The notes below the pieces were generated by a model, which ran no database searches, was not told the origin of the DNA, and saw only the letters and a program-made list of their open reading frames with translations. A DNA stretch of 64,000 bases from NCBI RefSeq assembly GCF_000300335.1, contig NZ_AMRM01000013.1:62001-126000 (forward strand), read 5' to 3'. The position numbers and the translations under genes are program-made. The DNA is from Nitratireductor pacificus pht-3B. Lineage in GTDB: Bacteria; Pseudomonadota; Alphaproteobacteria; Rhizobiales; Rhizobiaceae. The first letter of the stretch is position 1. Every line of letters begins with the position of its first letter. Below, piece after piece: positions 1-64,000 of the stretch.

Positions 1-273
1 GCGCCACGGCAGGAGCAGGTCCTTCTGCAGCATGAAACCGACATGCGCATTGGGACCGGAAACCCGGTCGTCGCTGACGAAGACCTCGCCCTGTGTCGGT
101 TGGTAGAGGCCGGCGGTCATGCTGAGGATGGTGCTCTTGCCGCAGCCGGAAGGGCCGACGACCGAGACGAACTCGCCCTCGTTCACGCGGAAATTGATGT
201 CGTTGACCGCAACGAGGTTCTGTCCCGTGCCGGTCGTGAATTCCTTGGTGACCGAGCGGAACTCAAGCGCCAT
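1..273 (-). CDS. NitT/TauT-type ABC transporter ATP-binding protein (N-terminal part only)
   Basis: The gene runs off the left edge; 91 N-terminal residues are visible. It would energise an inner-membrane importer for an anionic or aromatic solute. A Walker A motif (GPSGCGKST, residues 40-48) and the Q-loop glutamine (residue 83) followed by the LLLPW segment typical of SsuB/TauB/NrtD-like subunits support this. The ATG at 273 overlaps the end of the upstream small gene by 11 bp, so the two are probably translationally coupled. The permease and binding protein presumably lie beyond the window. The substrate is unknown; by location it probably belongs with the aromatic-acid genes to the right. 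Confidence 0.88.
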   Translation of the reverse strand, partial: MALEFRSVTKEFTTGTGQNLVAVNDINFRVNEGEFVSVVGPSGCGKSTILSMTAGLYQPTQGEVFVSDDRVSGPNAHVGFMLQKDLLLPWR

Positions 274-565
274 AGCCGTCCGCCTCGTATGCGGCGTCAA
301 GCTCGGCGTTGGTGGCCTCGAGTTCCTCGGCCAGCAGCGCCTCGGTCCAGTCTGTCCGGCCCGAGCGGGGCGCCACGACGCCCTTTTCGGCCAGCTGGCG
401 CGCAACGGCGGCGAAGTCGTGCTCGCCCGTGGCGTAGACCTCCATCAGCGCACCGGCCAGTGCGTTTTCGCGCTCGTCCAGCGCGCGGCCCCGGCATTGA
501 TGCTCCAGGCCGGGGCGTCCGGTGTCGAAGGCGCGCTGCGAGAGGCGATCTTTGAAGGCGTCCAT
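263..565 (-). CDS. Small recombinase-like helix-turn-helix protein
   Basis: A 100-residue soluble protein. Residues about 36-85 contain a pattern like the 'recombinase-like HTH' segment of serine recombinases (a helix, a GVxxPxxGRTDWTE-type turn, then a second helix), but there is no recombinase catalytic domain, so it is not a site-specific recombinase. An ATG 24 bp upstream at 589 is possible, but the start at 565 has a strong Shine-Dalgarno (GGGAGG, 571-576, 5-nt spacing) and is preferred. It is the first gene of a leftward operon with the ABC ATPase it overlaps. Its function is unknown; an accessory or DNA-binding role in the operon is inference only. Confidence 0.7.
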   Translation of the reverse strand: MDAFKDRLSQRAFDTGRPGLEHQCRGRALDERENALAGALMEVYATGEHDFAAVARQLAEKGVVAPRSGRTDWTEALLAEELEATNAELDAAYEADGYGA

Positions 566-856
566 CTCTACCTCCCAGTAGATGTTCAAACCGGCATATG
601 TTCAAATAAGAACACATTGTTCAAAATAAGGATGCATGATCGCCGAACTCGAGTCAACTCCCTCCTTTCCTCCCTCTTCCTCGCCTCCCTCCTTCGCCGA
701 CGCCGGCTTCATCACCGCCGGCCTTCACGCAGCCCCGACCTGGTCCGACCGGCAGTGAGGCAGGCTTCCGGCGCGTTGACAGGGCGCGGCATGAGGGCTA
801 CCGTTATTTTTTGAACTTTAAGTTCTTATTTGAACGTTTGGCAGGGAGTGAGCCGA
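566..856. promoter_or_regulatory. Divergent control region with inverted GTTC-N6-GAAC operators
   Basis: This 291-bp AT-richer stretch separates the leftward transport operon from the rightward flavin hydroxylase. GTTCAAATAAGAAC (600-613) sits close to the left gene, and exactly the same 14 bases occur on the other strand at 822-835 close to the right gene. A degenerate third copy begins at 620, and an extra TTGAAC half site lies at 811-816, forming an overlapping GAAC-N5-GTTC dyad (813-825). The middle (about 640-800) shows nothing recognisable. Both operons are probably controlled by one dimeric repressor or activator. Confidence 0.6.
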
Positions 857-1987
857 ATGAAGATCGGCATTGCCGGCGCTGGCGTCGGTGGAATGGCAGC
901 CGCGATCGCGCTGCAGAAGCAGGGGCACGACGTCACCATATTCGAGCGGGCGCGGGCTTTCGGACGCATCGGCGCCGATGTCAACCTGACCCCCAACGCG
1001 GTGCATGCCCTGGACGGGCTTGGCGTCGGAGAGGTGCTACGGCGGACGGCGGCGCGCCCAGAATACAGGATCAGCCGCACCTGGGACAGCGGCGAGGAAA
1101 CGTCACGCCTTCCGATGAGCACGGCAGCCGAGGAACGCTACGGCGCGCCGCAGCTCACCATTCACCGCGCCGACCTGCTGGCGGCCCTCGAAAACACCCT
1201 CGTCCCGGGCACGATCCGGTTCGCCACGCCCGTGGAAGGGGCGATGCCATACGGCGATGGCGCGGCCGCGATCCTCGGCGACGGCACCCGGTTCGAGGCC
1301 GACGTGCTGATCGGCGCCGACGGCATCCACTCGGCGGTCCGCCGCGCGCTGTTCGGCGAGGACCATCCGCGCTTCACCGGCCTCGTCTCCTACCGCGCCG
1401 TTTTCCCGCGCGAACGCGGCGACGGCATTCCCAATCTCGATTCCTTCACCAAGTGGTGGGGGCCGACCTCCGACCGGCAGATCGTCACCTTCCCGCTCAA
1501 TCGCGGCAGCGAGATCTTCGTCTTCGCCACCACGGCCCAGCAGGACTGGACCGAGGAGGGCTGGACGCTGCCGGGCGATATCGGCGCCCTGCGCGCCGCC
1601 TACGCGGATTTTCATCCCGAGGCGCGCGCGCTGCTCGATGCCTGCGAGACGGTCACCCGCTCGGCACTGCATGTGCGGGAGCCGATGCAGCACTGGTCGA
1701 GCGGCGCCATCACGCTTCTGGGCGACGCCGCGCATCCGATGGTGCCCTTCATGGCGCAGGGCGCCTGCATGGCATCGGAAGACGCTGTCGTCCTGGCACG
1801 CGCCCTCGACGGTGCAACGCCGGCAACCGTAGCCGGCGCCCTGAAGCTCTACGAGGAAGCCCGCATCCCGCGGACGGCGAAAGTGCAGCAGGGTTCGCTC
1901 GCCAATGACTGGCTGAAGCAGGGTACCAATGCCGACTGGGTCTATGGCTACGACGCCTGGGCGGCGGAGTTGGCGGAGGCGGCCTGA
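857..1987 (+). CDS. FAD-dependent aromatic-ring monooxygenase
   Basis: A 376-residue single-component flavoprotein hydroxylase of the salicylate hydroxylase / 3-hydroxybenzoate 6-hydroxylase / 6-hydroxynicotinate 3-monooxygenase class, which uses NAD(P)H and O2 to hydroxylate an aromatic acid. Visible are the FAD-binding GAGVGG (residues 7-12), the GADG motif (153-156) and the GDAAHPM motif (289-295). The ATG at 857 was chosen over an in-frame ATG at 830 because GGGAG lies 8 nt upstream and the Rossmann strand starts right after it. It stands alone between the divergent control region and an intrinsic terminator. The substrate cannot be read from sequence; neighbouring bicupin and decarboxylase-like genes make a hydroxybenzoate- or hydroxypyridine-type acid likely. 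Confidence 0.88.
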   Translation: MKIGIAGAGVGGMAAAIALQKQGHDVTIFERARAFGRIGADVNLTPNAVHALDGLGVGEVLRRTAARPEYRISRTWDSGEETSRLPMSTAAEERYGAPQLTIHRADLLAALENTLVPGTIRFATPVEGAMPYGDGAAAILGDGTRFEADVLIGADGIHSAVRRALFGEDHPRFTGLVSYRAVFPRERGDGIPNLDSFTKWWGPTSDRQIVTFPLNRGSEIFVFATTAQQDWTEEGWTLPGDIGALRAAYADFHPEARALLDACETVTRSALHVREPMQHWSSGAITLLGDAAHPMVPFMAQGACMASEDAVVLARALDGATPATVAGALKLYEEARIPRTAKVQQGSLANDWLKQGTNADWVYGYDAWAAELAEAA

Positions 1988-2025
1988 TCCCTTCCGAAGC
2001 CGCTTTGCATCTTCCCATCAAAAGC

Positions 2026-2057
2026 AAACCCCGGCCGCACGGTGCGGCCGGGGTTTT
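2026..2057 (+). terminator. Intrinsic terminator after the flavin monooxygenase
   Basis: An 11-bp GC-rich stem (CCCCGGCCGCA at 2029-2039 pairing with 2043-2053) with a three-base loop is followed by TTTTT. It lies between two convergent genes, and A/T tracts on both sides may let it act in both directions. Confidence 0.85.
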
Positions 2058-2085
2058 TCATTGCTGCGGTTACGGCGCGGGGCGT

Positions 2086-3033
2086 TCAGGCCGCTTCGTA
2101 AACGATACCGTCAGCCTCGGACGAACCGATCACCGACCAGACGGTGGCGGGCGCCGCCGAATTGTTGCGGAACCAGTGCTTGCGGCCGGCTGGGGTCTTG
2201 ACCAGATCGCGCAGGCCCAGCTCCGTTTCAACAATCTCGCCATTCTCTTCCCAGCCGACGACCAGCGATCCCTCGAGAACGAGGTAAGCATCTTCCACGT
2301 CGCGGACGATCGGCTTGATGCCGACACCGGAGGGAATGCCCAGCATCTCCTTGCGGCAGGTGTCGTGCTGGATGCCGCCCTCGCCCACATAGACCTTGCG
2401 GGTGAAGCCCGCCTTCTCCCAGACCGTGGGTAGTTCATTGTGGCGCACCACATACTGGCTCATCAGCTTCTGCAGCGGGTGGCTGCCGTTGCGGTCGAAG
2501 GGCAGCGTCTTGCCGGGCGCGGCGCCGAAGCTGCGGGCGAGTTCCGCCGGGTGCTCCTTCGGATGGTAATGGTAGACCGGCGGCAGCGGCTTGCCGACAT
2601 CGACGGAGATCGACATCAGAACCGGCGTCACGCCGTCATTGCGGAAGCCGTGGCCGATCTCGCGGGCATTGAGGATCATGTCCTTGGCGCCCAGCTTGAC
2701 CTCGACCACCTCGCCGTCCTTCTCCCAGCCGACCACGAGCACGCCGTCGATGATCAGGAAGCTCTCCTCGATCTCGTGGCTGTGGCATGCGGCATACTTG
2801 CCGGGTTCCTTGTGAATGAGGCTGACGGTGAAATGGTCAGGCTTAAGAGTCGAGGTGTCGCCGACTTTCGGCGAACCGCCGGCGCCGATGTAACGCATCT
2901 GCGCGCGGGCGAGATCGTCGAAGCCGGCATTCGACGGGAAGGCGTTCCAGTCGAAGGTCTTGTCGGTGAAACGGCCCGTATGGGCGGCAAGGTCCTGGGC
3001 CAGGGCAGAGGTGGCGCTCGTGTGCATGGTCAT
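2086..3033 (-). CDS. Bicupin protein, probable ring-cleavage or related dioxygenase
   Basis: A 315-residue two-cupin protein. The first cupin keeps a metal site: HSH (84-86), acidic residues at 89-90 and His128 in a GHGFRN motif. The second cupin has lost the HxH pair and keeps only His286 of the second motif, so one metal centre is expected, as in gentisate/1-hydroxy-2-naphthoate-type bicupin dioxygenases, although this protein is somewhat shorter than most. The ATG at 3033 has an AGGAG/AAAGGAA Shine-Dalgarno. It is divergent from an IclR gene 68 bp away and convergent with the flavin hydroxylase; a hydroxylase-then-dioxygenase pair is a natural pathway order. Exact substrate and even oxygenase activity are inference. 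Confidence 0.75.
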   Translation of the reverse strand: MTMHTSATSALAQDLAAHTGRFTDKTFDWNAFPSNAGFDDLARAQMRYIGAGGSPKVGDTSTLKPDHFTVSLIHKEPGKYAACHSHEIEESFLIIDGVLVVGWEKDGEVVEVKLGAKDMILNAREIGHGFRNDGVTPVLMSISVDVGKPLPPVYHYHPKEHPAELARSFGAAPGKTLPFDRNGSHPLQKLMSQYVVRHNELPTVWEKAGFTRKVYVGEGGIQHDTCRKEMLGIPSGVGIKPIVRDVEDAYLVLEGSLVVGWEENGEIVETELGLRDLVKTPAGRKHWFRNNSAAPATVWSVIGSSEADGIVYEAA

Positions 3034-3096
3034 CGGATTTCCTTTCTCCTGAGCTGGAGAGAGGCTAGATCAGATGTGTTTTACCTGCTAGACGAT

Positions 3097-3112
3097 GTTT
3101 TATGGATAAAAC
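3097..3112. promoter_or_regulatory. Palindromic operator over the IclR start codon
   Basis: GTTTTAT-GG-ATAAAAC is a perfect 7-bp inverted repeat with a 2-bp centre that contains the ATG (3102-3104) of the IclR gene. A related GTGTTTTA half site lies at 3076-3083. A regulator bound here would block its own translation start region and could also control the divergent bicupin gene, the usual arrangement for IclR proteins. Confidence 0.6.
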
Positions 3113-3917
3113 TAACTCCGATGACAAGTATCTTGTCCCCGGGCTGATCCGCGGGCTGCAGGTGCTGCAATCCTTCACGCCGGAGAACCGGGAGATGACG
3201 CTTTCGGAGGTGGCGCGACAGCTCGGCACGACGCGTTCGGCCGCCTTCCGCACGGTCTACACCCTGGCGCAGCAGGGCTATCTCCTGCACAATCCGCAGA
3301 CCATGCGCTACACGCTCGGGCCGGCGGTCCTGCGGCTGGGCTACGGCTATCTGGCGACGCGCGAGTTGGTGGAGATCGCCCTGCCCGAGCTCGAGAAGCT
3401 GCGCGACGCGACCGACTGGTCCGCCCATCTTGGCGTCCGCGACGGCCGCTTCGTGCTCTACATGCTGCGCGTGCCGAGCCATATGAGGCTTGCCAGTATT
3501 GTCCATGTGGGCAGCCGTCTGCCGGCCGCCGGAACGACGATGGGCCGCGTGCTTCTCGCCGATCTCGGCGAGGAGGATCTGGTCCGGCTCTACCGCGACG
3601 AGACATATCAGAACGCGCCGGGACAGACGCCACGCAGCCTGAGCGAGCTGATCGCCCAGTGGCGCCGCGACAGGAACGCGCCGGCGGTCGTGCAGATCGG
3701 CAGCTTCGAGACCGGCATTGCCAGCATCGCGGCGCCGGTGCGCGACATGGAGGGCAATGTGGTGGCCGCCATCAACGTGACGCAGGCTGCCTCCGCCGAC
3801 CGGATCGACGGCATCGAGACGGAGGTTCGGCGCGCGGTGATGCGCACCGCCGCCGCCATCACGCGGCTTCTTGGCGGCCTCCCGGGGCCGGACGAGCAGG
3901 ATGCAACGACCGCCTGA
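3102..3917 (+). CDS. IclR-family transcriptional regulator (PcaR/PobR-like)
   Basis: A 271-residue regulator with an N-terminal winged helix-turn-helix (about residues 14-75, beginning with the LVPGLIRGLQVLQSF-type helix common in aromatic-acid regulators of this family) and a C-terminal effector domain (about 85-255). It is divergent from the bicupin and followed, after a GTTC-N6-GAAC site, by an ABC importer, so it probably controls the bicupin gene and itself in response to an aromatic metabolite. Start at 3102 lies inside a palindrome and has no obvious Shine-Dalgarno, which is compatible with leaderless or weak translation. Confidence 0.9.
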   Translation: MDKTNSDDKYLVPGLIRGLQVLQSFTPENREMTLSEVARQLGTTRSAAFRTVYTLAQQGYLLHNPQTMRYTLGPAVLRLGYGYLATRELVEIALPELEKLRDATDWSAHLGVRDGRFVLYMLRVPSHMRLASIVHVGSRLPAAGTTMGRVLLADLGEEDLVRLYRDETYQNAPGQTPRSLSELIAQWRRDRNAPAVVQIGSFETGIASIAAPVRDMEGNVVAAINVTQAASADRIDGIETEVRRAVMRTAAAITRLLGGLPGPDEQDATTA

Positions 3918-4004
3918 AAGGCGGTCGAGGATGCACGGAACCCGCACGATTGAGCTGGCTATTGCAACGAACGCCGATTTGCGCTTAAGTTTAATGAACA
4001 ATAG

Positions 4005-4018
4005 GTTCAAATTTGAAC
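4005..4018. promoter_or_regulatory. Perfect 14-bp palindrome GTTCAAATTTGAAC
   Basis: The sequence is its own reverse complement and keeps the GTTC-N6-GAAC form of the sites at 600-613 and 822-835. It ends directly at the AGGAG ribosome-binding site of the binding-protein gene that starts at 4031, so occupancy would interfere with expression of the transport operon. Confidence 0.65.
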
Positions 4019-4030
4019 AGGAGTGCGATC

Positions 4031-5035
4031 GTGGAACTGACGAGGCGGAATCTGATGCTGGGTGCAATGGGGAGCGCGGCTTTGCTGTCCTTCCCGGTCG
4101 GGGGACGGGCGCAGACCGCGTTCAATTTCATAACGCCCTTCACCTTCTCGCTGGCCTTCGCTCCGGTCCTCTATGCGGACGCGGCGGGCTACTACGCCGA
4201 TGAAGGCGTCGCGATGAACCTGCAGGCCGGCAAGGGCGCAGCGCTCGCCGCGCAGATGACCATCGCCAAGCAGATGGATTCGGGCCGCACCGGCGGCACC
4301 AACTACATCGTCTCGCGCATCAACAACGACGCGCCGCTGACTTCCATCGCCACCATCGCGCAGATGTCGCCCTTCTACGTGCTGTCCTCGACCGCCAACC
4401 CGGTCAAGACCATCGCCGATCTGGAAGGCCGGACCGTCGGCATGGCGACGCTCGGCGGCTCGATGGAAGGCACGCTGGACCTGATGATGACCGGCGCCGG
4501 CGCTTCGCCGGAGAAGGTCGAGAAGGTCAAGGTCGCCGATTCCGCCGCCTCCTTCGCGCTGATCGAGGCCGGCCGCGCCGGCGCCTTCATCGGCAACACC
4601 TCGTCCATGGTGATCGCCAGCGCGGCGCGCGAGGACGTCGCGGTCATGCCGATCGACGACGGCATGCCGGGCCAGGTCTATGTCGCCCGCCCCGACCAGA
4701 TTGCCGAGAACCCCGAAAAATTCGTCTCCTTCCTGCGCGCCACCCACCGCGCGGCCAGCGAGATCGTCGGCGCCGAAGACCTGCTGCCGATCCTCAAGAC
4801 CATCGGCGAGAAGCACGACGTGACCGGCATCAAGAACGCCGACACAGCACAGAAGGATCTGCGCGCCAACGCACAGAACTGGGCGTCGAAAGGCGAGGAG
4901 AACATCCTGCGCAACATTCCGGAAGTCTGGGAGCGCGCTGTCGGCCTGCTGTCCGGCGCCAAGCTGATCGACAAGACGGTGCCGGCCGCCGAGCTCTACA
5001 CCAACGACCTGCTCGACCAGGCCCTGAAGGCATGA
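4031..5035 (+). CDS. NitT/TauT-type ABC transporter substrate-binding protein
   Basis: A 334-residue periplasmic binding protein of the SsuA/THI5-like fold. The GTG at 4031 is preferred over an in-frame TTG at 4013, because AGGAG (4018-4022) precedes it and translation then opens directly with a twin-arginine leader (TRRNLML, residues 4-10, hydrophobic stretch, probable cleavage after GGRA near residue 27). Export by the Tat system is therefore likely. It is the first gene of a three-gene importer operon; its stop overlaps the ATPase start by 4 bp. The substrate is unknown; the operator shared with the ring hydroxylase suggests an aromatic or organic acid rather than taurine or nitrate. Confidence 0.85.
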   Translation: MELTRRNLMLGAMGSAALLSFPVGGRAQTAFNFITPFTFSLAFAPVLYADAAGYYADEGVAMNLQAGKGAALAAQMTIAKQMDSGRTGGTNYIVSRINNDAPLTSIATIAQMSPFYVLSSTANPVKTIADLEGRTVGMATLGGSMEGTLDLMMTGAGASPEKVEKVKVADSAASFALIEAGRAGAFIGNTSSMVIASAAREDVAVMPIDDGMPGQVYVARPDQIAENPEKFVSFLRATHRAASEIVGAEDLLPILKTIGEKHDVTGIKNADTAQKDLRANAQNWASKGEENILRNIPEVWERAVGLLSGAKLIDKTVPAAELYTNDLLDQALKA

Positions 5036-5841
5036 AGATGGACAATGCCGCCGACATCCGGGCCGCCGACATCCGGCTCGCGGGTGTCGGCAAGACCTTC
5101 GGCCAGGGCGAGCACGCCGTCCGCGCCATCGGCGACGCCACGCTCGACATGCAGCGTGGCGATTTCATCTCCCTGCTCGGCCCGTCGGGCTGCGGCAAGA
5201 CCACGCTGCTGCGCATCATCGCCGGCCTCGAACGGCCAAGCGAGGGCGAGATCGTCGTCCGAGGCCATCCGGTCTGGGAGGGCGGCAAGCGCTCGGCTGA
5301 GGCGACCCGGCCGGTCTCGATGATGTTTCAGGAAGCGCGGCTGTTCCCCTGGTTCACCGTCGCGGAAAACGTCGCCCTGCCTCTGCGCCTGCGCGGCGTC
5401 AGGAAGGCGGAGCGCGAGGCGCGCGCCCACGCGCTCTGCGAGACCGTCGGCCTGAAGGGTTTTGAGAGAATGCGCCCGTCGTCGCTGTCCGGCGGCATGC
5501 GGCAGCGCGCCTCGCTCGCCCGGGCGCTGATCACCGAGCCGCAGGTCCTGCTGCTCGACGAGCCCTTCGGCGCGCTCGACGCCATGACGCGCGACACGCT
5601 GAACATGGAGCTGATGTCCGTCTGCGCGCAGGCGCAGGTCACCACCATCCTCGTCACCCATTCGATCACCGAAGCGGCGTTCCTTTCGGACCGCGTGGTG
5701 GTGCTGGCGGCGCGCCCGGCGCGCATCACGGAAGTCATCGAGATGCCGTTCGAGAGGCCGCGCACCCTCGACCTGCAACGCAATCCCGAATTCCAGGACA
5801 TGCTCGTGCGCCTGCGCGCCAGCCTGACAGGAGGCCATTGA
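5032..5841 (+). CDS. NitT/TauT-type ABC transporter ATP-binding protein
   Basis: A 269-residue cytoplasmic ATPase with Walker A GPSGCGKTT (50-58), Q-loop (Q100) followed by the EARLFPW segment typical of SsuB/TauB, the LSGGMRQR signature (152-159) and Walker B LLLDEP (173-178). It overlaps the binding-protein gene by 4 bp (ATGA) and the permease by 1 bp, so the three subunits are co-translated. It powers import of the ligand held by the Tat-exported binding protein. Confidence 0.93.
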   Translation: MKMDNAADIRAADIRLAGVGKTFGQGEHAVRAIGDATLDMQRGDFISLLGPSGCGKTTLLRIIAGLERPSEGEIVVRGHPVWEGGKRSAEATRPVSMMFQEARLFPWFTVAENVALPLRLRGVRKAEREARAHALCETVGLKGFERMRPSSLSGGMRQRASLARALITEPQVLLLDEPFGALDAMTRDTLNMELMSVCAQAQVTTILVTHSITEAAFLSDRVVVLAARPARITEVIEMPFERPRTLDLQRNPEFQDMLVRLRASLTGGH

Positions 5842-6626
5842 TGCGCACCGACCGCTTTCTCCGCATCGCCCTGCCCACCGCGACCGTCGCCGCCTTTCTG
5901 CTCGCCTGGACAGCCTATGTGCACACGGCGGAGGTTTCCGCTTTCATCCTGCCCACGCCGCTGCAGATCGTTTCGGCCTTCATCGGCCTGGTCAGCGACG
6001 CGGAAATCTGGCGCCATGCACTCGTCACGGTGATCGAGGCCGTCTCGGGCTTCCTGATCGCCGTCGTGCTGGGCATCACGCTCGGCATGGCGATGGCCCG
6101 CATCCAGATGCTCGAATGGGCCTTCAAGCCATTCATCGTGTGCCTTCAGCTCATTCCGAAGATCGCGCTGGCGCCGCTGTTCATCCTGTGGTTCGGCTTC
6201 GGGCTGGAATCGAAGATCGTCATCGCCGCCGCCCTCTCGTTCTTCCCGGTCTTCTCGAACGCGCTCGTCGCCTTCCGCTCTGTCGAACCCGGCGACCGCG
6301 ACGTGTTCACCATGCTGCAGGCCAACCCCGTCCAGCGCTTCACCATGCTCGACCTGCCGACGGCGCTGCCGGTGGTGCTGGCCGGCATGGAGGTGGCCGT
6401 GGTGATGTCGATGATCGGCGCCATCGTCGGCGAGTTCATCGGCGGCAATGAGGGCCTCGGCTATCTCGCCGTCGCCATGTTGCAGGAGCTGCAGGTGCCG
6501 GGACTGTTCGCCGTCATCGTCCTGCTGACGCTGATCGGCCTGACGCTCTACACGCTGATCGCCCAGCTGCGCGGCTGGCTGACCCCCTGGCACGCCTCGG
6601 TGGCGGGAAGATCACAGGACGCCTGA
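5841..6626 (+). CDS. NitT/TauT-type ABC transporter permease
   Basis: A 261-residue inner-membrane subunit of the SsuC/TauC type with about six hydrophobic segments and the EAA-loop region (around residues 150-190). The ATG at 5841 overlaps the previous stop by one base (TGATG) and has ACAGGAGG upstream; a TTG three bases earlier is less likely. It completes the binding protein-ATPase-permease operon. A homodimer is expected, as is usual in this family. Confidence 0.92.
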   Translation: MRTDRFLRIALPTATVAAFLLAWTAYVHTAEVSAFILPTPLQIVSAFIGLVSDAEIWRHALVTVIEAVSGFLIAVVLGITLGMAMARIQMLEWAFKPFIVCLQLIPKIALAPLFILWFGFGLESKIVIAAALSFFPVFSNALVAFRSVEPGDRDVFTMLQANPVQRFTMLDLPTALPVVLAGMEVAVVMSMIGAIVGEFIGGNEGLGYLAVAMLQELQVPGLFAVIVLLTLIGLTLYTLIAQLRGWLTPWHASVAGRSQDA

Positions 6627-6687
6627 GGGGCGTTCTGGATCGCCGTGCGGCCTTCCGGACGCACAAAGGACGATCCAGATTATTGAC

Positions 6688-6738
6688 AGAGCATCGGAAT
6701 AACCGAAAGCCGGATTCCACTTTTCGGTCCGATGCTCT
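6688..6738. repeat. Degenerate RIME/REP-like palindromic intergenic repeat
   Basis: AGAGCATCGGA (6688-6698) pairs perfectly with TCCGATGCTCT (6728-6738), and an inner ACCGAAA / TTTCGGT stem closes a 12-nt loop. The AGAGCAT ends and inner CCGAAA/TTTCGG arms resemble the abundant palindromic element found between genes in rhizobia. It lies between two convergent operons, where it may also end transcription. It occupies most of the gap between the permease and the amidohydrolase. Confidence 0.65.
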
Positions 6739-6744
6739 GGCCGG

Positions 6745-7935
6745 TCAGAGCTTCAGATAGCGCTCCGCCAGCCGCGCCCACATGGCGGCGCCGACCGGCA
6801 GGCTGTCGTCGGCGAAGTCGTAGCTGGAATTGTGCAGCATCGCCGAATCCACGCCATTGCCGAGCCGCAGGAACGCGCCGGGTTTGTGCTGGAGGAAATA
6901 GGCGAAATCCTCGCTGCCGGGGATGAGACTGCAGGTGGCGACGCGGTCGGCGCCGACCAGTTCCTCGGCCACCTCGCGCGCGAACGCCGTTTCGGCCTCA
7001 GAATTGACCACCACCGGATAGCCATGCTGGTAGTCGATCTCCGCCGTCGCGCCATAGCCTTCGGCAACCGAGCGGGTCAGCGCCGTGATGCGCCGTTCGA
7101 GCATTTCCCTCACCTGCGGGTCGAAGGAACGCACGCTCAATGCCAGCTTCGCGTATTCCGGAATGACGTTGCTCGCCTCGCCCGCATGGATCGTGCCGAC
7201 CGTCACCACGGCGGTCTGGAGCGGGTCTATGCTACGCGCGACGACCGTTTGCAGGGACATGACCAGATTGCAGGCGACGACGACGGGATCGATGGCGAGA
7301 TGCGGCCGCGAGGCGTGGCCGCCCTTGCCGCGAAGGGTGATCTCCACCGTATCGGCGGCGGCCATCATCGGCCCCGCGCGCATCAGCAGCGTTCCCTCCG
7401 GCGCACCCGGGTGATTGTGCAGGCCGTAGATCACGTCGAAGGGGAAGCGCTCGAACAGACCGTCGGCGATCATGCGCTGCGCGCCGCTGGTGAGGCCCGC
7501 TTCCTCAGCCGGCTGGAAGATGAGGGTCACGGTGCCGTTGAAGCGCCGCGTACGCGCCAGGTGCTCGGCCGCGCCGAGCAGGATCGTCGTGTGCCCGTCA
7601 TGGCCGCAGGCGTGCATCACGCCGGGGACGGTGCTGGCATGGGCAAGCCCCGTCTCCTCGGTGATCGGCAGGGCATCCATGTCGGCCCGGATGGCAATGC
7701 CGCGACTGCCCTCGCCCACGGTGAGCCGCGCCACGACGCCATAACCGCCCACGCCTTCCGTCACCTCATAACCCCAGCCCTTCAGCTTGTCGGCCACGAA
7801 GCGGGCCGTCTTCTCCTCCTGATGCGAGAGTTCCGGATGGGCGTGCAGATGGCGCCGCATGGCGACCAGCGCCTCCTTCCGGTCCTCGAAGTCGGAAACA
7901 CTGGCGAAGGCATTGTCCTGGAGCATGGGAAACAT
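6745..7935 (-). CDS. M20-family amidohydrolase (hippurate-hydrolase-like)
   Basis: A roughly 396-residue zinc-type aminoacylase/carboxypeptidase that would cleave an N-acyl or N-aroyl amino acid in the cytoplasm. Metal-site motifs are clear: RRHLHAHPE, HACGHDGH (about residues 109-116), FQPAEE (141-146) and GLHNHPG (172-178). The start is uncertain: ATG at 7935, ATG at 7926 or GTG at 7983; none has a strong Shine-Dalgarno. It is the last gene of a leftward operon after a polar amino-acid ABC importer and a Pht5-like protein, which suggests that an imported conjugate is split here into an acid and an amino acid. Other family members are auxin-conjugate or peptide hydrolases, so the substrate is open. 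Confidence 0.88.
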   Translation of the reverse strand: MFPMLQDNAFASVSDFEDRKEALVAMRRHLHAHPELSHQEEKTARFVADKLKGWGYEVTEGVGGYGVVARLTVGEGSRGIAIRADMDALPITEETGLAHASTVPGVMHACGHDGHTTILLGAAEHLARTRRFNGTVTLIFQPAEEAGLTSGAQRMIADGLFERFPFDVIYGLHNHPGAPEGTLLMRAGPMMAAADTVEITLRGKGGHASRPHLAIDPVVVACNLVMSLQTVVARSIDPLQTAVVTVGTIHAGEASNVIPEYAKLALSVRSFDPQVREMLERRITALTRSVAEGYGATAEIDYQHGYPVVVNSEAETAFAREVAEELVGADRVATCSLIPGSEDFAYFLQHKPGAFLRLGNGVDSAMLHNSSYDFADDSLPVGAAMWARLAERYLKL

Positions 7936-8006
7936 CCGTGAGTGACGAAAGGGAGGAAGCCGGCCGGACAAACCGGCCGGCACGACTGGGAGGACGACGG
8001 GCCTGC

Positions 8007-8782
<776 letters not shown>

Positions 8783-8786
<4 letters not shown>

Positions 8787-9724
8787 TGGGTTGCCTCCTC
8801 GGCCATGGTCGTGTTCGTGGGCTTCTCGGCCGGGCCGTCCTTGCCCGTGCGGCGGTCGCCGCGGCTGTAGTAGCGCTCGATATAGCCCTGGCCGACATTC
8901 AGGATGGACGTGATCAGCAGATACCAGATCACCGCGACCATCAGCATCGGGATGATCTCGAAGGTGCGGTTGTAGATCGACTGCACCGAGTAGAGCAGAT
9001 CCGCCATGGCGATGACGCTGACGAGCGAAGTCGCCTTGATCATACTGATCAGCTGGTTGCCGGTGGGCGGCACAATGGAGCGCATGGCCTGCGGAATGAT
9101 GACGCGCCAGAGCGCCCGCGCCCGCGTCATGCCGAACGCCTCGGCGGTTTCGGACTGGCCCCGGTCGACGGACAGCAGGCCGCCGCGAATGATCTCGGCC
9201 ATGTAGGCAGCCTCGTTCAGCGCCAGGCCGGCAATGGCAGCCGTCATCGGCGTGATGACGGAATTGGTGTCCCAGCTGGCCAGCGTCGGGCCGAAGGGAA
9301 TGGAGATCGACAGCACCGGAAAGAGCGTCGAGAGATTGTACCAGAAGATCAGCTGCACCAGCAGCGGCGTGCCGCGGAAAAACCAGATGAACCACGCCGA
9401 AAGCGTGCTGGCCAGCCGGTCCGTCGACATGCGGGCGACCGCCAGAACGAGGCCGAGCGCGATGCCGAGGACCATGGCCACGACTGTCAGCCCGAGACTG
9501 ACGTAAAGCCCCTGCATCACCGTCGGATCGAAGAAATACCGCCCGACCACCGGCCATTCGAAGTTTTCGTTGTTGGCGACGATCCAGCCGAAATTCGCCA
9601 GCAGGGCGCCGAGGGCGACCCACAGGATCAGCCGGTCGTAGCGGAACGGCGTGTGGGCGTTGACGACGTCACGAACGGACGCGTCGCCGGAGGGCGACGC
9701 GTCGATAGCCTGTTGAGTGCTCAT
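8783..9724 (-). CDS. Polar amino-acid ABC transporter permease
   Basis: A 313-residue HisMQ/GlnP-type inner-membrane permease. It has a roughly 30-residue hydrophilic N-terminal extension, then several membrane segments and the EAA-type loop around [15 protein letters not shown]. The start overlaps the stop of the binding-protein gene (ATGA). Only one permease gene is present, so a homodimer is expected. It is longer than the usual 220-250 residues because of the N-terminal extension and one extra hydrophobic segment. Confidence 0.92.
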
Positions 9725-10623
9725 TTTGGAAGCGATCCACCAAGATTGATCCCGGGTTCCTTGATCATGTTGTTCTCAAGGCCCCATTTTTTCATGATGG
9801 CAGCATAGGTGCCGTTGTCCATCAGGATCTGCATTCCGTCGCGGAGGATCTCGGCAAGCGGCGATCCCTTCGGCACGACCGCACCCTGGAACAGATCATT
9901 GAAGCCGTTCTTCTGGCCGACACCCGACAGTTCGAGCTGGCCGTTGGCCTGGCTGACGAAATAGGTGAGCGGGGCCTGAGAGGAGAAGAAGGCGTCAGCC
10001 CGCTTCGAGCGCACGGACAGGATGGAGCTTGGCTGGTCGGTATAGGACTGGACCTCGACCGCCGGCTTGCCTTCCGACTGGCACTTCTCGTCCTGCGCCT
10101 TGATCACGCGCTCGGCCGAGCCGCCGGCCATGACGGCGATGCGGTTGCCGCAGGCCGTGTCGAGCGAGGAAATGCCCTTCGGGTTGCCGGTCTGCACGGC
10201 GAAGACGACATATTCCTGCACCCAGTCGACGAAATCATTGGCTTCCTGCCGGCTCTGGAAGTCGCCCACCGGGCCGAATGCGAACTGGTAGCGGCCAGAA
10301 TTGACGCCGGCCAGCAGCGCCGGCAGTCCGCCCACGGTCTCGTGCTCGATCGTCACGCCGAGCACCTGGCCCAGTGCGTGGGTCAGGTCGGCGCTGGCGC
10401 CGGTCATCTCCGTGCCGGTGACGATTTCATAGGGCGGGAAGGAGCCGTTGTTGACCGAGATCATCTTGCCGGCCGTGCGGATGTTCTCCGGCAGCCGGGC
10501 ATGCAGGGCCTCGTCCTTCTCCAGGGTCGGGAGCGCTGCATCCTGCGCGTTGGCGCCACCTGCAGCGATGCCTCCGAGAACCAGGGCAGCCAGTGCCGTT
10601 GAAGCGAACATTTTGAGTTTCAT
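9721..10623 (-). CDS. Polar amino-acid ABC transporter substrate-binding protein
   Basis: A 300-residue periplasmic binding protein of the SBP_bac_3 family with a Sec signal peptide (residues 1-26, positively charged start, hydrophobic core, GANA-QD cleavage). It captures the ligand of the adjacent permease and ATPase. A Pht5-like gene precedes it by 73 bp, and an M20 amidohydrolase closes the operon, so the ligand may be an aromatic acid-amino acid conjugate and not a free amino acid. That part is inference. Confidence 0.92.
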   Translation of the reverse strand: MKLKMFASTALAALVLGGIAAGGANAQDAALPTLEKDEALHARLPENIRTAGKMISVNNGSFPPYEIVTGTEMTGASADLTHALGQVLGVTIEHETVGGLPALLAGVNSGRYQFAFGPVGDFQSRQEANDFVDWVQEYVVFAVQTGNPKGISSLDTACGNRIAVMAGGSAERVIKAQDEKCQSEGKPAVEVQSYTDQPSSILSVRSKRADAFFSSQAPLTYFVSQANGQLELSGVGQKNGFNDLFQGAVVPKGSPLAEILRDGMQILMDNGTYAAIMKKWGLENNMIKEPGINLGGSLPK

Positions 10624-10696
10624 GTGACAATTCCCCTTGTTGGTCTTGCGGTTGTGGCCGACCCCGGGGCCGGCGATGATCGGAGCAGCGAAAGCG

Positions 10697-11656
10697 TCAA
10701 GCTTCCCCCTGCCCCGGGAAAAGCTCTTCCGGCGTCAGCAGCCGCGGCAGGATCTTCTGCGCATGAAGTTCCTCGGCGAAGTCGCCGATCATCCTCCTGT
10801 TCGCGGCAAGGCCGTGCGCGTTCCAGTCATGCGGCAGGTCGGCGGCACAGCGGCGCAGCTCGTCGATCATCCAGGGCGTCGTGTCGGCGTATTTCTCGCG
10901 CTTGGCGAGCCAGAGGCGCTGCGCCTCGCCGATCATCCGGCTGAGTTCGTCCGCCGCCCAGGGATGGGCCTGCGCGATGTCCGCCCTGAGGGCGATCAGA
11001 TGCATGCCCGGCACGTAGCCGACCTCGTTGAAATAGGCCACTTCCGCCGCACGGAAATCCTCGACCACCTGACGAAACGGCGATCCCGCATCGAAGAACC
11101 CGTTCGGCATGAAGGGGGTGAACACCGCGTCAAGCCCACCATCCAGAAGCAGGTCGACCATGGGCCGCTCGCCCGGACAGGCCTCGATGCGCCCGGGACG
11201 GCCGAAGCCGTCGAGCCTGTCAGTGACCGGGTGCGCATCGGTCAGGCGGCCGGCATACCACATGGCGTCCTCGACGCCGACGCCCTCGCGCCGCAGCGCC
11301 GCGCGCGTCCAGGTGTTGCCGGAATCGCGCCAGCCGGTGACGCCGATCTTCTTCCCCTTCAGATCGGCCAGGCTGCAGACCGGGCTGTCCTTGCGGGTGA
11401 TGATGCAGCGATGGCGAAAACCGCGCATGATGAAATTCGGGATGCCGACGACGCTCTCGTCGCCATCGTGACGCTGCTGCGCATAGCGGCTGAACGAGGC
11501 TTCGGCGGCATCGTGGTCATCGCTGGTTCCGACATTCGCCACCAGCGTGCCGACGCGGTCCACCTTCACGTCGAGCCTGGAGGACTCCACCTCGCCCAGC
11601 ACGAGCGGCGTCATGTAATCCCAGTCGCGAACGGCCAGGCGGAGGGTCAGCGTCAT
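10697..11656 (-). CDS. Pht5-like protein (4,5-dihydroxyphthalate decarboxylase family)
   Basis: A 319-residue protein related to 4,5-dihydroxyphthalate decarboxylase, a family built on the periplasmic-binding-protein fold but acting in the cytoplasm. Features seen: no signal peptide; an opening LAVRDWDYMTPL strand; DLKGKKIGVTGW; and a late GYVPGMHLIALR segment matching the IxPMHT region of Pht5. The ATG at 11656 is preferred to a TTG at 11671. It is the first gene of the operon with the polar ABC importer and the M20 enzyme, behind a promoter carrying GTTCAAAT. It may decarboxylate a ring acid, or it may be a cytoplasmic ligand-binding protein; sequence alone does not decide. Confidence 0.7.
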   Translation of the reverse strand: MTLTLRLAVRDWDYMTPLVLGEVESSRLDVKVDRVGTLVANVGTSDDHDAAEASFSRYAQQRHDGDESVVGIPNFIMRGFRHRCIITRKDSPVCSLADLKGKKIGVTGWRDSGNTWTRAALRREGVGVEDAMWYAGRLTDAHPVTDRLDGFGRPGRIEACPGERPMVDLLLDGGLDAVFTPFMPNGFFDAGSPFRQVVEDFRAAEVAYFNEVGYVPGMHLIALRADIAQAHPWAADELSRMIGEAQRLWLAKREKYADTTPWMIDELRRCAADLPHDWNAHGLAANRRMIGDFAEELHAQKILPRLLTPEELFPGQGEA

Positions 11657-11759
11657 TATGCGGCAATCCAAAAAAATGTCTGGTAAGCCGGACGGTAAAT
11701 GTTCAAATTATATAGGACAAATGTTATTATGTTATTGAACATTTAAAAGCGGATTCGCG
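11657..11759. promoter_or_regulatory. Divergent promoter region of the MocR regulator with GTTCAAAT site
   Basis: This 103-bp AT-rich gap separates the leftward Pht5-like/ABC operon from the rightward GntR/MocR regulator. GTTCAAAT (11701-11708) repeats exactly the 8-mer of the operators at 600, 828 and 4005, and a second half site TTGAAC lies at 11735-11740, within ATGTT...GAACAT. The layout suggests that the regulator controls itself and the operon. Confidence 0.6.
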
Positions 11760-13118
11760 ATGAACGACGACATCACCGGAAAATGGTTTGCGGAGCGGAT
11801 CGGCGACACATCGATCCGTGGCATCGCGATCGAAACCAGCGCGCTGATCCGCTCCGGCCGGCTGCCCGTCGGCACCCGCCTGCCGTCGATCCGCGACATC
11901 GCCTTCGAAATGGGCGTGAGCCCCGCCACCATCTCAGAGGCGTGGAGCGAACTCAGGCGCCAGAAGATCCTGAACGGGCGCGGACGCAACGGCACCTGGG
12001 TCACGGGCGACCGCTTCATCGCCAAGCCGGAACGGCTGGCTAGCGCCGGCGACTACGGCGAGGACGTGCTCGACCTGACACTGGCCGCGCCCGACCCGCG
12101 CCTGCTCCCGAAGCTCGACAGGGCGTTTGCCCACGGGGTCGCGGTGGAAGGGCTGAACAGCTACAAGCGAAGCCGCATCGTCCCCGAACTCGAGAACGCG
12201 GTGCGGCGAACCTGGCCCTACGGCCCAGAAGCCTTTCTGGCGACCAATGGCGGCTACAACGCGATCTACGCGCTCCTGCACGCGCTCGTCCTGCCGGGAT
12301 CGACGGTGGCCATCGAACAGCCGACGGCGATGCGGCTCCTGGACATTCTCGAGGACCGCGGGGTCAACATCGTGCCGGTGCTCTGCGATGCGGAGGGACC
12401 GCTGCCCGGTTCGCTGGCGGCGGCGATGCGGCTGCGCCCGGCGGCGTTTCTGGTGCAGCCGCGCCTCCACTCCGTCACCGGCCGGACGGTGTCACCGGAA
12501 CGGCTGGCCGCGCTCGGCGACCTGCTCGACAATTGCGACACGCTGATCATCGAGGACGACGGCGCGGGCGACATCTCGCCTGCGCCGCCGCAAAGCCTCG
12601 GCGGGCGCTTTCCCGACCGCACCATTCATGTCCATTCGCTTTCGAAGACGCTGGGCCCGGACCTGCGCCTTGCCGTCCTGTCCAGCACGTCGGCCATCAT
12701 CGAGCAGATCCAGTCCTACCGTGCCTTCAGCGCCGGGTGGACGAGCCGTATCCTGCAGGCGGCCGGCGCCTGGCTTCTCGACGACGCGGAAACGCGGGCG
12801 CATGTGGCGCGCGCCCGCGCGATCTATCAGGAGCGGAGGGACCGTCTGGCCGCCGCCTTGCTGGATCGCGGGATCGACATCGGCCCGGGCGGCGGCCTGT
12901 GCGCCTGGGTGCCCGTGGCCTCGGAACCCTTCGCCATGGTGACGCTGGCGGCGCGGAACATCGCGGTCAACCCGGGTTCAAAGTTCTCCACTCGGCCCAG
13001 CCGCCACGTGCGGGTCGCAACCTCGACCCTGGACGGATCCTATGACGAGGTCGCCGACGCGCTGATGCTGGCAAGCGCCGAGATCTACAGCACCCGCGAC
13101 CATTCCGGCTCCGGTTGA
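11760..13118 (+). CDS. MocR-type GntR transcriptional regulator with aminotransferase-like domain
   Basis: A 452-residue fusion: an N-terminal GntR winged helix (about 18-82, with LPSIRDIAFEMGVSPATISEAW) and a fold-type I aminotransferase domain (about 105-450). The domain keeps the catalytic-type lysine (K296 in HSLSKTLGP) and the pyridine-nitrogen aspartates (D266-D267), so it should bind PLP and probably senses an amino-acid or PLP-linked effector. It is divergent from the Pht5-like operon and is the best candidate to bind the GTTC-N6-GAAC sites. It could also act on the IclR-adjacent operon. No evidence for true aminotransferase activity. Confidence 0.9.
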   Translation: MNDDITGKWFAERIGDTSIRGIAIETSALIRSGRLPVGTRLPSIRDIAFEMGVSPATISEAWSELRRQKILNGRGRNGTWVTGDRFIAKPERLASAGDYGEDVLDLTLAAPDPRLLPKLDRAFAHGVAVEGLNSYKRSRIVPELENAVRRTWPYGPEAFLATNGGYNAIYALLHALVLPGSTVAIEQPTAMRLLDILEDRGVNIVPVLCDAEGPLPGSLAAAMRLRPAAFLVQPRLHSVTGRTVSPERLAALGDLLDNCDTLIIEDDGAGDISPAPPQSLGGRFPDRTIHVHSLSKTLGPDLRLAVLSSTSAIIEQIQSYRAFSAGWTSRILQAAGAWLLDDAETRAHVARARAIYQERRDRLAAALLDRGIDIGPGGGLCAWVPVASEPFAMVTLAARNIAVNPGSKFSTRPSRHVRVATSTLDGSYDEVADALMLASAEIYSTRDHSGSG

Positions 13119-13190
13119 ACCGCCCTCGCCTTCCAGCCCGCGGGATTGGAAGAATGCCGCAAGACCGGGGGACGGCTCCTCACGAAACGA

Positions 13191-14036
13191 TCAAAGGTCG
13201 GCCTTGACGGCCTGCCGCTGGGCACCCAGCCCGTCGATGCCGAGTTCGACGACATCGCCGGCCTTCAGGTAGCGCGGCGGCTTCATGCCCATGCCGACAC
13301 CCGGCGGGGTTCCCGTCGAGATGATGTCCCCGGGATGCAGGCTCATGAACTGCGAGAGGTAGGAGATGAGTTCCGCCACGCCGAAGACCATCGTCTTCGA
13401 CGACCCCTTCTGCATGGTTTCCCCGTTGACCTTCAGCCACATGCCGAGGTCGCCGGGATCGCCGACCTCGTCGGTCGTCACGAGCCACGGACCGACGGGA
13501 CCGAACGTGTCGCAGGACTTGCCCTTGGTCCACTGGCCCTGGCGCTCGATCTGAAAGGCCCGTTCCGAAACGTCGTGCGCAACGCAATAGCCTGCGACGT
13601 AGTCCAGCGCGTCCGCCTTATCGACATATTTGGCGGTCCTGCCGATGACAACGCCGAGTTCCACCTCCCAGTCGACCTTCTCCGCGCCGCGCGGAATGCG
13701 CAGATCGTCATTCGGGCCGACGATGGCCGAGTTCGCCTTCATGAAGACGATCGGCTCGCTGGGCACGGCCGCGCCCGCTTCCGCCGCGTGATCGGAAAAG
13801 TTCAGCCCGATACAGACGAACTTGCCGGTTCCCGCCACGCAGGGGCCGAGGCGCGGCGTTCCTTCCACCAGAGGCAGGGAGGTTGCGTCGAGCGTTCCTA
13901 ACCTTGCCAATGCCGCCGGATCGAGCGCGGCACCGGACAGATCCTCCACATGGGCCGACAGGTCGCGGAGCGCGCCATCGGCATCCACGAGGCCCGGGCG
14001 CTCGCGACCCGGTTCGCCGTAACGGATGAGCTTCAT
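13191..14036 (-). CDS. Fumarylacetoacetate-hydrolase-family protein
   Basis: A 281-residue FAH-fold enzyme. The divalent-metal site is visible (E124 and E126 in DWEVELG; D155 in AHDVSE), as is the GTPPGVGMG loop (about 254-262). Relatives hydrolyse or decarboxylate fumarylpyruvate, acylpyruvates, 2,4-diketo sugar acids or act as ureidoglycolate lyases. It lies 31 bp behind the last dipeptide-transporter gene on the same strand and so is probably the final gene of the M81/peptide-transport operon, although it could also serve the bicupin pathway on the left. The MocR gene converges on it with a 72-bp gap. Confidence 0.88.
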   Translation of the reverse strand: MKLIRYGEPGRERPGLVDADGALRDLSAHVEDLSGAALDPAALARLGTLDATSLPLVEGTPRLGPCVAGTGKFVCIGLNFSDHAAEAGAAVPSEPIVFMKANSAIVGPNDDLRIPRGAEKVDWEVELGVVIGRTAKYVDKADALDYVAGYCVAHDVSERAFQIERQGQWTKGKSCDTFGPVGPWLVTTDEVGDPGDLGMWLKVNGETMQKGSSKTMVFGVAELISYLSQFMSLHPGDIISTGTPPGVGMGMKPPRYLKAGDVVELGIDGLGAQRQAVKADL

Positions 14037-14067
14037 CGTCTAATTCCTCTTCTGCATATTCCTTGTG

Positions 14068-15041
14068 TCATGTGAGCGGCCAGGACCGGCAGGACACGCC
14101 ATGCCCGTCGCCGCCGACATGAAACGGCGGGGTTCCCGTCCGACGATGGTCTTCGCCGAATCGGCATGAACCGTCTTCCTCGGGCCGGGCAAAATCAAGA
14201 TCCGGCGGCGCGGCGCGCAATCTCTGGCGCTGGATGGCCGGGTCCGGTATCGGCACGGCATCGAGCAGCATCTGCGTATAGGGGTGTCCCGGACTGTCAT
14301 AGACCTGCGCGACGCTTCCATGTTCGACAATCCTGCCATTGAACATCACGGCGACGTCGTGGGAAACCTCCCGGACGATTGCCAGATCGTGGGCGATGAA
14401 CAGGTAGGACAGGCCCAGCTTCTCCTGCAGCGATTGCAGCAGGGCGACGATCTGCGCCTGCGTCCGGACGTCGAGCGCGGAAACCGGCTCGTCGCAGACG
14501 ACGAAGTCCGGATTGACCGCCAGCGCGCGCGCGATCACGATGCGCTGTCGCTGCCCGCCGGAAAACTCATGCGGATAGCGCTGCATCACGGCCGGATCCA
14601 TGCTGACCAGTTCCAATAGTTCCGCCACCCGCTCGCGGATGCGGTTGGCCGGGACCGAGCGGTGCACGCGCAGCGGCTCGGCCAAAGTCTGCGCGATCGT
14701 CATGCGCGGATGCAGGCTGGAATAGGGGTTCTGCAGCACGAACTGCATATGCCTGCGCATCCGGCGCAACCTGGCGGACGGCATGCCGATCAGTTCCTCG
14801 CCGAGCAGCCTGACCGACCCGGAATGCACCTTCTGCAACTGAAGCACCGCACGCCCCGTCGTCGTCTTTCCAGATCCTGACTGGCCGACGAGGCCGAGCG
14901 TGCGTCCCGGCCCGATGTCGAACGACACCCGGTCGACGGCGGTCACCGGCGGCTTGCCGCGCCGCGCGGGGAAGACCACCGAAAGATCGCGCACGCTGGC
15001 CAGGAGCGCCGTCTCGCCCGTTGCCGTTCTCATCGTTTCCA

Positions 15042-15045
<4 letters not shown>
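14068..15045 (-). CDS. Dipeptide/oligopeptide ABC transporter ATP-binding protein (DppF-like)
   Basis: A 325-residue ATPase: Walker A GQSGSGKTT (54-62), the FSGGQRQR signature, Walker B VVCDEPVSALDV, and the DppF/OppF-type C-terminal tail after the HPYTQMLLDAVP segment. The tail has one cysteine pair short of the usual iron-sulfur motif. It overlaps the companion ATPase by 4 bp. Together they drive one of the two peptide importers in this window. Confidence 0.93.
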
Positions 15046-15856
<811 letters not shown>

Positions 15857-15860
<4 letters not shown>

Positions 15861-16750
15861 CGTACGCTCCCGACATCGAGGACTTCGCGCAGCCCGTTGG
15901 CCAGCACGATGAAGGTGAGTGTGGCGAAGACGATAGCCCCGGCAGGCGCGATCACCGTCAGCGGCGCGAGTTCCATGAACTGACGCGCCTCGGCGAGCAT
16001 GCCGCCCCAGTTTGGATCAGGCGGCGGCGGCCCCAGCCCAAGGAAGGACAGAGCGGTGATCGTGAAGATGGTCTGCGCCAGCGTCAGGCTCGTTGCCACG
16101 ACGATCGGCGACACCACCATCGGCAGCACGTGGCGGAGGACGATGCGCAACTCACTCATGCCGATGCTGCGCGCCGCCTCCACATGGTCCCATTGCTTGA
16201 CGCTCAGCACCGGCCCACGGACGACGCGCGCCATGGCCGGCGTGTAGACGATGGCGATGGTCAGGATAAGGTTTGGCACGCTCGGCCCCAGCCCCGCCAC
16301 CACGGCAATGGCAAGCAGAAACACCGGAAAGGCGAAGATGACGTCCAGAACGCGCATGATGACATCGTCGACAATCCCGCCCACGTAGCCCGACAGCAAG
16401 CCGAGCACGAGACCGGCGGCCAGCGCCAGGAACACGGCGACGCTGGTGATCAGCAGGGTCGTGCGCCCGCCGACGATCAGGCGGCTCAGCACGTCCCGGC
16501 CGATGGAATCCGTGCCTAGCAAGTGCTCGGCGCTCGGCGCGGCGAGGGAACTGGCGGAGGTCAGCGCGGGATCGTACGGCGCGATCAGCGGCGCGAAGAT
16601 CGTGACGACCGCCATCAGGGCCAGCATCACGAGCCCGAGGACCAGAAGAACCTGTCCGCTGGTGAACGGCAGGCGGCGCGGCGCGACAGCTTCCGGCCGC
16701 GAAGCCTCCTTGTCGTTGTTGTGGGCGGTGTTGTGAACGGTATCGCTCAT
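15857..16750 (-). CDS. Dipeptide/oligopeptide ABC transporter permease (DppC-like)
   Basis: A 297-residue permease with a cytoplasmic N-terminus of about 30 residues, a first membrane segment (about 33-55), the periplasmic HLLGTDSIGRDVLSRL motif typical of DppC and four to five further membrane segments. The ATG overlaps the DppB stop by 4 bp. A long overlapping open frame that runs into the next gene is not coding. Confidence 0.93.
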
Positions 16751-17694
16751 GACTGCGCCCTCGCGTCGATCCGTGCATAGGCGATGTCGACGAACATGTT
16801 GACGATGACGACGACTGCCGACGCCAGCAGCACGATGGCCTGGATGACCGGGTAATCGCGGCTGGTGATGGAATCGAACAGATACTGTCCCATGCCGGGA
16901 ATGGCGAAGATGGTCTCGACGAGGATGCTGCCGCCGAGCAATGTCGCCACCTGAAGGCCCGTCACCGTGACGATGGGCGTCAGGGCGTTGCGCATCAGGT
17001 AATTCGCAAGCACCGTCCGCGGCAACAGGCCCTTGGCGCGCGCGACCATGACGAAATCCTGACCCGAGACCTCGAGGACAGCCGCTCGAGTGTTTTCCGA
17101 GATGGTCACGGAAACCGCCAGCGCCAGCGACAGGGCCGGCAGGAGCAGCCCGCCGATATTGGCCAGCGGATCGGTGAAGAACGGCGTGTAATTGAAGATG
17201 GCGATCTGCGGAAAATAGAGGCCGACGACCAGCACGATCAGCGTCGCCACGACGAAGTTCGGAACGGCCAGGATGAAGCCGTTGTAGAGGCGGACGATCC
17301 AGTCCGCACGCCCGCGCAGCCGCGCCGAGGCAAGCCCCGTCGCGACCCCCATCGCCATGGCAATGAGCCCGGCGATCAGGGTCAGCTGGAAGGTGACGAC
17401 GAAGCGCGGCAGGATCTCGCCGACGACCGGCTGCCGGGTGACGAAGGAATAGCCGAAATCGCCCCGCACGGCATTGCCGAGCCAGATCAGATACTGTTCG
17501 AGGAGCGGCCGGTCGAGGCCCAGCTCGCGCCGGGCCGCCTCCAGCACATCGGACGCGACATTCTGCGCGCCGGCCGACGTCTGGACGAAGTCGCCCGGCA
17601 GCGCGCGCACCAGCATGAAGGCAACGAAGGAAACGCCCAGAAGGATCGCAACCGTCCAGGCGAGACGCGCTATGACCATCCGTCTCATGGGCAC
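16747..17694 (-). CDS. Dipeptide/oligopeptide ABC transporter permease (DppB-like)
   Basis: A 315-residue inner-membrane permease. It has the single N-terminal membrane helix after MVIARLAWT, the periplasmic domain with LGLDRPLLEQYLIWL, and the FAIPGMGQYLFDSI segment near the C-terminus that marks DppB. It lies 33 bp behind the binding-protein gene and overlaps DppC by 4 bp. Confidence 0.93.
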   Translation of the reverse strand: MPMRRMVIARLAWTVAILLGVSFVAFMLVRALPGDFVQTSAGAQNVASDVLEAARRELGLDRPLLEQYLIWLGNAVRGDFGYSFVTRQPVVGEILPRFVVTFQLTLIAGLIAMAMGVATGLASARLRGRADWIVRLYNGFILAVPNFVVATLIVLVVGLYFPQIAIFNYTPFFTDPLANIGGLLLPALSLALAVSVTISENTRAAVLEVSGQDFVMVARAKGLLPRTVLANYLMRNALTPIVTVTGLQVATLLGGSILVETIFAIPGMGQYLFDSITSRDYPVIQAIVLLASAVVVIVNMFVDIAYARIDARAQS

Positions 17695-17727
17695 GCCGTC
17701 CCCTTCGCAGCCCAGGCAAGCAGCGCC

Positions 17728-19335
17728 TTATTCATCGCGCCACGCCGTGCGGACGAACGAACGGACATTGGCCGCCAGCGGCTCGTAGCCCTTGATGCTG
17801 TCCCACCAGATCTCCCAGCGCAGCGGGTACTGGTAGACCTGCAGGATATAGGCGTTCTCGGCGATGTGCTTCTGGATCTCCATGTTCCTGGCGGCCCGCT
17901 TCTCTGTGTCCACCTCCGAGCGCGCCTCGGCGATCATCGCGTCGAGCTTGTCGTCCGACACGCCGACCGCCTTGCCGAACTTGCTGTCGGAGACGAGGTA
18001 CTGGAAGATCGCGTCCGCATCTGGCGTCCAGCTCAGCGCCACGGACAGCAGTGTCGGCCAGGTGCCTGAGCTCCAGTGATTGAGCAGTGGTGCTGTTTCC
18101 ATCGGCATCAGCTTGACGGTGATGCCCGCCGCCTGCCACTGCTGCTGGAGGATCTGCGCGCAGGCGACATCCAGCGCGTTAGCGGCGACGACGATGTATT
18201 CGCCCAGATCGATGCCGTCGGGATATCCCGCTTCGGCGAGCAGCTTCTTCGCCGCTTCCGGGTCGTGCTTGTAGTAGGGCATTTCTCCGGTACCGTCATA
18301 GCCGCCCACATGGCTCTCCGGCAGCATCGCACCAACCTTGCCCGAGCCGCTCAGCACCGTCTGCACGCAGGCCTCGCGATCAGTCGCCAGGCTGAGCGCC
18401 CGCCGGACCCGGACATCGTCGAACGGCGCGGCCTTCAGGTTCATCCAGATCGGAAAGGTCCGCGAGGTTTGGCCGGGTGCCGAGACGAGCTGCGGCGATG
18501 TCCGGCTCATCAGCGCAGCCACCTTCGGATCTTTCAGCCAGGTCATGTCGATGGCCTTGGAGCGCAGCGCCGACGACAGGGTCGACTGATCCTTGTAGAA
18601 GCGGAACACCACCGTCGACAGAAGCGGCAGGCCTTCCTCGTAATAGTCCGGGTTGGCGTTCAGGGTGAACTGCTGGTTCGGCTGATACGATCCGAAAATG
18701 AAGGGTCCGGTGCCGACCGGGTCGGTCATGAGGTTTTCCACCCCCTTCGGCACGATCGCGCCGTCATCGGCCGTCGCCAGATAGTTCAGGAAGGCGGCAT
18801 CGGCGGACTCCAGCTCGAATTTCACCGTGTAGGGGTCGACCACCGTTACCGCGGTGACGGTGGAGTACTGCGCCCGCAGATGGCTGGCCGTCGCCGGATC
18901 GAGAATCCTGTCGAAGGTGTATTTCACGTCCTCGGCGGTGAAGTCCTGGCCGTTGTGAAACTTCACGCCCTGGCGAAGCTTGAAGATGTAGGTCTTCTCA
19001 TCCGGCATTTCATAGCTGACGGCCAGATCCGGCTCGATCTCCATCTTCGCATTCCAGCGCAGCAGGCCGCTATAGATGAGTGCGATGAAATCAGCGGAGG
19101 AGAAGGCCGTCACGACCGTCGGATCGAGACCGATCGGGTCGGCGTCGGCGCCGATGGTCAGGGTGCCGCCGGCCACCGGCGCTCCGTCCTTGCCATCGCC
19201 CGCCGCAAAGGCGGGCATGCCCATGAGCATCGCCCCGCCGGTCAGTCCGAGGCGCAGCAGGCTGCGCCGGGACAGGGCGCAGGCGTCGGCAGTTTCGTCA
19301 GTCGCGGTTGCGATGGTCTGTGTTCTTTTCAGCAT
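17728..19335 (-). CDS. Peptide ABC transporter substrate-binding protein (family 5, Tat-exported)
   Basis: A 535-residue SBP_bac_5 protein that would bind a peptide or similar solute in the periplasm. The leader is a twin-arginine type: SRRSLLRLG at 22-30, hydrophobic stretch, cleavage near residue 45 (AFA-AG). The KLRQGVKFHNGQDFTAEDVKYTFDRI signature region of the family is present. GGGGAGAATG-type Shine-Dalgarno precedes the ATG at 19335. It follows the first M81 gene by 298 bp and heads the permease-ATPase genes. Tat export of a peptide-binding protein is less common than Sec export. Confidence 0.92.
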   Translation of the reverse strand: MLKRTQTIATATDETADACALSRRSLLRLGLTGGAMLMGMPAFAAGDGKDGAPVAGGTLTIGADADPIGLDPTVVTAFSSADFIALIYSGLLRWNAKMEIEPDLAVSYEMPDEKTYIFKLRQGVKFHNGQDFTAEDVKYTFDRILDPATASHLRAQYSTVTAVTVVDPYTVKFELESADAAFLNYLATADDGAIVPKGVENLMTDPVGTGPFIFGSYQPNQQFTLNANPDYYEEGLPLLSTVVFRFYKDQSTLSSALRSKAIDMTWLKDPKVAALMSRTSPQLVSAPGQTSRTFPIWMNLKAAPFDDVRVRRALSLATDREACVQTVLSGSGKVGAMLPESHVGGYDGTGEMPYYKHDPEAAKKLLAEAGYPDGIDLGEYIVVAANALDVACAQILQQQWQAAGITVKLMPMETAPLLNHWSSGTWPTLLSVALSWTPDADAIFQYLVSDSKFGKAVGVSDDKLDAMIAEARSEVDTEKRAARNMEIQKHIAENAYILQVYQYPLRWEIWWDSIKGYEPLAANVRSFVRTAWRDE

Positions 19336-19633
19336 GGCGCATTCTCCCCATTATGATGATTGCTGGCGTGCAGCAGGCTCGGGTGCGGTCGCTCGACAGT
19401 CGCCGCACGGAGGCTCAATTGCAGAACATTCCCTTCTTCGGCGACGGCCGCCGAGCGGCGAGGTCCCGGCCGCCCCAGGCCGGAACCCCGCCGCGCCATC
19501 AAGCCCTTCCGGCTCCGGTCCACCGCCCGCCGTCGATCGGCTTGCCGCGCGGAACCGGTCGTTTCCGGCATTTCGGAAAGGAGCATCGGATGGCGGTTCG
19601 TGTGTTCGGGAAGCATCGCGCCGGTCCTCCTGC
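19336..19633 (-). other. 298-bp gap between M81 gene and peptide-binding-protein gene, with hairpin
   Basis: No protein-coding gene is convincing here. An inverted repeat at 19462-19487 (GGTCCCGGCC, loop of six, GGCCGGAACC; one mismatch) could form an RNA hairpin in the leftward transcript. It lacks a T-run and may be a processing or attenuation site between the metallopeptidase and transporter genes. A second promoter cannot be excluded. Confidence 0.35.
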
Positions 19634-21127
19634 TCATATCGGGTCGAGCGGGTAGATCGGGCGGCGCAGCTTGCGATAGGGAAGCATGCGCAGATTGCTT
19701 GCACAGGGGCCGCGCGTGCTGACCGTGTAGCTTGCCTTGGCGATGCCGTCATAGGCGCGGCGATGGGCGACGGCCGCCTTTACGCCGATCACCGAAAGCG
19801 CTTCCGGCTCGATGCCCTGCGAGCGCAGCTGGCCCAGATCGAATGGCGGCGTCTTGCGACTGGTGAGCAGCACGGTGACGGTTTCGTCGGCGACGATCAC
19901 CGCGCAGGGACCCATGTCGAATGTCGCGCCCTGCGAGGCGGCGAGATGGCTGTTCAGGTCCTCGAGGCGGAAGGCGCCGGCGCTCAGCCGGACGAGCCGT
20001 GCCGAGACCTCGACCGGGCCTTCGTCGAGCGGGCTGCTCCTGCCGCCGATGCGCAGGCGCCGGACATCACCCGGCTGCGCATCCTGCAGGCCGGCAACGG
20101 CCTCGGGATCGGCGATCACGACCGCCGAGTTCTCCATTCCGTGCCGCAGCAGCCCGCGCAGCACGGCCGTGCAGTCGCCGCCCGCCCCGCCGCCGATATT
20201 ATCGGCGGGCTCGACGACGATGTTCGGCCCCGGCGCATCGCCGATCGCCTTCAGCGCCGCATCGAGATCCCACTCCCGCGGCAGGCCGCGCTCGCGCAGC
20301 GCCATGGCCAGATCATCCAGCGACTGCAGATGCCGCTCGGCGGACGCGCGGTCACCCTCGGTGACCAGCGAGAACGCCACACCAGCATCATGCACGTCGG
20401 AGAAGGCAAACCCGGCCACGACATTCACCGCCCAGACCGCCGGGTCCTGCCGCTCGATGTCCCGGGCGCGCGCCTCAAGCTCCTTCATCGGATCGTCGGC
20501 AGTGCCCGTCCCGGTCGGCGGCCACATCAGCGGCAGATTGCGGACCGCCATCCACGGCAGTGTTGCCTCGTCGAGGCTGCGCGCCAGAAGGCGGGCGGAC
20601 CGAACCGCGGAATCGCGGGCATCGGTGTGCGGGTTCTCGCGATAGCAGACGAGGCCGTTGGCGTTCCCGGCCATTGTCCGGGTGAAGGTCGCGTGAAGGT
20701 CGAACACGCCGAACACCGGCAGACACTCGGCGCCGGAAACGCCGCGGATGCGCCGCAGGAACTCACCTTCCGGATCATCGCATGCGTCGGTCACCGCAGC
20801 GCCGTGCAGCTCGAGCCAGATGCCGTCCAGCGGGCCCGACTGCAGCGCATCGCGCAGATCGGCCTCGAACGCCTGCCAGAAGCGCTCGAAAACCGCATGG
20901 TCGATCATCCCCGAAGGAAGAGCGGTGTACTCGACCGAGGCGATCAGGTCCCAGCCGTTCTCCTCCGCCACCTCCAGAAAGCCGTCCATGGCCGAGGCGT
21001 CGCCACGCCGCGCGAAAAGCGCGTCGCCCTGCCGGATATCGAACTGCGCCTCTCCTGTCCGGTCTTCCACGAATGTGTGGGTTTCATGGAAAAATCCCGC
21101 GAAGAGTATCCTCGGACGTTGCTTCAT
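19634..21127 (-). CDS. M81-family (MlrC-like) metallopeptidase, copy 1
   Basis: A 497-residue cytoplasmic enzyme of the family that includes MlrC, which hydrolyses linear microcystin fragments. Landmarks: FHETHTF (13-19), LHGA (107-110), FDLHATFT (142-149), NPHTD (165-169), the EPADNIGGGAGGD motif in the C-terminal domain and the RRPIYPLDP tail. The ATG at 21127 (GGGGTGAG upstream) is preferred to one at 21181. It is clearly closest to copy 4 (33464-34960), with long identical stretches. It leads the dipeptide ABC operon and FAH gene, so it probably acts on what that importer brings in. Activity on microcystin should not be assumed. Confidence 0.9.
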   Translation of the reverse strand: MKQRPRILFAGFFHETHTFVEDRTGEAQFDIRQGDALFARRGDASAMDGFLEVAEENGWDLIASVEYTALPSGMIDHAVFERFWQAFEADLRDALQSGPLDGIWLELHGAAVTDACDDPEGEFLRRIRGVSGAECLPVFGVFDLHATFTRTMAGNANGLVCYRENPHTDARDSAVRSARLLARSLDEATLPWMAVRNLPLMWPPTGTGTADDPMKELEARARDIERQDPAVWAVNVVAGFAFSDVHDAGVAFSLVTEGDRASAERHLQSLDDLAMALRERGLPREWDLDAALKAIGDAPGPNIVVEPADNIGGGAGGDCTAVLRGLLRHGMENSAVVIADPEAVAGLQDAQPGDVRRLRIGGRSSPLDEGPVEVSARLVRLSAGAFRLEDLNSHLAASQGATFDMGPCAVIVADETVTVLLTSRKTPPFDLGQLRSQGIEPEALSVIGVKAAVAHRRAYDGIAKASYTVSTRGPCASNLRMLPYRKLRRPIYPLDPI

Positions 21128-21471
21128 CTCACCCCGGTTCCGCATATCGGTCGGGATCCGGCTGGCCATCGGCCAACCCATATTCCCGCGAACCGCTTGC
21201 CTCCATCACTGCCGCATCGGACAGCGCCGCCTTCTATCGTTCAATAATATAGTACGACAGGATGCGTTCCTCGCTGAGAAGTAAAGGAGCAAACCCTTCA
21301 TGCGTCAACCGGTTTTTACGGAATTATTGCGCTATCGCGACTTTTGCGCACTTTGAAGATATGGATGAATGGCTTGCAACCAAAAATTTCATCCTATATT
21401 GTAAGATGAAATCTAACTTGCCCCTCCCCCCGGCGCGTGGCAAGAAAGCCGACCATCAAGGAGAAGCGTTC
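21128..21471. promoter_or_regulatory. Divergent control region between M81 copy 1 and IclR regulator
   Basis: This AT-rich 344-bp gap holds two related 17-bp sites. One at 21239-21255 (GTTCAATAATATAGTAC) lies near the metallopeptidase; the other at 21391-21407 (ATCCTATATTGTAAGAT, opposite orientation) lies near the IclR gene. The second is embedded in a longer perfect dyad, ATTTCATC-N11-GATGAAAT (21386-21412). Matching sites occur at 33168 and 33330. These are probably binding sites of the adjacent IclR protein. Confidence 0.6.
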
Positions 21472-22257
21472 ATGGCTGATGCCACCCGCGAGCAAGGCCC
21501 TGCAGTGGAAGCGCGCATTCAGTCCATCGCCCGCGCCAAGGCGCTTCTCGATGCGATGGTCGAGGGCGACTGGGTTTCGCTGCGCGTGCTTGCCTCCAGA
21601 ACCGGCCTGGTGAAGACAACGGCGTTCAACCTCGTCAACGCGCTCGTCGAGACGGGACTTGCCGAGCGCGATCCCGAAACGGGCTCCTACCGTCTCAGCC
21701 TGCAGCATGTGGTCTACGGCCGCGCGGTGGAACGCCGGCTCGACATCCTCGCCATCGCACGGCCGCATCTCGTGTCGCTCTGCGCCGAGACGCGAGAGAC
21801 CATCAACCTCGCCCTGCCCTGCCCTGCCGACGCGGTCATCGTCGAAAGCCTCGAGGGCAGCCAGAACCTGCGCGTCTCGTCCTATTCGGGCACGCGCGCG
21901 CCCTATCATTCGACCGCCTGCGGCCGCGCACTCCTGGCCTATCAGAGCGACCATTTCCGCAAGTTCATCTATGCGGTCGGACCGCTGCTTAAGCTGACCC
22001 CCAACACCATCACCGAGACCCGTGAACTCGAGAGCGTGCTCGAGCGCTGCAAGACGGACGGATGGACCGTGGAAATGGAGGAGAACGAACTGGGCAGCGC
22101 CTGCATCGCAGCGCCGATCTTCGGCCCGGGCGGCGATGTCATCGCGTCGGTCAGCATCGCCGGCCCCGCCGCGCGCTTCGATCCCAGGACCGTGCAGCGC
22201 TTCGGCACCCTGCTCGTCGCCAATCTGGCGCGGATCAGCCACGACCTGACGCACTGA
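21472..22257 (+). CDS. IclR-family transcriptional regulator
   Basis: A 261-residue regulator: winged helix-turn-helix in about residues 12-75 (IARAKALLDAMVEGDWVSLRVLASRTGLVKTTAFNL region) and an IclR effector domain behind it. Several ATG/TTG codons lie further upstream in frame, but the start at 21472 has AAGGAG at 8 nt and places the HTH normally. It is divergent from M81 copy 1 and convergent with the second peptide importer, so it is a strong candidate regulator of both. Ligand unknown. Confidence 0.9.
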   Translation: MADATREQGPAVEARIQSIARAKALLDAMVEGDWVSLRVLASRTGLVKTTAFNLVNALVETGLAERDPETGSYRLSLQHVVYGRAVERRLDILAIARPHLVSLCAETRETINLALPCPADAVIVESLEGSQNLRVSSYSGTRAPYHSTACGRALLAYQSDHFRKFIYAVGPLLKLTPNTITETRELESVLERCKTDGWTVEMEENELGSACIAAPIFGPGGDVIASVSIAGPAARFDPRTVQRFGTLLVANLARISHDLTH

Positions 22258-22304
22258 CGCCTGCGGTTCCTCGCCCGGCGCGCCGTGACAGGCCGCGACC
22301 CGCG

Positions 22305-23252
22305 TCAGCCGTAATCGATGCGCGGATCGACATAGGCATAGAGCACATCCACAGCTAGATTGATCGCCACGTAGAGTATCAGGATGACGACGATGCAGCC
22401 CTGGATCAGCGGGTAGTCGCGCGTGCTGATGGCCTGGATCAGCAGCCGGCCGAGACCCGGATAGGTGAACACCGCCTCGGTGACCACGGCGCCGCCGATG
22501 AAGCTCGCCATCATCAGGCCGACGATGGTGATGAACGGCAGGAGCGCATTGCGCATGATGTGGATCCCCACCACCTGCCGCTCGGGTAGCCCCTTGGCAC
22601 GCGCCGTGCGCACATAGTCCGCGCGCAGTTCACTCACCAGCGAGGCGCGCAGAAATCGCGCCAGGATGCCCGACACGTAGACGCCCAGCGTTATCGCCGG
22701 CAGCAGGAGATTGCGGATCGCCGTCAGCGGCTCTTCCCAGATCGGCACGTAGCCCGAGACGGCAGGCAGCCAGCGCAGGTCCACCGCGAACCAGAGGATC
22801 AGCAGGATGCCCAGCCAGAACGTCGGCACGCCAAGCGCCAGCGCACTCCAGGCCGACAGCGCGCGGTCGATCCACGAGCCGGGCGAGATCGCGCTGATGA
22901 CGCCGACGGGAATGCCGAGTGCCAGAGCGACGAGTGTCGCCGCGACGGCCAGATGCAGGGTCGCCGGCAGACGCTGGCCGATGAGGTCGACCACGGGCTC
23001 GCTCGCATAGATCGAGACGCCCAGATCCCCAACGGCAGCCCTTCGGAGCCAGTCGAGATACTGCACGACCACCGGCCGGTCGAGACCATATTGGGCGGTG
23101 ACGGCGGCGATCTGCTCCGGTGTCGCGTTCTCGCCCACCAGCCCGGCGACCGGACCGCCGGGCACCGCATAGAGGATCGCCCAGATGCCCAACGAAGCAA
23201 TGAGCAGGACGGGCACCAGTTGCACCAGACGGCGAAGCACGAACCCGATCAT
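22305..23252 (-). CDS. Peptide ABC transporter permease (DppB-like), second system
   Basis: A 315-residue permease: N-terminal helix (MIGFVLRRLVQLVPVLLIAS), YGLDRPVVVQYLDWLRR in the periplasmic part and FTYPGLGRLLIQAI near the C-terminus, all DppB/OppB/GsiC hallmarks. It is the last gene of the second peptide-transport operon and overlaps the DppC-like gene by 4 bp. Confidence 0.93.
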   Translation of the reverse strand: MIGFVLRRLVQLVPVLLIASLGIWAILYAVPGGPVAGLVGENATPEQIAAVTAQYGLDRPVVVQYLDWLRRAAVGDLGVSIYASEPVVDLIGQRLPATLHLAVAATLVALALGIPVGVISAISPGSWIDRALSAWSALALGVPTFWLGILLILWFAVDLRWLPAVSGYVPIWEEPLTAIRNLLLPAITLGVYVSGILARFLRASLVSELRADYVRTARAKGLPERQVVGIHIMRNALLPFITIVGLMMASFIGGAVVTEAVFTYPGLGRLLIQAISTRDYPLIQGCIVVILILYVAINLAVDVLYAYVDPRIDYG

Positions 23253-24127
23253 GACGCGGTCCTTTCGATCTGGACGCCGCCGGCGTCATGGCGGTCTTCG
23301 AGGAGCGACGCCAGCGCGCGCCCGATCACGTCGAAGGAGAGAATGGTGAGTGTCAGGATGACGCCCGGGAGGACCGCGTAGTAGGGCGCCTCGTAGAGAT
23401 AGGACTTGCCCGTGCGCAGCATCTCGCCCCAGCTCGGCGTCGGAGGCGCCACGCCAACACCGAGAAAGGCAAGCGCCGCTTCGAGAAGGATGGCGACCGA
23501 ACACAGGACCACGACCTGGACCAGGATCGGACTCCACGCATTCGGCAGGATCGTGCGGAACATGTTGTATCCCGAAGAGCCGCCGAAAGCCTCCACCGCT
23601 GTCACGAAATCGCTCTTGCGCAACGACAGGACGCGGGCGCGGGTGATGCGGGCGAAATTCGGAATGCCGGTGATGCCGACAGCGATGAAAGCCGCCATCT
23701 GGCTGCGTCCGAGAACGGCGATCAACGCCATGGCGAACAGGATCGCCGGCAGGGCGAGCAGCACGTCGATGAAGCGCATCAGCACCGTGTCGCGCCAGTC
23801 GCCGAAGAAGCCGGCGACAAGGCCGACCGGAATGCCGACGGAGGCCGCGATCACCACCGCGGCCGCCGCCGTCGAGAGCGATGTGCGGGCGCCGTAGATC
23901 ACGCGGGCGAAGATGTCACGGCCAAGCTCGTCCGTCCCGAACCAGTTGGCGGCGGACGGCCCCTTCAGCGCATCCGTCAGCCTCTGGGCAAAGGGGTCGA
24001 TTGGCAGAAGGTCCGCAAACAACGAGACAATCACCATCGCGGCCAGGAACAGGAGGGCGGCCGCACTTGCCGGGCGCGCCATCAGCCCGCTCAGCAGCCA
24101 CAGGGTCGAATTCCACGCCCGGTTCAT
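23249..24127 (-). CDS. Peptide ABC transporter permease (DppC-like), second system
   Basis: A 292-residue permease with the NWFGTDELGRDIFARV periplasmic motif and the LGVGVAPPTPSWGEML segment of DppC/GsiD proteins. The ATG at 24127 overlaps the ATPase stop (ATGA); an in-frame extension up to 24280 lies inside the ATPase gene and is not needed. Confidence 0.93.
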   Translation of the reverse strand: MNRAWNSTLWLLSGLMARPASAAALLFLAAMVIVSLFADLLPIDPFAQRLTDALKGPSAANWFGTDELGRDIFARVIYGARTSLSTAAAAVVIAASVGIPVGLVAGFFGDWRDTVLMRFIDVLLALPAILFAMALIAVLGRSQMAAFIAVGITGIPNFARITRARVLSLRKSDFVTAVEAFGGSSGYNMFRTILPNAWSPILVQVVVLCSVAILLEAALAFLGVGVAPPTPSWGEMLRTGKSYLYEAPYYAVLPGVILTLTILSFDVIGRALASLLEDRHDAGGVQIERTAS

Positions 24128-26190
24128 CGCGAAACCTCCGCAAGCGCGGCAGGATTCTGCTCCAGCGGGCCGGCATGATGACAAGCTGTCCAGGTCGCCA
24201 GTCCCGGATAGGGCCGGAAGGCAGGAACCTCTGCGCAGCAGCGGGCATCTGCGCGAAAGCAGCGCGGGTGAAAGACGCATCCGGAAGGCGGCGCGGCGGG
24301 GCTGGGGATCTCACCCTCCAGCACGATGCGCCTGCTGCTGTGCCGCGCCGCCGGGTCTGGATCGGGGGCAGCCGACAGGAGGCTCTGCGTATAAGGGTGC
24401 ACCGGGTTGCTGTAGAGTTCGTCGCGCGTGCCCTGCTCGACGATGCGGCCGAGATACATGACGGCGACACGGTCGGAGATGTGGCGCACCACGGACAGAT
24501 TGTGCGCGATGAACAGATATGAAAGGCCCAGCTCCGCCTGCAGGTCCTGCAGCAGGTTGAGGATCTGCGCCTGGATCGACACATCCAGCGCGGCGACCGG
24601 TTCATCGAGAATGACCAGGCGCGGCGCGAGGATCAGCGCCCGGGCGATGCCGATGCGCTGCCGCTGGCCGCCGGAGAACTCGCTGGGATAGCGGCTGAGC
24701 ATGCTCCGTGACAGGCCGACCATGTCGAACAGTTCGGCCACGCGTTCGGCTCCGCCCATCTCGTCATAGAGACCGTGGATGCGCAGCGGCTCGGCAACGA
24801 TGTCCTCGGCCGGCAGAACCGGATTGAGCGACGAATAGGGATCCTGGAAAATATACTGCATCCGGCGGCGCGCCTTGCGCTTGTCGGCCGGACCGAGCCG
24901 GACCATCGACTGACCGTCGAAGCGGATGTCGCCGGCGGTCGCCTGCACAAGGCCCATCACGGTCCGGCCGATCGTCGTCTTGCCGCAGCCCGATTCACCG
25001 ACCAGGCTCAGCGTTTCGCCCGCCCGGACGCTGATATCGACGCCATCGACAGCCCGAACCCATCCGGTGGTGCGCTGCAGAACGCTCGACTTGATCGGGA
25101 AGTGGACCTTCAGCCCCTTCACGTCGAGCAGCGGCGGAGCCTCGGCCTCCGCCATCTTCGGCCTCGCCATCGCATGCACTTTCGGGGCGGGCGGCGCTTC
25201 ATCGACGAAATGACACGCGGCATTCTGTTCCGAGGCGACCGTCGAAAGCGGTGGCTCCTCCTCGCGGCAGCGTGGGCGGCCCGAGCCGAGCGCGCAGCGC
25301 GGCTCGAAGGCGCAGCCCGCGGGCAAGGCGTGCGGCATCGGCGGCTGGCCGGGAATGGGGTCGAGCCTAACCTCGTCCGTGTCCATGCGCGGGATCGAGC
25401 GCAGCAGGGCGCGGGTATAGGGATGGCGCGGCGAACGGAAGATCGCCTCCACCGGCCCGGTCTCGACGATGCGGCCGCCATACATGACGGCAACCCGGTC
25501 GGCGACCTGCGCGACGACGCCGAGATCATGCGTGATGAGGACGACGGCGGCGCGCATCTCCGCCTGGCGGCGCGCCAGGACGGACAGCACCTGCGCCTGC
25601 ACGGTCACGTCGAGCGCGGTGGTCGGCTCGTCGGCGATGATCAGCTTCGGCTGGCCGGCGATCGCCATGGCAATGACGGCCCGCTGGCGCATGCCGCCGG
25701 AAAACTGATGCGGATACTGCCGGACGCGCTGTTCGGGATCGGCGATATCGACATCACGCAGCAGCTCGACCGCGCGCCCTTCCGCCTCCGCCGGGCGCAG
25801 GCGCGACAGCGCCACCTGCCCTTCCGTGATCTGACGCCCGACCTTGAGGACCGGGTTGAGCGTGGTACCCGGATCCTGGAAGACGAAGCCGACATCCTCG
25901 CCGCGCATGCGCCGAAGCGCGTCGCGGCCTGCGCCGTTCACCTCGACCCCGCCAAGGGTGATGCTGCCCTCGACACGGGCCGTTTCCGGCAGCAGCCCGG
26001 TGACGGCGAGCGAGGTGACGCTCTTGCCGGAACCAGATTCGCCAACGATGCACAGCACCTCGTTCTGATAGACGTCGAAGTCGACGCCGCGCACGACCGG
26101 CACATGCCGGTCCGCGACGGCAAACGCCACCTTCAGGCCCCGTACCGACAGTACGGGGCCCGCATTTGCGGTTCCTTCCGCCAACCTCAT
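24124..26190 (-). CDS. Fused DppD-DppF-type peptide ABC transporter ATPase
   Basis: A 688-residue protein containing two complete nucleotide-binding domains, as in GsiA/YejF. The first half has Walker [17 protein letters not shown] and [11 protein letters not shown]; after a linker of roughly 80 residues with a C-terminal-tail-like FEPRCALG segment, the second half has [17 protein letters not shown] and [11 protein letters not shown], ending in a tail with FHPRCF. It therefore replaces the two separate ATPases of the first peptide system. Start and stop overlap both neighbours by 4 bp. Confidence 0.95.
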
Positions 26191-27737
26191 TCCTTAAAGC
26201 CGATCGTACGGGCAACAAGGAGGTTGTCGATGTCGAGCGTGAAGCCGGAGAGCTTCGGCGAGGCCACGATCAACCCGATCTCGTAGGAATTGGTAGGAAT
26301 GGCGAAGGACGATTCCACCAGCACCTGGTTGAGATGATCGTAGGCAGCCTTGACCGCCTCGTCCGGCCCGAGCGTCGTGTTCACCCGCTCGATCGCGGCG
26401 ACATATTCGGGGAAGGGATGCGGATCCTTCAGCACCGGGTTGTTCGCCGTCCTGTAGATGCTGTTGGTGGAGACGCGCGAGGGAAACTTCTGGACGTTGC
26501 CGACGCCACCGAAGGTCGCCTTGTAATCGCCGGACAGTTGCGCCTCGACATATTCCGACCCTTCACGCACATCGAGCTCGATGTTGATGTCGAGATCAGC
26601 GAGCGCAGCCTGCACGATCTGGCTGATGGTGGTGGAGGCGGCGTCCGTGCCGTAGACCAGAAGCTTCCAGTCTTCCATCTCGGCCTTGCTCAGGCCGGAT
26701 TCGGTGAACAGTTCCCGCGCCTTGTCAGGATTGAACGCATATTTCTCCGTGTAGGACGCATCGAATGCCGGGCTCGCGGGCGCCCACGGCAGGGCAACCA
26801 CCTCGCCGAGGCCGGCATAGCCGACGCGCAGGATGCCCTCGCGGTCGAGCAGATAGTTGAAGGCCTGGCGGAACTTGGCGTTGTCGAAGGGCGCCTTGGT
26901 GGCGTTGATGCGGAACACCTGCACCAGAGGTCCGGGGCCACGGATGACCTGATAACCTGCGTCCTGCAGGCGCACTGCGCTTCTTGCCGCGCCGCCGTAG
27001 ACCATCTCCAGACCGCCGGATTCGAGCGCGGCGCTGGCCGACGCGTCGTCGCTGAAGATCGTGAAGCGGACTTCGCCAAGGATCGGCTCGTTCTCGCGCC
27101 AGTAGTCCTCATTGGCCGTCAGCACGATGTTCTGGCCCACGGCGCGGCTGTCGAGCTTGTAGGCGCCGGTGCCGGCGGGAACCGTTTCCACCGTCTCGAT
27201 GCCGGCGGCCTCGATCGGCATGACGAACTGCAAGAGGTCGAGCATCTGCCGGTCGGGCGTCGCCGCCTTGAAGTTGATCACCACCGTCTTGTCGTCGGGC
27301 GTCGTCCAGTCCTTGACGATCGCCATGGTGGAGTAGACGTTCTTGCCCTTCTTCGGATCGGTCGCCTTCGCCAGCGTGGCGGCGATATCCGCCGATGTCA
27401 GCACCGCGCCGGAATGGAATTTGACGCCCTCGCGCAGGGTGACGCTGACCGACATATGGTCTTCGGCGATTGTCCAGTCCGTCGCGAGGCTCGGGATCGC
27501 CTCGCCTTCCGGCGTGTATTCGATCAGGCTGTCATAGAGGTTCTTGATCAGCGGAAAATTTACCGTCGAGAACTGCATCGGATCGAAATTGGTCATGTCG
27601 GCGAGCACGCCGACATGCATGGTCCCGCCCTGCAATTCCTCCGCCTGGGAAGGCGTCGCGATGACGAGAGCTGGCGCCGTGGCCAAAGCCAGTAGGACCC
27701 CCAGCGTCCTGATCGGTCGTAACAATGCGTTCTTCAT
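26187..27737 (-). CDS. Peptide ABC transporter substrate-binding protein (family 5), second system
   Basis: A 516-residue SBP_bac_5 protein with a Sec signal peptide (MKNALLRP start, hydrophobic core, cleavage at PSQA-EE near residue 32). The TLREGVKFHSGAVLTSADIAATL family signature is present. The ATG at 27737 has GGGAGC upstream; an extension to 27893 would give an unlikely long leader and overlap the previous gene. It lies 59 bp behind M81 copy 2 and starts the SBP-ATPase-permease-permease block. Confidence 0.92.
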   Translation of the reverse strand: MKNALLRPIRTLGVLLALATAPALVIATPSQAEELQGGTMHVGVLADMTNFDPMQFSTVNFPLIKNLYDSLIEYTPEGEAIPSLATDWTIAEDHMSVSVTLREGVKFHSGAVLTSADIAATLAKATDPKKGKNVYSTMAIVKDWTTPDDKTVVINFKAATPDRQMLDLLQFVMPIEAAGIETVETVPAGTGAYKLDSRAVGQNIVLTANEDYWRENEPILGEVRFTIFSDDASASAALESGGLEMVYGGAARSAVRLQDAGYQVIRGPGPLVQVFRINATKAPFDNAKFRQAFNYLLDREGILRVGYAGLGEVVALPWAPASPAFDASYTEKYAFNPDKARELFTESGLSKAEMEDWKLLVYGTDAASTTISQIVQAALADLDINIELDVREGSEYVEAQLSGDYKATFGGVGNVQKFPSRVSTNSIYRTANNPVLKDPHPFPEYVAAIERVNTTLGPDEAVKAAYDHLNQVLVESSFAIPTNSYEIGLIVASPKLSGFTLDIDNLLVARTIGFKE

Positions 27738-27796
27738 GTCGATAGCTCCCATTCCTTGGTTTTGATTGCTCTTGTCGTTCCCCGTCATGCGAAGGC

Positions 27797-29311
27797 CTAG
27801 CGCTGCAGCACCCCCTCGCCCGGCTGTGACGAATGCGCCCTCCAGTCGTCGAAATGCTCCAGCGGATACATGGGCCGTGGCACGCGCCGCCACGGCAGCG
27901 TCATGACGTCGGATTGTCCGGGCCCGCGCGTGTCGGCACGAATGAGCCGGGAGGCGATCGGCGCGAAATACTGGAAGTTCGAGGCGGTCTTCAGCACCGC
28001 CATCTGAAAATCCTTCGGCTCAACGCCCATGACCCGGTAGATGCTCGGCACGTTGCCGGCCACGCCGCGAAGTTCCGTGATCAGCATGGTCACCGGCCCG
28101 ATCTCAAAGATTACGGCGCAGCCGATATCCACCTCGCTCTGCTGGTTGTAATCGATCTTGACGACGCCACCGCCGACCTTGCGCACGATGCCCGTGACCT
28201 CGAGCGGCTGGAAGAAATTGTCCGCCGTGTCGCCACCAAGGGCGAGCGTGACCTCCGCGCCCTCGCCTGCGGCGGCGAGCTTGTGAGCTGCCGCAGGCGA
28301 GATCATCGGCACCAGCGCCTTTCCCTTGATGCCCAGCCGCAGCATTGCTTCGAGGATCACGTTGCTGTCGCCGCCGGCCCCGCCGAACACCGTGTCGCCG
28401 GTGTCGCTGATGATGACGACGCCTTTTTCCGCCGCATCGGCCTGCAGCACCGCCTCGTCCACCGGAACCGCCTCGCGCACCTGAAACGCGTCGCGCAGCG
28501 ACCAGCAGAGATCGGCCAGTTCGTCGGCCAGCTTCTCCGCCAGCGCCTGGTCGCCATTGGTCACGACGATCGTCGACCAGCCACCCTCCGCGACGTCCAG
28601 CCATGGCTGCATCGGATAGTTCGATGCCTGCAGCACGCGCGGATCCTTCTCCATCTCCCGCGCCCGGTCGAACCAGATCTTCATCGGTCCCTGCGAAGTG
28701 AGGAATTGTTCCTGATGCGAGACGAGCGGGATCTTTCGCCAGGCCATCACGGGTTCGAGCTTCTCGGTGATGATGCGCAACAGGAGCTCGGCACCGATCA
28801 CGCCGGTATCGAACGTGTCGTGCGGCTGCGTGCGATGTCCGACGATGGCGTCGCAATTGTCGATGATCTTGCGTGTGACGTTCGCGTGATGATCGAGGCC
28901 GAGCACGATCGGAACGTCCTTGCCGAGCAGCGACCTGCACAGTTCCACCTGCGCGCCCTCGACATCGTCGACGCCGTCCGCGGCGCAGGCGCCATGCAAT
29001 TGCAGCGCCAGGCCGTCGATCGGCCCCGCCGCCGTCAGGCCTTCGCGGATCTTCTCCTGGAAGAATTCGAACGCCTCGCGGCTGATGCGCCCGCCGGCCA
29101 GCGAATAAGCGCGAATGATCGGCACGGACTCCACCTGAAGGCCGCTGTCCTCGACGGCCTGCAGATAGCCCCCAACCTGCCCGTAACCGCGCATCGTCTC
29201 AAAGACTTCCGCACCCTCGAGAATCCCGAATGAACGATAGTCGTTCAGGGTCGTCAGCTTCGGATTGAAATCGTTCGTTTCCTGCGCGATATGTATTACT
29301 GCGATCCGCAC
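27797..29311 (-). CDS. M81-family (MlrC-like) metallopeptidase, copy 2
   Basis: A 504-residue M81 protein starting with GTG (GGGAAGAG upstream). It has the LHGA motif (105-108), LDHHAN (139-144) in place of DLHAT, QPHDTFDTG (162-170), the SDTGDTVFGGAGGD motif in the C-terminal domain and a PRPMYPLE tail. The first motif reads AQETN (9-13), not HETH, so it belongs to a different branch from copies 1 and 4. It heads the operon of the second peptide importer, repeating the pairing of one M81 enzyme with one peptide transporter seen at 14-21 kb. Confidence 0.9.
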   Translation of the reverse strand: MRIAVIHIAQETNDFNPKLTTLNDYRSFGILEGAEVFETMRGYGQVGGYLQAVEDSGLQVESVPIIRAYSLAGGRISREAFEFFQEKIREGLTAAGPIDGLALQLHGACAADGVDDVEGAQVELCRSLLGKDVPIVLGLDHHANVTRKIIDNCDAIVGHRTQPHDTFDTGVIGAELLLRIITEKLEPVMAWRKIPLVSHQEQFLTSQGPMKIWFDRAREMEKDPRVLQASNYPMQPWLDVAEGGWSTIVVTNGDQALAEKLADELADLCWSLRDAFQVREAVPVDEAVLQADAAEKGVVIISDTGDTVFGGAGGDSNVILEAMLRLGIKGKALVPMISPAAAHKLAAAGEGAEVTLALGGDTADNFFQPLEVTGIVRKVGGGVVKIDYNQQSEVDIGCAVIFEIGPVTMLITELRGVAGNVPSIYRVMGVEPKDFQMAVLKTASNFQYFAPIASRLIRADTRGPGQSDVMTLPWRRVPRPMYPLEHFDDWRAHSSQPGEGVLQR

Positions 29312-29476
29312 GGCTCTTCCCTTTTGTGTTCACGCAAAGGAAACAGCAATCTCCCGAAATTCAAATTGAGATCGCCGATTCCCCATTTTTTACTTATATT
29401 TATTCGCAAAATTACTTTTGCCGAACGAGAGGGTCAACGACATCCGGTTTCGCCAGGAGGAACAAGACAAGACCCC
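29312..29476. promoter_or_regulatory. Promoter region of M81 copy 2 with GCAAAA dyad
   Basis: This 165-bp AT-rich gap lies between two leftward genes. GCAAAA-TTAC-TTTTGC (29406-29421) is a perfect inverted repeat and may be an operator. The segment at 29390-29405 resembles weakly the core of the 17-bp M81 palindromes but does not match well enough to count as one. Confidence 0.4.
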
Positions 29477-30295
29477 TCACGCGCGCAGCTCGACAGGAGA
29501 GAGCGCGAACTCCGGGCGCGGCGCCATGGAGCCGATACATGTCGAGATGCGCACGGCGGCCTCCTTCAGCGCCTCCGCGGCGCGCGCCGTCATGTCCTGC
29601 CCGCGCATGCGCTTCTCGGGCGCCGAAAGGCTCATCGCCGCGACCGGGTAACCGGTACCGTCGAGGATCGGCACACCGATGCACATCAGGCCGTCCTCGT
29701 TCTCGCCGATCTCGACCGCGTAGCCGCAACGGCGCACGTCGCTCGCCTGCCGTCGCAGGCTGCGTCCGTCGGTCAGCGTCCTGATGGTCATCGCCGGTAG
29801 CGCGGCGCTCAGGATCGGCTCCATCGCCTCGTCCGGCAGAAAGGCGGCCATCGCCTTGCCGAGCGATGTCGAGTGGATCGGATGCCGGTGCCCCACCCGC
29901 GCCTGCATCCGCACGGGCCGTTCGGCGCCAACGATGTCGATATAGACGATCTCGCCTTGCGCGCGGACGGCCAGGTTGACCGTTTCGCTGAACGCTTCCG
30001 CGAGCCTGTGCATCTCGGGCAGGGCATGGTCGCGCAGGTGCTGCCGGTCGCGGTCCACCTCGGCCAGATCGCGGAACCGGGGACCCGTGCGATAGCGGTC
30101 GCGGCGCAGGTCATATTCCAGGAACGACGCTGCCGAAAGGCTCTGCAGGTAGCGGAAAACGGTCGTCTTCGGGAGTTGCACGGCGTGCACCGTCTCGGTG
30201 AGCGTCACGTCGCGCCCCTGGCGCGTCACATACTCGAGAACCTGCAGGGCCCTCATCACCGGTTGAACGACATAGTCTTCGCCGATCGCGCTCAT
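29477..30295 (-). CDS. IclR-family transcriptional regulator
   Basis: A 272-residue regulator: winged HTH in about residues 12-72 (TLTETVHAVQLPKTTVFRYLQSL) and a C-terminal effector domain with the GEIVYIDIVGAERPVRMQARVGH core. It lies 83 bp behind the type III PLP gene on the same strand, downstream of M81 copy 3, and directly upstream of the M81 copy 2 operon. It could control either. It is the third IclR protein in this window. Confidence 0.9.
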   Translation of the reverse strand: MSAIGEDYVVQPVMRALQVLEYVTRQGRDVTLTETVHAVQLPKTTVFRYLQSLSAASFLEYDLRRDRYRTGPRFRDLAEVDRDRQHLRDHALPEMHRLAEAFSETVNLAVRAQGEIVYIDIVGAERPVRMQARVGHRHPIHSTSLGKAMAAFLPDEAMEPILSAALPAMTIRTLTDGRSLRRQASDVRRCGYAVEIGENEDGLMCIGVPILDGTGYPVAAMSLSAPEKRMRGQDMTARAAEALKEAAVRISTCIGSMAPRPEFALSPVELRA

Positions 30296-30378
30296 TGCCT
30301 CACCCTTTCATGTCCCGCAGCGCATCGGCCACCGTCGGCCAACGCTGCCTGCAATCCTTTCTCCGGGTGCGGAGGCGA

Positions 30379-31680
30379 TCAGAAATAGGTCTTCAACGCC
30401 TTCGTCACCCGATACTGTTCATCGACCACCAGCGGCATCGACCATTTGTCAAAGGTCGTGCAGGGGTGGCCGATGCCGAAGCCGACCATGTCGCCGAACG
30501 CCAGCGGGCTGTCCTGCGGCACGGTCAGATGGCAATGCTGATCGTTGAGCGCGACGGTTTCGTGCCCACCGGGAATCGGTTGCGGCGCATCCATGCCCGA
30601 TGCGGGACGGTACCAGCGCTGCGGCTGCGGCAGGCCGGCGTCGAAGCCGACATCCCGCTTGCCCATGGTCAGCATCACGCGGCCCGCCTCCGGCCGGGAT
30701 TGCACATAGGCCCAGACCTCCAGCGCCGGCTCCAGGCCGCCGGCAGGGAGATTGAGCGTCGTTTCCGAAACAATGCGCTGGAAGGCCTTTGCGTAGCCCA
30801 TTGTGTCATGCGTCAGGTAGCAGCCCGAGCGCAGGACCCGCAGGACCGGCCGGGAGAACGACACGCGGTCGAAGCGCTCGCCCACCCGGTCGAAGAAGGA
30901 CGAGCCGCCGGCGCTGATGACCACCGGCGCCTCCCCCGCAACAAGCCCTTCATCGAGCGCAGCCGACGCAAGTGCTGCGACATCGTCGATCAGCTCGTCG
31001 GCCGCCTGGGGCGTCGGCAGCACACCCTCGAAACACTCGAAGCCGGCGAGTTGCAGGCCGGGCATCGCCGCGATGCCACGCGCCAGCGCCAGCGCCTCGG
31101 CGCGCGTCCGAGCACCGGTTCGACCACCTGTGAAACCGGCCTCGACGAGGATGCGCAGCGGATTGCCGGGCGGCGGCGGATTGCGCCGCGTTGCATCGGC
31201 AAGCAATGCCAGTCCCGCCTCGCCGTCGGCCAGGCAATAGAGCTCCAGCGCCTCATCGCGAAGGGCCCCGAAACAGGCATCGGCGGCGGCACGGCCTACC
31301 GGCTGGTTTGCCAGCAATATTCGCTTCACCCCGAAACGCCGGCAGACTTCCAGCTGCTGGACCGTCGCGACGGTGATCGCCCAGGCGCCGTCCGCAATCT
31401 GCAGGTCGAACAGATGCGGCGACATGGTGGTCTTTCCGTGCGGCGCGAGCAGAAGGTCGTTCGCCGCCGTGAAATCGCGCATCCATGCACTGTTGGCCCG
31501 CAGAATGTCCTCGCGGATGATCGCAGCGGGCAAGGGAATGTCGCCGGCCAGCAGGCTCCAGCCCTGTCCGCCGACATCGCCAAGGCGCATCGGCGGCACG
31601 CCGAACGGCAGCCCTTTGGTCAGCGGGTCGAGCGGCTGTTCGTCAAGTGCCGCAACATCAAGTCGTGGAATCAAAGCCAT
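30379..31680 (-). CDS. Fold-type III PLP enzyme (D-serine dehydratase / D-threonine aldolase-like)
   Basis: A 433-residue alanine-racemase-fold PLP enzyme. The Schiff-base lysine is K83 in PHGKTT; the ISAGGSSFFD segment would bind the cofactor phosphate; a DQHCHL segment near residue 387 lies where the zinc ligands of D-serine dehydratase-type enzymes are found. Family members dehydrate D-serine or D-threonine, or cleave 3-hydroxy-D-amino acids. It overlaps M81 copy 3 by 10 bp and is therefore co-translated with it, suggesting that the peptidase product contains a D- or hydroxy-amino acid. Which reaction it performs is not readable from the sequence. Confidence 0.85.
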   Translation of the reverse strand: MALIPRLDVAALDEQPLDPLTKGLPFGVPPMRLGDVGGQGWSLLAGDIPLPAAIIREDILRANSAWMRDFTAANDLLLAPHGKTTMSPHLFDLQIADGAWAITVATVQQLEVCRRFGVKRILLANQPVGRAAADACFGALRDEALELYCLADGEAGLALLADATRRNPPPPGNPLRILVEAGFTGGRTGARTRAEALALARGIAAMPGLQLAGFECFEGVLPTPQAADELIDDVAALASAALDEGLVAGEAPVVISAGGSSFFDRVGERFDRVSFSRPVLRVLRSGCYLTHDTMGYAKAFQRIVSETTLNLPAGGLEPALEVWAYVQSRPEAGRVMLTMGKRDVGFDAGLPQPQRWYRPASGMDAPQPIPGGHETVALNDQHCHLTVPQDSPLAFGDMVGFGIGHPCTTFDKWSMPLVVDEQYRVTKALKTYF

Positions 31681-33134
31681 GGGTTCGCATCCAGAGGCGA
31701 GATAGGGCGGCGAACCTTGGCGTAGGTGATCTTCGTCACATCCGCTGGATAGGGGCCGCCCGTGTCGAGATAGTGGATCTGCGCGGCGATCTTCGAGAAG
31801 GCCGCATAGAAGTGGTTCGAGGATTTCACCACGACCATCTTCTTCTGCGCAAGATCAATACCGAGATCGGTGAAGGCGGGCGGGCTGAAGGTCTGGGCGC
31901 GGCCCGTCACCAGCACGATGTCAAGATTCCCGATCGTTATGGATGCGGCCGGGCCGAGCGAGACCCAGCTCTGCTCGAACGGAATCAGCAGATCGTCGGT
32001 CGTCGCGCGCACCGTCACCACCGCGTCGACCGGCGGCCCCGACGTTGCGGCCGCCTTGCCGCAGAACCGCAGCGGTATGACGGCGCCCGCGCCGGCGCCC
32101 CGACAGAGCGACACCGCTGTCGGATCCCAGAACGCGCCGATGGCGGCCGGGATTTCCGGATGGCGCAGCAGCGTCTCGACCATCACCGATGAATCGCCGG
32201 CGACCCCGCCGCCGGGACTGTCCCAGCGGTCGGCGAAGACGATGGGCTGGCCTTCCTCGGCCAGCGCCAGGGCGACAGCCTCCTCCGGCTTGTAATGGCG
32301 CGGCCCGGCGCCGGAGCCCCCCCATCCGAGAATCTCGCGCCCCAACGCCTCGGCCAGCGCCCTGGCCTTCGGCCTGTTCGCCTCCCCGTCGGCGACCACC
32401 AGAACCTTGGTGCCAACGTCATAGACATCTGCTGCCTGGAAACCGTGCGCGACGGAAATGCTGAGAATGCCGTCCCGCCCCTCCATCGCAAGCATGCGAT
32501 CGACGAAGGCGCGGCCGGGCTCACGGCTCGTCATGAAGCCCGACATGGCGCGGCAATCGAACACTTCGGAAACCGGCGCCACCTCGCCCCGCGCGGTCCG
32601 CAGACAGAGCTCCACCAGATCTTCAGCCCGGTAGAGAAAGTCCGTGTGGGGGAATTCCTTGAAGGCAACGAGTATATCGGCGGCTTCGACCCGCTTGTCG
32701 GTCAGGTGACAATGCATGTCGAGTTCCGCGCCGATGACGCAGTCCGGCCCCACGATGGCCCGCGCCCGCGCCAGGAGGTCGCCCTCGCAGTCGTCATAGT
32801 CGCGCGCGACCATCGCACCGTGCAATCCGAACAGGACGATGTCGAGCGGCATTGCCTGCTCGAGCTGATCTAGAATCTCGTCGCGCAGGCTTTCATAGGC
32901 TTCCCGCGACACCAGACCGGCGGGTTCCGCCCAGGTCGCCGTTCCCTCGATCAGCGTGAAGCCTTCAGCGGCGGCGCGCTGCCGCGCGGCGACAACGGGC
33001 GCCGAACACAGGGTCGGCGTCTGCGGATGCGTTCCGGGCGGGCAGTAGAAGGCGGACTCGAAAGCCGTCCTGTCGACGAACAGCGGCGAGAACGTGTTTG
33101 TCTCGGTTGCCAGAGAAGCGACGAAAACGCGCAA
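31671..33134 (-). CDS. M81-family (MlrC-like) metallopeptidase, copy 3
   Basis: A 487-residue M81 protein. It starts with TTG, supported by AAGGAGGGAG close upstream. Landmarks: ATETNTF (9-15), FGLHGAMV, ELDMHCHLTD, FPHTDF, the ADRWDSPGGGVAGD motif and an RRPISPLD tail. Like copy 2 it has ETN and not HETH in the first motif, but it is not especially close to copy 2. It is followed with a 10-bp overlap by the type III PLP enzyme and then an IclR gene. It is divergent from copy 4 across a 329-bp control region. Confidence 0.9.
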   Translation of the reverse strand: MRVFVASLATETNTFSPLFVDRTAFESAFYCPPGTHPQTPTLCSAPVVAARQRAAAEGFTLIEGTATWAEPAGLVSREAYESLRDEILDQLEQAMPLDIVLFGLHGAMVARDYDDCEGDLLARARAIVGPDCVIGAELDMHCHLTDKRVEAADILVAFKEFPHTDFLYRAEDLVELCLRTARGEVAPVSEVFDCRAMSGFMTSREPGRAFVDRMLAMEGRDGILSISVAHGFQAADVYDVGTKVLVVADGEANRPKARALAEALGREILGWGGSGAGPRHYKPEEAVALALAEEGQPIVFADRWDSPGGGVAGDSSVMVETLLRHPEIPAAIGAFWDPTAVSLCRGAGAGAVIPLRFCGKAAATSGPPVDAVVTVRATTDDLLIPFEQSWVSLGPAASITIGNLDIVLVTGRAQTFSPPAFTDLGIDLAQKKMVVVKSSNHFYAAFSKIAAQIHYLDTGGPYPADVTKITYAKVRRPISPLDANPWL

Positions 33135-33463
33135 TTGCTCCCTCCTTGCCGCCTTCGGCTTTCAATCATTCCATATTATAGAATAACTGCTGCCTATTGA
33201 TCATCAATTAGCGGCCAGATCGAATACTTTGTCAACCGCGCACAAGATGGTTGCGCAGAAATTCCGCACAAACGCCTTGCAATTTGCGATTTCCCATAGT
33301 TTCAATGTCTCAGATTGCAATCTCACAACATCTTACAATGTAGAACAACAATCCAACATGCCGGGCGCCGGAACAGAAACGACCAACCCCGGTTGCGAAA
33401 GGGGCGGCGCATCTTCGCGGCAACAGCGGAACCCGTTTCAACCCATCAATGCGGTGAGGACAC
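33135..33463. promoter_or_regulatory. Divergent control region between M81 copies 3 and 4
   Basis: This AT-rich 329-bp gap holds ATTCCATATTATAGAAT (33168-33184), an imperfect palindrome next to copy 3, and ATCTTACAATGTAGAAC (33330-33346) nearer copy 4. Both match the sites at 21239 and 21391 in length, centre and conserved positions. A separate perfect 12-bp palindrome AGATTGCAATCT lies at 33312-33323. The remaining sequence shows no gene. Confidence 0.6.
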
Positions 33464-34960
33464 ATGAGTAAGAAGCGCATCCTGCTCGCGGCGATCTTTC
33501 ACGAGACCCACAGCTTCGTCGCGCAGAACACCACATTCGACGACTTCGCCATCAAGCGCGGCGAAGAACTCCTGCAACGCAGGCACGACGGCTCGACGAT
33601 TTCCGGTTTCCTCGAAGTGGCGGAAGCGGAAAACTGGGAGGTGGTCCCGATCAGCGACTATTCCGCAACGCCGTCCGGCACCATCGACCATGCGGTGTTC
33701 GAACAGTTCTGCGACGAGTTGGAGGAGGGTCTCGTGAAAGCGCTCGCCGAGGGCGGTCTCGACGGGATCTGGCTCTCCCTGCACGGCGCCATGGTCACCA
33801 CGCGCTCCGTCGATCCGGAAGGCGACCTTCTGGCCAGGATACGCGCTGTTCCCGGCGCCGAGACGCTGCCCCTGTTCGCCGTATTCGACCTTCACGCCAC
33901 CATGACCGCGAAGATGGCGGCGCACGCCAACGGCCTCATCGGCTATCGCGAGAATCCGCACATCGATTCCAGGGATTCAGCCGTGCGTTCGGCGCGGATG
34001 CTGGCGAGGTCGCTGGCCGGGAACCTGCGGCCCAAAGTGTTCGTGCGCAACGCGCCGATCATCTGGGCGCCGCCCGGCACCGGCACGGCGGACCGGCCGA
34101 TGCGCGACCTCGCGCGACAGGCGCGCGCGCTCGAAGCTCAGAACCCGGACATCTGGGAAATCAGCACTGTCGCTGGCTACGCCTTCTCCGACGTCCCCGA
34201 CGCCGGCGTGGCGTTCAGCATCACCACCACCGCCCCGGAGCATGAGGCTAACCAGGCGCTCGATGCGCTGGAGCGGACGGCTATCGAGTTGCAGGAGCAC
34301 GGAAAGCCCGAGGAATGGGATCTCGATGCCGCCCTGTCGGAAATCAAGACGAAAAGCGGCGGCCCCTATATCGTCGTCGAACCGGCCGACAATATCGGCG
34401 GTGGCGCGCCCGGAGACGACACGGCGGTGCTGCGCGGCTTCCTGAAGCATGGCTTCACCAATGCCGCAGTGATTATCGCCGATGCCGATGCCGTGGCCGC
34501 GCTCGCGGGCGCGAAAGCGGGAGAACGGCGCAAGCTGAGCATCGGCGGCCGGGGTAGCCCGCTCGGCGCCGGCCCGCTGGAGGCGGAGGTCGCGTTCGTC
34601 AGCCGCAGCGACGGCGCCTTCACGCTGGAGGACCGGAACAGCCACATGGTCGCCTCGCGCGGCATCCATATCAGGATGGGCGCTTCGGCGGTCGTCCGAA
34701 TCGAGGGCGTGACCGTGCTGCTGACCAGCCTCAAGACTTCGCCCAACGATCTCGGGCAGCTCCGCTCGCAGGGCATTGTGCCGGAGACACTGTTCGCGAT
34801 CGGCGTCAAGGCGGCCGTGGCGCACCGGCGTGCCTACGATCCCATCATGGCCGGCAGCTACACGGTCAAGACGGCCGGGCCGTGCACCAGCGCTCTGACC
34901 ACCCTGCCCTATCGCCGGCTGCGCCAGCCAGTCTTCCCCATCAGCCACCAAAGGACCTGA
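33464..34960 (+). CDS. M81-family (MlrC-like) metallopeptidase, copy 4
   Basis: A 498-residue M81 protein very similar along its whole length to copy 1: FHETHSF (12-18), LHGAMV, FDLHATMT, YRENPHIDSRDSAVRSAR, EPADNIGGGAPGDD. GAGGA stands before the ATG. Here the enzyme is paired not with a transporter but, one base after its stop, with a RidA protein and then a class III aminotransferase, so it probably acts later in the same pathway or on a related substrate. Copies 1 and 4 look like a duplication that then took up different partners. Confidence 0.9.
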   Translation: MSKKRILLAAIFHETHSFVAQNTTFDDFAIKRGEELLQRRHDGSTISGFLEVAEAENWEVVPISDYSATPSGTIDHAVFEQFCDELEEGLVKALAEGGLDGIWLSLHGAMVTTRSVDPEGDLLARIRAVPGAETLPLFAVFDLHATMTAKMAAHANGLIGYRENPHIDSRDSAVRSARMLARSLAGNLRPKVFVRNAPIIWAPPGTGTADRPMRDLARQARALEAQNPDIWEISTVAGYAFSDVPDAGVAFSITTTAPEHEANQALDALERTAIELQEHGKPEEWDLDAALSEIKTKSGGPYIVVEPADNIGGGAPGDDTAVLRGFLKHGFTNAAVIIADADAVAALAGAKAGERRKLSIGGRGSPLGAGPLEAEVAFVSRSDGAFTLEDRNSHMVASRGIHIRMGASAVVRIEGVTVLLTSLKTSPNDLGQLRSQGIVPETLFAIGVKAAVAHRRAYDPIMAGSYTVKTAGPCTSALTTLPYRRLRQPVFPISHQRT

Positions 34961-34961
34961 C

Positions 34962-35348
34962 ATGACCATCGAATATCCGGGCGATCCGAACACGCCGCGT
35001 TCCCACCTGCCGTTCAGCCCCGCCACCCGTGTCGGCAACCTGATCTTCGTCTCCGGGCAGGCATCCGTCGACAAGACGGGCAAGATCATCCCCGACAGTT
35101 TCGAGGGCGAACTGCGCCGCTCCATGGAAAACCTGCGCAAGGTTCTGGAATCAGCCGGCAGCGATCTCGCGCATGTGGTGCAGACCCGCAACTATGTCCG
35201 CGACGACACCGACCTGCCGGAGTTCAACCGCCTGTATCTCGACTATTTCAAGCAGCCCTATCCGGCACGCACCACACTGTCGCGCTGCCTTGGCGGGCTG
35301 CGCTACGAAATCGACTGCATTGCCATCGCGAAAGACGAGCGCTCTTGA
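34962..35348 (+). CDS. RidA-family (YjgF/YER057c/UK114) protein
   Basis: A 128-residue member of the Rid superfamily, whose archetype hydrolyses reactive enamines/imines made by PLP dehydratases to 2-oxo acids and ammonia. The key arginine (R103 in PARTTL) and a following glutamate (E116) are present, so imine deaminase activity is plausible. AAGGA precedes the ATG, which follows the M81 stop by one base. Its position in an operon with M81 copy 4, and near a D-serine-dehydratase-like enzyme, fits a role in finishing off dehydrated amino acids. Confidence 0.9.
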   Translation: MTIEYPGDPNTPRSHLPFSPATRVGNLIFVSGQASVDKTGKIIPDSFEGELRRSMENLRKVLESAGSDLAHVVQTRNYVRDDTDLPEFNRLYLDYFKQPYPARTTLSRCLGGLRYEIDCIAIAKDERS

Positions 35349-35455
35349 GCCGAAATACATGACACCAGCCAGTATTCCGCCAGACGGAACGGCATCCAAT
35401 TTACAAAAATATGGAACTGACGCCAGTTACCGTAGGTATGATCAGGAGCATTGCC

Positions 35456-36808
35456 TTGTCACTTTCTTCAACCATTGGAAATCCGAAAACGGACTCCAGG
35501 TCCCTTTTGTCCTTCGAAAAATCCGCTGCGACCATCAAGCATAACTCCCAGTGGATGGCGGGAGGCGTGAACAGCAATTTCCGCCTGAACATCTCGCCGA
35601 CGCCGCTGGTCTTCGAACGCGGAGAAGGCCCCTATCTCTACGATGTCGATGGCAACAAGCTCATCGACTACTATCTCGGCATGGGGCCGATGATCCTCGG
35701 CCACAACCCAGCGGCGCTGACGGCGGCGGTGAAAACCCAGATCGACAGCGGCATTCTCTTCGCCGGCCAGACGGCCGTGGAAGCGGAGGCCGCCCGGCTC
35801 GTCTGCGAGATGGTGCCTTCGGCCGAGCGCATGCGCTTCGGCAGCTCGGGCTCGGAAGTGGACCAGGCGGCGCTGCGCGTCGCCCGCGCCGCGACCGGCC
35901 GGCAGAAGGTGATCAAGTTCGAGGGCCACTATCACGGCTGGTTCGACAACGTCCTGTGGTCGACAGCGCCCGGCCTCGACGCTGCCGGCCCCTATGAAGC
36001 GCCGAAGGCCGTCGCCGGCAGCAAGGGCCAGCTCGCGGACACGGCCGAAACGCTCGTCGTCCTGCCGTGGAACGATCTCGACCTGCTGGAGGCCCGGCTG
36101 GCGAAGGGAGACATCGCCGCCGTCATCATGGAAGCGGCCATGTGCAATGCCGGCGCGGTTCATCCGGCCGCCGGCTATCTCGAAGGCGTGCGCGAGGCCT
36201 GCACGCGCCACGGCACGATCCTGGTCTTCGACGAGGTCATCACCGGCTTCCGTCTGGCGCCGGGAGGCGCCCAGGAGCGTTTCGGCGTTTCGCCGGATCT
36301 CTCGACCTTCGGCAAGGCCATCGCCAACGGCTTCCCCGTGGCGGCCATCGCCGGCCGCGCCGATCTGCTCGACCTGTTCTCGACGGGCGGGGTCGTGCAT
36401 GGGGGAACCTATAACTCGCAGCCCATCGCCATGGCGGCGACGGTCGCCACGCTGAAGGCGCTGCAGCCATCGCTCTATGCCGGGATAGACAAGACCGGCA
36501 CGCGGCTGATGAGCGGCATGCGGGAGATCTTCCAGCGCGCCGGCGTCAAGGCCTCGGTCGAGGGTTTCCCGCAGGTCTTCCACGTGGCCTTCGGTCTCGA
36601 AGAGCCGGCCACGAACTACCGGGACCTCGCCCGCATGGACAAGCAGGCCTATGTGGCGTTCACCACGGCTCTGCTCCGGCGCGGCGTGCGGGCGCTCGAG
36701 CGTGGCGCCTGGTTCATGTCGAGTGAGCACGATGACGCCGTGATCGGCCAGACGCTGGACGTGGTCGAGGATGCGGTTCGCCAGATCAAGGCCGACGGCG
36801 CGGTCTGA
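35456..36808 (+). CDS. Class III aminotransferase / aminomutase (glutamate-1-semialdehyde-aminomutase-like)
   Basis: A PLP enzyme of about 450 residues. It shows the SSGSEVDQAALRVARAATGR cofactor loop, the FDEVITGFR aspartate motif and the FGKAIANGFP lysine (K287 counted from the chosen start). It resembles HemL but is not expected to make haem precursors here: the family also contains beta-amino-acid and phenylalanine-2,3-aminomutase-type or beta-transaminase enzymes. I choose the TTG at 35456, which has AGGAG 7 nt upstream; ATGs at 35411 and 35438 lack good ribosome-binding sites. It follows RidA by about 107 bp and ends the rightward M81 operon. Confidence 0.85.
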   Translation: MSLSSTIGNPKTDSRSLLSFEKSAATIKHNSQWMAGGVNSNFRLNISPTPLVFERGEGPYLYDVDGNKLIDYYLGMGPMILGHNPAALTAAVKTQIDSGILFAGQTAVEAEAARLVCEMVPSAERMRFGSSGSEVDQAALRVARAATGRQKVIKFEGHYHGWFDNVLWSTAPGLDAAGPYEAPKAVAGSKGQLADTAETLVVLPWNDLDLLEARLAKGDIAAVIMEAAMCNAGAVHPAAGYLEGVREACTRHGTILVFDEVITGFRLAPGGAQERFGVSPDLSTFGKAIANGFPVAAIAGRADLLDLFSTGGVVHGGTYNSQPIAMAATVATLKALQPSLYAGIDKTGTRLMSGMREIFQRAGVKASVEGFPQVFHVAFGLEEPATNYRDLARMDKQAYVAFTTALLRRGVRALERGAWFMSSEHDDAVIGQTLDVVEDAVRQIKADGAV

Positions 36809-36916
36809 CTGCCCCGTGAGCGACAGGCCGACCGGGCTGTGCGAAAGGCTGCGCTGCCCGGCGGCATTTTTAGCGTTCTGCTTTGCCGATAGGCTCGTTC
36901 AAACTTACGCTGAAAC

Positions 36917-36994
36917 GTTGGATGTACCTATCCCCTTGTTTTTCCGCGTTTATGCGGGCGGCATGTGATTCCACCTGATGGCAAAAGGCTATAG
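36917..36994. repeat. RIME-type intergenic repeat, copy 1
   Basis: The stretch beginning TTGGATG and containing CTTGTTTTTCCGCGTTTATGCG aligns without gaps for about 58 bp with 48814-48871. The TTGTTTTTnCGC core and the later CAAAAGGCTATAG resemble dispersed palindromic elements of rhizobial genomes. It fills much of the 237-bp gap before the dehydratase gene; the rest of the gap shows nothing recognisable. Confidence 0.5.
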
Positions 36995-37045
36995 GTTGAT
37001 CGCCCGCGGCCGCTGGGCGGCTGGAATCGAGACGCCGGAGTTCCC

Positions 37046-38863
37046 ATGAGCGACAGTTCGACGAAACCACCCCTGCGTTCGCGCGCCTGGTTCGACAACC
37101 CCGACAATCCCGACATGACGGCGCTCTATATCGAGCGCTACCTGAACTTCGGACTGTCGCAGCAGGAGCTGCAGTCCGGCCGGCCGATCATCGGCATCGC
37201 CCAGACGGGCTCCGACCTGTCGCCGTGCAACCGGCACCATATCGAACTGGCCAAGCGCGTGCGCGACGGCATCCGCGAGGCCGGTGGCATTCCCATCGAA
37301 TTCCCCGTCCACCCCATCCAGGAGACCGGCAAGCGGCCCACCGCTTCGCTCGACCGGAACCTCGCCTATCTGAGCCTCGTCGAGGTTCTCTACGGCTACC
37401 CGCTCGACGGCGTGGTGCTCACCATCGGCTGCGACAAGACCACCCCGGCACTCCTGATGGCCGCGGCCACCGTGAACATCCCCGCCATCGCGCTGTCGGT
37501 CGGGCCGATGCTGAACGGCTGGTTCCGGGGCGAGCGCGTGGGCGCGGGCACGATCGTCTGGAAGGCGCGCGAGATGATGGCCGCCGGCGAGATCGACTAT
37601 GAGGGTTTCGTCCGGCTCGTCGCCTCGTCCGCCCCCTCCACCGGTTTCTGCAACACGATGGGCACGGCAACCACGATGAACACGCTGGCCGAAGCCCTGG
37701 GCATGCAGCTGCCCGGCTCGGCGGCCATTCCCGCCACCTATCGCGACCGCCAGGAAATGGCGTACCGCACCGGCCTGCGCATCGTCGACATGGTCCATGA
37801 GGACCTGAAGCCGAGCGACGTCATGACCCGTGCAGCCTTCATCAATGCCATCCGCGTCAACTCGGCCATCGGCGGCTCGACCAATGCGCCGGTCCATCTC
37901 AACAGCGTCGCGCGGCATCTCGGAGTGGACCTTTCGATTGAGGACTGGCAGACCTACGGCGAGGCGGTCCCGCTTCTCGTCAACCTGCAGCCGGCCGGCG
38001 AATATCTCGGCGAGGATTTCTATCACGCGGGTGGCGCGCCGGCCGTGATCAATCAGCTGATGTCGGCGGGGTTGATCCAGGAAGACGTACTGACGGTCAA
38101 CGGCCGCAGCATCGGCGAGAACTGCCGCAACGCCGCGATCGAGGACGAGAACGTCATCCGGCCCTTCGGCCGGCCCCTGCAGAAGGACGCGGGGTTCCGG
38201 GTGCTCTCCGGCAATCTGTTCGATTCCGCCATCATGAAGCTGTCGGTGATCTCCGAGGAGTTCCGGCGGCGCTACCTGTCGAACCCGGACGATCCGATGG
38301 CGTTCGAGGGTCGAGCCATCGTCTTCGACGGTCCGGAGGACTATCACGCAAGGATCGACGATCCGGCGCTGGCGATCGACGAACACTGCATCCTTTTCAT
38401 GCGCGGCGCGGGGCCGATCGGCTATCCGGGCGCCGCCGAGGTCGTCAACATGCGCGCGCCGGACTATCTGCTCAGGCGTGGCGTCCACGCCCTGCCCTGC
38501 GTCGGCGACGGCCGCCAATCCGGCACCTCCGGCTCGCCCTCCATCCTCAACGCCTCGCCGGAAGCGGCAGCGGGTGGCGGGCTCGCGCTGCTCAAGACGG
38601 ACGACCGCGTGCGCATCGATCTCGTGAAGTGCACTGCGAACATGCTGATCGACGACGCCGAGCTGGAAGCGCGGCGGAAGGCGCTGAAGGCTGCCGGCGG
38701 CTACGCCTATCCGGCGCACCAGACTCCCTGGCAGGAGATCCAGCGCGGCCTCGTCACGCAGCTCGAAAGCGGGATGGTGCTGAAGCCGGCGGTCAACTAC
38801 CGGCGGCTCGCCCAGGGCGGTGCCGACGGAACCATGCCCGGCGTGCCACGAGACAACCACTGA
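37046..38863 (+). CDS. IlvD/Edd-family sugar-acid dehydratase (L-arabinonate dehydratase-like)
   Basis: A 605-residue iron-sulfur dehydratase. Cysteines C61, C129 and C202 have the same mutual spacing as the three [2Fe-2S] ligands of characterised rhizobial L-arabinonate dehydratase, separating it from the [4Fe-4S] dihydroxyacid dehydratases. The product would be a 2-keto-3-deoxy sugar acid. D-xylonate, D-fuconate or related acids are also possible. GGAG precedes the ATG. No other sugar-acid pathway gene or sugar transporter is adjacent, though the FAH-family gene at 13191 could in principle act on a related diketo acid. It is transcribed toward the amino-acid ABC genes. Confidence 0.87.
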
Positions 38864-38884
38864 CGCATGCCCCGGGATAAGACG

Positions 38885-38913
38885 AGCCCCGCGGGCGAAC
38901 GCCCGACCGGGCT
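38885..38913. terminator. Possible bidirectional stem-loop between convergent genes
   Basis: AGCCC (38885-38889) and CGGGCG (38892-38897) pair with CGCCCG (38900-38905) and GGGCT (38909-38913) across a small internal loop. There is no T-run on either side, so it is only a weak terminator candidate. Confidence 0.35.
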
Positions 38914-38921
38914 GCCGCTCC

Positions 38922-39674
38922 TCAGTGCTGCAGGATCTTGTCGAGGAAGTCCCTCGCCCTCTCCGAGCGCTCGTCCCGGCGCTCGAAGAAATCGTCCTTC
39001 GGGCAATCTTCCACGATGCGGCCGCGGTCCATGAAGATCACGCGGTTGCTGACCTTGCGGGCAAAGCCCATCTCGTGGGTCACGACGATCATCGTCATGC
39101 CTTCCCGCGCCAGCTGCATCATCACTTCCAGAACCTCGCCGACCATTTCCGGATCGAGGGCGGATGTCGGTTCGTCGAACAGCATCACCATCGGGTCCAT
39201 GGCGAGCGAACGGGCGACGGCGACGCGCTGCTGCTGCCCGCCCGACAAGTTGCCGGGAAACTTCTCGCTGAAGGCCTCCATGTCGACGCGGCGCAACAAG
39301 AGCATGGCGCGCTCGCGGGCCTCGGCCAGCGGGCGCTTCAGCACCTTGGTCTGCGCCAGCACCAGATTGTCGAGAACATTCAGATGGGGAAACAGCTCGA
39401 AGTGCTGGAACACCATGCCGACGCGGCTGCGCAGCGCCGTAAGGCGCGTCTTCCGGTCGGTGACGACCGTGTCGGCGACGCGGATTTCACCCTGCTGAAC
39501 CGGCTCCAGCCCGTTCACCGTCTTCATCAGGGTGGATTTCCCCGAGCCCGACGGTCCGCAGACGACGACGACCTCACCCTTGGAAACCACGGCGCTGCAA
39601 TCGTCGAGCACCTTGAAGTCCCCGTACCACTTCGAAACGTTCTTGATCTCGATCATATCGTCACCATTCTTCAT
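38922..39674 (-). CDS. Polar amino-acid ABC transporter ATP-binding protein (GltL-like)
   Basis: A 250-residue ATPase: Walker [10 protein letters not shown] (40-48), [13 protein letters not shown]-loop segment, [22 protein letters not shown] and VVTHEMGFA. The [10 protein letters not shown] variant is typical of the glutamate/aspartate (GltL) branch. The ATG at 39674 overlaps the permease stop by 4 bp; an ATG six codons further in (39656) is an alternative. It is the last gene of the GltIJKL-like operon. Confidence 0.92.
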
Positions 39675-40360
39675 GCTTTGCCGGGATTCAGGCGTTTCTG
39701 AAGCCACCCGGCCAGCCAGGTTCCCGCCGAGCAAACGACGAAGTAGACAACCGCCACGAAAATGAAGACCTCGACGACCCGTCCGTCGCGCTGGCCGATG
39801 CGGACGGCGGCGCCGAGAAAGTCGTTCATGCTGATCACATAGACAAGCGAGGTGTCCTTCAGGAGCGCTATGGTCTGGTTGAGCAGCGAGGGCGTCATGT
39901 TGCGGAAGGCCTGCGGCAGGATCACATTGGTCAACGCCTGCCAACGGGTCAGCCCGAGCGACAGGCAAGCCTGCATCTGCCCGCTGCGCACGCTGCCGAT
40001 GCCGGCCCGCACGATCTCGCAGAAATAGGCGGCCTCCGCCAGGACGAGGGCGGCGAGCGCCGCGTAGATCGGGCCGACCGTCAAATTGGGGTCCCCCGTC
40101 AGCACCCGCATCACGCCGGGCATCATGATGTAGAACCAGAAGATCGTCAGGATCAGCGGGATCGACCGGAAGAGATTGACATAGCCCGTGGTGAGCGCCG
40201 CCAGCGGACGCGGACCGAACATGCGGCAGATGGCCAGGACGGTTCCCAGCGCGATGCCCAGAACCACGCCGACGACCAGCAGGAGAAGGGTGGTCTGCAG
40301 GCCCTGCATCAGATAGGGCCAGGCCCGCAGGATCGTCCCCCATTCGAAGGCGTAATTCAT
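39671..40360 (-). CDS. Polar amino-acid ABC transporter permease (GltK-like)
   Basis: A 229-residue permease with about five membrane segments and the EAA-type loop ([23 protein letters not shown]). It overlaps the first permease and the ATPase by 4 bp each. Two different permeases imply a heterodimeric channel as in GltJK. The long frame-overlapping reading frames over this region are not coding. Confidence 0.93.
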
Positions 40361-41097
40361 GACGCTGCTCCGAGGCTTCCGGCGATCCGTGTGCAGCGCT
40401 CGACGGCACGCATCAGCAGGATCACGGTGTAGGTGATCATCATGTAGATCAGAGTTGCCGCGGCGAAGAACTCGAAGGGCTGGGCGCTGAACTCGCTGAG
40501 CTGGTAGGTGGCTCCCGCGAGCTCGAGCAGGCCGATGGTGAGCGCCACGGAAGAGTTTTTGAACACGTTGAGAAAGTCGGACGTCATCGGCGGAATGACG
40601 ATGCGCATCGCCTGCGGCAGGATCACGTAGCGGTAGGACTGGGCCGTGGTCAGCCCGAGCGACCGGCCCGCCTGCTTTTGCCCCGCAGAGACGGACTCGA
40701 TGCCCGAGCGGATATGCTCCGAGGCCTTTGCCGCCGTGTAGAGGGTCAGTCCGACCACCACGGTGAAATACTGATTCAGCAGCGGGTCCATCCGCTTGAT
40801 CGCAGTGCCCCAGGCGGTGGGCAGAAGTTCGGGCACCACGAAGTACCAGAGGAAGAGCTGCACCAGCAGCGGGATATTGCGAAAGATATTGACGTAGGTC
40901 GCCGCCAGAAAGCGCAGGACGACGAAGTCGAGCGTGCGGGCGATCCCGACGGCCGCTGCGATCGCGACCGCGAGGACCCATGACAGCGACGAGATCGCCA
41001 GTGTCCACAGCAGGCCGCGCAGCAGCAGGTAGCCGTAGGCGCCCTCGCCCGTTATTGAGGGCTGGAGGAAGATCAGCCAATCCCAGGAATAATTCAT
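40357..41097 (-). CDS. Polar amino-acid ABC transporter permease (GltJ-like)
   Basis: A 246-residue permease beginning [13 protein letters not shown], the typical opening of GltJ proteins, which is why the second ATG (41097) is preferred to one at 41109. Several membrane segments and the loop [23 protein letters not shown] are visible. It follows the binding-protein gene by 108 bp. Confidence 0.92.
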
Positions 41098-41205
41098 CAA
41101 ACCGCCCATCAGGGATTGCGGCCACCCGTCTGCAAGCCGTTTGCCGGGTGAAGCCGCCTTCGGGTTGCGCGACGGACGGCCGCTGGCCGCCCGCCGGGCA
41201 TCGGA

Positions 41206-42105
41206 TCAGTCGTATGCGGCGTCGGTCGGCTGCTTGTAGAGCGCCTTCATCTCGTCCGAGAGCGGAACACCGAGCGTGATGCCGCCCTTAACGGCGATGG
41301 GCTGCTGGAAGTACTTCTTCTGAAGCTCCTCCATCTCGCCGCTCAGCATCATTCCGGCGATGGTCTCATCGACGATCTCCTTGAAGCCGGCATCATCCTT
41401 GCGCAGCATGCAGCCATAGGCTTCCTTGCGCAGGAAATCGCCCGTCACTTCCCAGCGCTGCGGCTCCTTGGAGCGGGCCACCAGGCCAAAGAGGCCGGTA
41501 TCGTCCATCATCGCTGCGTCGGCGCGGCCGGTTTCGACCATCATGAAGCCCTGCGAGGCCTCCTTCGCCAGAAGAATGTTGGCGCCCCAATCCTTCTCGC
41601 TGTTCATGGTGCGCAGCAGTTTCTCCGCCGTCGTTCCGGCGTTGACGACCACGGACTTGTCCTTCAGGTCCGTCCAGTTCCGGATCGTCGATCCCTTGTC
41701 GACTAGAAGACGCGGGCCAACGATGTAGAACGTGTTGCCGTAAGACACCTGCTTCTGTCGCTCGGTGTTGTTGGTGGTCGACGAACATTCGAGATCGAGC
41801 GTCTGGTTGGCGACGAGCTGGATACGGGTCGCCGGCGAAACCATCAGCCGTTTGACGGCCAGGTCGGGCAGGCCAAGCTTCTCCTTCACCGCATCGACGA
41901 TGCGCAACGTGATCTGCCAAGAATAACCGTCCTGCTCGTTGTTGTCGTCCAGATAGTTGAAGGGCAGCGACCCTTCGCGGATGCCGACGGTGATCTCGTT
42001 CTTGGCGCGGATCTTCTCCAGCGTCGGCGATTCCTCGGCATGCGCCGTGCCTGCAAAACCGCCGAGCGCGGCGGCAAGAAGCAACTTCGTGATGATGCGA
42101 TACAT
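41206..42105 (-). CDS. Polar amino-acid ABC transporter substrate-binding protein (GltI-like)
   Basis: A 299-residue periplasmic binding protein with a Sec signal peptide (MYRIITKL start, cleavage AHA-EE near residue 23) and the GIREGSLPFNYLDDN ligand-site opening of the glutamate/aspartate-binding group. AGGGGAAT precedes the ATG. It lies 17 bp behind the cystathionine-lyase-like gene, so the two are probably co-transcribed; the transported amino acid could be sulfur-containing instead of glutamate. Confidence 0.92.
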   Translation of the reverse strand: MYRIITKLLLAAALGGFAGTAHAEESPTLEKIRAKNEITVGIREGSLPFNYLDDNNEQDGYSWQITLRIVDAVKEKLGLPDLAVKRLMVSPATRIQLVANQTLDLECSSTTNNTERQKQVSYGNTFYIVGPRLLVDKGSTIRNWTDLKDKSVVVNAGTTAEKLLRTMNSEKDWGANILLAKEASQGFMMVETGRADAAMMDDTGLFGLVARSKEPQRWEVTGDFLRKEAYGCMLRKDDAGFKEIVDETIAGMMLSGEMEELQKKYFQQPIAVKGGITLGVPLSDEMKALYKQPTDAAYD

Positions 42106-42122
42106 GGTATTCCCCTTTCTTC

Positions 42123-43244
42123 TTATCTCTTCAGCGTCAGTCTCTCGAAGCCTCGTTCCAGATCCTCCTTCAGCAGCTCGAACGGTTCGAGGCCCACATG
42201 GAGGCGGACGAGATAGCGGCCGCGCTCCCATTGGTCGATTTCACGGCTGGCTGCCGGTTCCGTGATCGAAACCAGGCTGTGCGGGCTGCCCCAGCTCGCA
42301 CCGATCCTGAAGTGCTCGAGACCATCGATCATGGCCCGCAACGGCTCGATGCCGGTCTCATGCAGCAGGACCGAGAGAAGCCCGTTGCCGTTCCGGAAGA
42401 AGCGCGTGTAGCGCTCGTGATACCGGTCGGTGTCGAGCGGCGGGCTCAGCACGCGGGATACCGCCGGATGGACGCTCAGCCACCGGGCGAGTTCCAGCGC
42501 GCGGTCGGCGTGCTCGCGCACACGGACCTGCATGCTCGAAAGCCCGCGCATGACGAGATAGGCCTCGTCCGAAGAAACGCCGGTCCCCAGATTGGCCAGG
42601 AACGTCTTCAGGGTCCGGAACAGGGCCTCGTCGGCCACCGTGATCGACCCCATGCACAGATCGCCTGCGCCGGAGGCGTATTTGGAAAGCGCGGTGCAGC
42701 ATATGTCGACGCCATGCGCGAACATGCTGGAGGCACCAAATCCCCAGCTGTTGTCGATCAGCACCAGGGCGCCGACCGCATGCGCCTCGGCGGCGATCGC
42801 CCCGATCTCCTGCATCTCCATCGTGTAGTAGCCCGGCGATTCAAGGACCACGGCGCGCGTTCCGGGGCGCAGCCTCTCCTTGATCGAGGCGGCATCGGAG
42901 GGAAAGAACTCGACCTCGACCCCAAGCTTCCGCAGCGTTTCCTTGGCGAAGCTGCGCGTCGGCCCGTAGGCGCAGTCGGCGATCAGAACATGATCGCCGG
43001 TGACGCACAGGGCCAGCAGCGGATGCGTCACCGCGGCGAGGCCGGACGGCACGGCGATCGAGCGGACGCCACCCTCGATCTCCGCCACCTGATCCTCAAG
43101 CGTGCGGATTGTCGGCGTCCCATACAGACCATAGGAAAACCCATCGAAAAGTAGGCCCTGTCTGTTAATAAACGTCTCCGTATCAGGAAACAAAACCGTC
43201 GATGCACGATGTAAAGGCGCGTTCAACTGTCGAAATTCAACCAA
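42123..43244 (-). CDS. Cystathionine beta-lyase-like PLP enzyme (Cys/Met metabolism family)
   Basis: A 373-residue fold-type I PLP enzyme of the MetC/MetB family: the YGLYGTPT segment (38-45), D164 in LVLIDNSWGFG and the lysine K188 in ALSKYASGAGD. Family members cleave C-S bonds (cystathionine, cysteine or S-conjugates) giving pyruvate, ammonia and a thiol. The start is TTG at 43244 with GGAGGC six bases upstream. It leads an amino-acid ABC operon and lies behind a LysR gene on the same strand; a role in using an imported sulfur amino acid or S-conjugate is likely, and true methionine biosynthesis is less so. Confidence 0.87.
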   Translation of the reverse strand: MVEFRQLNAPLHRASTVLFPDTETFINRQGLLFDGFSYGLYGTPTIRTLEDQVAEIEGGVRSIAVPSGLAAVTHPLLALCVTGDHVLIADCAYGPTRSFAKETLRKLGVEVEFFPSDAASIKERLRPGTRAVVLESPGYYTMEMQEIGAIAAEAHAVGALVLIDNSWGFGASSMFAHGVDICCTALSKYASGAGDLCMGSITVADEALFRTLKTFLANLGTGVSSDEAYLVMRGLSSMQVRVREHADRALELARWLSVHPAVSRVLSPPLDTDRYHERYTRFFRNGNGLLSVLLHETGIEPLRAMIDGLEHFRIGASWGSPHSLVSITEPAASREIDQWERGRYLVRLHVGLEPFELLKEDLERGFERLTLKR

Positions 43245-43423
43245 TATATTGCCTCCGATACATCATAATATATACTGACATAAGCTTTGAATAGACCGGT
43301 TATTACGATATAATCTTCAATTTCCCGCATGTATGAGGCTACTCCGCCGAAACCGACCAGAGCAATACATTTGAAGTAATGACTTTATAATTTCAGCTTA
43401 TACCTCTGAGGCCGCGCCAGCGA
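43245..43423 (-). promoter_or_regulatory. AT-rich promoter region of the lyase/amino-acid ABC operon
   Basis: This 179-bp gap is conspicuously AT-rich (for example CATCATAATATATACTGACATAAG at 43262-43285) compared with the surrounding genes and must carry the promoter of the leftward operon, as LysR ends just before it. I see no single convincing operator. Confidence 0.4.
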
Positions 43424-44299
43424 TCAGCGGGCGGCGAGCAGACAGTCGATAAAGGCCCGCAGATGTTGCGACTTCTGGCGGTCGAATGGCATGATCAGGA
43501 GACTGCGGGATCCCACTGCCGGCTCGAAAGGACGCAGCACGATCTTCGAGCAGTCCAGCCCGCCGGCCGCATGCGCCGTCACGAAGCCGATGCCAACGCC
43601 GGCGGAAACCAGCGAGCAGATGGACGAGGCGTAAATGGTTTCGACGACGATGCGCGGAGCAACGCCCGCATCGCGAAAGGTGACGTCGATCTGCTTGCGC
43701 AGCCGGTCTTCCGGCACGTAGCTGACCAGGTCCTCGCCCTCCAGATCGCGGGGCCGGACCACCTCGAGACCGCAAAGCCGGTGTCTCGCAGGCATCGCGC
43801 AGAGCGCCCGGTGATTGATGAAGTTCTGGTAGTGAATGCCCGAGACGTCGATCTCGTCGGCGGCCAGGCCGACATCGAACTGCCCGCTTGCCACGCGGTC
43901 GCGCACGTCGCGTGACCACAGCACATGCAGGGTCACCCGGATATCGGGATGCTTGGCGCGGAACCAGCTTATCGCCCGCGGCACGACCGAGGAACTCAGC
44001 GCCGAAAGGCTGGCCATGCGGATCTCACCCGCCCCGCGGTCGCGGATCCAGGCGGCGCTGGTGCGCAGCTTGTCCATGCCCTGAAACGAAGCCTCGACGT
44101 CCCGGTAGAACAGCAGAGCCTCCGGCGTCGGCAGAAGACGGTTGCGCACGCGATCGAACAGCGGGAAGCCGATCTCCGCCTCCAGTTCGGAAAGCGAGCG
44201 GCTGACCGCCGGTTGCGTGATGTTCAGCAGCTCCGCCGCGCGCGAGGCGGTGCCCGACTTCATGACCATCGCAAAAATCTCGACCTGTCGATGATTCAT
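43424..44299 (-). CDS. LysR-family transcriptional regulator
   Basis: A 291-residue regulator with a winged HTH in residues 1-60 (ASRAAELLNITQPAVSRSLSELE) and a LysR effector-binding domain (about 90-290). The ATG at 44299 has GGGAGGCAG upstream. It lies between two amino-acid ABC operons: divergent from the glutamine-type operon, where a T-N11-A dyad stands, and upstream of the lyase/GltI-like operon. It may control both. Confidence 0.92.
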   Translation of the reverse strand: MNHRQVEIFAMVMKSGTASRAAELLNITQPAVSRSLSELEAEIGFPLFDRVRNRLLPTPEALLFYRDVEASFQGMDKLRTSAAWIRDRGAGEIRMASLSALSSSVVPRAISWFRAKHPDIRVTLHVLWSRDVRDRVASGQFDVGLAADEIDVSGIHYQNFINHRALCAMPARHRLCGLEVVRPRDLEGEDLVSYVPEDRLRKQIDVTFRDAGVAPRIVVETIYASSICSLVSAGVGIGFVTAHAAGGLDCSKIVLRPFEPAVGSRSLLIMPFDRQKSQHLRAFIDCLLAAR

Positions 44300-44485
44300 G
44301 ACGCTGCCTCCCGCGATCCCCCTCATGCCCAGCGAACCACCTTTGCGCCCGCCAGCTCGGGCCGCGCTTTCGCAGCGCCCGCACGGAACCATTTCCCTCT
44401 CTGCCGCACCGAGCGTCAAGAGGCGCGCCGCGGCAAATTCCAGGATGCAAATTTTGAATGCGACAAGATCTCAAAAGCATTGTAT

Positions 44486-44512
44486 ATTTGCTTCTATCAT
44501 CCATAAGCAAAT
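44486..44512. promoter_or_regulatory. LysR-type T-N11-A dyad operator
   Basis: ATTTGCTT (44486-44493) and AAGCAAAT (44505-44512) form a perfect 8-bp inverted repeat separated by 11 bases, exactly the T-N11-A form of LysR-family boxes. It lies in the divergent region between the LysR gene and the glutamine-type binding protein, 34 bp before the latter's start codon. The rest of the 246-bp gap is AT-rich near this site and otherwise empty. Confidence 0.7.
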
Positions 44513-44545
44513 GCCCAACGCATTCATAACAAAAGGGGAACACCG

Positions 44546-45295
44546 ATGAAACGCAGACTTGGATACCTGTTCGGCGCCGCCCTCGCGGCAGCGGCCGCCT
44601 TCTCGGTTCCGGCACGGGCCGCCGAGCTGATCGTGGCCACCGACACCGCTTTCGTGCCGTTCGAGTTCAAGGAGGGCGACAAATATGTCGGCTTCGACAT
44701 CGACCTCTGGGATGCGATCGCGCAGGATATCGGCGTGACCTACACGCTGCAGCCGATGGATTTCAACGGCATCATTCCGGCGCTCCAGACGAAGCAGGTC
44801 GATGTCGGCCTCGCCGGCATCACCATCAAGGACGAGCGCAGGAAGGTCGTCGACTTCTCCGACGGCTATTACGACAGCGGCTTCCTGTTAATGGTGCCGA
44901 CGGACAGTGCGATTCGTGGGCCGGAGGACCTGAAGGGCAAGACCGTCGCGGTCAAGACGGGCACCTCCGCCACCGACTACGCCAAGGAGCATTTTACGGA
45001 ATCGGAGCTGCGCCTCTTCCCGAACAGCGACAACGCCTATCTGGAAGTCGCCACCGGCAGGGCGGACGCTGCGATGCACGACACGCCGAACGTGCTCTAC
45101 TACATCAAGACCAACGGCCAGGGTAAAGTGAAGTCGGTCGGCGCGCAGATGATGGCGCACCAGTACGGCATGGCGTTCCCGAAGGGCAGCGAACTGGTCG
45201 CCAAGGTCAACGCCTCGCTCGCCAAGCTAAAGGCCGACGGAACCTACGCCCGGATCTACCAGAAATGGTTCGGCGCTGAGCCGCCCAAGAGCTGA
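44546..45295 (+). CDS. Glutamine-type amino-acid ABC transporter substrate-binding protein
   Basis: A 249-residue periplasmic binding protein close in form to GlnH. Sec signal peptide (residues 1-25, ARA-AE), then the [27 protein letters not shown] opening and the [17 protein letters not shown]-type segment of glutamine-binding proteins. AAAGGGGAAC precedes the ATG. It is the first gene of a five-gene rightward operon. Confidence 0.93.
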
Positions 45296-45314
45296 TCCCC
45301 GAACGGGACAACAG

Positions 45315-45332
45315 GCGCCGGCCCGCCGGCGC
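45315..45332 (+). other. Intercistronic stem-loop after the binding-protein gene
   Basis: GCGCCGG-CCCG-CCGGCGC forms a perfect 7-bp stem with a 4-base loop in the 63-bp gap between the binding protein and permease genes, followed by TCCTTCTTC. Such hairpins usually stabilise the upstream mRNA or partly end transcription, giving an excess of binding protein. Confidence 0.55.
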
Positions 45333-45358
45333 TCCTTCTTCGCAGGGAGACCAGAACC

Positions 45359-46015
45359 ATGGAATTCGAATGGTCAGTCGTCTGGCAGGCGCTGCCGGAA
45401 CTGTTCAAGGGCGCGCAGCTTACGGTGATGATCGCGCTGGCCGGGCTGGCCGGCGGTCTGGTCATCGGCATCGTCGCCGGCCTGATGCGCGCCTATGGCA
45501 ATGCCCTCCTGAACGGCATCGCCTTCCTCTATATCGAGGTCATTCGCGGCACGCCGATCGTGGTGCAGGTGATGTTCATCTATTTCGCGCTCCCGCTGGC
45601 GGTCGACATCAGGATCAATCCGATCACCGCGGCCATCACCGCGATCATCGTCAATGCGGGCGCCTATATCGCGGAGATCGTGCGCGGGTCGTTCCTTTCC
45701 ATTCATAACGGGTTGCGGGAGGCCGGCCTCGCGCTGGGCCTGCCTTCATGGAAGGTGCTGCTCTACGTGATCGGTCCGCTGGCCTTCCGCCGCATGATCC
45801 CGGCGCTCGGCAACCAGTTCATCGTCAGTCTGAAGGACACGTCGCTGTTCATCGTCATCGGCGTCGGCGAACTGACCCGGCAGGGCCAGGAGATCATGGC
45901 GGCGAATTTCCGGGCGGTCGAGATCTGGTCCGCCGTCGCCGTGTTCTACCTGATCATGACGGGAACGCTGACCCTCGTCCTGCGCCTCACGGAGAAGAGG
46001 ATGAAAATCCTATGA
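45359..46015 (+). CDS. Glutamine-type amino-acid ABC transporter permease
   Basis: A 218-residue GlnP-like permease: [26 protein letters not shown] opening, [11 protein letters not shown], and the [28 protein letters not shown] loop. GCAGGGAGA precedes the ATG. It overlaps the ATPase gene by 4 bp. One permease only, so a homodimer is expected. Confidence 0.94.
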
Positions 46016-46740
46016 GCCTCGTCGAATTCAAGAACGTTACAAAGAGCTTCGGCGCCATTTCCGTCCTGAAGGATGTCGATCTCACCATCGAGGAAGGCGA
46101 GGTCGTCGTGCTGATCGGCCCTTCCGGATCGGGCAAGTCCACGCTGCTGCGCTGCATCAACGCGCTGGAGGCGATCAATGGCGGCGACCTGGAGGTCGAC
46201 GGGATCAGCGTCCGGGCCAGCCGGTCCGAGATCAGGCTGATCCGCCAGGAAGCCGGCATGGTGTTCCAGCAGTTCAACCTGTTCCCGCAGATGACGGCGC
46301 TCGAGAATGTCGCCTTCGGCCCCCGCCGGGTGCGCAATCTTACCAAGGCCGAGGCGCTCGAGCAGGCGCGCGCCCTGCTCGCCAAGGTCGGCCTCGCTGA
46401 TCGCGGACATCACTATCCCTCGGAACTTTCGGGGGGACAGCAGCAGCGGGTCGCGATTGCCCGCGCCCTCGCCGTCAAGCCGAAGCTGATGCTGTTCGAC
46501 GAGCCGACCTCGGCGCTCGACCCGGAACTGCGGCACGAAGTGCTGCGGGTCATGCAGTCGCTCGCCGAGGAGGGCATGACGATGATCGTGGTGACGCACG
46601 AGATCGGTTTCGCCCGAAAGGTCGGAACGCGCCTCATCTTCATGGAGAACGGCAAGATCGCCGTCGACGGAGATCCCGCCGCCCTTCTCGACAATGCCGA
46701 CAACCCACGCCTGAAAGAATTCCTCCAGCATGTCCACTGA
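46012..46740 (+). CDS. Glutamine-type amino-acid ABC transporter ATP-binding protein
   Basis: A 242-residue GlnQ-like ATPase: Walker [49 protein letters not shown] and [12 protein letters not shown]. The ATG at 46012 overlaps the permease stop. The next gene begins 11 bp before this one ends, so the acyltransferase-like protein is translationally linked to the transporter. Confidence 0.94.
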
Positions 46741-47788
46741 CGCAGAGCATCGGCTGACCAACCTCACCCTGACGGGAAGCCACTACGATATCGGCCTGCA
46801 ACTCGGCCGCCAGGGTGCGGCGGCGGTGCACGGCCATCTCGTCAGGACCCATGCGTGGGCGACCGTCATGGCGCTGTGGGATGACGAGCGTATGCAGGCG
46901 ATGCGGTGCCTCGTGGAAGAGTGCTATCCACGCTACCTGCAGGAGCTTTGCGGCCTGGCAGATGGCCTCGCCCTGCCCTTCGACGACGTGTTCGCCTGGA
47001 ACTGCCGCGGCGACGTCCGGGCGATGGCGCCGGATGGCTGCACCACTGTCCAACTGCCCGGTCCGGCTCCGGTCGTCGCCCACAACGAGGACGGCGATCC
47101 GGGCCTGCGCGCCGGCTGCGCTCTGGCGCGCATCGCTCCCGACGGCGACCGGGCCTTCACCACCTTCGTCTATCCCGGCTCAATCCCCGGCCACACCTTC
47201 GCAATCAACGACGCCGGCCTCGTGCTCACCGTCAACAACATCCGCTCGCGGCACGGCGGCGACGGCCTGCCGCGCATGGTGCTCGGCCGCGCAGTCGCGG
47301 GCTGCGAAAGCGCCGATGCGGCGGTGGCGCTGCTGCGCCAGGCGCCGCGCGCCGGAGCGTTTCACTTCACGCTGGCCGAGGCGCGCCGGACGCGGCTGGT
47401 CAGCGTCGAGTTCACCCACACACGCTGCTCGGTCGAGGAGATCGACCGGCCGTCCGTGCATGCGAACCATCTCGTGCACGCCGCGATGCAGTCGGAACCG
47501 CAGGTCGTCACCGCCTCGTCCGCCGCCCGGCAAAACAGGGGCCAGGAGATGCTCGACATCGCGGCCGGTCTGCCGGACTCCCTGCCGGATCCCCTATCGA
47601 TCCTGCACGACAAGGCGTGCCCCGCGCTTCCCATCCACCGCACCCAGCCGGACGACCCCGACAACGAGAACACACTCGCCACGGCCGTTTTCAAGATCAC
47701 GGGGGACGGCATCGACTGGTGTGTCTATGATGGCGCGGGAGCGGCGGTTCGTTCAGCAAGGACGCAGCCGGACTTCGCTTTATCGTGA
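46730..47788 (+). CDS. C45 / acyl-CoA:6-aminopenicillanate acyltransferase-like hydrolase
   Basis: A 352-residue Ntn-hydrolase-fold protein. The region upstream of a Gly103-Cys104 pair (PDGCTTV) matches the pro-segment/nucleophile arrangement of the family, which is activated by self-cleavage before the cysteine; AHNEDGDPGLR follows as in other members. These enzymes hydrolyse or form amide bonds between acyl groups and amino acids or peptides. It is embedded in the glutamine-type ABC operon (11-bp overlap), so it probably releases an amino acid such as glutamine or glutamate from an imported amide. The reaction is inferred. Confidence 0.82.
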   Translation: MSTDAEHRLTNLTLTGSHYDIGLQLGRQGAAAVHGHLVRTHAWATVMALWDDERMQAMRCLVEECYPRYLQELCGLADGLALPFDDVFAWNCRGDVRAMAPDGCTTVQLPGPAPVVAHNEDGDPGLRAGCALARIAPDGDRAFTTFVYPGSIPGHTFAINDAGLVLTVNNIRSRHGGDGLPRMVLGRAVAGCESADAAVALLRQAPRAGAFHFTLAEARRTRLVSVEFTHTRCSVEEIDRPSVHANHLVHAAMQSEPQVVTASSAARQNRGQEMLDIAAGLPDSLPDPLSILHDKACPALPIHRTQPDDPDNENTLATAVFKITGDGIDWCVYDGAGAAVRSARTQPDFALS

Positions 47789-47802
47789 CACCGAGGGCAT
47801 GA

Positions 47803-48726
47803 ATGGTTTCGACAGGGCAGACGGCCGGATTTGCAAAACCGCAGACGGTCGAGGAACTCCGCAGTCTCACCATCAGCATCAACCGCGAGAATGCGGGCGT
47901 GTCCCTCGGCAACAAGGCGCTGGACGTGCTCGCCCGGCTGGTCGACGCGCCGGAGCAGACGGCGGTCCGCACCATTTCGGAACTGGCCGTCATCCTCGCG
48001 GTCAACCCCTCGACGCTGACCCGGCTGGCGCAGCGGCTGGGCTTCTCCGGGTTCAGCGATTTCCAGAGCGTCTTCCGCGAGGCGATCTCGACCGACGACC
48101 GCTATTTCTACAGCCGGCAGGCCGGGCGCCTTCTCTCGACGAAGGAGGACAGCGGCGGGGAACTGCACATCTTCGACCGGCTCGGGGCCGAAACCAAGAG
48201 CAACATCGACGGGTTCCTGAAGCAGCTCGAACCCGGCGCGCTACAGGAAGCCGCCGCGCTGCTTGCGAACGCCCACCGGGTGCGGGTTCACGGCGTTCGC
48301 CAGTTTCACGCCTTCGCCAGCTTCCTGACCTACGGCCTCGGCATGCTGCGCGGCGACGTCTCCCTCCTCGACGCGCCCCGCCTCGGCGTCGCCGAAGCCC
48401 TGGCGCAGCTGGAGAAGGATGACGTCGTCGTGGTGGCGAGCTGCGCACCCTACACCCGCAGCATCGCGAAGGTCGCAGAGATGGCCGCCCGGCGCAGCCT
48501 CGCCGTGATAGCAGTCACGGATACGCGCGCCTCTCCCCTCGTGGGACCCGCCCGACATGCCTTCTTCGTGCCGCATGCCAGCAGCTTCTTCAGCAACAGC
48601 ATGGGCGCCTATATCGTCTTCTGCGAAGGCCTGCTCAATCTGGTCGCCCGCGAGATGGGTGATCGCGCGTTGACGAACCTCGCCTCGCGGGAAGCGCTGA
48701 TCAGGGACATGAAGGTGGAGGGATAG
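47803..48726 (+). CDS. RpiR/MurR-family transcriptional regulator
   Basis: A 307-residue regulator: N-terminal HTH_6 domain (about 15-95, with TISELAVILAVNPSTLTRLAQRLGFSGFSDFQ) and a C-terminal SIS domain (about 140-275). Regulators of this type usually sense phosphosugars, but many in alphaproteobacteria sit in amino-acid or amide uptake operons. It follows the C45-like gene by 14 bp and is the last gene of that operon, so feedback on the operon is likely. Confidence 0.92.
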   Translation: MVSTGQTAGFAKPQTVEELRSLTISINRENAGVSLGNKALDVLARLVDAPEQTAVRTISELAVILAVNPSTLTRLAQRLGFSGFSDFQSVFREAISTDDRYFYSRQAGRLLSTKEDSGGELHIFDRLGAETKSNIDGFLKQLEPGALQEAAALLANAHRVRVHGVRQFHAFASFLTYGLGMLRGDVSLLDAPRLGVAEALAQLEKDDVVVVASCAPYTRSIAKVAEMAARRSLAVIAVTDTRASPLVGPARHAFFVPHASSFFSNSMGAYIVFCEGLLNLVAREMGDRALTNLASREALIRDMKVEG

Positions 48727-48742
48727 GCGAGGTCGACAAACT

Positions 48743-48755
48743 ACTGACCGTCAGT
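48743..48755. promoter_or_regulatory. TetR-type operator ACTGACCGTCAGT
   Basis: A perfect 6-bp inverted repeat around a single base (ACTGAC-C-GTCAGT), a typical TetR-family box. It lies in the 305-bp gap upstream of the iron-chelate operon, whose downstream end carries a TetR gene. Confidence 0.65.
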
Positions 48756-48813
48756 CATTTTTTGCGGCCGCGACGGGTCCCCGACCTCGACTCGCCCAAC
48801 GCTTCACCGAAGC

Positions 48814-48890
48814 TTTGAATGGTCCTACGTCATTGTTTTTACGCGTTTATGCGAGCGATCCGTGCTTTCACCAGGCTGCAAGGCGCTGTG
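48814..48890. repeat. RIME-type intergenic repeat, copy 2
   Basis: TTGAATG...CATTGTTTTTACGCGTTTATGCG aligns without gaps for about 58 bp with 36917-36974. It lies between the two TetR-like boxes in the leader region of the iron-uptake operon. Confidence 0.5.
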
Positions 48891-48915
48891 GCGGATCCCG
48901 GATTTCAGTTCACTG

Positions 48916-48928
48916 ACTGACCGAAAGT
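48916..48928. promoter_or_regulatory. Second TetR-like box
   Basis: ACTGACCGAAAGT matches the upstream perfect box in 11 of 13 positions and is itself extended by another CTGA repeat on the left. It lies 104 bp before the first start codon of the iron-uptake operon. Confidence 0.5.
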
Positions 48929-49031
48929 CACTTGACTCGCCGCTCCAAGCGCCCGTATCAGAATTAACTTGAAAGCGATGATCAATTTTTGCGGTGCGCT
49001 CCCGATGAAGCGGGATCGCAGGAGGCTATTC

Positions 49032-50864
49032 ATGTCCGAAATCGGCGAGGCGCTTGCGGGCTCGGAGCCCGCCACTCCGGCGCGAGGTCAAGAAGCAAAC
49101 TCCCCCTTCTCCACATCTCCCAGGCTCGTGCGGGCTGCGCCGCTCTGGCGCCTTCTCGGTCCCGTTCGCGGTTATCTGATCGGCTGCTCCATCCTGTCGG
49201 CGCTGGGCGCCGCCGCCGGTCTCGCGCCCTATATCGCGATCGCCGAGATCGCGCGCGTCGCCCTGGCGGCCGAAAGCGTGGCGGCGGTCAGCGAAACGAT
49301 ATGGACATGGGTCCTCATCGGCATCGCCGGCGGCGCGCTGCGTCTCGTTCTCGTCTTCTTCTCCTCGAGGCTCGGGCACTATGCCGATGCGGAGATCCTG
49401 CACGACATCCGCGTGAAGCTCGTGCGGCGGCTCGGCGTGTTTCCGATCGGCTGGTTCAGGTCGGTCGGCTCCGGGGCCGTCAAGAAGGTGATGACGACCG
49501 ATCTCGAGGACATGCACCAGCTTATCGCGCATGCGCTGGGCGAGATCATCGGCGCGGCGGTCGCGATCATCGTCGGCATCGGATACCTGATCCTCGTCGA
49601 CTGGCGCATGACAGCGGTGACCGTGGCGGCGCTCCTGGCATGGGCGCTTTTCTTCAAGGTGGCGATGCGTTCGATGTCGCTTCACCTCGCCCGCCTGAAT
49701 GCGGCGGAGGCGCGCATCAGCGCCGCGAGCGTGGAGTATGCGGACGGCATAACAGTCGTCAAAACCTTCGGAACGGGAGGGCGGATCCTGGAACGCTTCG
49801 CCGAGGCAGTGCGGGAACACACCGAGGCTTTCCGGGCCTGGGTCGATGAAACCCGTTACAGCTCCGCCGCTGCGCGATTGCTCGGTTCGGAGATGGCCGT
49901 TCTGGCCGTCGTCATGGTGACCGGGATCTGGATGATCAGCGGCGACGCAATGCAGGCCGCCGACCTCCTGCCCTTCCTGGTCGTCGGCATCGGCCTCCCC
50001 ACCGCGATCATGCCAGCCGTGCTGGGGGAACAGGGGCTTCGCAGGGGCCGGCTGGCGGCGGGCAACATCGAGGATCTCCTGTCCCGGCCGGGGATTCCCG
50101 AAGCGCTGGTCGCCAGGACGCCGAACGGACACCGCATCGAGTTCGACAAGGTATCCTTCAGCTATGACGGCGTCTCCGATGCCGTGTCGGCCGTCAGCGC
50201 GATCTGCGAGCCGGGCACACTCACGGCTCTGGTCGGCCCTTCCGGCGCCGGCAAGTCCACGCTCGCGAGCCTCGTCCCGCGCTTCTACGACGTGAGTGCC
50301 GGCGCGATCCGTATCGGCGGCACCGATATCCGCGCGATCCCGACGCCTTTGCTTCTCTCCTCGATGTCGCTGGTGTTCCAGGACGTCATATTGCTGCGCG
50401 ACACGGTGCGCGAGAACATTCGCATCGGCAGGCCCGACGCCAGCGACGACGATGTTCGCGCCGCCGCCAGGGCAGCGCAGGTCGATCACGTCATCGAACG
50501 TTTGCCGCACGGCTACGACACACCGCTCGGCACGGAGAGCGCCGGCCTTTCCGGCGGCGAGCGTCAACGCCTGACCATCGCCCGCGCGATCCTTTCCGAC
50601 GCCCCGATCGTCATCCTCGACGAGGCCACCGCCGCACTCGATCCCGACAGCGAAAGCGCCGTGCAGGCCGCGCTGGCCGAGCTCACCGCCGGCAAGACGG
50701 TGCTCGTCATCGCGCATCGGCTGCACACCATCGCCGGCGCGCACCAAATCCTCGTCCTCGACGCCGGGAAGGTCGCGGAGCGCGGAACGCATGCCGAACT
50801 CATCGCATGCCGGGGGCTTTACGCCCGAATGTGGCGCGCGCAGCAGGGAGGAGAAGCAGCATGA
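49032..50864 (+). CDS. ABC half transporter with fused permease and ATPase (YbtP/IrtA-like)
   Basis: A 610-residue exporter-fold ABC protein: about six membrane segments in residues 45-330, then an ATPase domain with Walker A GPSGAGKST (near 398-406), LSGGERQR and VILDEATAALD. The ATG at 49032 has AGGAGG six bases upstream. It overlaps its partner by 4 bp, as do ybtP-ybtQ and irtA-irtB, which are exporter-fold pairs that import ferric siderophores or reduce their iron at the inner membrane. The company of a TonB receptor and FecBCD genes supports iron uptake; siderophore export is the alternative. Confidence 0.85.
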   Translation: MSEIGEALAGSEPATPARGQEANSPFSTSPRLVRAAPLWRLLGPVRGYLIGCSILSALGAAAGLAPYIAIAEIARVALAAESVAAVSETIWTWVLIGIAGGALRLVLVFFSSRLGHYADAEILHDIRVKLVRRLGVFPIGWFRSVGSGAVKKVMTTDLEDMHQLIAHALGEIIGAAVAIIVGIGYLILVDWRMTAVTVAALLAWALFFKVAMRSMSLHLARLNAAEARISAASVEYADGITVVKTFGTGGRILERFAEAVREHTEAFRAWVDETRYSSAAARLLGSEMAVLAVVMVTGIWMISGDAMQAADLLPFLVVGIGLPTAIMPAVLGEQGLRRGRLAAGNIEDLLSRPGIPEALVARTPNGHRIEFDKVSFSYDGVSDAVSAVSAICEPGTLTALVGPSGAGKSTLASLVPRFYDVSAGAIRIGGTDIRAIPTPLLLSSMSLVFQDVILLRDTVRENIRIGRPDASDDDVRAAARAAQVDHVIERLPHGYDTPLGTESAGLSGGERQRLTIARAILSDAPIVILDEATAALDPDSESAVQAALAELTAGKTVLVIAHRLHTIAGAHQILVLDAGKVAERGTHAELIACRGLYARMWRAQQGGEAA

Positions 50865-52615
50865 GCCTGATCCGCCATCTCTACACACTCTGGCCCAACC
50901 CCGTTCTGTTGCTTCGGCTCGGTCTTCTGCAGGCCGTCATGGCGATCCTGCAGGGCGCGCTTCTCGGGCTGCTCGTCCCCATCCTCTCGGCGCTTCTGCG
51001 GGCCGACCCGGATTTCGCCGCCGCCAGGCCATGGCTGATCGCCGGCGCGCTCGGTCTTCTTCTCTATGGCGTCCTCAGCGTGATCGCGTCGCCGGTCGGG
51101 CTGGCCGCCAGCGGAGAGCTGGCGGCGCAACTCCGGCTTCACCTGATGCGCCATGTCAGCATTCTGCCGCTCGGTTGGTTTACGACCGAACGTAAAGCAA
51201 GGCTTGCGCGGGCGGTGACGGAGGATGTCGGCCACGTGGCGCATCTGGCCGTGGTGACGGGGGGGCCGGCGATCACGTCGCTGCTGGTCTCCGCCACGAT
51301 ACTGGTGATCACGTTCTTCATCGATTGGCGCATGGGCCTGCTGTTTGCGGCGATCGTGCCGTTCGCCTGTCTCGCGCTGCGGCACTCGGCGCGAATCGCG
51401 GACGAATCGGTGATCCTGCTGGAAGTGGCCAATACCGAGATTGCCGGCCGCGCCATCGAGTTCGGCCAGGCTCAACCGGTCCTGCGCGCCGCCGGCCTCG
51501 GCGAGACCGGCAGTGATCGCATGCGCGCCGCGCTCGAGGATCACAGGCGGGTGTATCGCCATGGCATGGACCGCTCCATGACTCCTGACCTCGCCTATAC
51601 CGCCTTGGTGGTGGTCGGCATCGGGGCAGTGGTGGTTCTCGGCGCCTACCTGCTCCTCGAAGGCTCCAACTCGGTTGCCGTCACCGTCGCGCTCCTCGTT
51701 CTGGCCGTGCGTTTCATCGAGCCGCTCGGCGGGCTGATCGACCTCAACGGCGCGCTCCGCGAGATGGACAATTCCATCAAGCGCCTGATGGCGGTGCTTG
51801 ACACTCCCGCCCTGCCGCAGAACCCGAACCCGGTGCGTCAGCTGACCGACGCGTCTATCGAATTCTCCGGAGTGAGCTTCGGCTATGGCGACAAGCCCGC
51901 GCTTAGTGACGTGACCTTCCGCTGCGCCCCGGGAACAACCACTGCGCTTGTCGGCCCATCGGGTTCCGGCAAGACGACCGTCATCCGCCTGATCGCCCGC
52001 TTCTTCGATGTCGGCGAGGGACGCGTGAGCATCGGCGGCGTCGATGTTCGCGACCTCGATCAGGAGGCCATGATGGATGACATCGCGATCATCTTTCAGG
52101 AGGTCTACCTCTTCGACGATACGATCGAGAACAATCTCAGGCTGGCCCGGCCGGATGCCACCGCGGACGATCTGGCGGCGGCGGCAAAAGCCGCGCGTCT
52201 CGACGAACTCATCGCGCGCCTGCCGGAGGGCTGGAAGACACGGGTTGGCGAAGGTGGAGCACAGCTTTCGGGCGGCGAGCGCCAACGCGTCTCCATCGCC
52301 CGCGCTTTCCTGAAGAAGGCGCGCATCGTCCTCATCGACGAAGCAAGTTCGGCGCTCGATCCCGAGAATGAGCAGGCCATCGCCCAGGCGATCGTCGCGC
52401 TTTCCAGCAACGCCGAACGCACGGTGATCGTGATCGCGCACCGGCCGACAACACTGGCGGCCGCGGACCAGGTGGTCGCCCTCGATGCGGGACGCGTCGC
52501 GGAGTTCGGTGCAACCGAGGACCTCCAGCATGCAGGCGGTTTCTTCGCCCGCCTCTACGGCCAGTACGCGCAGGCGCGAAACTGGCGCATCGCCCCTTCC
52601 ACCAACCCGAACTGA
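50861..52615 (+). CDS. ABC half transporter with fused permease and ATPase (YbtQ/IrtB-like)
   Basis: A 584-residue partner of the preceding half transporter: membrane domain in about residues 15-300 and an ATPase domain with Walker A GPSGSGKTT, the IIFQEVYLFDDTIENNLRLA segment, LSGGERQR and VLIDEASSALDPE. It starts at the ATG overlapping the previous stop and lies 70 bp before the TonB receptor. The two halves should form a heterodimer. Confidence 0.85.
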   Translation: MSLIRHLYTLWPNPVLLLRLGLLQAVMAILQGALLGLLVPILSALLRADPDFAAARPWLIAGALGLLLYGVLSVIASPVGLAASGELAAQLRLHLMRHVSILPLGWFTTERKARLARAVTEDVGHVAHLAVVTGGPAITSLLVSATILVITFFIDWRMGLLFAAIVPFACLALRHSARIADESVILLEVANTEIAGRAIEFGQAQPVLRAAGLGETGSDRMRAALEDHRRVYRHGMDRSMTPDLAYTALVVVGIGAVVVLGAYLLLEGSNSVAVTVALLVLAVRFIEPLGGLIDLNGALREMDNSIKRLMAVLDTPALPQNPNPVRQLTDASIEFSGVSFGYGDKPALSDVTFRCAPGTTTALVGPSGSGKTTVIRLIARFFDVGEGRVSIGGVDVRDLDQEAMMDDIAIIFQEVYLFDDTIENNLRLARPDATADDLAAAAKAARLDELIARLPEGWKTRVGEGGAQLSGGERQRVSIARAFLKKARIVLIDEASSALDPENEQAIAQAIVALSSNAERTVIVIAHRPTTLAAADQVVALDAGRVAEFGATEDLQHAGGFFARLYGQYAQARNWRIAPSTNPN

Positions 52616-52685
52616 CAACACATCCAAGCATTCGAGCACGGCAGCCATCGGCGACCCGCTCCAGCCAAAGCCCAAGGAAACGCCC

Positions 52686-54899
52686 ATGGCCTCCATCCCG
52701 CACACTCCGTCTGTACGACACAAACTCCATGCAGATTCCCGCGGGGAGCCAGCGAAGTGCTGGTCCGTCCGGCTGGCTGCATTCCTGATGACATCGACAG
52801 TGCTGATCCCATTGCCGGCCGTTGCCCAGGAGCAGGAGAACGCCGAAGGCCAGGCGACCATACTCGACACGATCACGGTCACGGCAAGGCGCCATGCCGA
52901 AGATGCACAGTCCGTTCCGATCAGCATCAAGGTCATCGAAGGCCGGGAGACGGAGCAGATCTCGCCCGCATCGTCGAATGCCGACATCGCCCGCTCGACA
53001 CCGAATTTCGTCATGCAGGAATTCGGCGGCAACTACACGAATATCGGCCATATCCGCGGCGTCGGATCGCTGTTCCCCCTGTCGCCCGACGACACCTCCG
53101 TCTCGTTCAATGTCGATGAGATTCCGATGTCGGCGTTCGGCATACCGCCCTCGGCGCTCGACCTTTCACGCGTCGAAGTGCTGCGCGGCCCGCAGGGCAC
53201 GCTCTATGGCCGCAACTCGCAAGGCGGCGCGGTCAATTTCGTGCCGAACACGCCCGAATTCCACCGTGAGTTCAGGCTGCGCGGGGAGATCGGAACCAAT
53301 GGCTGGCACCTCGGCGAGTTCATCGCCAACATGCCGCTGATCGACGACACGCTCGCCGCGAGGCTGGCGCTTCAGTATTCCAGCCGCGACGGCGACATCC
53401 GCAACGTCGTGCAGGGCGGCGAGGACGGCGCGATCAGGGTCGGCGCGGCGCGCGGCTCCGTGCTCTGGACGCCGAGCGACGTCACCTCGGTTCTTCTCAG
53501 TCTGAACTACGATCGCAACGACGACGCCACTCCACTCTGGGTGATGCGCGACGCGGACTGCTACCCCTGCAGCGGGCTCAACCCCCGCAACGATTTCAGG
53601 CGCGAGCAATACGGCACCAAGCTCAGGGTCGAGCACGACTTCGATGCTTTCCGGTTCACGTCGATCTCGGCCTTCCAGTCGATGGAAAGCCCGCAGGTCA
53701 TGGATCTTGCCGATGGCCTGGTCTATGGGGATTCGGTGAACGGGCCACGGGAGAACCTCTCGCTGGTGGAACTCGGCGAGCAAAACCTCTTCCAGGAATT
53801 TCGCCTGTCGTCGCATGACGACGCGCATGTCCGGTGGACGGCAGGTCTGAACTATTTCCAGTCGGATTTCGACATGCTCCGCCGGGCGGAGAACCTGACG
53901 GACCCCGCATTCTTCACCTATGGCGGACGGCTGAACACCGAGATGCGGACGAGAAGCTACGCCGCGTTCGGCGAGGCCTCCGTTCCGCTCACCGACCGGC
54001 TGACCGGCGTCATCGGAATGCGCCTCACCCACGAGGAAAAGCGTGTCGCATATGTGTTCGACGGCGAGCCGCCGGATACGGTCGACTTCTTCCGGCAGGA
54101 CGCATCCTTCAAGGATAGTTTCGTCACGGGCCGCGTCGGCCTCAACTACCAGTGGACCGACGATCTGATGACCTACGCCTCGATGGGCCGCGGCGCGGTG
54201 GCGGGCGGTCTTCCATGGGTTCCCTACAACGTGCCCTTCGGCATCAACGAGGCGAGCTTCCCGACCTCGCTGAGCTGGACCTACGAAGCGGGCTTCAAGG
54301 CGACCCTGTGGGACGGACGGGCGACGCTCAACGGGTCGCTGTTCTATAACGATGTGCGGGACGGCCATCTGCTCACATACGATCCCGCGATCTACAGTTT
54401 CACCGTCGCGGCGCTGGACTACGAGACCTATGGGGGCGAACTGGAGGCAAGGGTGCAGGTCACGCCGGACCTGACCGTGTTCGGCGGCATCGGCTACACC
54501 CACGCCACATTCGGCACGATACCGGAACCGAGCCTGACGGGCGCGCGAACGGGTGGGCGGGTCCCCGGCATTCCGCGCCTTACCGGCCATCTCGGCATGG
54601 AATACCGGATCGATGCAAGCCGCCTCGGCGTGAACCAGGGCGAATTCTACGTGAACGCGAACTACCAGCATGTCGGGTCGCGCGCGGTCGACGTGAAACG
54701 GACCTTCGACCTGGACGCCTATGGCGTCGTAAACGCCCGCCTCGGCTGGCAGGGCGACGATGCCGAGGTGTATCTGTTCGCGAACAACGTCTTCGACGAG
54801 CGCTACGAGATCATCGGCGCCAGCTATGGACCCGGTCTCGATCTCGTGCGCCCCGGCGTCGGCAGGACGATCGGGCTCGGCGCCAGCGTCAGGTTCTGA
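52686..54899 (+). CDS. TonB-dependent outer-membrane receptor (FyuA-like)
   Basis: A 737-residue receptor. A signal peptide ends near residue 47 (AVA-QE) after an unusually long 25-residue hydrophilic start. The TonB-box-like DTITVTARR follows at about 61-69, then a plug domain with RVEVLRGPQGTLYGRNSQGG, and a beta barrel ending in the aromatic terminus LGASVRF. The plug and the barrel pattern resemble the pesticin/yersiniabactin receptor FyuA. AAGGAAA precedes the ATG. It probably imports a ferric siderophore of mixed or carboxylate type made by other organisms. Confidence 0.88.
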   Translation: MASIPHTPSVRHKLHADSRGEPAKCWSVRLAAFLMTSTVLIPLPAVAQEQENAEGQATILDTITVTARRHAEDAQSVPISIKVIEGRETEQISPASSNADIARSTPNFVMQEFGGNYTNIGHIRGVGSLFPLSPDDTSVSFNVDEIPMSAFGIPPSALDLSRVEVLRGPQGTLYGRNSQGGAVNFVPNTPEFHREFRLRGEIGTNGWHLGEFIANMPLIDDTLAARLALQYSSRDGDIRNVVQGGEDGAIRVGAARGSVLWTPSDVTSVLLSLNYDRNDDATPLWVMRDADCYPCSGLNPRNDFRREQYGTKLRVEHDFDAFRFTSISAFQSMESPQVMDLADGLVYGDSVNGPRENLSLVELGEQNLFQEFRLSSHDDAHVRWTAGLNYFQSDFDMLRRAENLTDPAFFTYGGRLNTEMRTRSYAAFGEASVPLTDRLTGVIGMRLTHEEKRVAYVFDGEPPDTVDFFRQDASFKDSFVTGRVGLNYQWTDDLMTYASMGRGAVAGGLPWVPYNVPFGINEASFPTSLSWTYEAGFKATLWDGRATLNGSLFYNDVRDGHLLTYDPAIYSFTVAALDYETYGGELEARVQVTPDLTVFGGIGYTHATFGTIPEPSLTGARTGGRVPGIPRLTGHLGMEYRIDASRLGVNQGEFYVNANYQHVGSRAVDVKRTFDLDAYGVVNARLGWQGDDAEVYLFANNVFDERYEIIGASYGPGLDLVRPGVGRTIGLGASVRF

Positions 54900-54901
54900 A
54901 C

Positions 54902-56017
54902 ATGACGATCACGCGAGAGGCCGGGCCGCCCGACGCGGCTGCGGCCAGGGATCCCCTCCTTTCAGACACCGCCGAAGCATGCTTCGGCGAGACGGCCGTC
55001 AAGGCGGAGAAGCTTCGCTTGCTGGTGTACACCCTGCTCGGCGTCGCACTGGTGGCAACGATGCTGATCGGGGTCTGCGCGGGCCAGTATCCCGTCGCTC
55101 CCGGCAAGGTGCTGTCGATCATTGTCGGGTACCGGACGGAGGGCGCCACGCTCAGCATGGATGAGCGCATCGTCACCCTTCTGCGCGGCCCCAGGATCGT
55201 TCTGGTCGCGCTGTGCGGCGCAGGCCTGGCGATGTCGGGCGCGGCGATGCAGGGCGTGTTCCGCAATCCGCTCGCCGCGCCGGAACTCCTCGGCGTCTCA
55301 TCCGGCGCGGCCTTTGGCGGCGCGGTGGCGATCCTCTGCGGATTTGCCGGTGCTGCGCTGCTTGGCGGCGCTTTCGCAGCGGGACTGTTTTCGCTGGTCA
55401 TGGTCGGAGCCATCGCGCGCGTGGGAGGACGCGCCGACACCACGACCGTCATCCTGACGGGCGTCATCGTCGGAGCCTTCTTCGCGGCCCTGGTCTCGGT
55501 CACGCAATTGCTGGCCGACCCCTACAACTCCTTGCCGGCGATCGTCTTCTGGTTGATGGGGAGCTTCGCCACGGCGACATGGGAAAAGGTTCTGCTCGCG
55601 ACACCGGCGGTCGCTGTCGGAAGCTGCCTGCTCTGGCTGATGCGGTTTCGCGTCAACGCTCTCTCGCTCGGTGACGAAGAGGCCGGTGCCCTCGGGGTTC
55701 CCGTCGAGCGCGACCGCTGGCTGATCTTCTTCGGGGTCACCCTGATCGTCGCGACGACCGTCTCGGTCGCCGGGATCGTCGGCTGGGTCGGGATCGTCGT
55801 GCCGCATGTCGCACGGCTGCTGATCGGCCATGACCATCGCCACCTTCTCCCCGCGTCCGCGCTTCTGGGCGCGTCCTATCTTTGCGTGGTCGATACGCTG
55901 GCGCGAAGCGCGACCTCGACGGAAATCCCGCTTGGGGTGCTGACCGCCGTCATCGGCGCGCCCTTCGTCGCCGCCCTGCTCAGACGGCGCCAGCACGCCG
56001 AGGAGGCGATGGCATGA
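54902..56017 (+). CDS. FecCD-family iron-chelate ABC transporter permease
   Basis: A 371-residue permease of the BtuC/FecCD type with nine to ten membrane segments; RGPRIVLVALCGAGLAMSGAAMQGVFRNPLAAPELLGVSSGAAFG is the family signature. A cytoplasmic N-terminus of about 40 residues makes it longer than usual. It follows the receptor stop by two bases and overlaps the ATPase by 4 bp. One permease gene only, so a homodimer. Confidence 0.94.
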   Translation: MTITREAGPPDAAAARDPLLSDTAEACFGETAVKAEKLRLLVYTLLGVALVATMLIGVCAGQYPVAPGKVLSIIVGYRTEGATLSMDERIVTLLRGPRIVLVALCGAGLAMSGAAMQGVFRNPLAAPELLGVSSGAAFGGAVAILCGFAGAALLGGAFAAGLFSLVMVGAIARVGGRADTTTVILTGVIVGAFFAALVSVTQLLADPYNSLPAIVFWLMGSFATATWEKVLLATPAVAVGSCLLWLMRFRVNALSLGDEEAGALGVPVERDRWLIFFGVTLIVATTVSVAGIVGWVGIVVPHVARLLIGHDHRHLLPASALLGASYLCVVDTLARSATSTEIPLGVLTAVIGAPFVAALLRRRQHAEEAMA

Positions 56018-56772
56018 TCCGGCTCGACGGTGCAGGCGTCCGCTTCGGCGCGCGCTGGGTCTTTCGGGGTCTTGACCTCTCGGTGAAGGAAGGCGCCTGC
56101 CTCGCCTTGCTTGGGCCGAACGGGCGCGGAAAGACGACGCTGATCCGTTCGCTGCTCGGCCTTCAGCCGCTGCACGAAGGCGGTCGCGCGGCACCCGCGC
56201 TGATCGGCTATGTGCCGCAGGCCGGAAATCTGCCGGCGCGTTATCGCGTGCTTGACATGGTGGTCATGGGCAGGGCGAGGTCCATCGGCGTGTTCGGCGC
56301 GCCCGGACGCGACGACTATGATGCCGCGCGGTCGGCGCTCACACGGGTCGGCCTCGCCGCCCTCTCGGAGCGGTCCTTTTCGGTTCTCTCCGGCGGGGAG
56401 CGGCAACTCGTTCTGGTCGCGCGGGCAATCGCTACCGGGGCGAAGACGATCGTGCTGGACGAATCGTCCTCGGCGCTCGACCTCGCCAATCAGAACCATC
56501 TCCTCGCGCTGATACGGGATCTGACGCGCGATCCGGCATTCACCGTCATCTTCAGCACGCATCATCCGCAGCATGCTCTCCATCTGGCGGACGATGTGGC
56601 GATGCTGATGCAGGGCGGCATCCTTCGCGGCCCGGTCGACACCGTGCTTACCGAGGAGAACCTGCACAAGCTCTACGGCGTCGAAGTCCGGCGTATCCCG
56701 GTGCCGGGCGGTTCCGACGCTCTGGTCCCGATGCTGGATCGGCTCCCGACACCCGGCAACACATTCCGATGA
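56014..56772 (+). CDS. Iron-chelate ABC transporter ATP-binding protein (FepC/FecE-like)
   Basis: A 252-residue ATPase: Walker A GPNGRGKTT, Q in IGYVPQ, LSGGERQL signature, and FSTHHPQHALHLADD switch region. The Walker B segment reads IVLDESSSALD where most relatives have DEPT; the catalytic glutamate is kept. It overlaps the permease by 4 bp and lies 12 bp before the binding-protein gene. Confidence 0.93.
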   Translation: MIRLDGAGVRFGARWVFRGLDLSVKEGACLALLGPNGRGKTTLIRSLLGLQPLHEGGRAAPALIGYVPQAGNLPARYRVLDMVVMGRARSIGVFGAPGRDDYDAARSALTRVGLAALSERSFSVLSGGERQLVLVARAIATGAKTIVLDESSSALDLANQNHLLALIRDLTRDPAFTVIFSTHHPQHALHLADDVAMLMQGGILRGPVDTVLTEENLHKLYGVEVRRIPVPGGSDALVPMLDRLPTPGNTFR

Positions 56773-56784
56773 GAGAGGCTCGCA

Positions 56785-57918
56785 ATGACTGAGATCTGGA
56801 CCAGACGCAATCTTCTCGCAACCGCTTCGGCAGCTGTGGCGACATTCGGGCTCCTGGGGTGCAAGGACGGCGACGGTTCGGCCTCGCCGGTGACCGGTGA
56901 CAAAGCCGTCAGCTTTCTCGATCTCGATGGCCGGACGATCAAGCTTCCCCGCCCCGCGGAGCGCATCGTCACGCTGGGGCCGCCCTATGCGGCCATGGCG
57001 CTCGCGGTCTACGGCTCGCCGGAACGCCTCGTCGGAATTCATCCACGCGCCCAGGACATGTTTGCCAGAAGCTTCGTCCGGGAACTGTTCCCCGAGGTGA
57101 TGGACATCCCCACGAACATCGCGGTCGGCGGCGATTTCACGCCGAATGTCGAGGGGATCGCGCGGCTTCACCCCGACATCGTGGTGCAGTGGGCGGAGAT
57201 GGGCGACGCGCTGATCGCCCCTCTCGAAAACGCCGGCATCACCGTTGCGCGCTACCGCTCCATCGGCGGGGCGGAAGCGACGCTTTCGGCCATGATGACG
57301 ATGTTCGGTGAAATGATCGGCGATACCGGGCGCGCGGAGCGCCTGAATGCACAGCGCGGAGAGACCAGCCGGCGCCTGGCGGAGATGGTGCGCACGCTGC
57401 CTACTGGTCCTCGGCAGCGCGTCCTGCTGATGACGCGCACCGGTGAGGCGATGTATGCCTCGGGCGGCGGCAGCGAGGGTCTCTATTCCTACTACATCTA
57501 CAGGGCCGGCGGCATCAATGTCGCGGAGGCGCTGCCGGATTACTCCCCCGTCAGCCGGGAGCAGGTCGCCGCCCTTGAGCCGGATGTGATCCTGCTCTTC
57601 GGCGGTGAAGGGGAAACCCCGGGGACGATCCTCGACGATCCGGTCCTTCAATCGACGCGAGCCGCAGCAACCAGGCGCGTCTATGTCCTGCCCACGGGCA
57701 GTCATTACTGGGGCGCCATCGGTCCCGACGACGCGCTTACGCAGACATGGCTGGCCGAACTGCTCTATCCCGACCGGCTTGAAAGAACCCTGCGCAACGA
57801 GATGCGGGAAACCTATCGCGCCATGTTCGATCGCGAGTTCTCGGACGAAAGGATCGACAGGATCCTGTTGCAGGAGACGAATGGCGTATCGGCCGACTAC
57901 GACCGGTTCCTTGCGTGA
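56785..57918 (+). CDS. Iron-chelate ABC transporter substrate-binding lipoprotein (FecB-like)
   Basis: A 377-residue class III binding protein. The leader combines a twin-arginine motif (TRRNLLA, 6-12) with a lipobox (LLGC, cysteine at 26), so the protein is probably Tat-exported and then lipid-anchored. The two-lobe FecB pattern is visible, with RIVTLGPPYAAMALAVYGSPERLVGI in the first lobe. GAGAGGC precedes the ATG. It delivers the chelate to the FecCD-type permease. Confidence 0.9.
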   Translation: MTEIWTRRNLLATASAAVATFGLLGCKDGDGSASPVTGDKAVSFLDLDGRTIKLPRPAERIVTLGPPYAAMALAVYGSPERLVGIHPRAQDMFARSFVRELFPEVMDIPTNIAVGGDFTPNVEGIARLHPDIVVQWAEMGDALIAPLENAGITVARYRSIGGAEATLSAMMTMFGEMIGDTGRAERLNAQRGETSRRLAEMVRTLPTGPRQRVLLMTRTGEAMYASGGGSEGLYSYYIYRAGGINVAEALPDYSPVSREQVAALEPDVILLFGGEGETPGTILDDPVLQSTRAAATRRVYVLPTGSHYWGAIGPDDALTQTWLAELLYPDRLERTLRNEMRETYRAMFDREFSDERIDRILLQETNGVSADYDRFLA

Positions 57919-58048
57919 CCTCGTCCGGTCATTCGGCTCAAGGGATCTTCAGGCGCGGATTGTCCGGCAATGCGTCCGTGACTTCCCGCCTGAGCGGTTC
58001 TAGCTTGGTCGGCGATTGCGATTCAGTCAGCAGCGGGGACGGGGCACC

Positions 58049-58651
58049 ATGAGCATCGCCAGCAAGCAAAGGCCGCGGACGAAGCCCGCCGAGGAGCGCC
58101 GGGAAGAGCTCATGAACGCGGCGGAAGTCCTGTTCCTGGAGAAAGGCATTGGGTCCACGACGGTCGGGGAGATCACGGCCGGCGCCGACGTCGCGAAGGG
58201 CACCTTCTACCTGCATTTTTCCTCGAAGGAGGACATTCACGCCGCGCTTGGAGAGCGTTTCGTTCGCGCATTCGTCGCGGATCTGGAGGCAGCGTTGGCG
58301 CGGGCGTCCAAGGCGGGCTGGAACGAGAAGCTCGCCGTCTGGGTCAAGGCCGCGACGGCCCGCTTTCTCGACAACGGTTCGCTGGTCAACATGCTGTTTC
58401 ACACTCATCCACGCCCGCCGGACGATGGTCCCAATCCCATAGCCGGTAATCTGAAGGCGCTTCTCGAAGCAGGGCGTGATGCAGGCGCATGGTCTCTCGA
58501 CGATCCGGAATTTACCGCCGTCTTTCTGTTTGGCGGACTTCACGGGATCGTCGACGAGGTCCTGCTCGGCAAGAAGCGCGCAAGCCGCGCCCGGCTGACC
58601 CAGCGCCTGCAGCGACACTTCCAGTGGAGCGTCGGACTGCCGGAGGCTTGA
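58049..58651 (+). CDS. TetR-family transcriptional regulator
   Basis: A 200-residue regulator with an N-terminal HTH (about 17-62; TTVGEITAGADVAKGTFYLHFSSKEDI). The ATG at 58049 has GGGGACGGGG upstream; an earlier in-frame codon at 58016 is less likely. It lies 130 bp behind the FecB-like gene in the same direction and probably binds the ACTGACCGTCAGT box upstream of the iron operon. A CAGTCAGC half site lies just before its own gene (58024-58031). Confidence 0.92.
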   Translation: MSIASKQRPRTKPAEERREELMNAAEVLFLEKGIGSTTVGEITAGADVAKGTFYLHFSSKEDIHAALGERFVRAFVADLEAALARASKAGWNEKLAVWVKAATARFLDNGSLVNMLFHTHPRPPDDGPNPIAGNLKALLEAGRDAGAWSLDDPEFTAVFLFGGLHGIVDEVLLGKKRASRARLTQRLQRHFQWSVGLPEA

Positions 58652-58766
58652 GAACCGCCGCAGGGGCCACCCCGTCGGCGGCCAGCGATGCAGGCGTGAG
58701 GCCGGCCTTGTTCCGGCACGCTACATCCCGTTGCAACGCGCCCTGGATGAGATCAGCCGGCCTGAA

Positions 58767-60356
<1,590 letters not shown>

Positions 60357-60394
60357 GGCGAGCCTTTAATGAAACGCCGGCGGCTGCGCAACCT

Positions 60395-60874
60395 CTATCC
60401 GCCCCGGTCACCCGGATTCTTGCCGTCCTGCGGCAGCGCCAGCGCCTCGAGCGCCGATTTCAGCGCGTCGAACCGGTCCGTGCCGAGGCGGGCGCGGTAG
60501 GCTTGCTCGATCTCGCGCTTGATCCGGTCGGCGTCCCGCAGGGCCAGGCGCCCCTTCTGCGTATGGACGACGATCCGTGCCCGCCTGTCGTCGGGATCCG
60601 GTACGCGACTGATGATCTCCTCGCCCTCCAGCCCGTCCACCAGCTGCTGCACGGCCTGCTTGGAAATCCCCATCCGGTCGATCAGCGCGGACTGCGGCGT
60701 GCCCCGGCGCCCGATGTGGCCAAGCAGCGCGGCGCGCGCTTCGGTCATCCAGCCATGGCCCGCATCGCGCATGGCGGCAACGAACGCCGCCTGCCAGGCG
60801 CGGCTCGCCTGCCACAGCCGCCAGCCCACATGATCGGGCCAGGCTTCGGTATTTTCGTCAAGATGCTTGACCAC
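60395..60874 (-). CDS. MarR-family transcriptional regulator
   Basis: A 159-residue regulator with the MarR winged helix (about 50-110: TPQSALIDRMGISKQAVQQLVDGLEGEEIISRVPDPDDRRARIV). It starts with GTG at 60874; an in-frame stop upstream excludes a longer form. Codons 2-6 spell the operator GTCAAG-CAT-CTTGAC itself, and a second copy lies in front, so autoregulation is very likely. It is divergent from a small unknown gene, its probable target. Confidence 0.92.
   Translation of the reverse strand: MVKHLDENTEAWPDHVGWRLWQASRAWQAAFVAAMRDAGHGWMTEARAALLGHIGRRGTPQSALIDRMGISKQAVQQLVDGLEGEEIISRVPDPDDRRARIVVHTQKGRLALRDADRIKREIEQAYRARLGTDRFDALKSALEALALPQDGKNPGDRGG
60857..60871. promoter_or_regulatory. 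MarR operator inside the regulator's codons 2-6
   Basis: GTCAAG-ATG-CTTGAC is a perfect 6-bp inverted repeat with a 3-bp centre, lying within the first codons of the MarR gene. It differs in one base from the site at 60895-60909. Confidence 0.7.
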
Positions 60875-60892
60875 TTCGATTCCATGCCTTAA

Positions 60893-60921
60893 TTGTCAAG
60901 ATACTTGACTACATTTACACT
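60893..60921 (+). promoter_or_regulatory. Promoter of the small unknown gene with embedded MarR operator
   Basis: TTGTCA (60893-60898) and TACACT (60916-60921) are spaced by 17 bp, a good vegetative promoter for the gene starting at 60967. The palindrome GTCAAG-ATA-CTTGAC (60895-60909) covers the -35 box and most of the spacer, so a bound MarR protein would block RNA polymerase. Confidence 0.65.
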
Positions 60922-60966
60922 TTCCAACGACCGGGGCAAGCCGGGGCGGAACCATCGGAGCATTTC

Positions 60967-61284
60967 ATGACCATCCTCACCAGAGACAGCCTGCAGTACT
61001 TCATACCCGATACGACGCATGTGCTGGAACGCGGCGGCGGCGAAGCCTTCGTCTACCTCAAGGCCGACGGCACCGGCCACATGCTGCTCGACACCGGCGA
61101 GACCCGCTCGGGCACCTGGCGCCTGCTCGATGACGGCTACGCCACGCAATGGGACGGCGGGCAGAAGGGCGACTGGATGCTCGACGCCACTGCGGAAGGC
61201 ATCACCTATGTTTCCCGCGACGGCGACCAGCGTGTGAAGCTGCGCGGCATCCTGTTCGGCAACGCGAAGAACCTGCCGCAATGA
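60967..61284 (+). CDS. Small conserved-looking protein of unknown function
   Basis: A 105-residue soluble protein without signal peptide or membrane segment; I do not recognise a family. It is rich in short beta-type stretches (FVYLKADGTGHMLLDTGETRSGTWRL...), suggesting a small beta-barrel. GGAGC precedes the ATG. It is divergent from the MarR gene, with two matching operators between and within them, so it is probably the regulated target gene. Confidence 0.75.
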   Translation: MTILTRDSLQYFIPDTTHVLERGGGEAFVYLKADGTGHMLLDTGETRSGTWRLLDDGYATQWDGGQKGDWMLDATAEGITYVSRDGDQRVKLRGILFGNAKNLPQ

Positions 61285-61287
61285 GGA

Positions 61288-61935
61288 TCAGCCGGCGAGC
61301 ACGCCATCGGCGATCGCCGCCTCGAGCCGGTCCACCGCCTTCGCCAGCTTCTCGTCGATCACATGCAGGTACTGGGTCCAGTCACTGACCTGCTGCAATT
61401 CGGCCGGGCCGTCGGAAATGCCGCGCAGGGCGACCAGAGGAACATTGAAGCGCTGGCAGGCGCGCAGGCAGGCGAAGGTCTCCATGTCGACCATGTCGGC
61501 GGCGATGCCGTCATAGGCGAGGCCGGAAACGATGTTGCCGCCGGTGGACAGCGCCGCCTCGCGGATGCCCGGAATGCGCAACGGCAGCGGCACGGCCACC
61601 GGCAGATCGAGAAACGGCGTCGCGCCTTTCTCGAAGCCGAGCGGCGAGGCATCCATGTCGCGATAGGCCACGGTCGTCGCCTGGTAGATTTCCGTCTGCT
61701 CGAGCGTGCGGCTGCCGGCCGAACCGAGCGAGACGAGCAGATCCGGCAACCGGTTCTGCGCCTTGAGGAGCGCGAGTTCGGCGCCCAGCACCACGCCGGC
61801 CTCGACCGGGCCGACACCCGTCATCAGCGGCTTGAAACGGCGTTTCAGATGCGGCCCGTACTCGGCCTCCGCCGCCATCACGAACAGCACGGTCCTGCCC
61901 GACAGCACGGCCGGCTCGACGATCACGCCGCTCAT
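61288..61935 (-). CDS. MTA/SAH-nucleosidase-like phosphorylase-superfamily protein
   Basis: A 215-residue protein of the PNP/UDP superfamily. VMAAEAEYG at the N-terminus, the LLVSLGSAGS loop, the VDMETFA glutamate motif that contacts the ribose and RGISDG near the end fit 5'-methylthioadenosine/S-adenosylhomocysteine nucleosidase, though it is slightly short. It would remove adenine from MTA or SAH. Its start overlaps the thioesterase stop by 4 bp. It converges on the small unknown gene with only 3 bp between stops. Confidence 0.85.
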   Translation of the reverse strand: MSGVIVEPAVLSGRTVLFVMAAEAEYGPHLKRRFKPLMTGVGPVEAGVVLGAELALLKAQNRLPDLLVSLGSAGSRTLEQTEIYQATTVAYRDMDASPLGFEKGATPFLDLPVAVPLPLRIPGIREAALSTGGNIVSGLAYDGIAADMVDMETFACLRACQRFNVPLVALRGISDGPAELQQVSDWTQYLHVIDEKLAKAVDRLEAAIADGVLAG

Positions 61936-62375
61936 CCCGCGATCCCCTCGCGTCCGACGATGGTCATCATCGTGCCGGTCATGGTGGCGATCAGCTTCGC
62001 CTCTCCCTCTCCGCTGAAGGCGTAGGCCTGGCCGTCGGCGACGATGATGGTGCGGCCGGGCTTGGTCACGGAGCCGCGGAACAGGAAACGCTCGCCCTTG
62101 CCGGGCGCCAGGAGGTTGACCTTGAACTCGATCGTCAGCACGGCTGCATCGTCCGGCATCAGCGAGTAGGCCGCATAGCCGCAGGCGGAGTCGAGCGCCG
62201 TCGAGATCACGCCCGCATGCAGGAAGCCGTGCTGCTGCGTCAGCGCTTCGGAATAGGGCATCTCGATCTCGACCACGCCGGGCGTCACCAGCGTCAGCTT
62301 CGCGCCGATGGTCTGCATCATGTTCTGCCGGTCGAAGCTCGCCCGCACCCGCGTTTCGATCATGTCCGTCGCCAT
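61932..62375 (-). CDS. PaaI-family (hotdog-fold) thioesterase
   Basis: A 147-residue hotdog protein: QQHGFLHAGVISTALDSACGYAAYS is the family motif containing the HGG-like catalytic region (here LHAG). AGGGGACAAC precedes the ATG at 62375; longer reading in the same frame runs into the methyltransferase gene. It would hydrolyse an acyl-CoA thioester. It lies 14 bp behind the methyltransferase and overlaps the nucleosidase gene. Confidence 0.88.
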   Translation of the reverse strand: MATDMIETRVRASFDRQNMMQTIGAKLTLVTPGVVEIEMPYSEALTQQHGFLHAGVISTALDSACGYAAYSLMPDDAAVLTIEFKVNLLAPGKGERFLFRGSVTKPGRTIIVADGQAYAFSGEGEAKLIATMTGTMMTIVGREGIAG

Positions 62376-62389
62376 GTTGTCCCCTGCCC

Positions 62390-63676
62390 TCAGTCGCGGG
62401 TCAGCGCTGCGAAATAGAAACCGTCCGTGCCCGTGCGCAACGGCGAAAGCGCGATGCCCAGCGCCGGGTCGATGCGCGCGAAGCCGGCCTTTTCGGGAAA
62501 GTTCCGCTGCCAGAGCGCGGCGTGATCGACCGGCGTGAAGCCGGAAGATGCTTCGAGAAAGGCCCGGACCCGGTCGGCATTCTCCTCGGCGAAGACCGAG
62601 CAGGTCACATAGGCCAGCCGGCCGCCGGGGCGCACGAAGCGGCTCGCCTTTTCGAGAATTTCCGCCTGCTCCGCCTGCCGCTGCTCGAGCTGTTTCTCCG
62701 ACAGGCGCCATTTGGCGTCCGGACGCCGCCTCCAGGTGCCCGACCCGGTGCAGGGCGCGTCCACCAGGACGAGATCCATCCGGCCTTCAAGTGCCTCGAG
62801 AGCGCCCTCGCCGGCCGTCGCCTGCACATTGCGGCATCCGGCGCGCTTCAACCGGTCGAAGATCGGCGCCAGGCGCTGCTTGTCCGCGTCGAAGGCGCAA
62901 ATCTGGCCGGTGTTTTCCATGGCGGCGGACATGGCGAGCGACTTGCCGCCCGCGCCGGCGCAGAAATCCAGCACCTGCATGCCGGGAGCGGCGCCCGCCA
63001 GTTGCGCGACGATCTGCGACCCCTCGTCCTGAACCTCGAACCAGCCCTTCTGGAAAGCCGGCTCGGCCTGGACATTCGGATGCCGCCCCTGTCCCTCGAT
63101 GGCACCGATGCGCAGGCCCACGGGCGCCAGCGCGCAGGGCCCAGCGCCGCTCTTGTCGAGGGCGCGAACGACCTTGTCGCGCGCCGCCTTCAACGTGTTG
63201 ACGCGCAGGTCGAGCGGCGGGCGAGCGGCAAGCGCGGCGGCTTCGTCCACCCAGTCCGCACCGCAGGCGCGTTCGAGGATCGGCTCGCACCATTCGGGAC
63301 AGTCGGCCCGCACGCCGTCCGGCGCCTGTTCAAGGCGGTGGGTCTTGAGAGCGGCCGTCTCCTGCGCCGAAAGGCCGGGCGGGGCGAAAGTGTCTCCTGC
63401 CAGCGCCTCGTCGAAGGTCTGCGCCGTGAAGCCTGCCTCGATCGCCAGCGCCCCGAAGGCCAGTGCGCGCGGCGTCTCTTCGCCGAGCATCCAGGCGGCG
63501 GAGCGCTTGCGGCGCAGGGCGTCGTAGACGATGTTGCCGATGGCCGCACGGTCCTTGGAGCCGGCAAAGCGGTGCGACAGGCCCCAGTCTCTCAGCGCTT
63601 CGGCGGCCGGGCGATAACGCCGGTCGATGTCTTCCAGTACCTCAATGGCCGCAGCCAGTCTTCCGCCGGTTCGCAT
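62390..63676 (-). CDS. RsmB/NOP-family RNA (cytosine-5) methyltransferase
   Basis: A 428-residue SAM-dependent RNA methyltransferase. An N-terminal NusB-like region precedes the catalytic domain with VLDFCAGAGGKSLAMSA (SAM binding), the VDAPCTGSGTWRR motif IV cysteine and the VTCSVFAEEN motif VI catalytic cysteine. AGAGGGAC precedes the ATG at 63676, 75 bp inside a longer frame. It probably modifies 16S rRNA; whether it is the RsmB C967 enzyme is not certain. Confidence 0.93.
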   Translation of the reverse strand: MRTGGRLAAAIEVLEDIDRRYRPAAEALRDWGLSHRFAGSKDRAAIGNIVYDALRRKRSAAWMLGEETPRALAFGALAIEAGFTAQTFDEALAGDTFAPPGLSAQETAALKTHRLEQAPDGVRADCPEWCEPILERACGADWVDEAAALAARPPLDLRVNTLKAARDKVVRALDKSGAGPCALAPVGLRIGAIEGQGRHPNVQAEPAFQKGWFEVQDEGSQIVAQLAGAAPGMQVLDFCAGAGGKSLAMSAAMENTGQICAFDADKQRLAPIFDRLKRAGCRNVQATAGEGALEALEGRMDLVLVDAPCTGSGTWRRRPDAKWRLSEKQLEQRQAEQAEILEKASRFVRPGGRLAYVTCSVFAEENADRVRAFLEASSGFTPVDHAALWQRNFPEKAGFARIDPALGIALSPLRTGTDGFYFAALTRD

Positions 63677-63749
63677 GTGGTCCCTCTGCCGGTTGCCCGA
63701 ATGCTGCACAGCTAGCGGGATGGAGGCGAATACACAAGAGCGGCGGAAC

Positions 63750-63783
63750 ATAAGAAAGCGGGCGCGGAGTGATCCGCGCCCGC
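63750..63783 (-). terminator. Intrinsic terminator after the catalase gene
   Basis: GCGGGCGCGGA (63758-63768) pairs with TCCGCGCCCGC (63773-63783) over a GTGA loop; read leftward the stem is followed by TTTCTTAT. It lies 27 bp beyond the catalase stop. Confidence 0.8.
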
Positions 63784-63810
63784 CGGGTCGTCACGGTTTC
63801 TTCGCCGCGC

Positions 63811-64000
63811 CTATTCGGCGGCCTGCTGCGGCGTCTTTCCCGACACCGGGATCGCATTGGCCTCGTAACCATGCGCCTCCTTCAGCGCCTTGCGGACGCC
63901 GTTGCCATAGTCGGGATGCACCTTGTCGAAATGCGCGAGCTGACGCTCGACGATCTCGCCCGGCACACCGCCCATGGCTGCCGCGATGTTGGCGAACAGC
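63811..64000 (-). CDS. Catalase, C-terminal end
   Basis: The last 63 residues of a leftward gene cut by the window edge. The [35 protein letters not shown] pattern is the conserved C-terminus of small-subunit haem catalases, followed by a short tail with [11 protein letters not shown] before the TAG. The active-site region is outside the window. Confidence 0.88.

Follow-up and report, generated by a model that had tools for sequence, protein, structure and literature searches.

A putative catabolic module of M81 amide hydrolases and PLP enzymes in Nitratireductor pacificus

In a 64,000-nucleotide stretch of the Nitratireductor pacificus pht-3B genome, which is the whole of the DNA analyzed and is called the window here, four M81 genes are grouped with two Opp-type importers, a PLP-dependent deaminase, a RidA-family protein, and a class III aminotransferase. 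We posit, with a probability of about 0.5, that these genes form a module for the breakdown of a small molecule taken up by the cell, in which at least one beta-hydroxy-D-amino acid is held in amide linkage; this amino acid would resemble D-serine or, as a more speculative option, be an amino-sugar acid. The sequence itself shows which genes are present, how they are ordered and overlap, that they are conserved as a unit, that the zinc sites are intact, and where the proteins fall among subfamilies, and the proposal draws on these features. The gene set is conserved and appears to be undescribed.

The gene cluster and its M81 enzymes

The genome (51 contigs, 4.47 Mb) has seven PF07364 matches, four of which fall inside one 15.3-kb span (Table 1). 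Each of the four is a complete open reading frame with both M81 domains, PF07364 (254 to 264 bits; cut-off, 22.8) and PF07171/MlrC_C (115 to 146 bits; cut-off, 27.2), and the cluster described in the sequence-only reading is thereby borne out, at a size of about 15 kb. Two of these genes, again as that reading had it, head putative operons, a status suggested by order, strand, and spacing, and each encodes a full Opp-type importer: on the minus strand, operon 1 runs M81a, SBP_bac_5, two permeases, two ATPases, and the FAH-family hydrolase, and operon 2 runs M81b, SBP_bac_5, a fused double ATPase, and two permeases. The M81c and deaminase genes do overlap, by 10 bases, but the kinship with D-threonine aldolases once proposed for the deaminase does not hold, as it groups with OngC/3gwq-type enzymes. 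On the plus strand, M81d is followed, as claimed, by RidA after a gap of 1 base and then by the class III aminotransferase. Taken as a whole, the earlier observation of the M81 gene cluster is confirmed.

The FAH-family gene scores 431 bits against NCBIfam NF053535, below the cut-off of 500, and among the other alphaproteobacterial module loci it occurs in N. soli only (1/41). The IlvD/Edd gene has the same position in N. soli, and its count at the 41 alphaproteobacterial module loci is 0. Many further catabolic operons and amide hydrolases are encoded in the window.

Table 1. Genes of the putative module and its immediate neighbor (positions within the window)
Feature	Position	Strand	Basis and remarks
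FAH-family hydrolase, 2,4-diketo-3-deoxy-rhamnonate-hydrolase-like	13191..14036	-	PDB 8gsr 332 bits; last in operon 1
OppF1, ABC ATPase, importer 1	14068..15045	-	ABC_tran + oligo_HPY
OppD1, ABC ATPase, importer 1	15042..15860	-	ABC_tran + oligo_HPY
OppC1 permease	15857..16750	-	BPD_transp_1 + OppC_N
OppB1 permease	16747..17694	-	BPD_transp_1 + BPD_transp_1_N
OppA1, family-5 solute-binding protein, importer 1	17728..19335	-	SBP_bac_5 313 bits
M81a, predicted amide hydrolase, a/d lineage	19634..21181; start possibly 21127	-	PF07364 + PF07171; metal site kept
IclR-type regulator 1, divergent from M81a	21262..22257	+	IclR_C + HTH_IclR
OppB2 permease	22305..23252	-	BPD_transp_1
OppC2 permease	23249..24127 (likely start)	-	BPD_transp_1
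OppDF2, fused double ATPase, importer 2	24124..26190	-	two ABC_tran + two oligo_HPY stretches
OppA2, family-5 solute-binding protein, importer 2	26187..27737 (likely start)	-	SBP_bac_5 240 bits
M81b, predicted amide hydrolase, b lineage	27797..29311	-	PF07364 + PF07171; metal site kept; heads operon 2
IclR-type regulator 2	29477..30295	-	IclR_C + HTH_IclR
Predicted fold-III PLP amino-acid deaminase, OngC/3gwq-like	30379..31680	-	PF14031; PDB 3gwq 320 bits
M81c, predicted amide hydrolase, clade also holding MlrC	31671..33134	-	PF07364 + PF07171; MlrC 7ylq 364 bits
M81d, predicted amide hydrolase, a/d lineage	33464..34960	+	PF07364 + PF07171; metal site kept
RidA-family enamine/imine deaminase	34962..35348	+	PF01042 82 bits
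Class III aminotransferase, GSAM/beta-transaminase group	35411..36808	+	PF00202
IlvD/Edd sugar-acid dehydratase, galactonate-dehydratase-like	37046..38863	+	PDB 7m3k 1107 bits; adjacent, membership uncertain

The four M81 genes represent three lineages (a/d, b, and c): M81a and M81d are 59% identical and every other pair 25 to 31%, identities that exclude an assembly duplication. In MlrC, the zinc ligands are E39, D167, H169, and H191, and the H133 and D332 mutants have no measured activity (PMC9982164). Based on alignment (MlrC numbering), all four ligands are present in all four window proteins, as are H133, D332, D341, and K464. The substrate-binding residues of MlrC are N41, W59, F67, E70, F96, D341, S392, Q468, S485, and R492. 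Over an alignment segment that excludes R492, D341 is kept in all four proteins, N41 in M81b and M81c, and S392 in M81c, while W59, F67, E70, F96, Q468, and S485 are kept in none; Asp stands at position 70 in M81a and M81d, and Tyr or Trp at position 96 in M81b and M81c. Because most of these residues are not kept, microcystin-like substrates are unlikely. M81c is nevertheless the closest of the four to MlrC: the NCBIfam MlrC model NF041767 (cut-off, 999) gives 381 bits for M81c against 94, 129, and 88 for M81a, M81b, and M81d, none reaching the cut-off, and the tree places MlrC inside the wider M81c clade with support of 1.0. In total, the module shares with MlrC (PDB 7YLQ) and the mlr pathway the M81 family, the zinc ligands, and this clade, but it differs in most substrate-binding residues, in gene context, and in bringing three M81 lineages together, and its annotated genes include no mlrA, mlrB, or mlrD.

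Conservation of the gene group

Are these genes scattered singly in relatives? They are not. Among 396 other genomes of the order, in each of which only the top three or four candidates were scored, M81b, M81c, M81d, and the deaminase occur together in seven genomes from three genera, and just one of them occurs in five. Pairwise Fisher p values for these four genes are 9e-16 to 3e-12 by genome and 9e-6 to 2e-4 by genus, and the module genes are likewise grouped at many Devosia, Bosea, and Microvirga loci. The grouping is beyond chance, and adjacency is kept across families even though gene order is rearranged.

At 39 close loci (a/d-lineage match of at least 57%, with two N. soli loci left out), M81c is present at 30, the deaminase at 32, M81b at 26, the aminotransferase at 25, and an orthologous importer binding protein at 31. 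The other kinds of amide hydrolase that were looked for are rare at the 41 module loci (M20, 0; D-aminoacylase, 0; S12, 1; Amidohydro_1, 5). Thirteen Verrucomicrobia-labelled loci carry an a/d-lineage M81; all of them have an aminotransferase-like gene (36 to 41%), and 10 have RidA (63 to 69%). Lake names appear in several records of a/d-lineage loci that are more distant.

Some of the comparative data weigh against our explanation. One genus supplies five of the seven genomes with the four-gene co-occurrence, RidA (match of at least 60%) is found at only 13 of the 39 close loci, and a 45-kb Microvirga lotononidis module stretch lacks M81a and M81b although both importers are there. On the plasmid records, a set apart from the M. 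lotononidis chromosome, no M81b match of at least 60% was found.

The PLP enzymes, the importers, and the candidate substrates

The PLP gene product matches the D-serine deaminase structure 3gwq. It shares 36% identity with the deaminase from an ong-type cluster, and in a tree built without OngC itself the two group together, apart from D-TA enzymes, with support of 0.88; it is thereby placed in the OngC subfamily of fold-III deaminases. The ong cluster serves oxidative chitin (N-acetyl-D-glucosaminate) utilization in Pseudoalteromonas prydzensis ACAM 620 through an amidase, the fold-III deaminase OngC, which is active on D-serine, D-threonine, and D-glucosaminate, and RidA, which is essential in vivo (PMC9537276). 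As far as that account describes it, ong shares with the module an amide hydrolase, a fold-III deaminase of the same subfamily, and RidA in one cluster, as well as breakdown by direct deacylation and deamination. In contrast, the ong amidase is a D-aminoacylase (OngB, a type found at 0 of 41 alphaproteobacterial module loci) where the module uses M81 enzymes; ong has an RpiR regulator and an SSS carrier rather than IclR regulators and Opp importers; and it has GH20 and KdgK, unlike the module. The ong enzymes listed in PMC9537276 include one amidase and no class III aminotransferase, whereas the module has both its M81 enzymes and an aminotransferase. The cut-offs of the beta-hydroxyaspartate (Bhc) pathway were missed (BhcC, 70 bits versus 690; regulator 1, the one regulator scanned against NCBIfam, 153 bits versus 350 for BhcR).

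The class III aminotransferase scores below the NCBIfam cut-offs for GntE (391/525 bits) and HemL (TIGR00713, 363/527) and just misses the subfamily model PRK00062 (385/398). It matches beta-phenylalanine aminotransferase/beta-transaminase structures (4ao9, 170 bits; 2yku, 152 bits), but GSAM structures outscore these; aligned to 3fq8, it has Gly at the probable counterpart of GSAM E406.

Both importers are of the Opp/Dpp type (SBP_bac_5, BPD_transp_1 permeases, and ABC_tran plus oligo_HPY ATPases). In the PDB, OppA1 is matched best by a "peptide" binding protein (8upi, 184 bits) and by AgaA (182 bits); DppA and AppA (115 to 138 bits) score lower, as does AccA, the agrocinopine protein (about 106 bits). 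The best match of OppA2 is AgaA (124 bits), whose ligand is presumably agropinic acid. Family 5 and an Opp-type ABC system are shared with opine importers, so named in the PDB, but the matches are weak. No module binding protein reached an equivalog cut-off in the NCBIfam scan, and because the PDB matches mix peptide proteins with AgaA and AccA, the binding proteins decide nothing about the ligand.

Could the substrate be an N-acylated or amidated amino sugar or amino-sugar acid? In this version of our explanation, compatible with it and in our view a serious minority possibility, the M81 enzymes would be N-deacylases like OngB, the deaminase would yield a 2-keto-3-deoxy sugar acid, and FAH- or IlvD-type enzymes would finish the route. 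Among six deaminase relatives in annotated plasmid contexts, four sit with sugar-acid enzymes (an ong-type cluster; A. larrymoorei, with two Opp importers, an aldolase, an aldose epimerase, and an SDR; Comamonas, with an Opp importer, D-aminoacylase, KDGal kinase, and KDPGal aldolase; and Novosphingobium), but two do not, and tree support for placing the deaminase beside sugar-context enzymes is 0.22 at best. Outside the module, the order sample and the N. pacificus genome itself contain three M81c homologs of 62 to 65%, and each of them adjoins importer genes of the sugar type (CUT1 permease or SBP_bac_1); the neighbors of a 70% M81c relative (L095), however, are an a/d-type M81 and a family-5 binding protein. 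Operon 1 carries an FAH gene, and another M81 locus in N. pacificus, a sugar-acid route, combines Opp, M81, a galactonate-type dehydratase, SDRs, and FAH. SDR, Amidohydro_2, SGL, and FAH are more frequent at the 13 Verrucomicrobia-labelled loci (10, 7, 4, and 3) than in 39 control stretches (5, 0, 0, and 0). Yet at the 41 alphaproteobacterial module loci, HpcH aldolase, KDG kinase, KDGal kinase, KDPGal aldolase, and IlvD are each absent, and SDR (8/41) is little above control (5/39). Because sugar-acid processing genes are missing there, which also counts against our best explanation, D-serine-type products are favored over amino-sugar products.

A related arrangement exists outside the module: M81, PF14031, RidA, and a CUT1 sugar permease are found together at 11 of 50 non-module M81 loci, against control frequencies of 0/39 for PF14031 and 1/39 for RidA; these control stretches were hand-picked at round coordinates, and the loci are not phylogenetically independent. 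On annotated Rhizobium, Phyllobacterium, and Nitratireductor plasmids, a cassette comprises M81, D-TA, RidA, SDR, RpiR, and a CUT1 sugar ABC system, and our literature search found no paper on it. It shares with the module a c-clade M81 (about 50 to 54% to M81c) accompanied by a PF14031 enzyme and RidA, but its D-TA-type enzyme is just 22 to 26% identical to the window deaminase, its importer is of the sugar type, and the stretches shown contain no class III aminotransferase.

In line with the sequence-only reading, the substrate could instead be an oligo- or pseudopeptide, here one with D-Ser or D-Thr and a beta-amino acid, a further substrate version of our explanation that we rate as a minority possibility slightly below the amino-sugar one. 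The M81 enzymes would then be true peptidases, the deaminase would yield pyruvate, and the aminotransferase would handle the beta-amino acid. The Opp/Dpp-type importers in both operons, the name of the top OppA1 match, the MlrC precedent, and the beta-transaminase matches all fit, as does a Phyllobacterium locus with Opp, an S12 hydrolase, M81, an FAD oxidoreductase, and the same deaminase type. Family-5 binding proteins and M20 lie near 21 and 13 of 50 non-module M81 genes (controls, 3/39 and 1/39), and conversion of D-Ser to pyruvate needs no extra enzymes, which fits their absence from module loci. But the binding-protein family is no proof of peptides, few of the MlrC substrate residues are retained, and GSAM structures score above beta-transaminases. 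Since related M81 genes also adjoin sugar, HAAT-type, polar-amino-acid, and MFS importers (the last at two Opitutaceae loci), a peptide substrate is not established; modular catabolism, with its importers, several amide hydrolases, D-/beta-hydroxy-amino-acid chemistry, and conserved unit, is the part of that reading that survives.

Alternatively, is there no single pathway at all, but independent catabolic operons on a nutrient-scavenging island, with a separate substrate for each M81? The other catabolic operons and amide hydrolases of the window would suit such an island, elsewhere each of the lineages (a/d, b-like, and c), like the deaminase, is found by itself, and both importers are exchanged; we consider it improbable given the tight adjacency and co-occurrence across families despite rearranged order. 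Breakdown of microcystin or another cyanopeptide is very improbable: the kinship of M81c with MlrC, the lake names, the retained D341, N41, and S392, and the alternative aromatic at position 96 in M81b and M81c are set against an unapproached MlrC cut-off, the five other substrate positions altered throughout, and annotated module genes without the mlr names.

A proposed mechanism and its implications

In our preferred model, the molecule would enter, under IclR control, through either of two Opp-type ABC importers that are exchangeable. The M81 enzymes would act as zinc amide hydrolases, each on its own amide bond: M81b may be linked to the importer, M81c may release the beta-hydroxy-D-amino acid, and M81d, or its alternative form M81a, may release a second amine-bearing unit. 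From the D-amino acid, the OngC-type deaminase would release ammonia and leave a 2-keto (or 2-keto-3-deoxy) acid, RidA would hydrolyze the enamine/imine, and the class III aminotransferase, adjoining M81d and RidA, would take off the second amine; in Nitratireductor, the FAH hydrolase may act further downstream by cutting a diketo acid. Such a design would use an amidase and PLP-enzyme pair twice, the M81 amidase setting an amine free and its PLP partner removing it. We also speculate, as a doubtful generalization, that M81 enzymes are zinc amidases for amino-sugar or hydroxy-amino-acid amide conjugates rather than peptidases, that the module is an undescribed pathway for a widespread multi-amide natural product with one M81 and one PLP enzyme per bond, and that MlrC arose by recruitment out of the M81c lineage of such pathways.

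The papers found on M81 concern almost only MlrC, yet half of the relatives searched (30/60) carry M81 genes without a known function, up to seven per genome. The three lineages, tied to defined PLP partners, offer a testable substrate class, amides of beta-hydroxy-D-amino acids, and the module suggests an origin for the microcystin-cleaving enzyme. Given that related cores are spread over Rhizobiales, Rhodobacteraceae, other Alphaproteobacteria, and Verrucomicrobia-labelled genomes, the module could point to a common, unrecognized nutrient.

Gene content and conservation of the module

As the sequence-only reading had it, the region carries four complete M81 (MlrC-like) genes, M81a to M81d, each with both family domains (see table). 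M81a and M81d are 59% identical and all other pairs 25 to 31%; identities of only 25 to 59% rule out an assembly duplication as the source of the copies. The genome as a whole (4.47 Mb) has seven PF07364 matches. Operon 1 comprises M81a, a family-5 substrate-binding protein (OppA1), two permeases, two ATPases, and a FAH-family hydrolase, and operon 2 comprises M81b, a binding protein (OppA2), a fused double ATPase, and two permeases. The fold-III PLP gene DTA overlaps M81c by 10 bases, RidA begins one base after M81d and is followed by a class III aminotransferase (GSAM), and there are two IclR regulators. We use “module” for M81b, M81c, M81d, DTA, GSAM, RidA, IclR, and the Opp importers, with M81a as a probable alternative form of M81d; the genes it holds, their arrangement and conservation, and the intact metal sites are direct observations.

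M81 genes of the region, with window coordinates
Gene	Coordinates	Strand	Domains
M81a	19634-21181	-	PF07364 + PF07171
M81b	27797-29311	-	PF07364 + PF07171
M81c	31671-33134	-	PF07364 + PF07171
M81d	33464-34960	+	PF07364 + PF07171

The entire region is kept in N. soli with identical gene order. On a Microvirga lotononidis megaplasmid the order is rearranged (aminotransferase, RidA, M81d, M81c, DTA, IclR2, importer 2, importer 1, IclR1); the 45-kb stretch has neither M81a nor M81b but an additional M81 (38% identical to M81c), and the best match to M81a, within the plasmid only, is the M81d ortholog. In a GTDB genome scan with an a/d-lineage alignment, the 80 best loci were retained out of 313 relatives. 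With L034 and L069, both from N. soli, set aside, 39 are close loci, with an a/d-lineage match of at least 57%, including loci from Devosia, Bosea, Chelatococcus, Kaistia, Acuticoccus, Aestuariivirga, Microvirga, and Oceaniovalibus. These carry M81c (30), DTA (32), M81b (26), GSAM (25), RidA (13), and an orthologous binding protein (31); M81c and DTA occur together in 27 of the 39, and M81b joins them in 22. The remaining 39 loci, 16 of which are shorter than 15 kb (versus 5 of the 39 close loci), have GSAM (at least 50%) in 10, RidA in 12, M81c in 1, and M81b and DTA in none.

In a sample of 397 genomes of the order, including this one, with the top three or four candidates scored per genome, M81b was found in 9 (E<=1e-100), M81c in 11 (E<=1e-190), M81d in 11 (E<=1e-120), and DTA in 12 (E<=1e-130). 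Without this genome, all four genes occur in 7 of 396 genomes (three genera, one of them contributing five genomes); 9 genomes have at least three of the genes and 5 have exactly one. Fisher p values for co-occurrence range from 9e-16 to 3e-12 when genomes are counted and from 9e-6 to 2e-4 when genera are counted. The genes are thus not scattered singly in relatives; such scattering is what the sequence-only reading had named as counting against its proposal of a probable undescribed peptide-catabolic system. The module is rare and patchy, yet it stays together, because few genomes carry it and, in the 9 with at least three genes, these always share one contig within a few kilobases.

Genes of importer types 1 and 2 swap beside M81c, DTA, and usually M81b (L048 to L067, mostly Bosea and relatives), despite only about 28% identity between OppA1 and OppA2 orthologs. 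Other genes near the module (10 representatives and 10 further neighbors) are scattered SDR, Ldh_2, Amidohydro_1/2, S12, and others, and none of these 20 scanned is a constant extra neighbor. Elsewhere in the window, an AAT-type acyl hydrolase (PF03417) with an RpiR-type regulator (46730-48726) adjoins ORFs that by eye resemble a polar-amino-acid importer (44546-46740), and the whole looks like another amide-catabolic operon. An M20 amidohydrolase with ORFs resembling, by eye, an amino-acid importer (6745-11671) looks like a system for breaking down amides or amino acids, located upstream of the module. An ABC exporter-like gene, a TonB receptor, a FecCD permease, and Peripla_BP_2 (50807-57918) probably form an iron/siderophore uptake cluster adjoining the catabolic island.

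M81 active sites and partner enzymes

A FastTree phylogeny of M81 proteins (184 sequences, reduced to 115 by thinning at 85% identity) resolves three groups: b, a/d, and a wider c clade (support 1.0) that includes MlrC. The a/d split predates Nitratireductor; M81a falls beside sequences from Oceaniovalibus, M. brassicacearum, and a further Rhodobacteraceae record, and M81d beside those from Devosia and Microvirga, among others. The two may be versions of one function. All four proteins keep E39, H133, D167, H169, H191, D332, D341, and K464 (MlrC numbering; residue roles as given in PMC9982164), each conserved in 181 to 184 of 184 sequences, except K464 (175 of 184). Among nine MlrC substrate-binding residues, D341 is present in all four, N41 in M81b and M81c, and S392 in M81c; W59, F67, E70, F96, Q468, and S485 are kept in none. 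Position 70 is Asp in M81a and M81d, position 96 is Tyr in M81b and Trp in M81c, and positions 59 and 67 are R and R in M81a, L and T in M81b, C and T in M81c, and K and R in M81d. For M81d, these two basic residues in place of W59 and F67 would predict an anionic ligand. Because zinc ligands are kept and most substrate-binding residues are changed, the alignment argues for active zinc hydrolases with ligands other than those of MlrC, some probably more polar. Microcystin degradation is rejected, as the MlrC cutoff and most substrate residues fail.

The closest solved structure to DTA is the D-serine deaminase 3gwq (320 bits), versus only 65 bits for the D-threonine aldolase 7dib. A small phylogeny of 16 sequences places DTA among the amino-acid deaminases (support 0.88), one of which is the enzyme of an ong-type cluster in Pseudoalteromonas shioyasakiensis (36% identity), and keeps it separate from five D-TA-type enzymes (22 to 26%). 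According to PMC9537276, the substrates that OngC deaminates are D-glucosaminate, D-serine, and D-threonine; the amidase OngB acts before it, and OngD is a RidA essential in vivo with an unknown role. The module likewise has an amidase-deaminase-RidA core, but it is not an ong pathway member, because its amidase, kinase, regulator, and carrier differ. The beta-hydroxyaspartate cycle is rejected on failed cutoffs.

GSAM best matches structures of its namesake (6w80, 292 bits), followed by D-phenylglycine and beta-amino-acid transaminases (152 to 183 bits). It falls under the NCBIfam cutoffs for HemL (363 of 527), PRK00062 (385 of 398), and GntE (391 of 525), and a HemL identity is rejected on these failures, one of them narrow. 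We infer that its substrate is an amino-ketone or a beta- or gamma-amino acid. Aminotransferase partners in Verrucomicrobia-labelled loci are only 36 to 41% identical to GSAM; up to 43% is reached by class III enzymes that were not observed next to M81, so the orthology of these partners is doubtful.

M81 genes outside the module

We compared 50 non-module M81 loci (three in this genome; two M81 fragments of G058 left out) with controls, 39 stretches of the same genomes at hand-picked places (L196, of 529 bases, was dropped). With p values uncorrected over ten features and loci that are not independent, the counts at M81 loci and controls were 21/50 versus 3/39 for family-5 binding proteins (p 3e-4), 11 versus 0 for PF14031-like enzymes (p 0.002), 13 versus 1 for M20 (p 0.003), 12 versus 1 for RidA (p 0.005), 6 versus 0 for class III aminotransferases (p 0.03), 18 versus 6 for CUT1 permeases (p 0.03), 11 versus 2 for IclR (p 0.03), 8 versus 2 for MR/MLE enolases (p 0.18), 3 versus 0 for FAH (p 0.25), and 1 versus 1 for PAAT permeases.

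RidA and a CUT1 permease accompany PF14031 in 11 of 11 such loci. The cassette of M81, PF14031 enzyme, RidA, and CUT1 sugar permease is seen in these and in L009, L010, and L011, with an SDR in 10 of the 11 and RpiR annotated in L009 to L011; no paper on it was found in the open-licence literature. In the order sample and this genome, M81c homologs outside the module (62 to 65%) lie on contig C15 of this genome and in G091 and G380, all three with sugar-type importer genes (CUT1 permease or SBP_bac_1); L095, a 70% M81c relative, departs from that pattern. On contig C12 of this genome (L030, 77000-96999), an Opp importer and M81 lie with an AstE/AspA-type deacylase, a galactonate-type MR/MLE dehydratase, SDRs, and a FAH hydrolase. 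Kindred loci in N. soli (L017) and on a Cereibacter plasmid (L126) share the importer, M81, dehydratase, and SDRs, the deacylase recurring in L126 and the FAH hydrolase in L017. This locus type resembles a pathway for sugar acids that includes an amidase.

A Halobaculum plasmid (L114, 568-13330) combines an Opp importer, aldehyde dehydrogenase, creatininase-family protein, class III aminotransferase, M81, RidA, and IclR. It is rejected as a cross-domain ortholog of the M81d-aminotransferase-RidA core, since its M81 is 27 to 30% identical to the window copies and outside the a/d lineage proper; Ser and Pro align at two otherwise conserved positions. Because this M81 is divergent and three other haloarchaeal M81 loci examined lack the M81-aminotransferase-RidA set, it counts as one recurrence only.

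Substrate class and proposed pathway

Does the module act on a sugar-acid or a D-serine type of substrate? Sugar-acid enzymes lie near four of six deaminase relatives with annotated contexts and are absent near two, and Opp-type importers occur in two of those four; such importers are therefore no proof of peptides. In G283, a genome of the same family, a 69% deaminase relative adjoins an Opp-type importer, and the 16 kb covered there contain no M81. On an Agrobacterium larrymoorei plasmid (L200, 1-17275, no M81 annotated), two Opp-type importers flank RidA, an HpcH-type aldolase, an aldose epimerase, a semialdehyde dehydrogenase, an OngC-like deaminase, an SDR, and a gluconolactonase; this is likely an oxidative amino-sugar pathway. 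Reading the substrate from OppA1 and OppA2 was rejected because the 18 best non-orthologous family-5 proteins listed for each, at 24 to 30% identity, are uninformative.

Across 41 alphaproteobacterial loci (L035 to L074 and L008), HpcH aldolase, KDG kinase, KDGal kinase, KDPGal aldolase, aldose epimerase, IlvD, M20, and D-aminoacylase are each found in none, and FAH (N. soli L069), SGL, and S12 in one each. Versus the 39 controls, SDR occurs in 8 (controls, 5), MR/MLE in 5 (2), CUT1 permease in 4 (6), PAAT permease in 8 (1), and Amidohydro_1 in 5 (0). Sugar-type genes are commoner in the 13 Verrucomicrobia-labelled loci (SDR in 10, Amidohydro_2 in 7, SGL in 4, FAH in 3); an MFS carrier is present in two scanned loci, and D-TA-like PF14031 enzymes in 3 of 3 scanned. 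The alphaproteobacterial loci fit better with products that need no special enzyme, such as pyruvate from D-serine. Because sugar-acid enzymes are all but missing from these loci and sugar-type genes are more frequent in the Verrucomicrobia-labelled ones, we retain both substrate classes.

No description of such a module was found in the open-licence literature, going by titles and abstract beginnings. We infer each reaction and the substrate, and we posit, at roughly even odds (0.5), import, amide hydrolysis, and double deamination as the most economical general model. In this model, M81b, M81c, and M81d would hydrolyze the amide bonds of the imported compound step by step, the M81c-coupled deaminase together with RidA would deaminate a beta-hydroxy-D-amino acid, and the M81d-coupled aminotransferase would deaminate a second unit.
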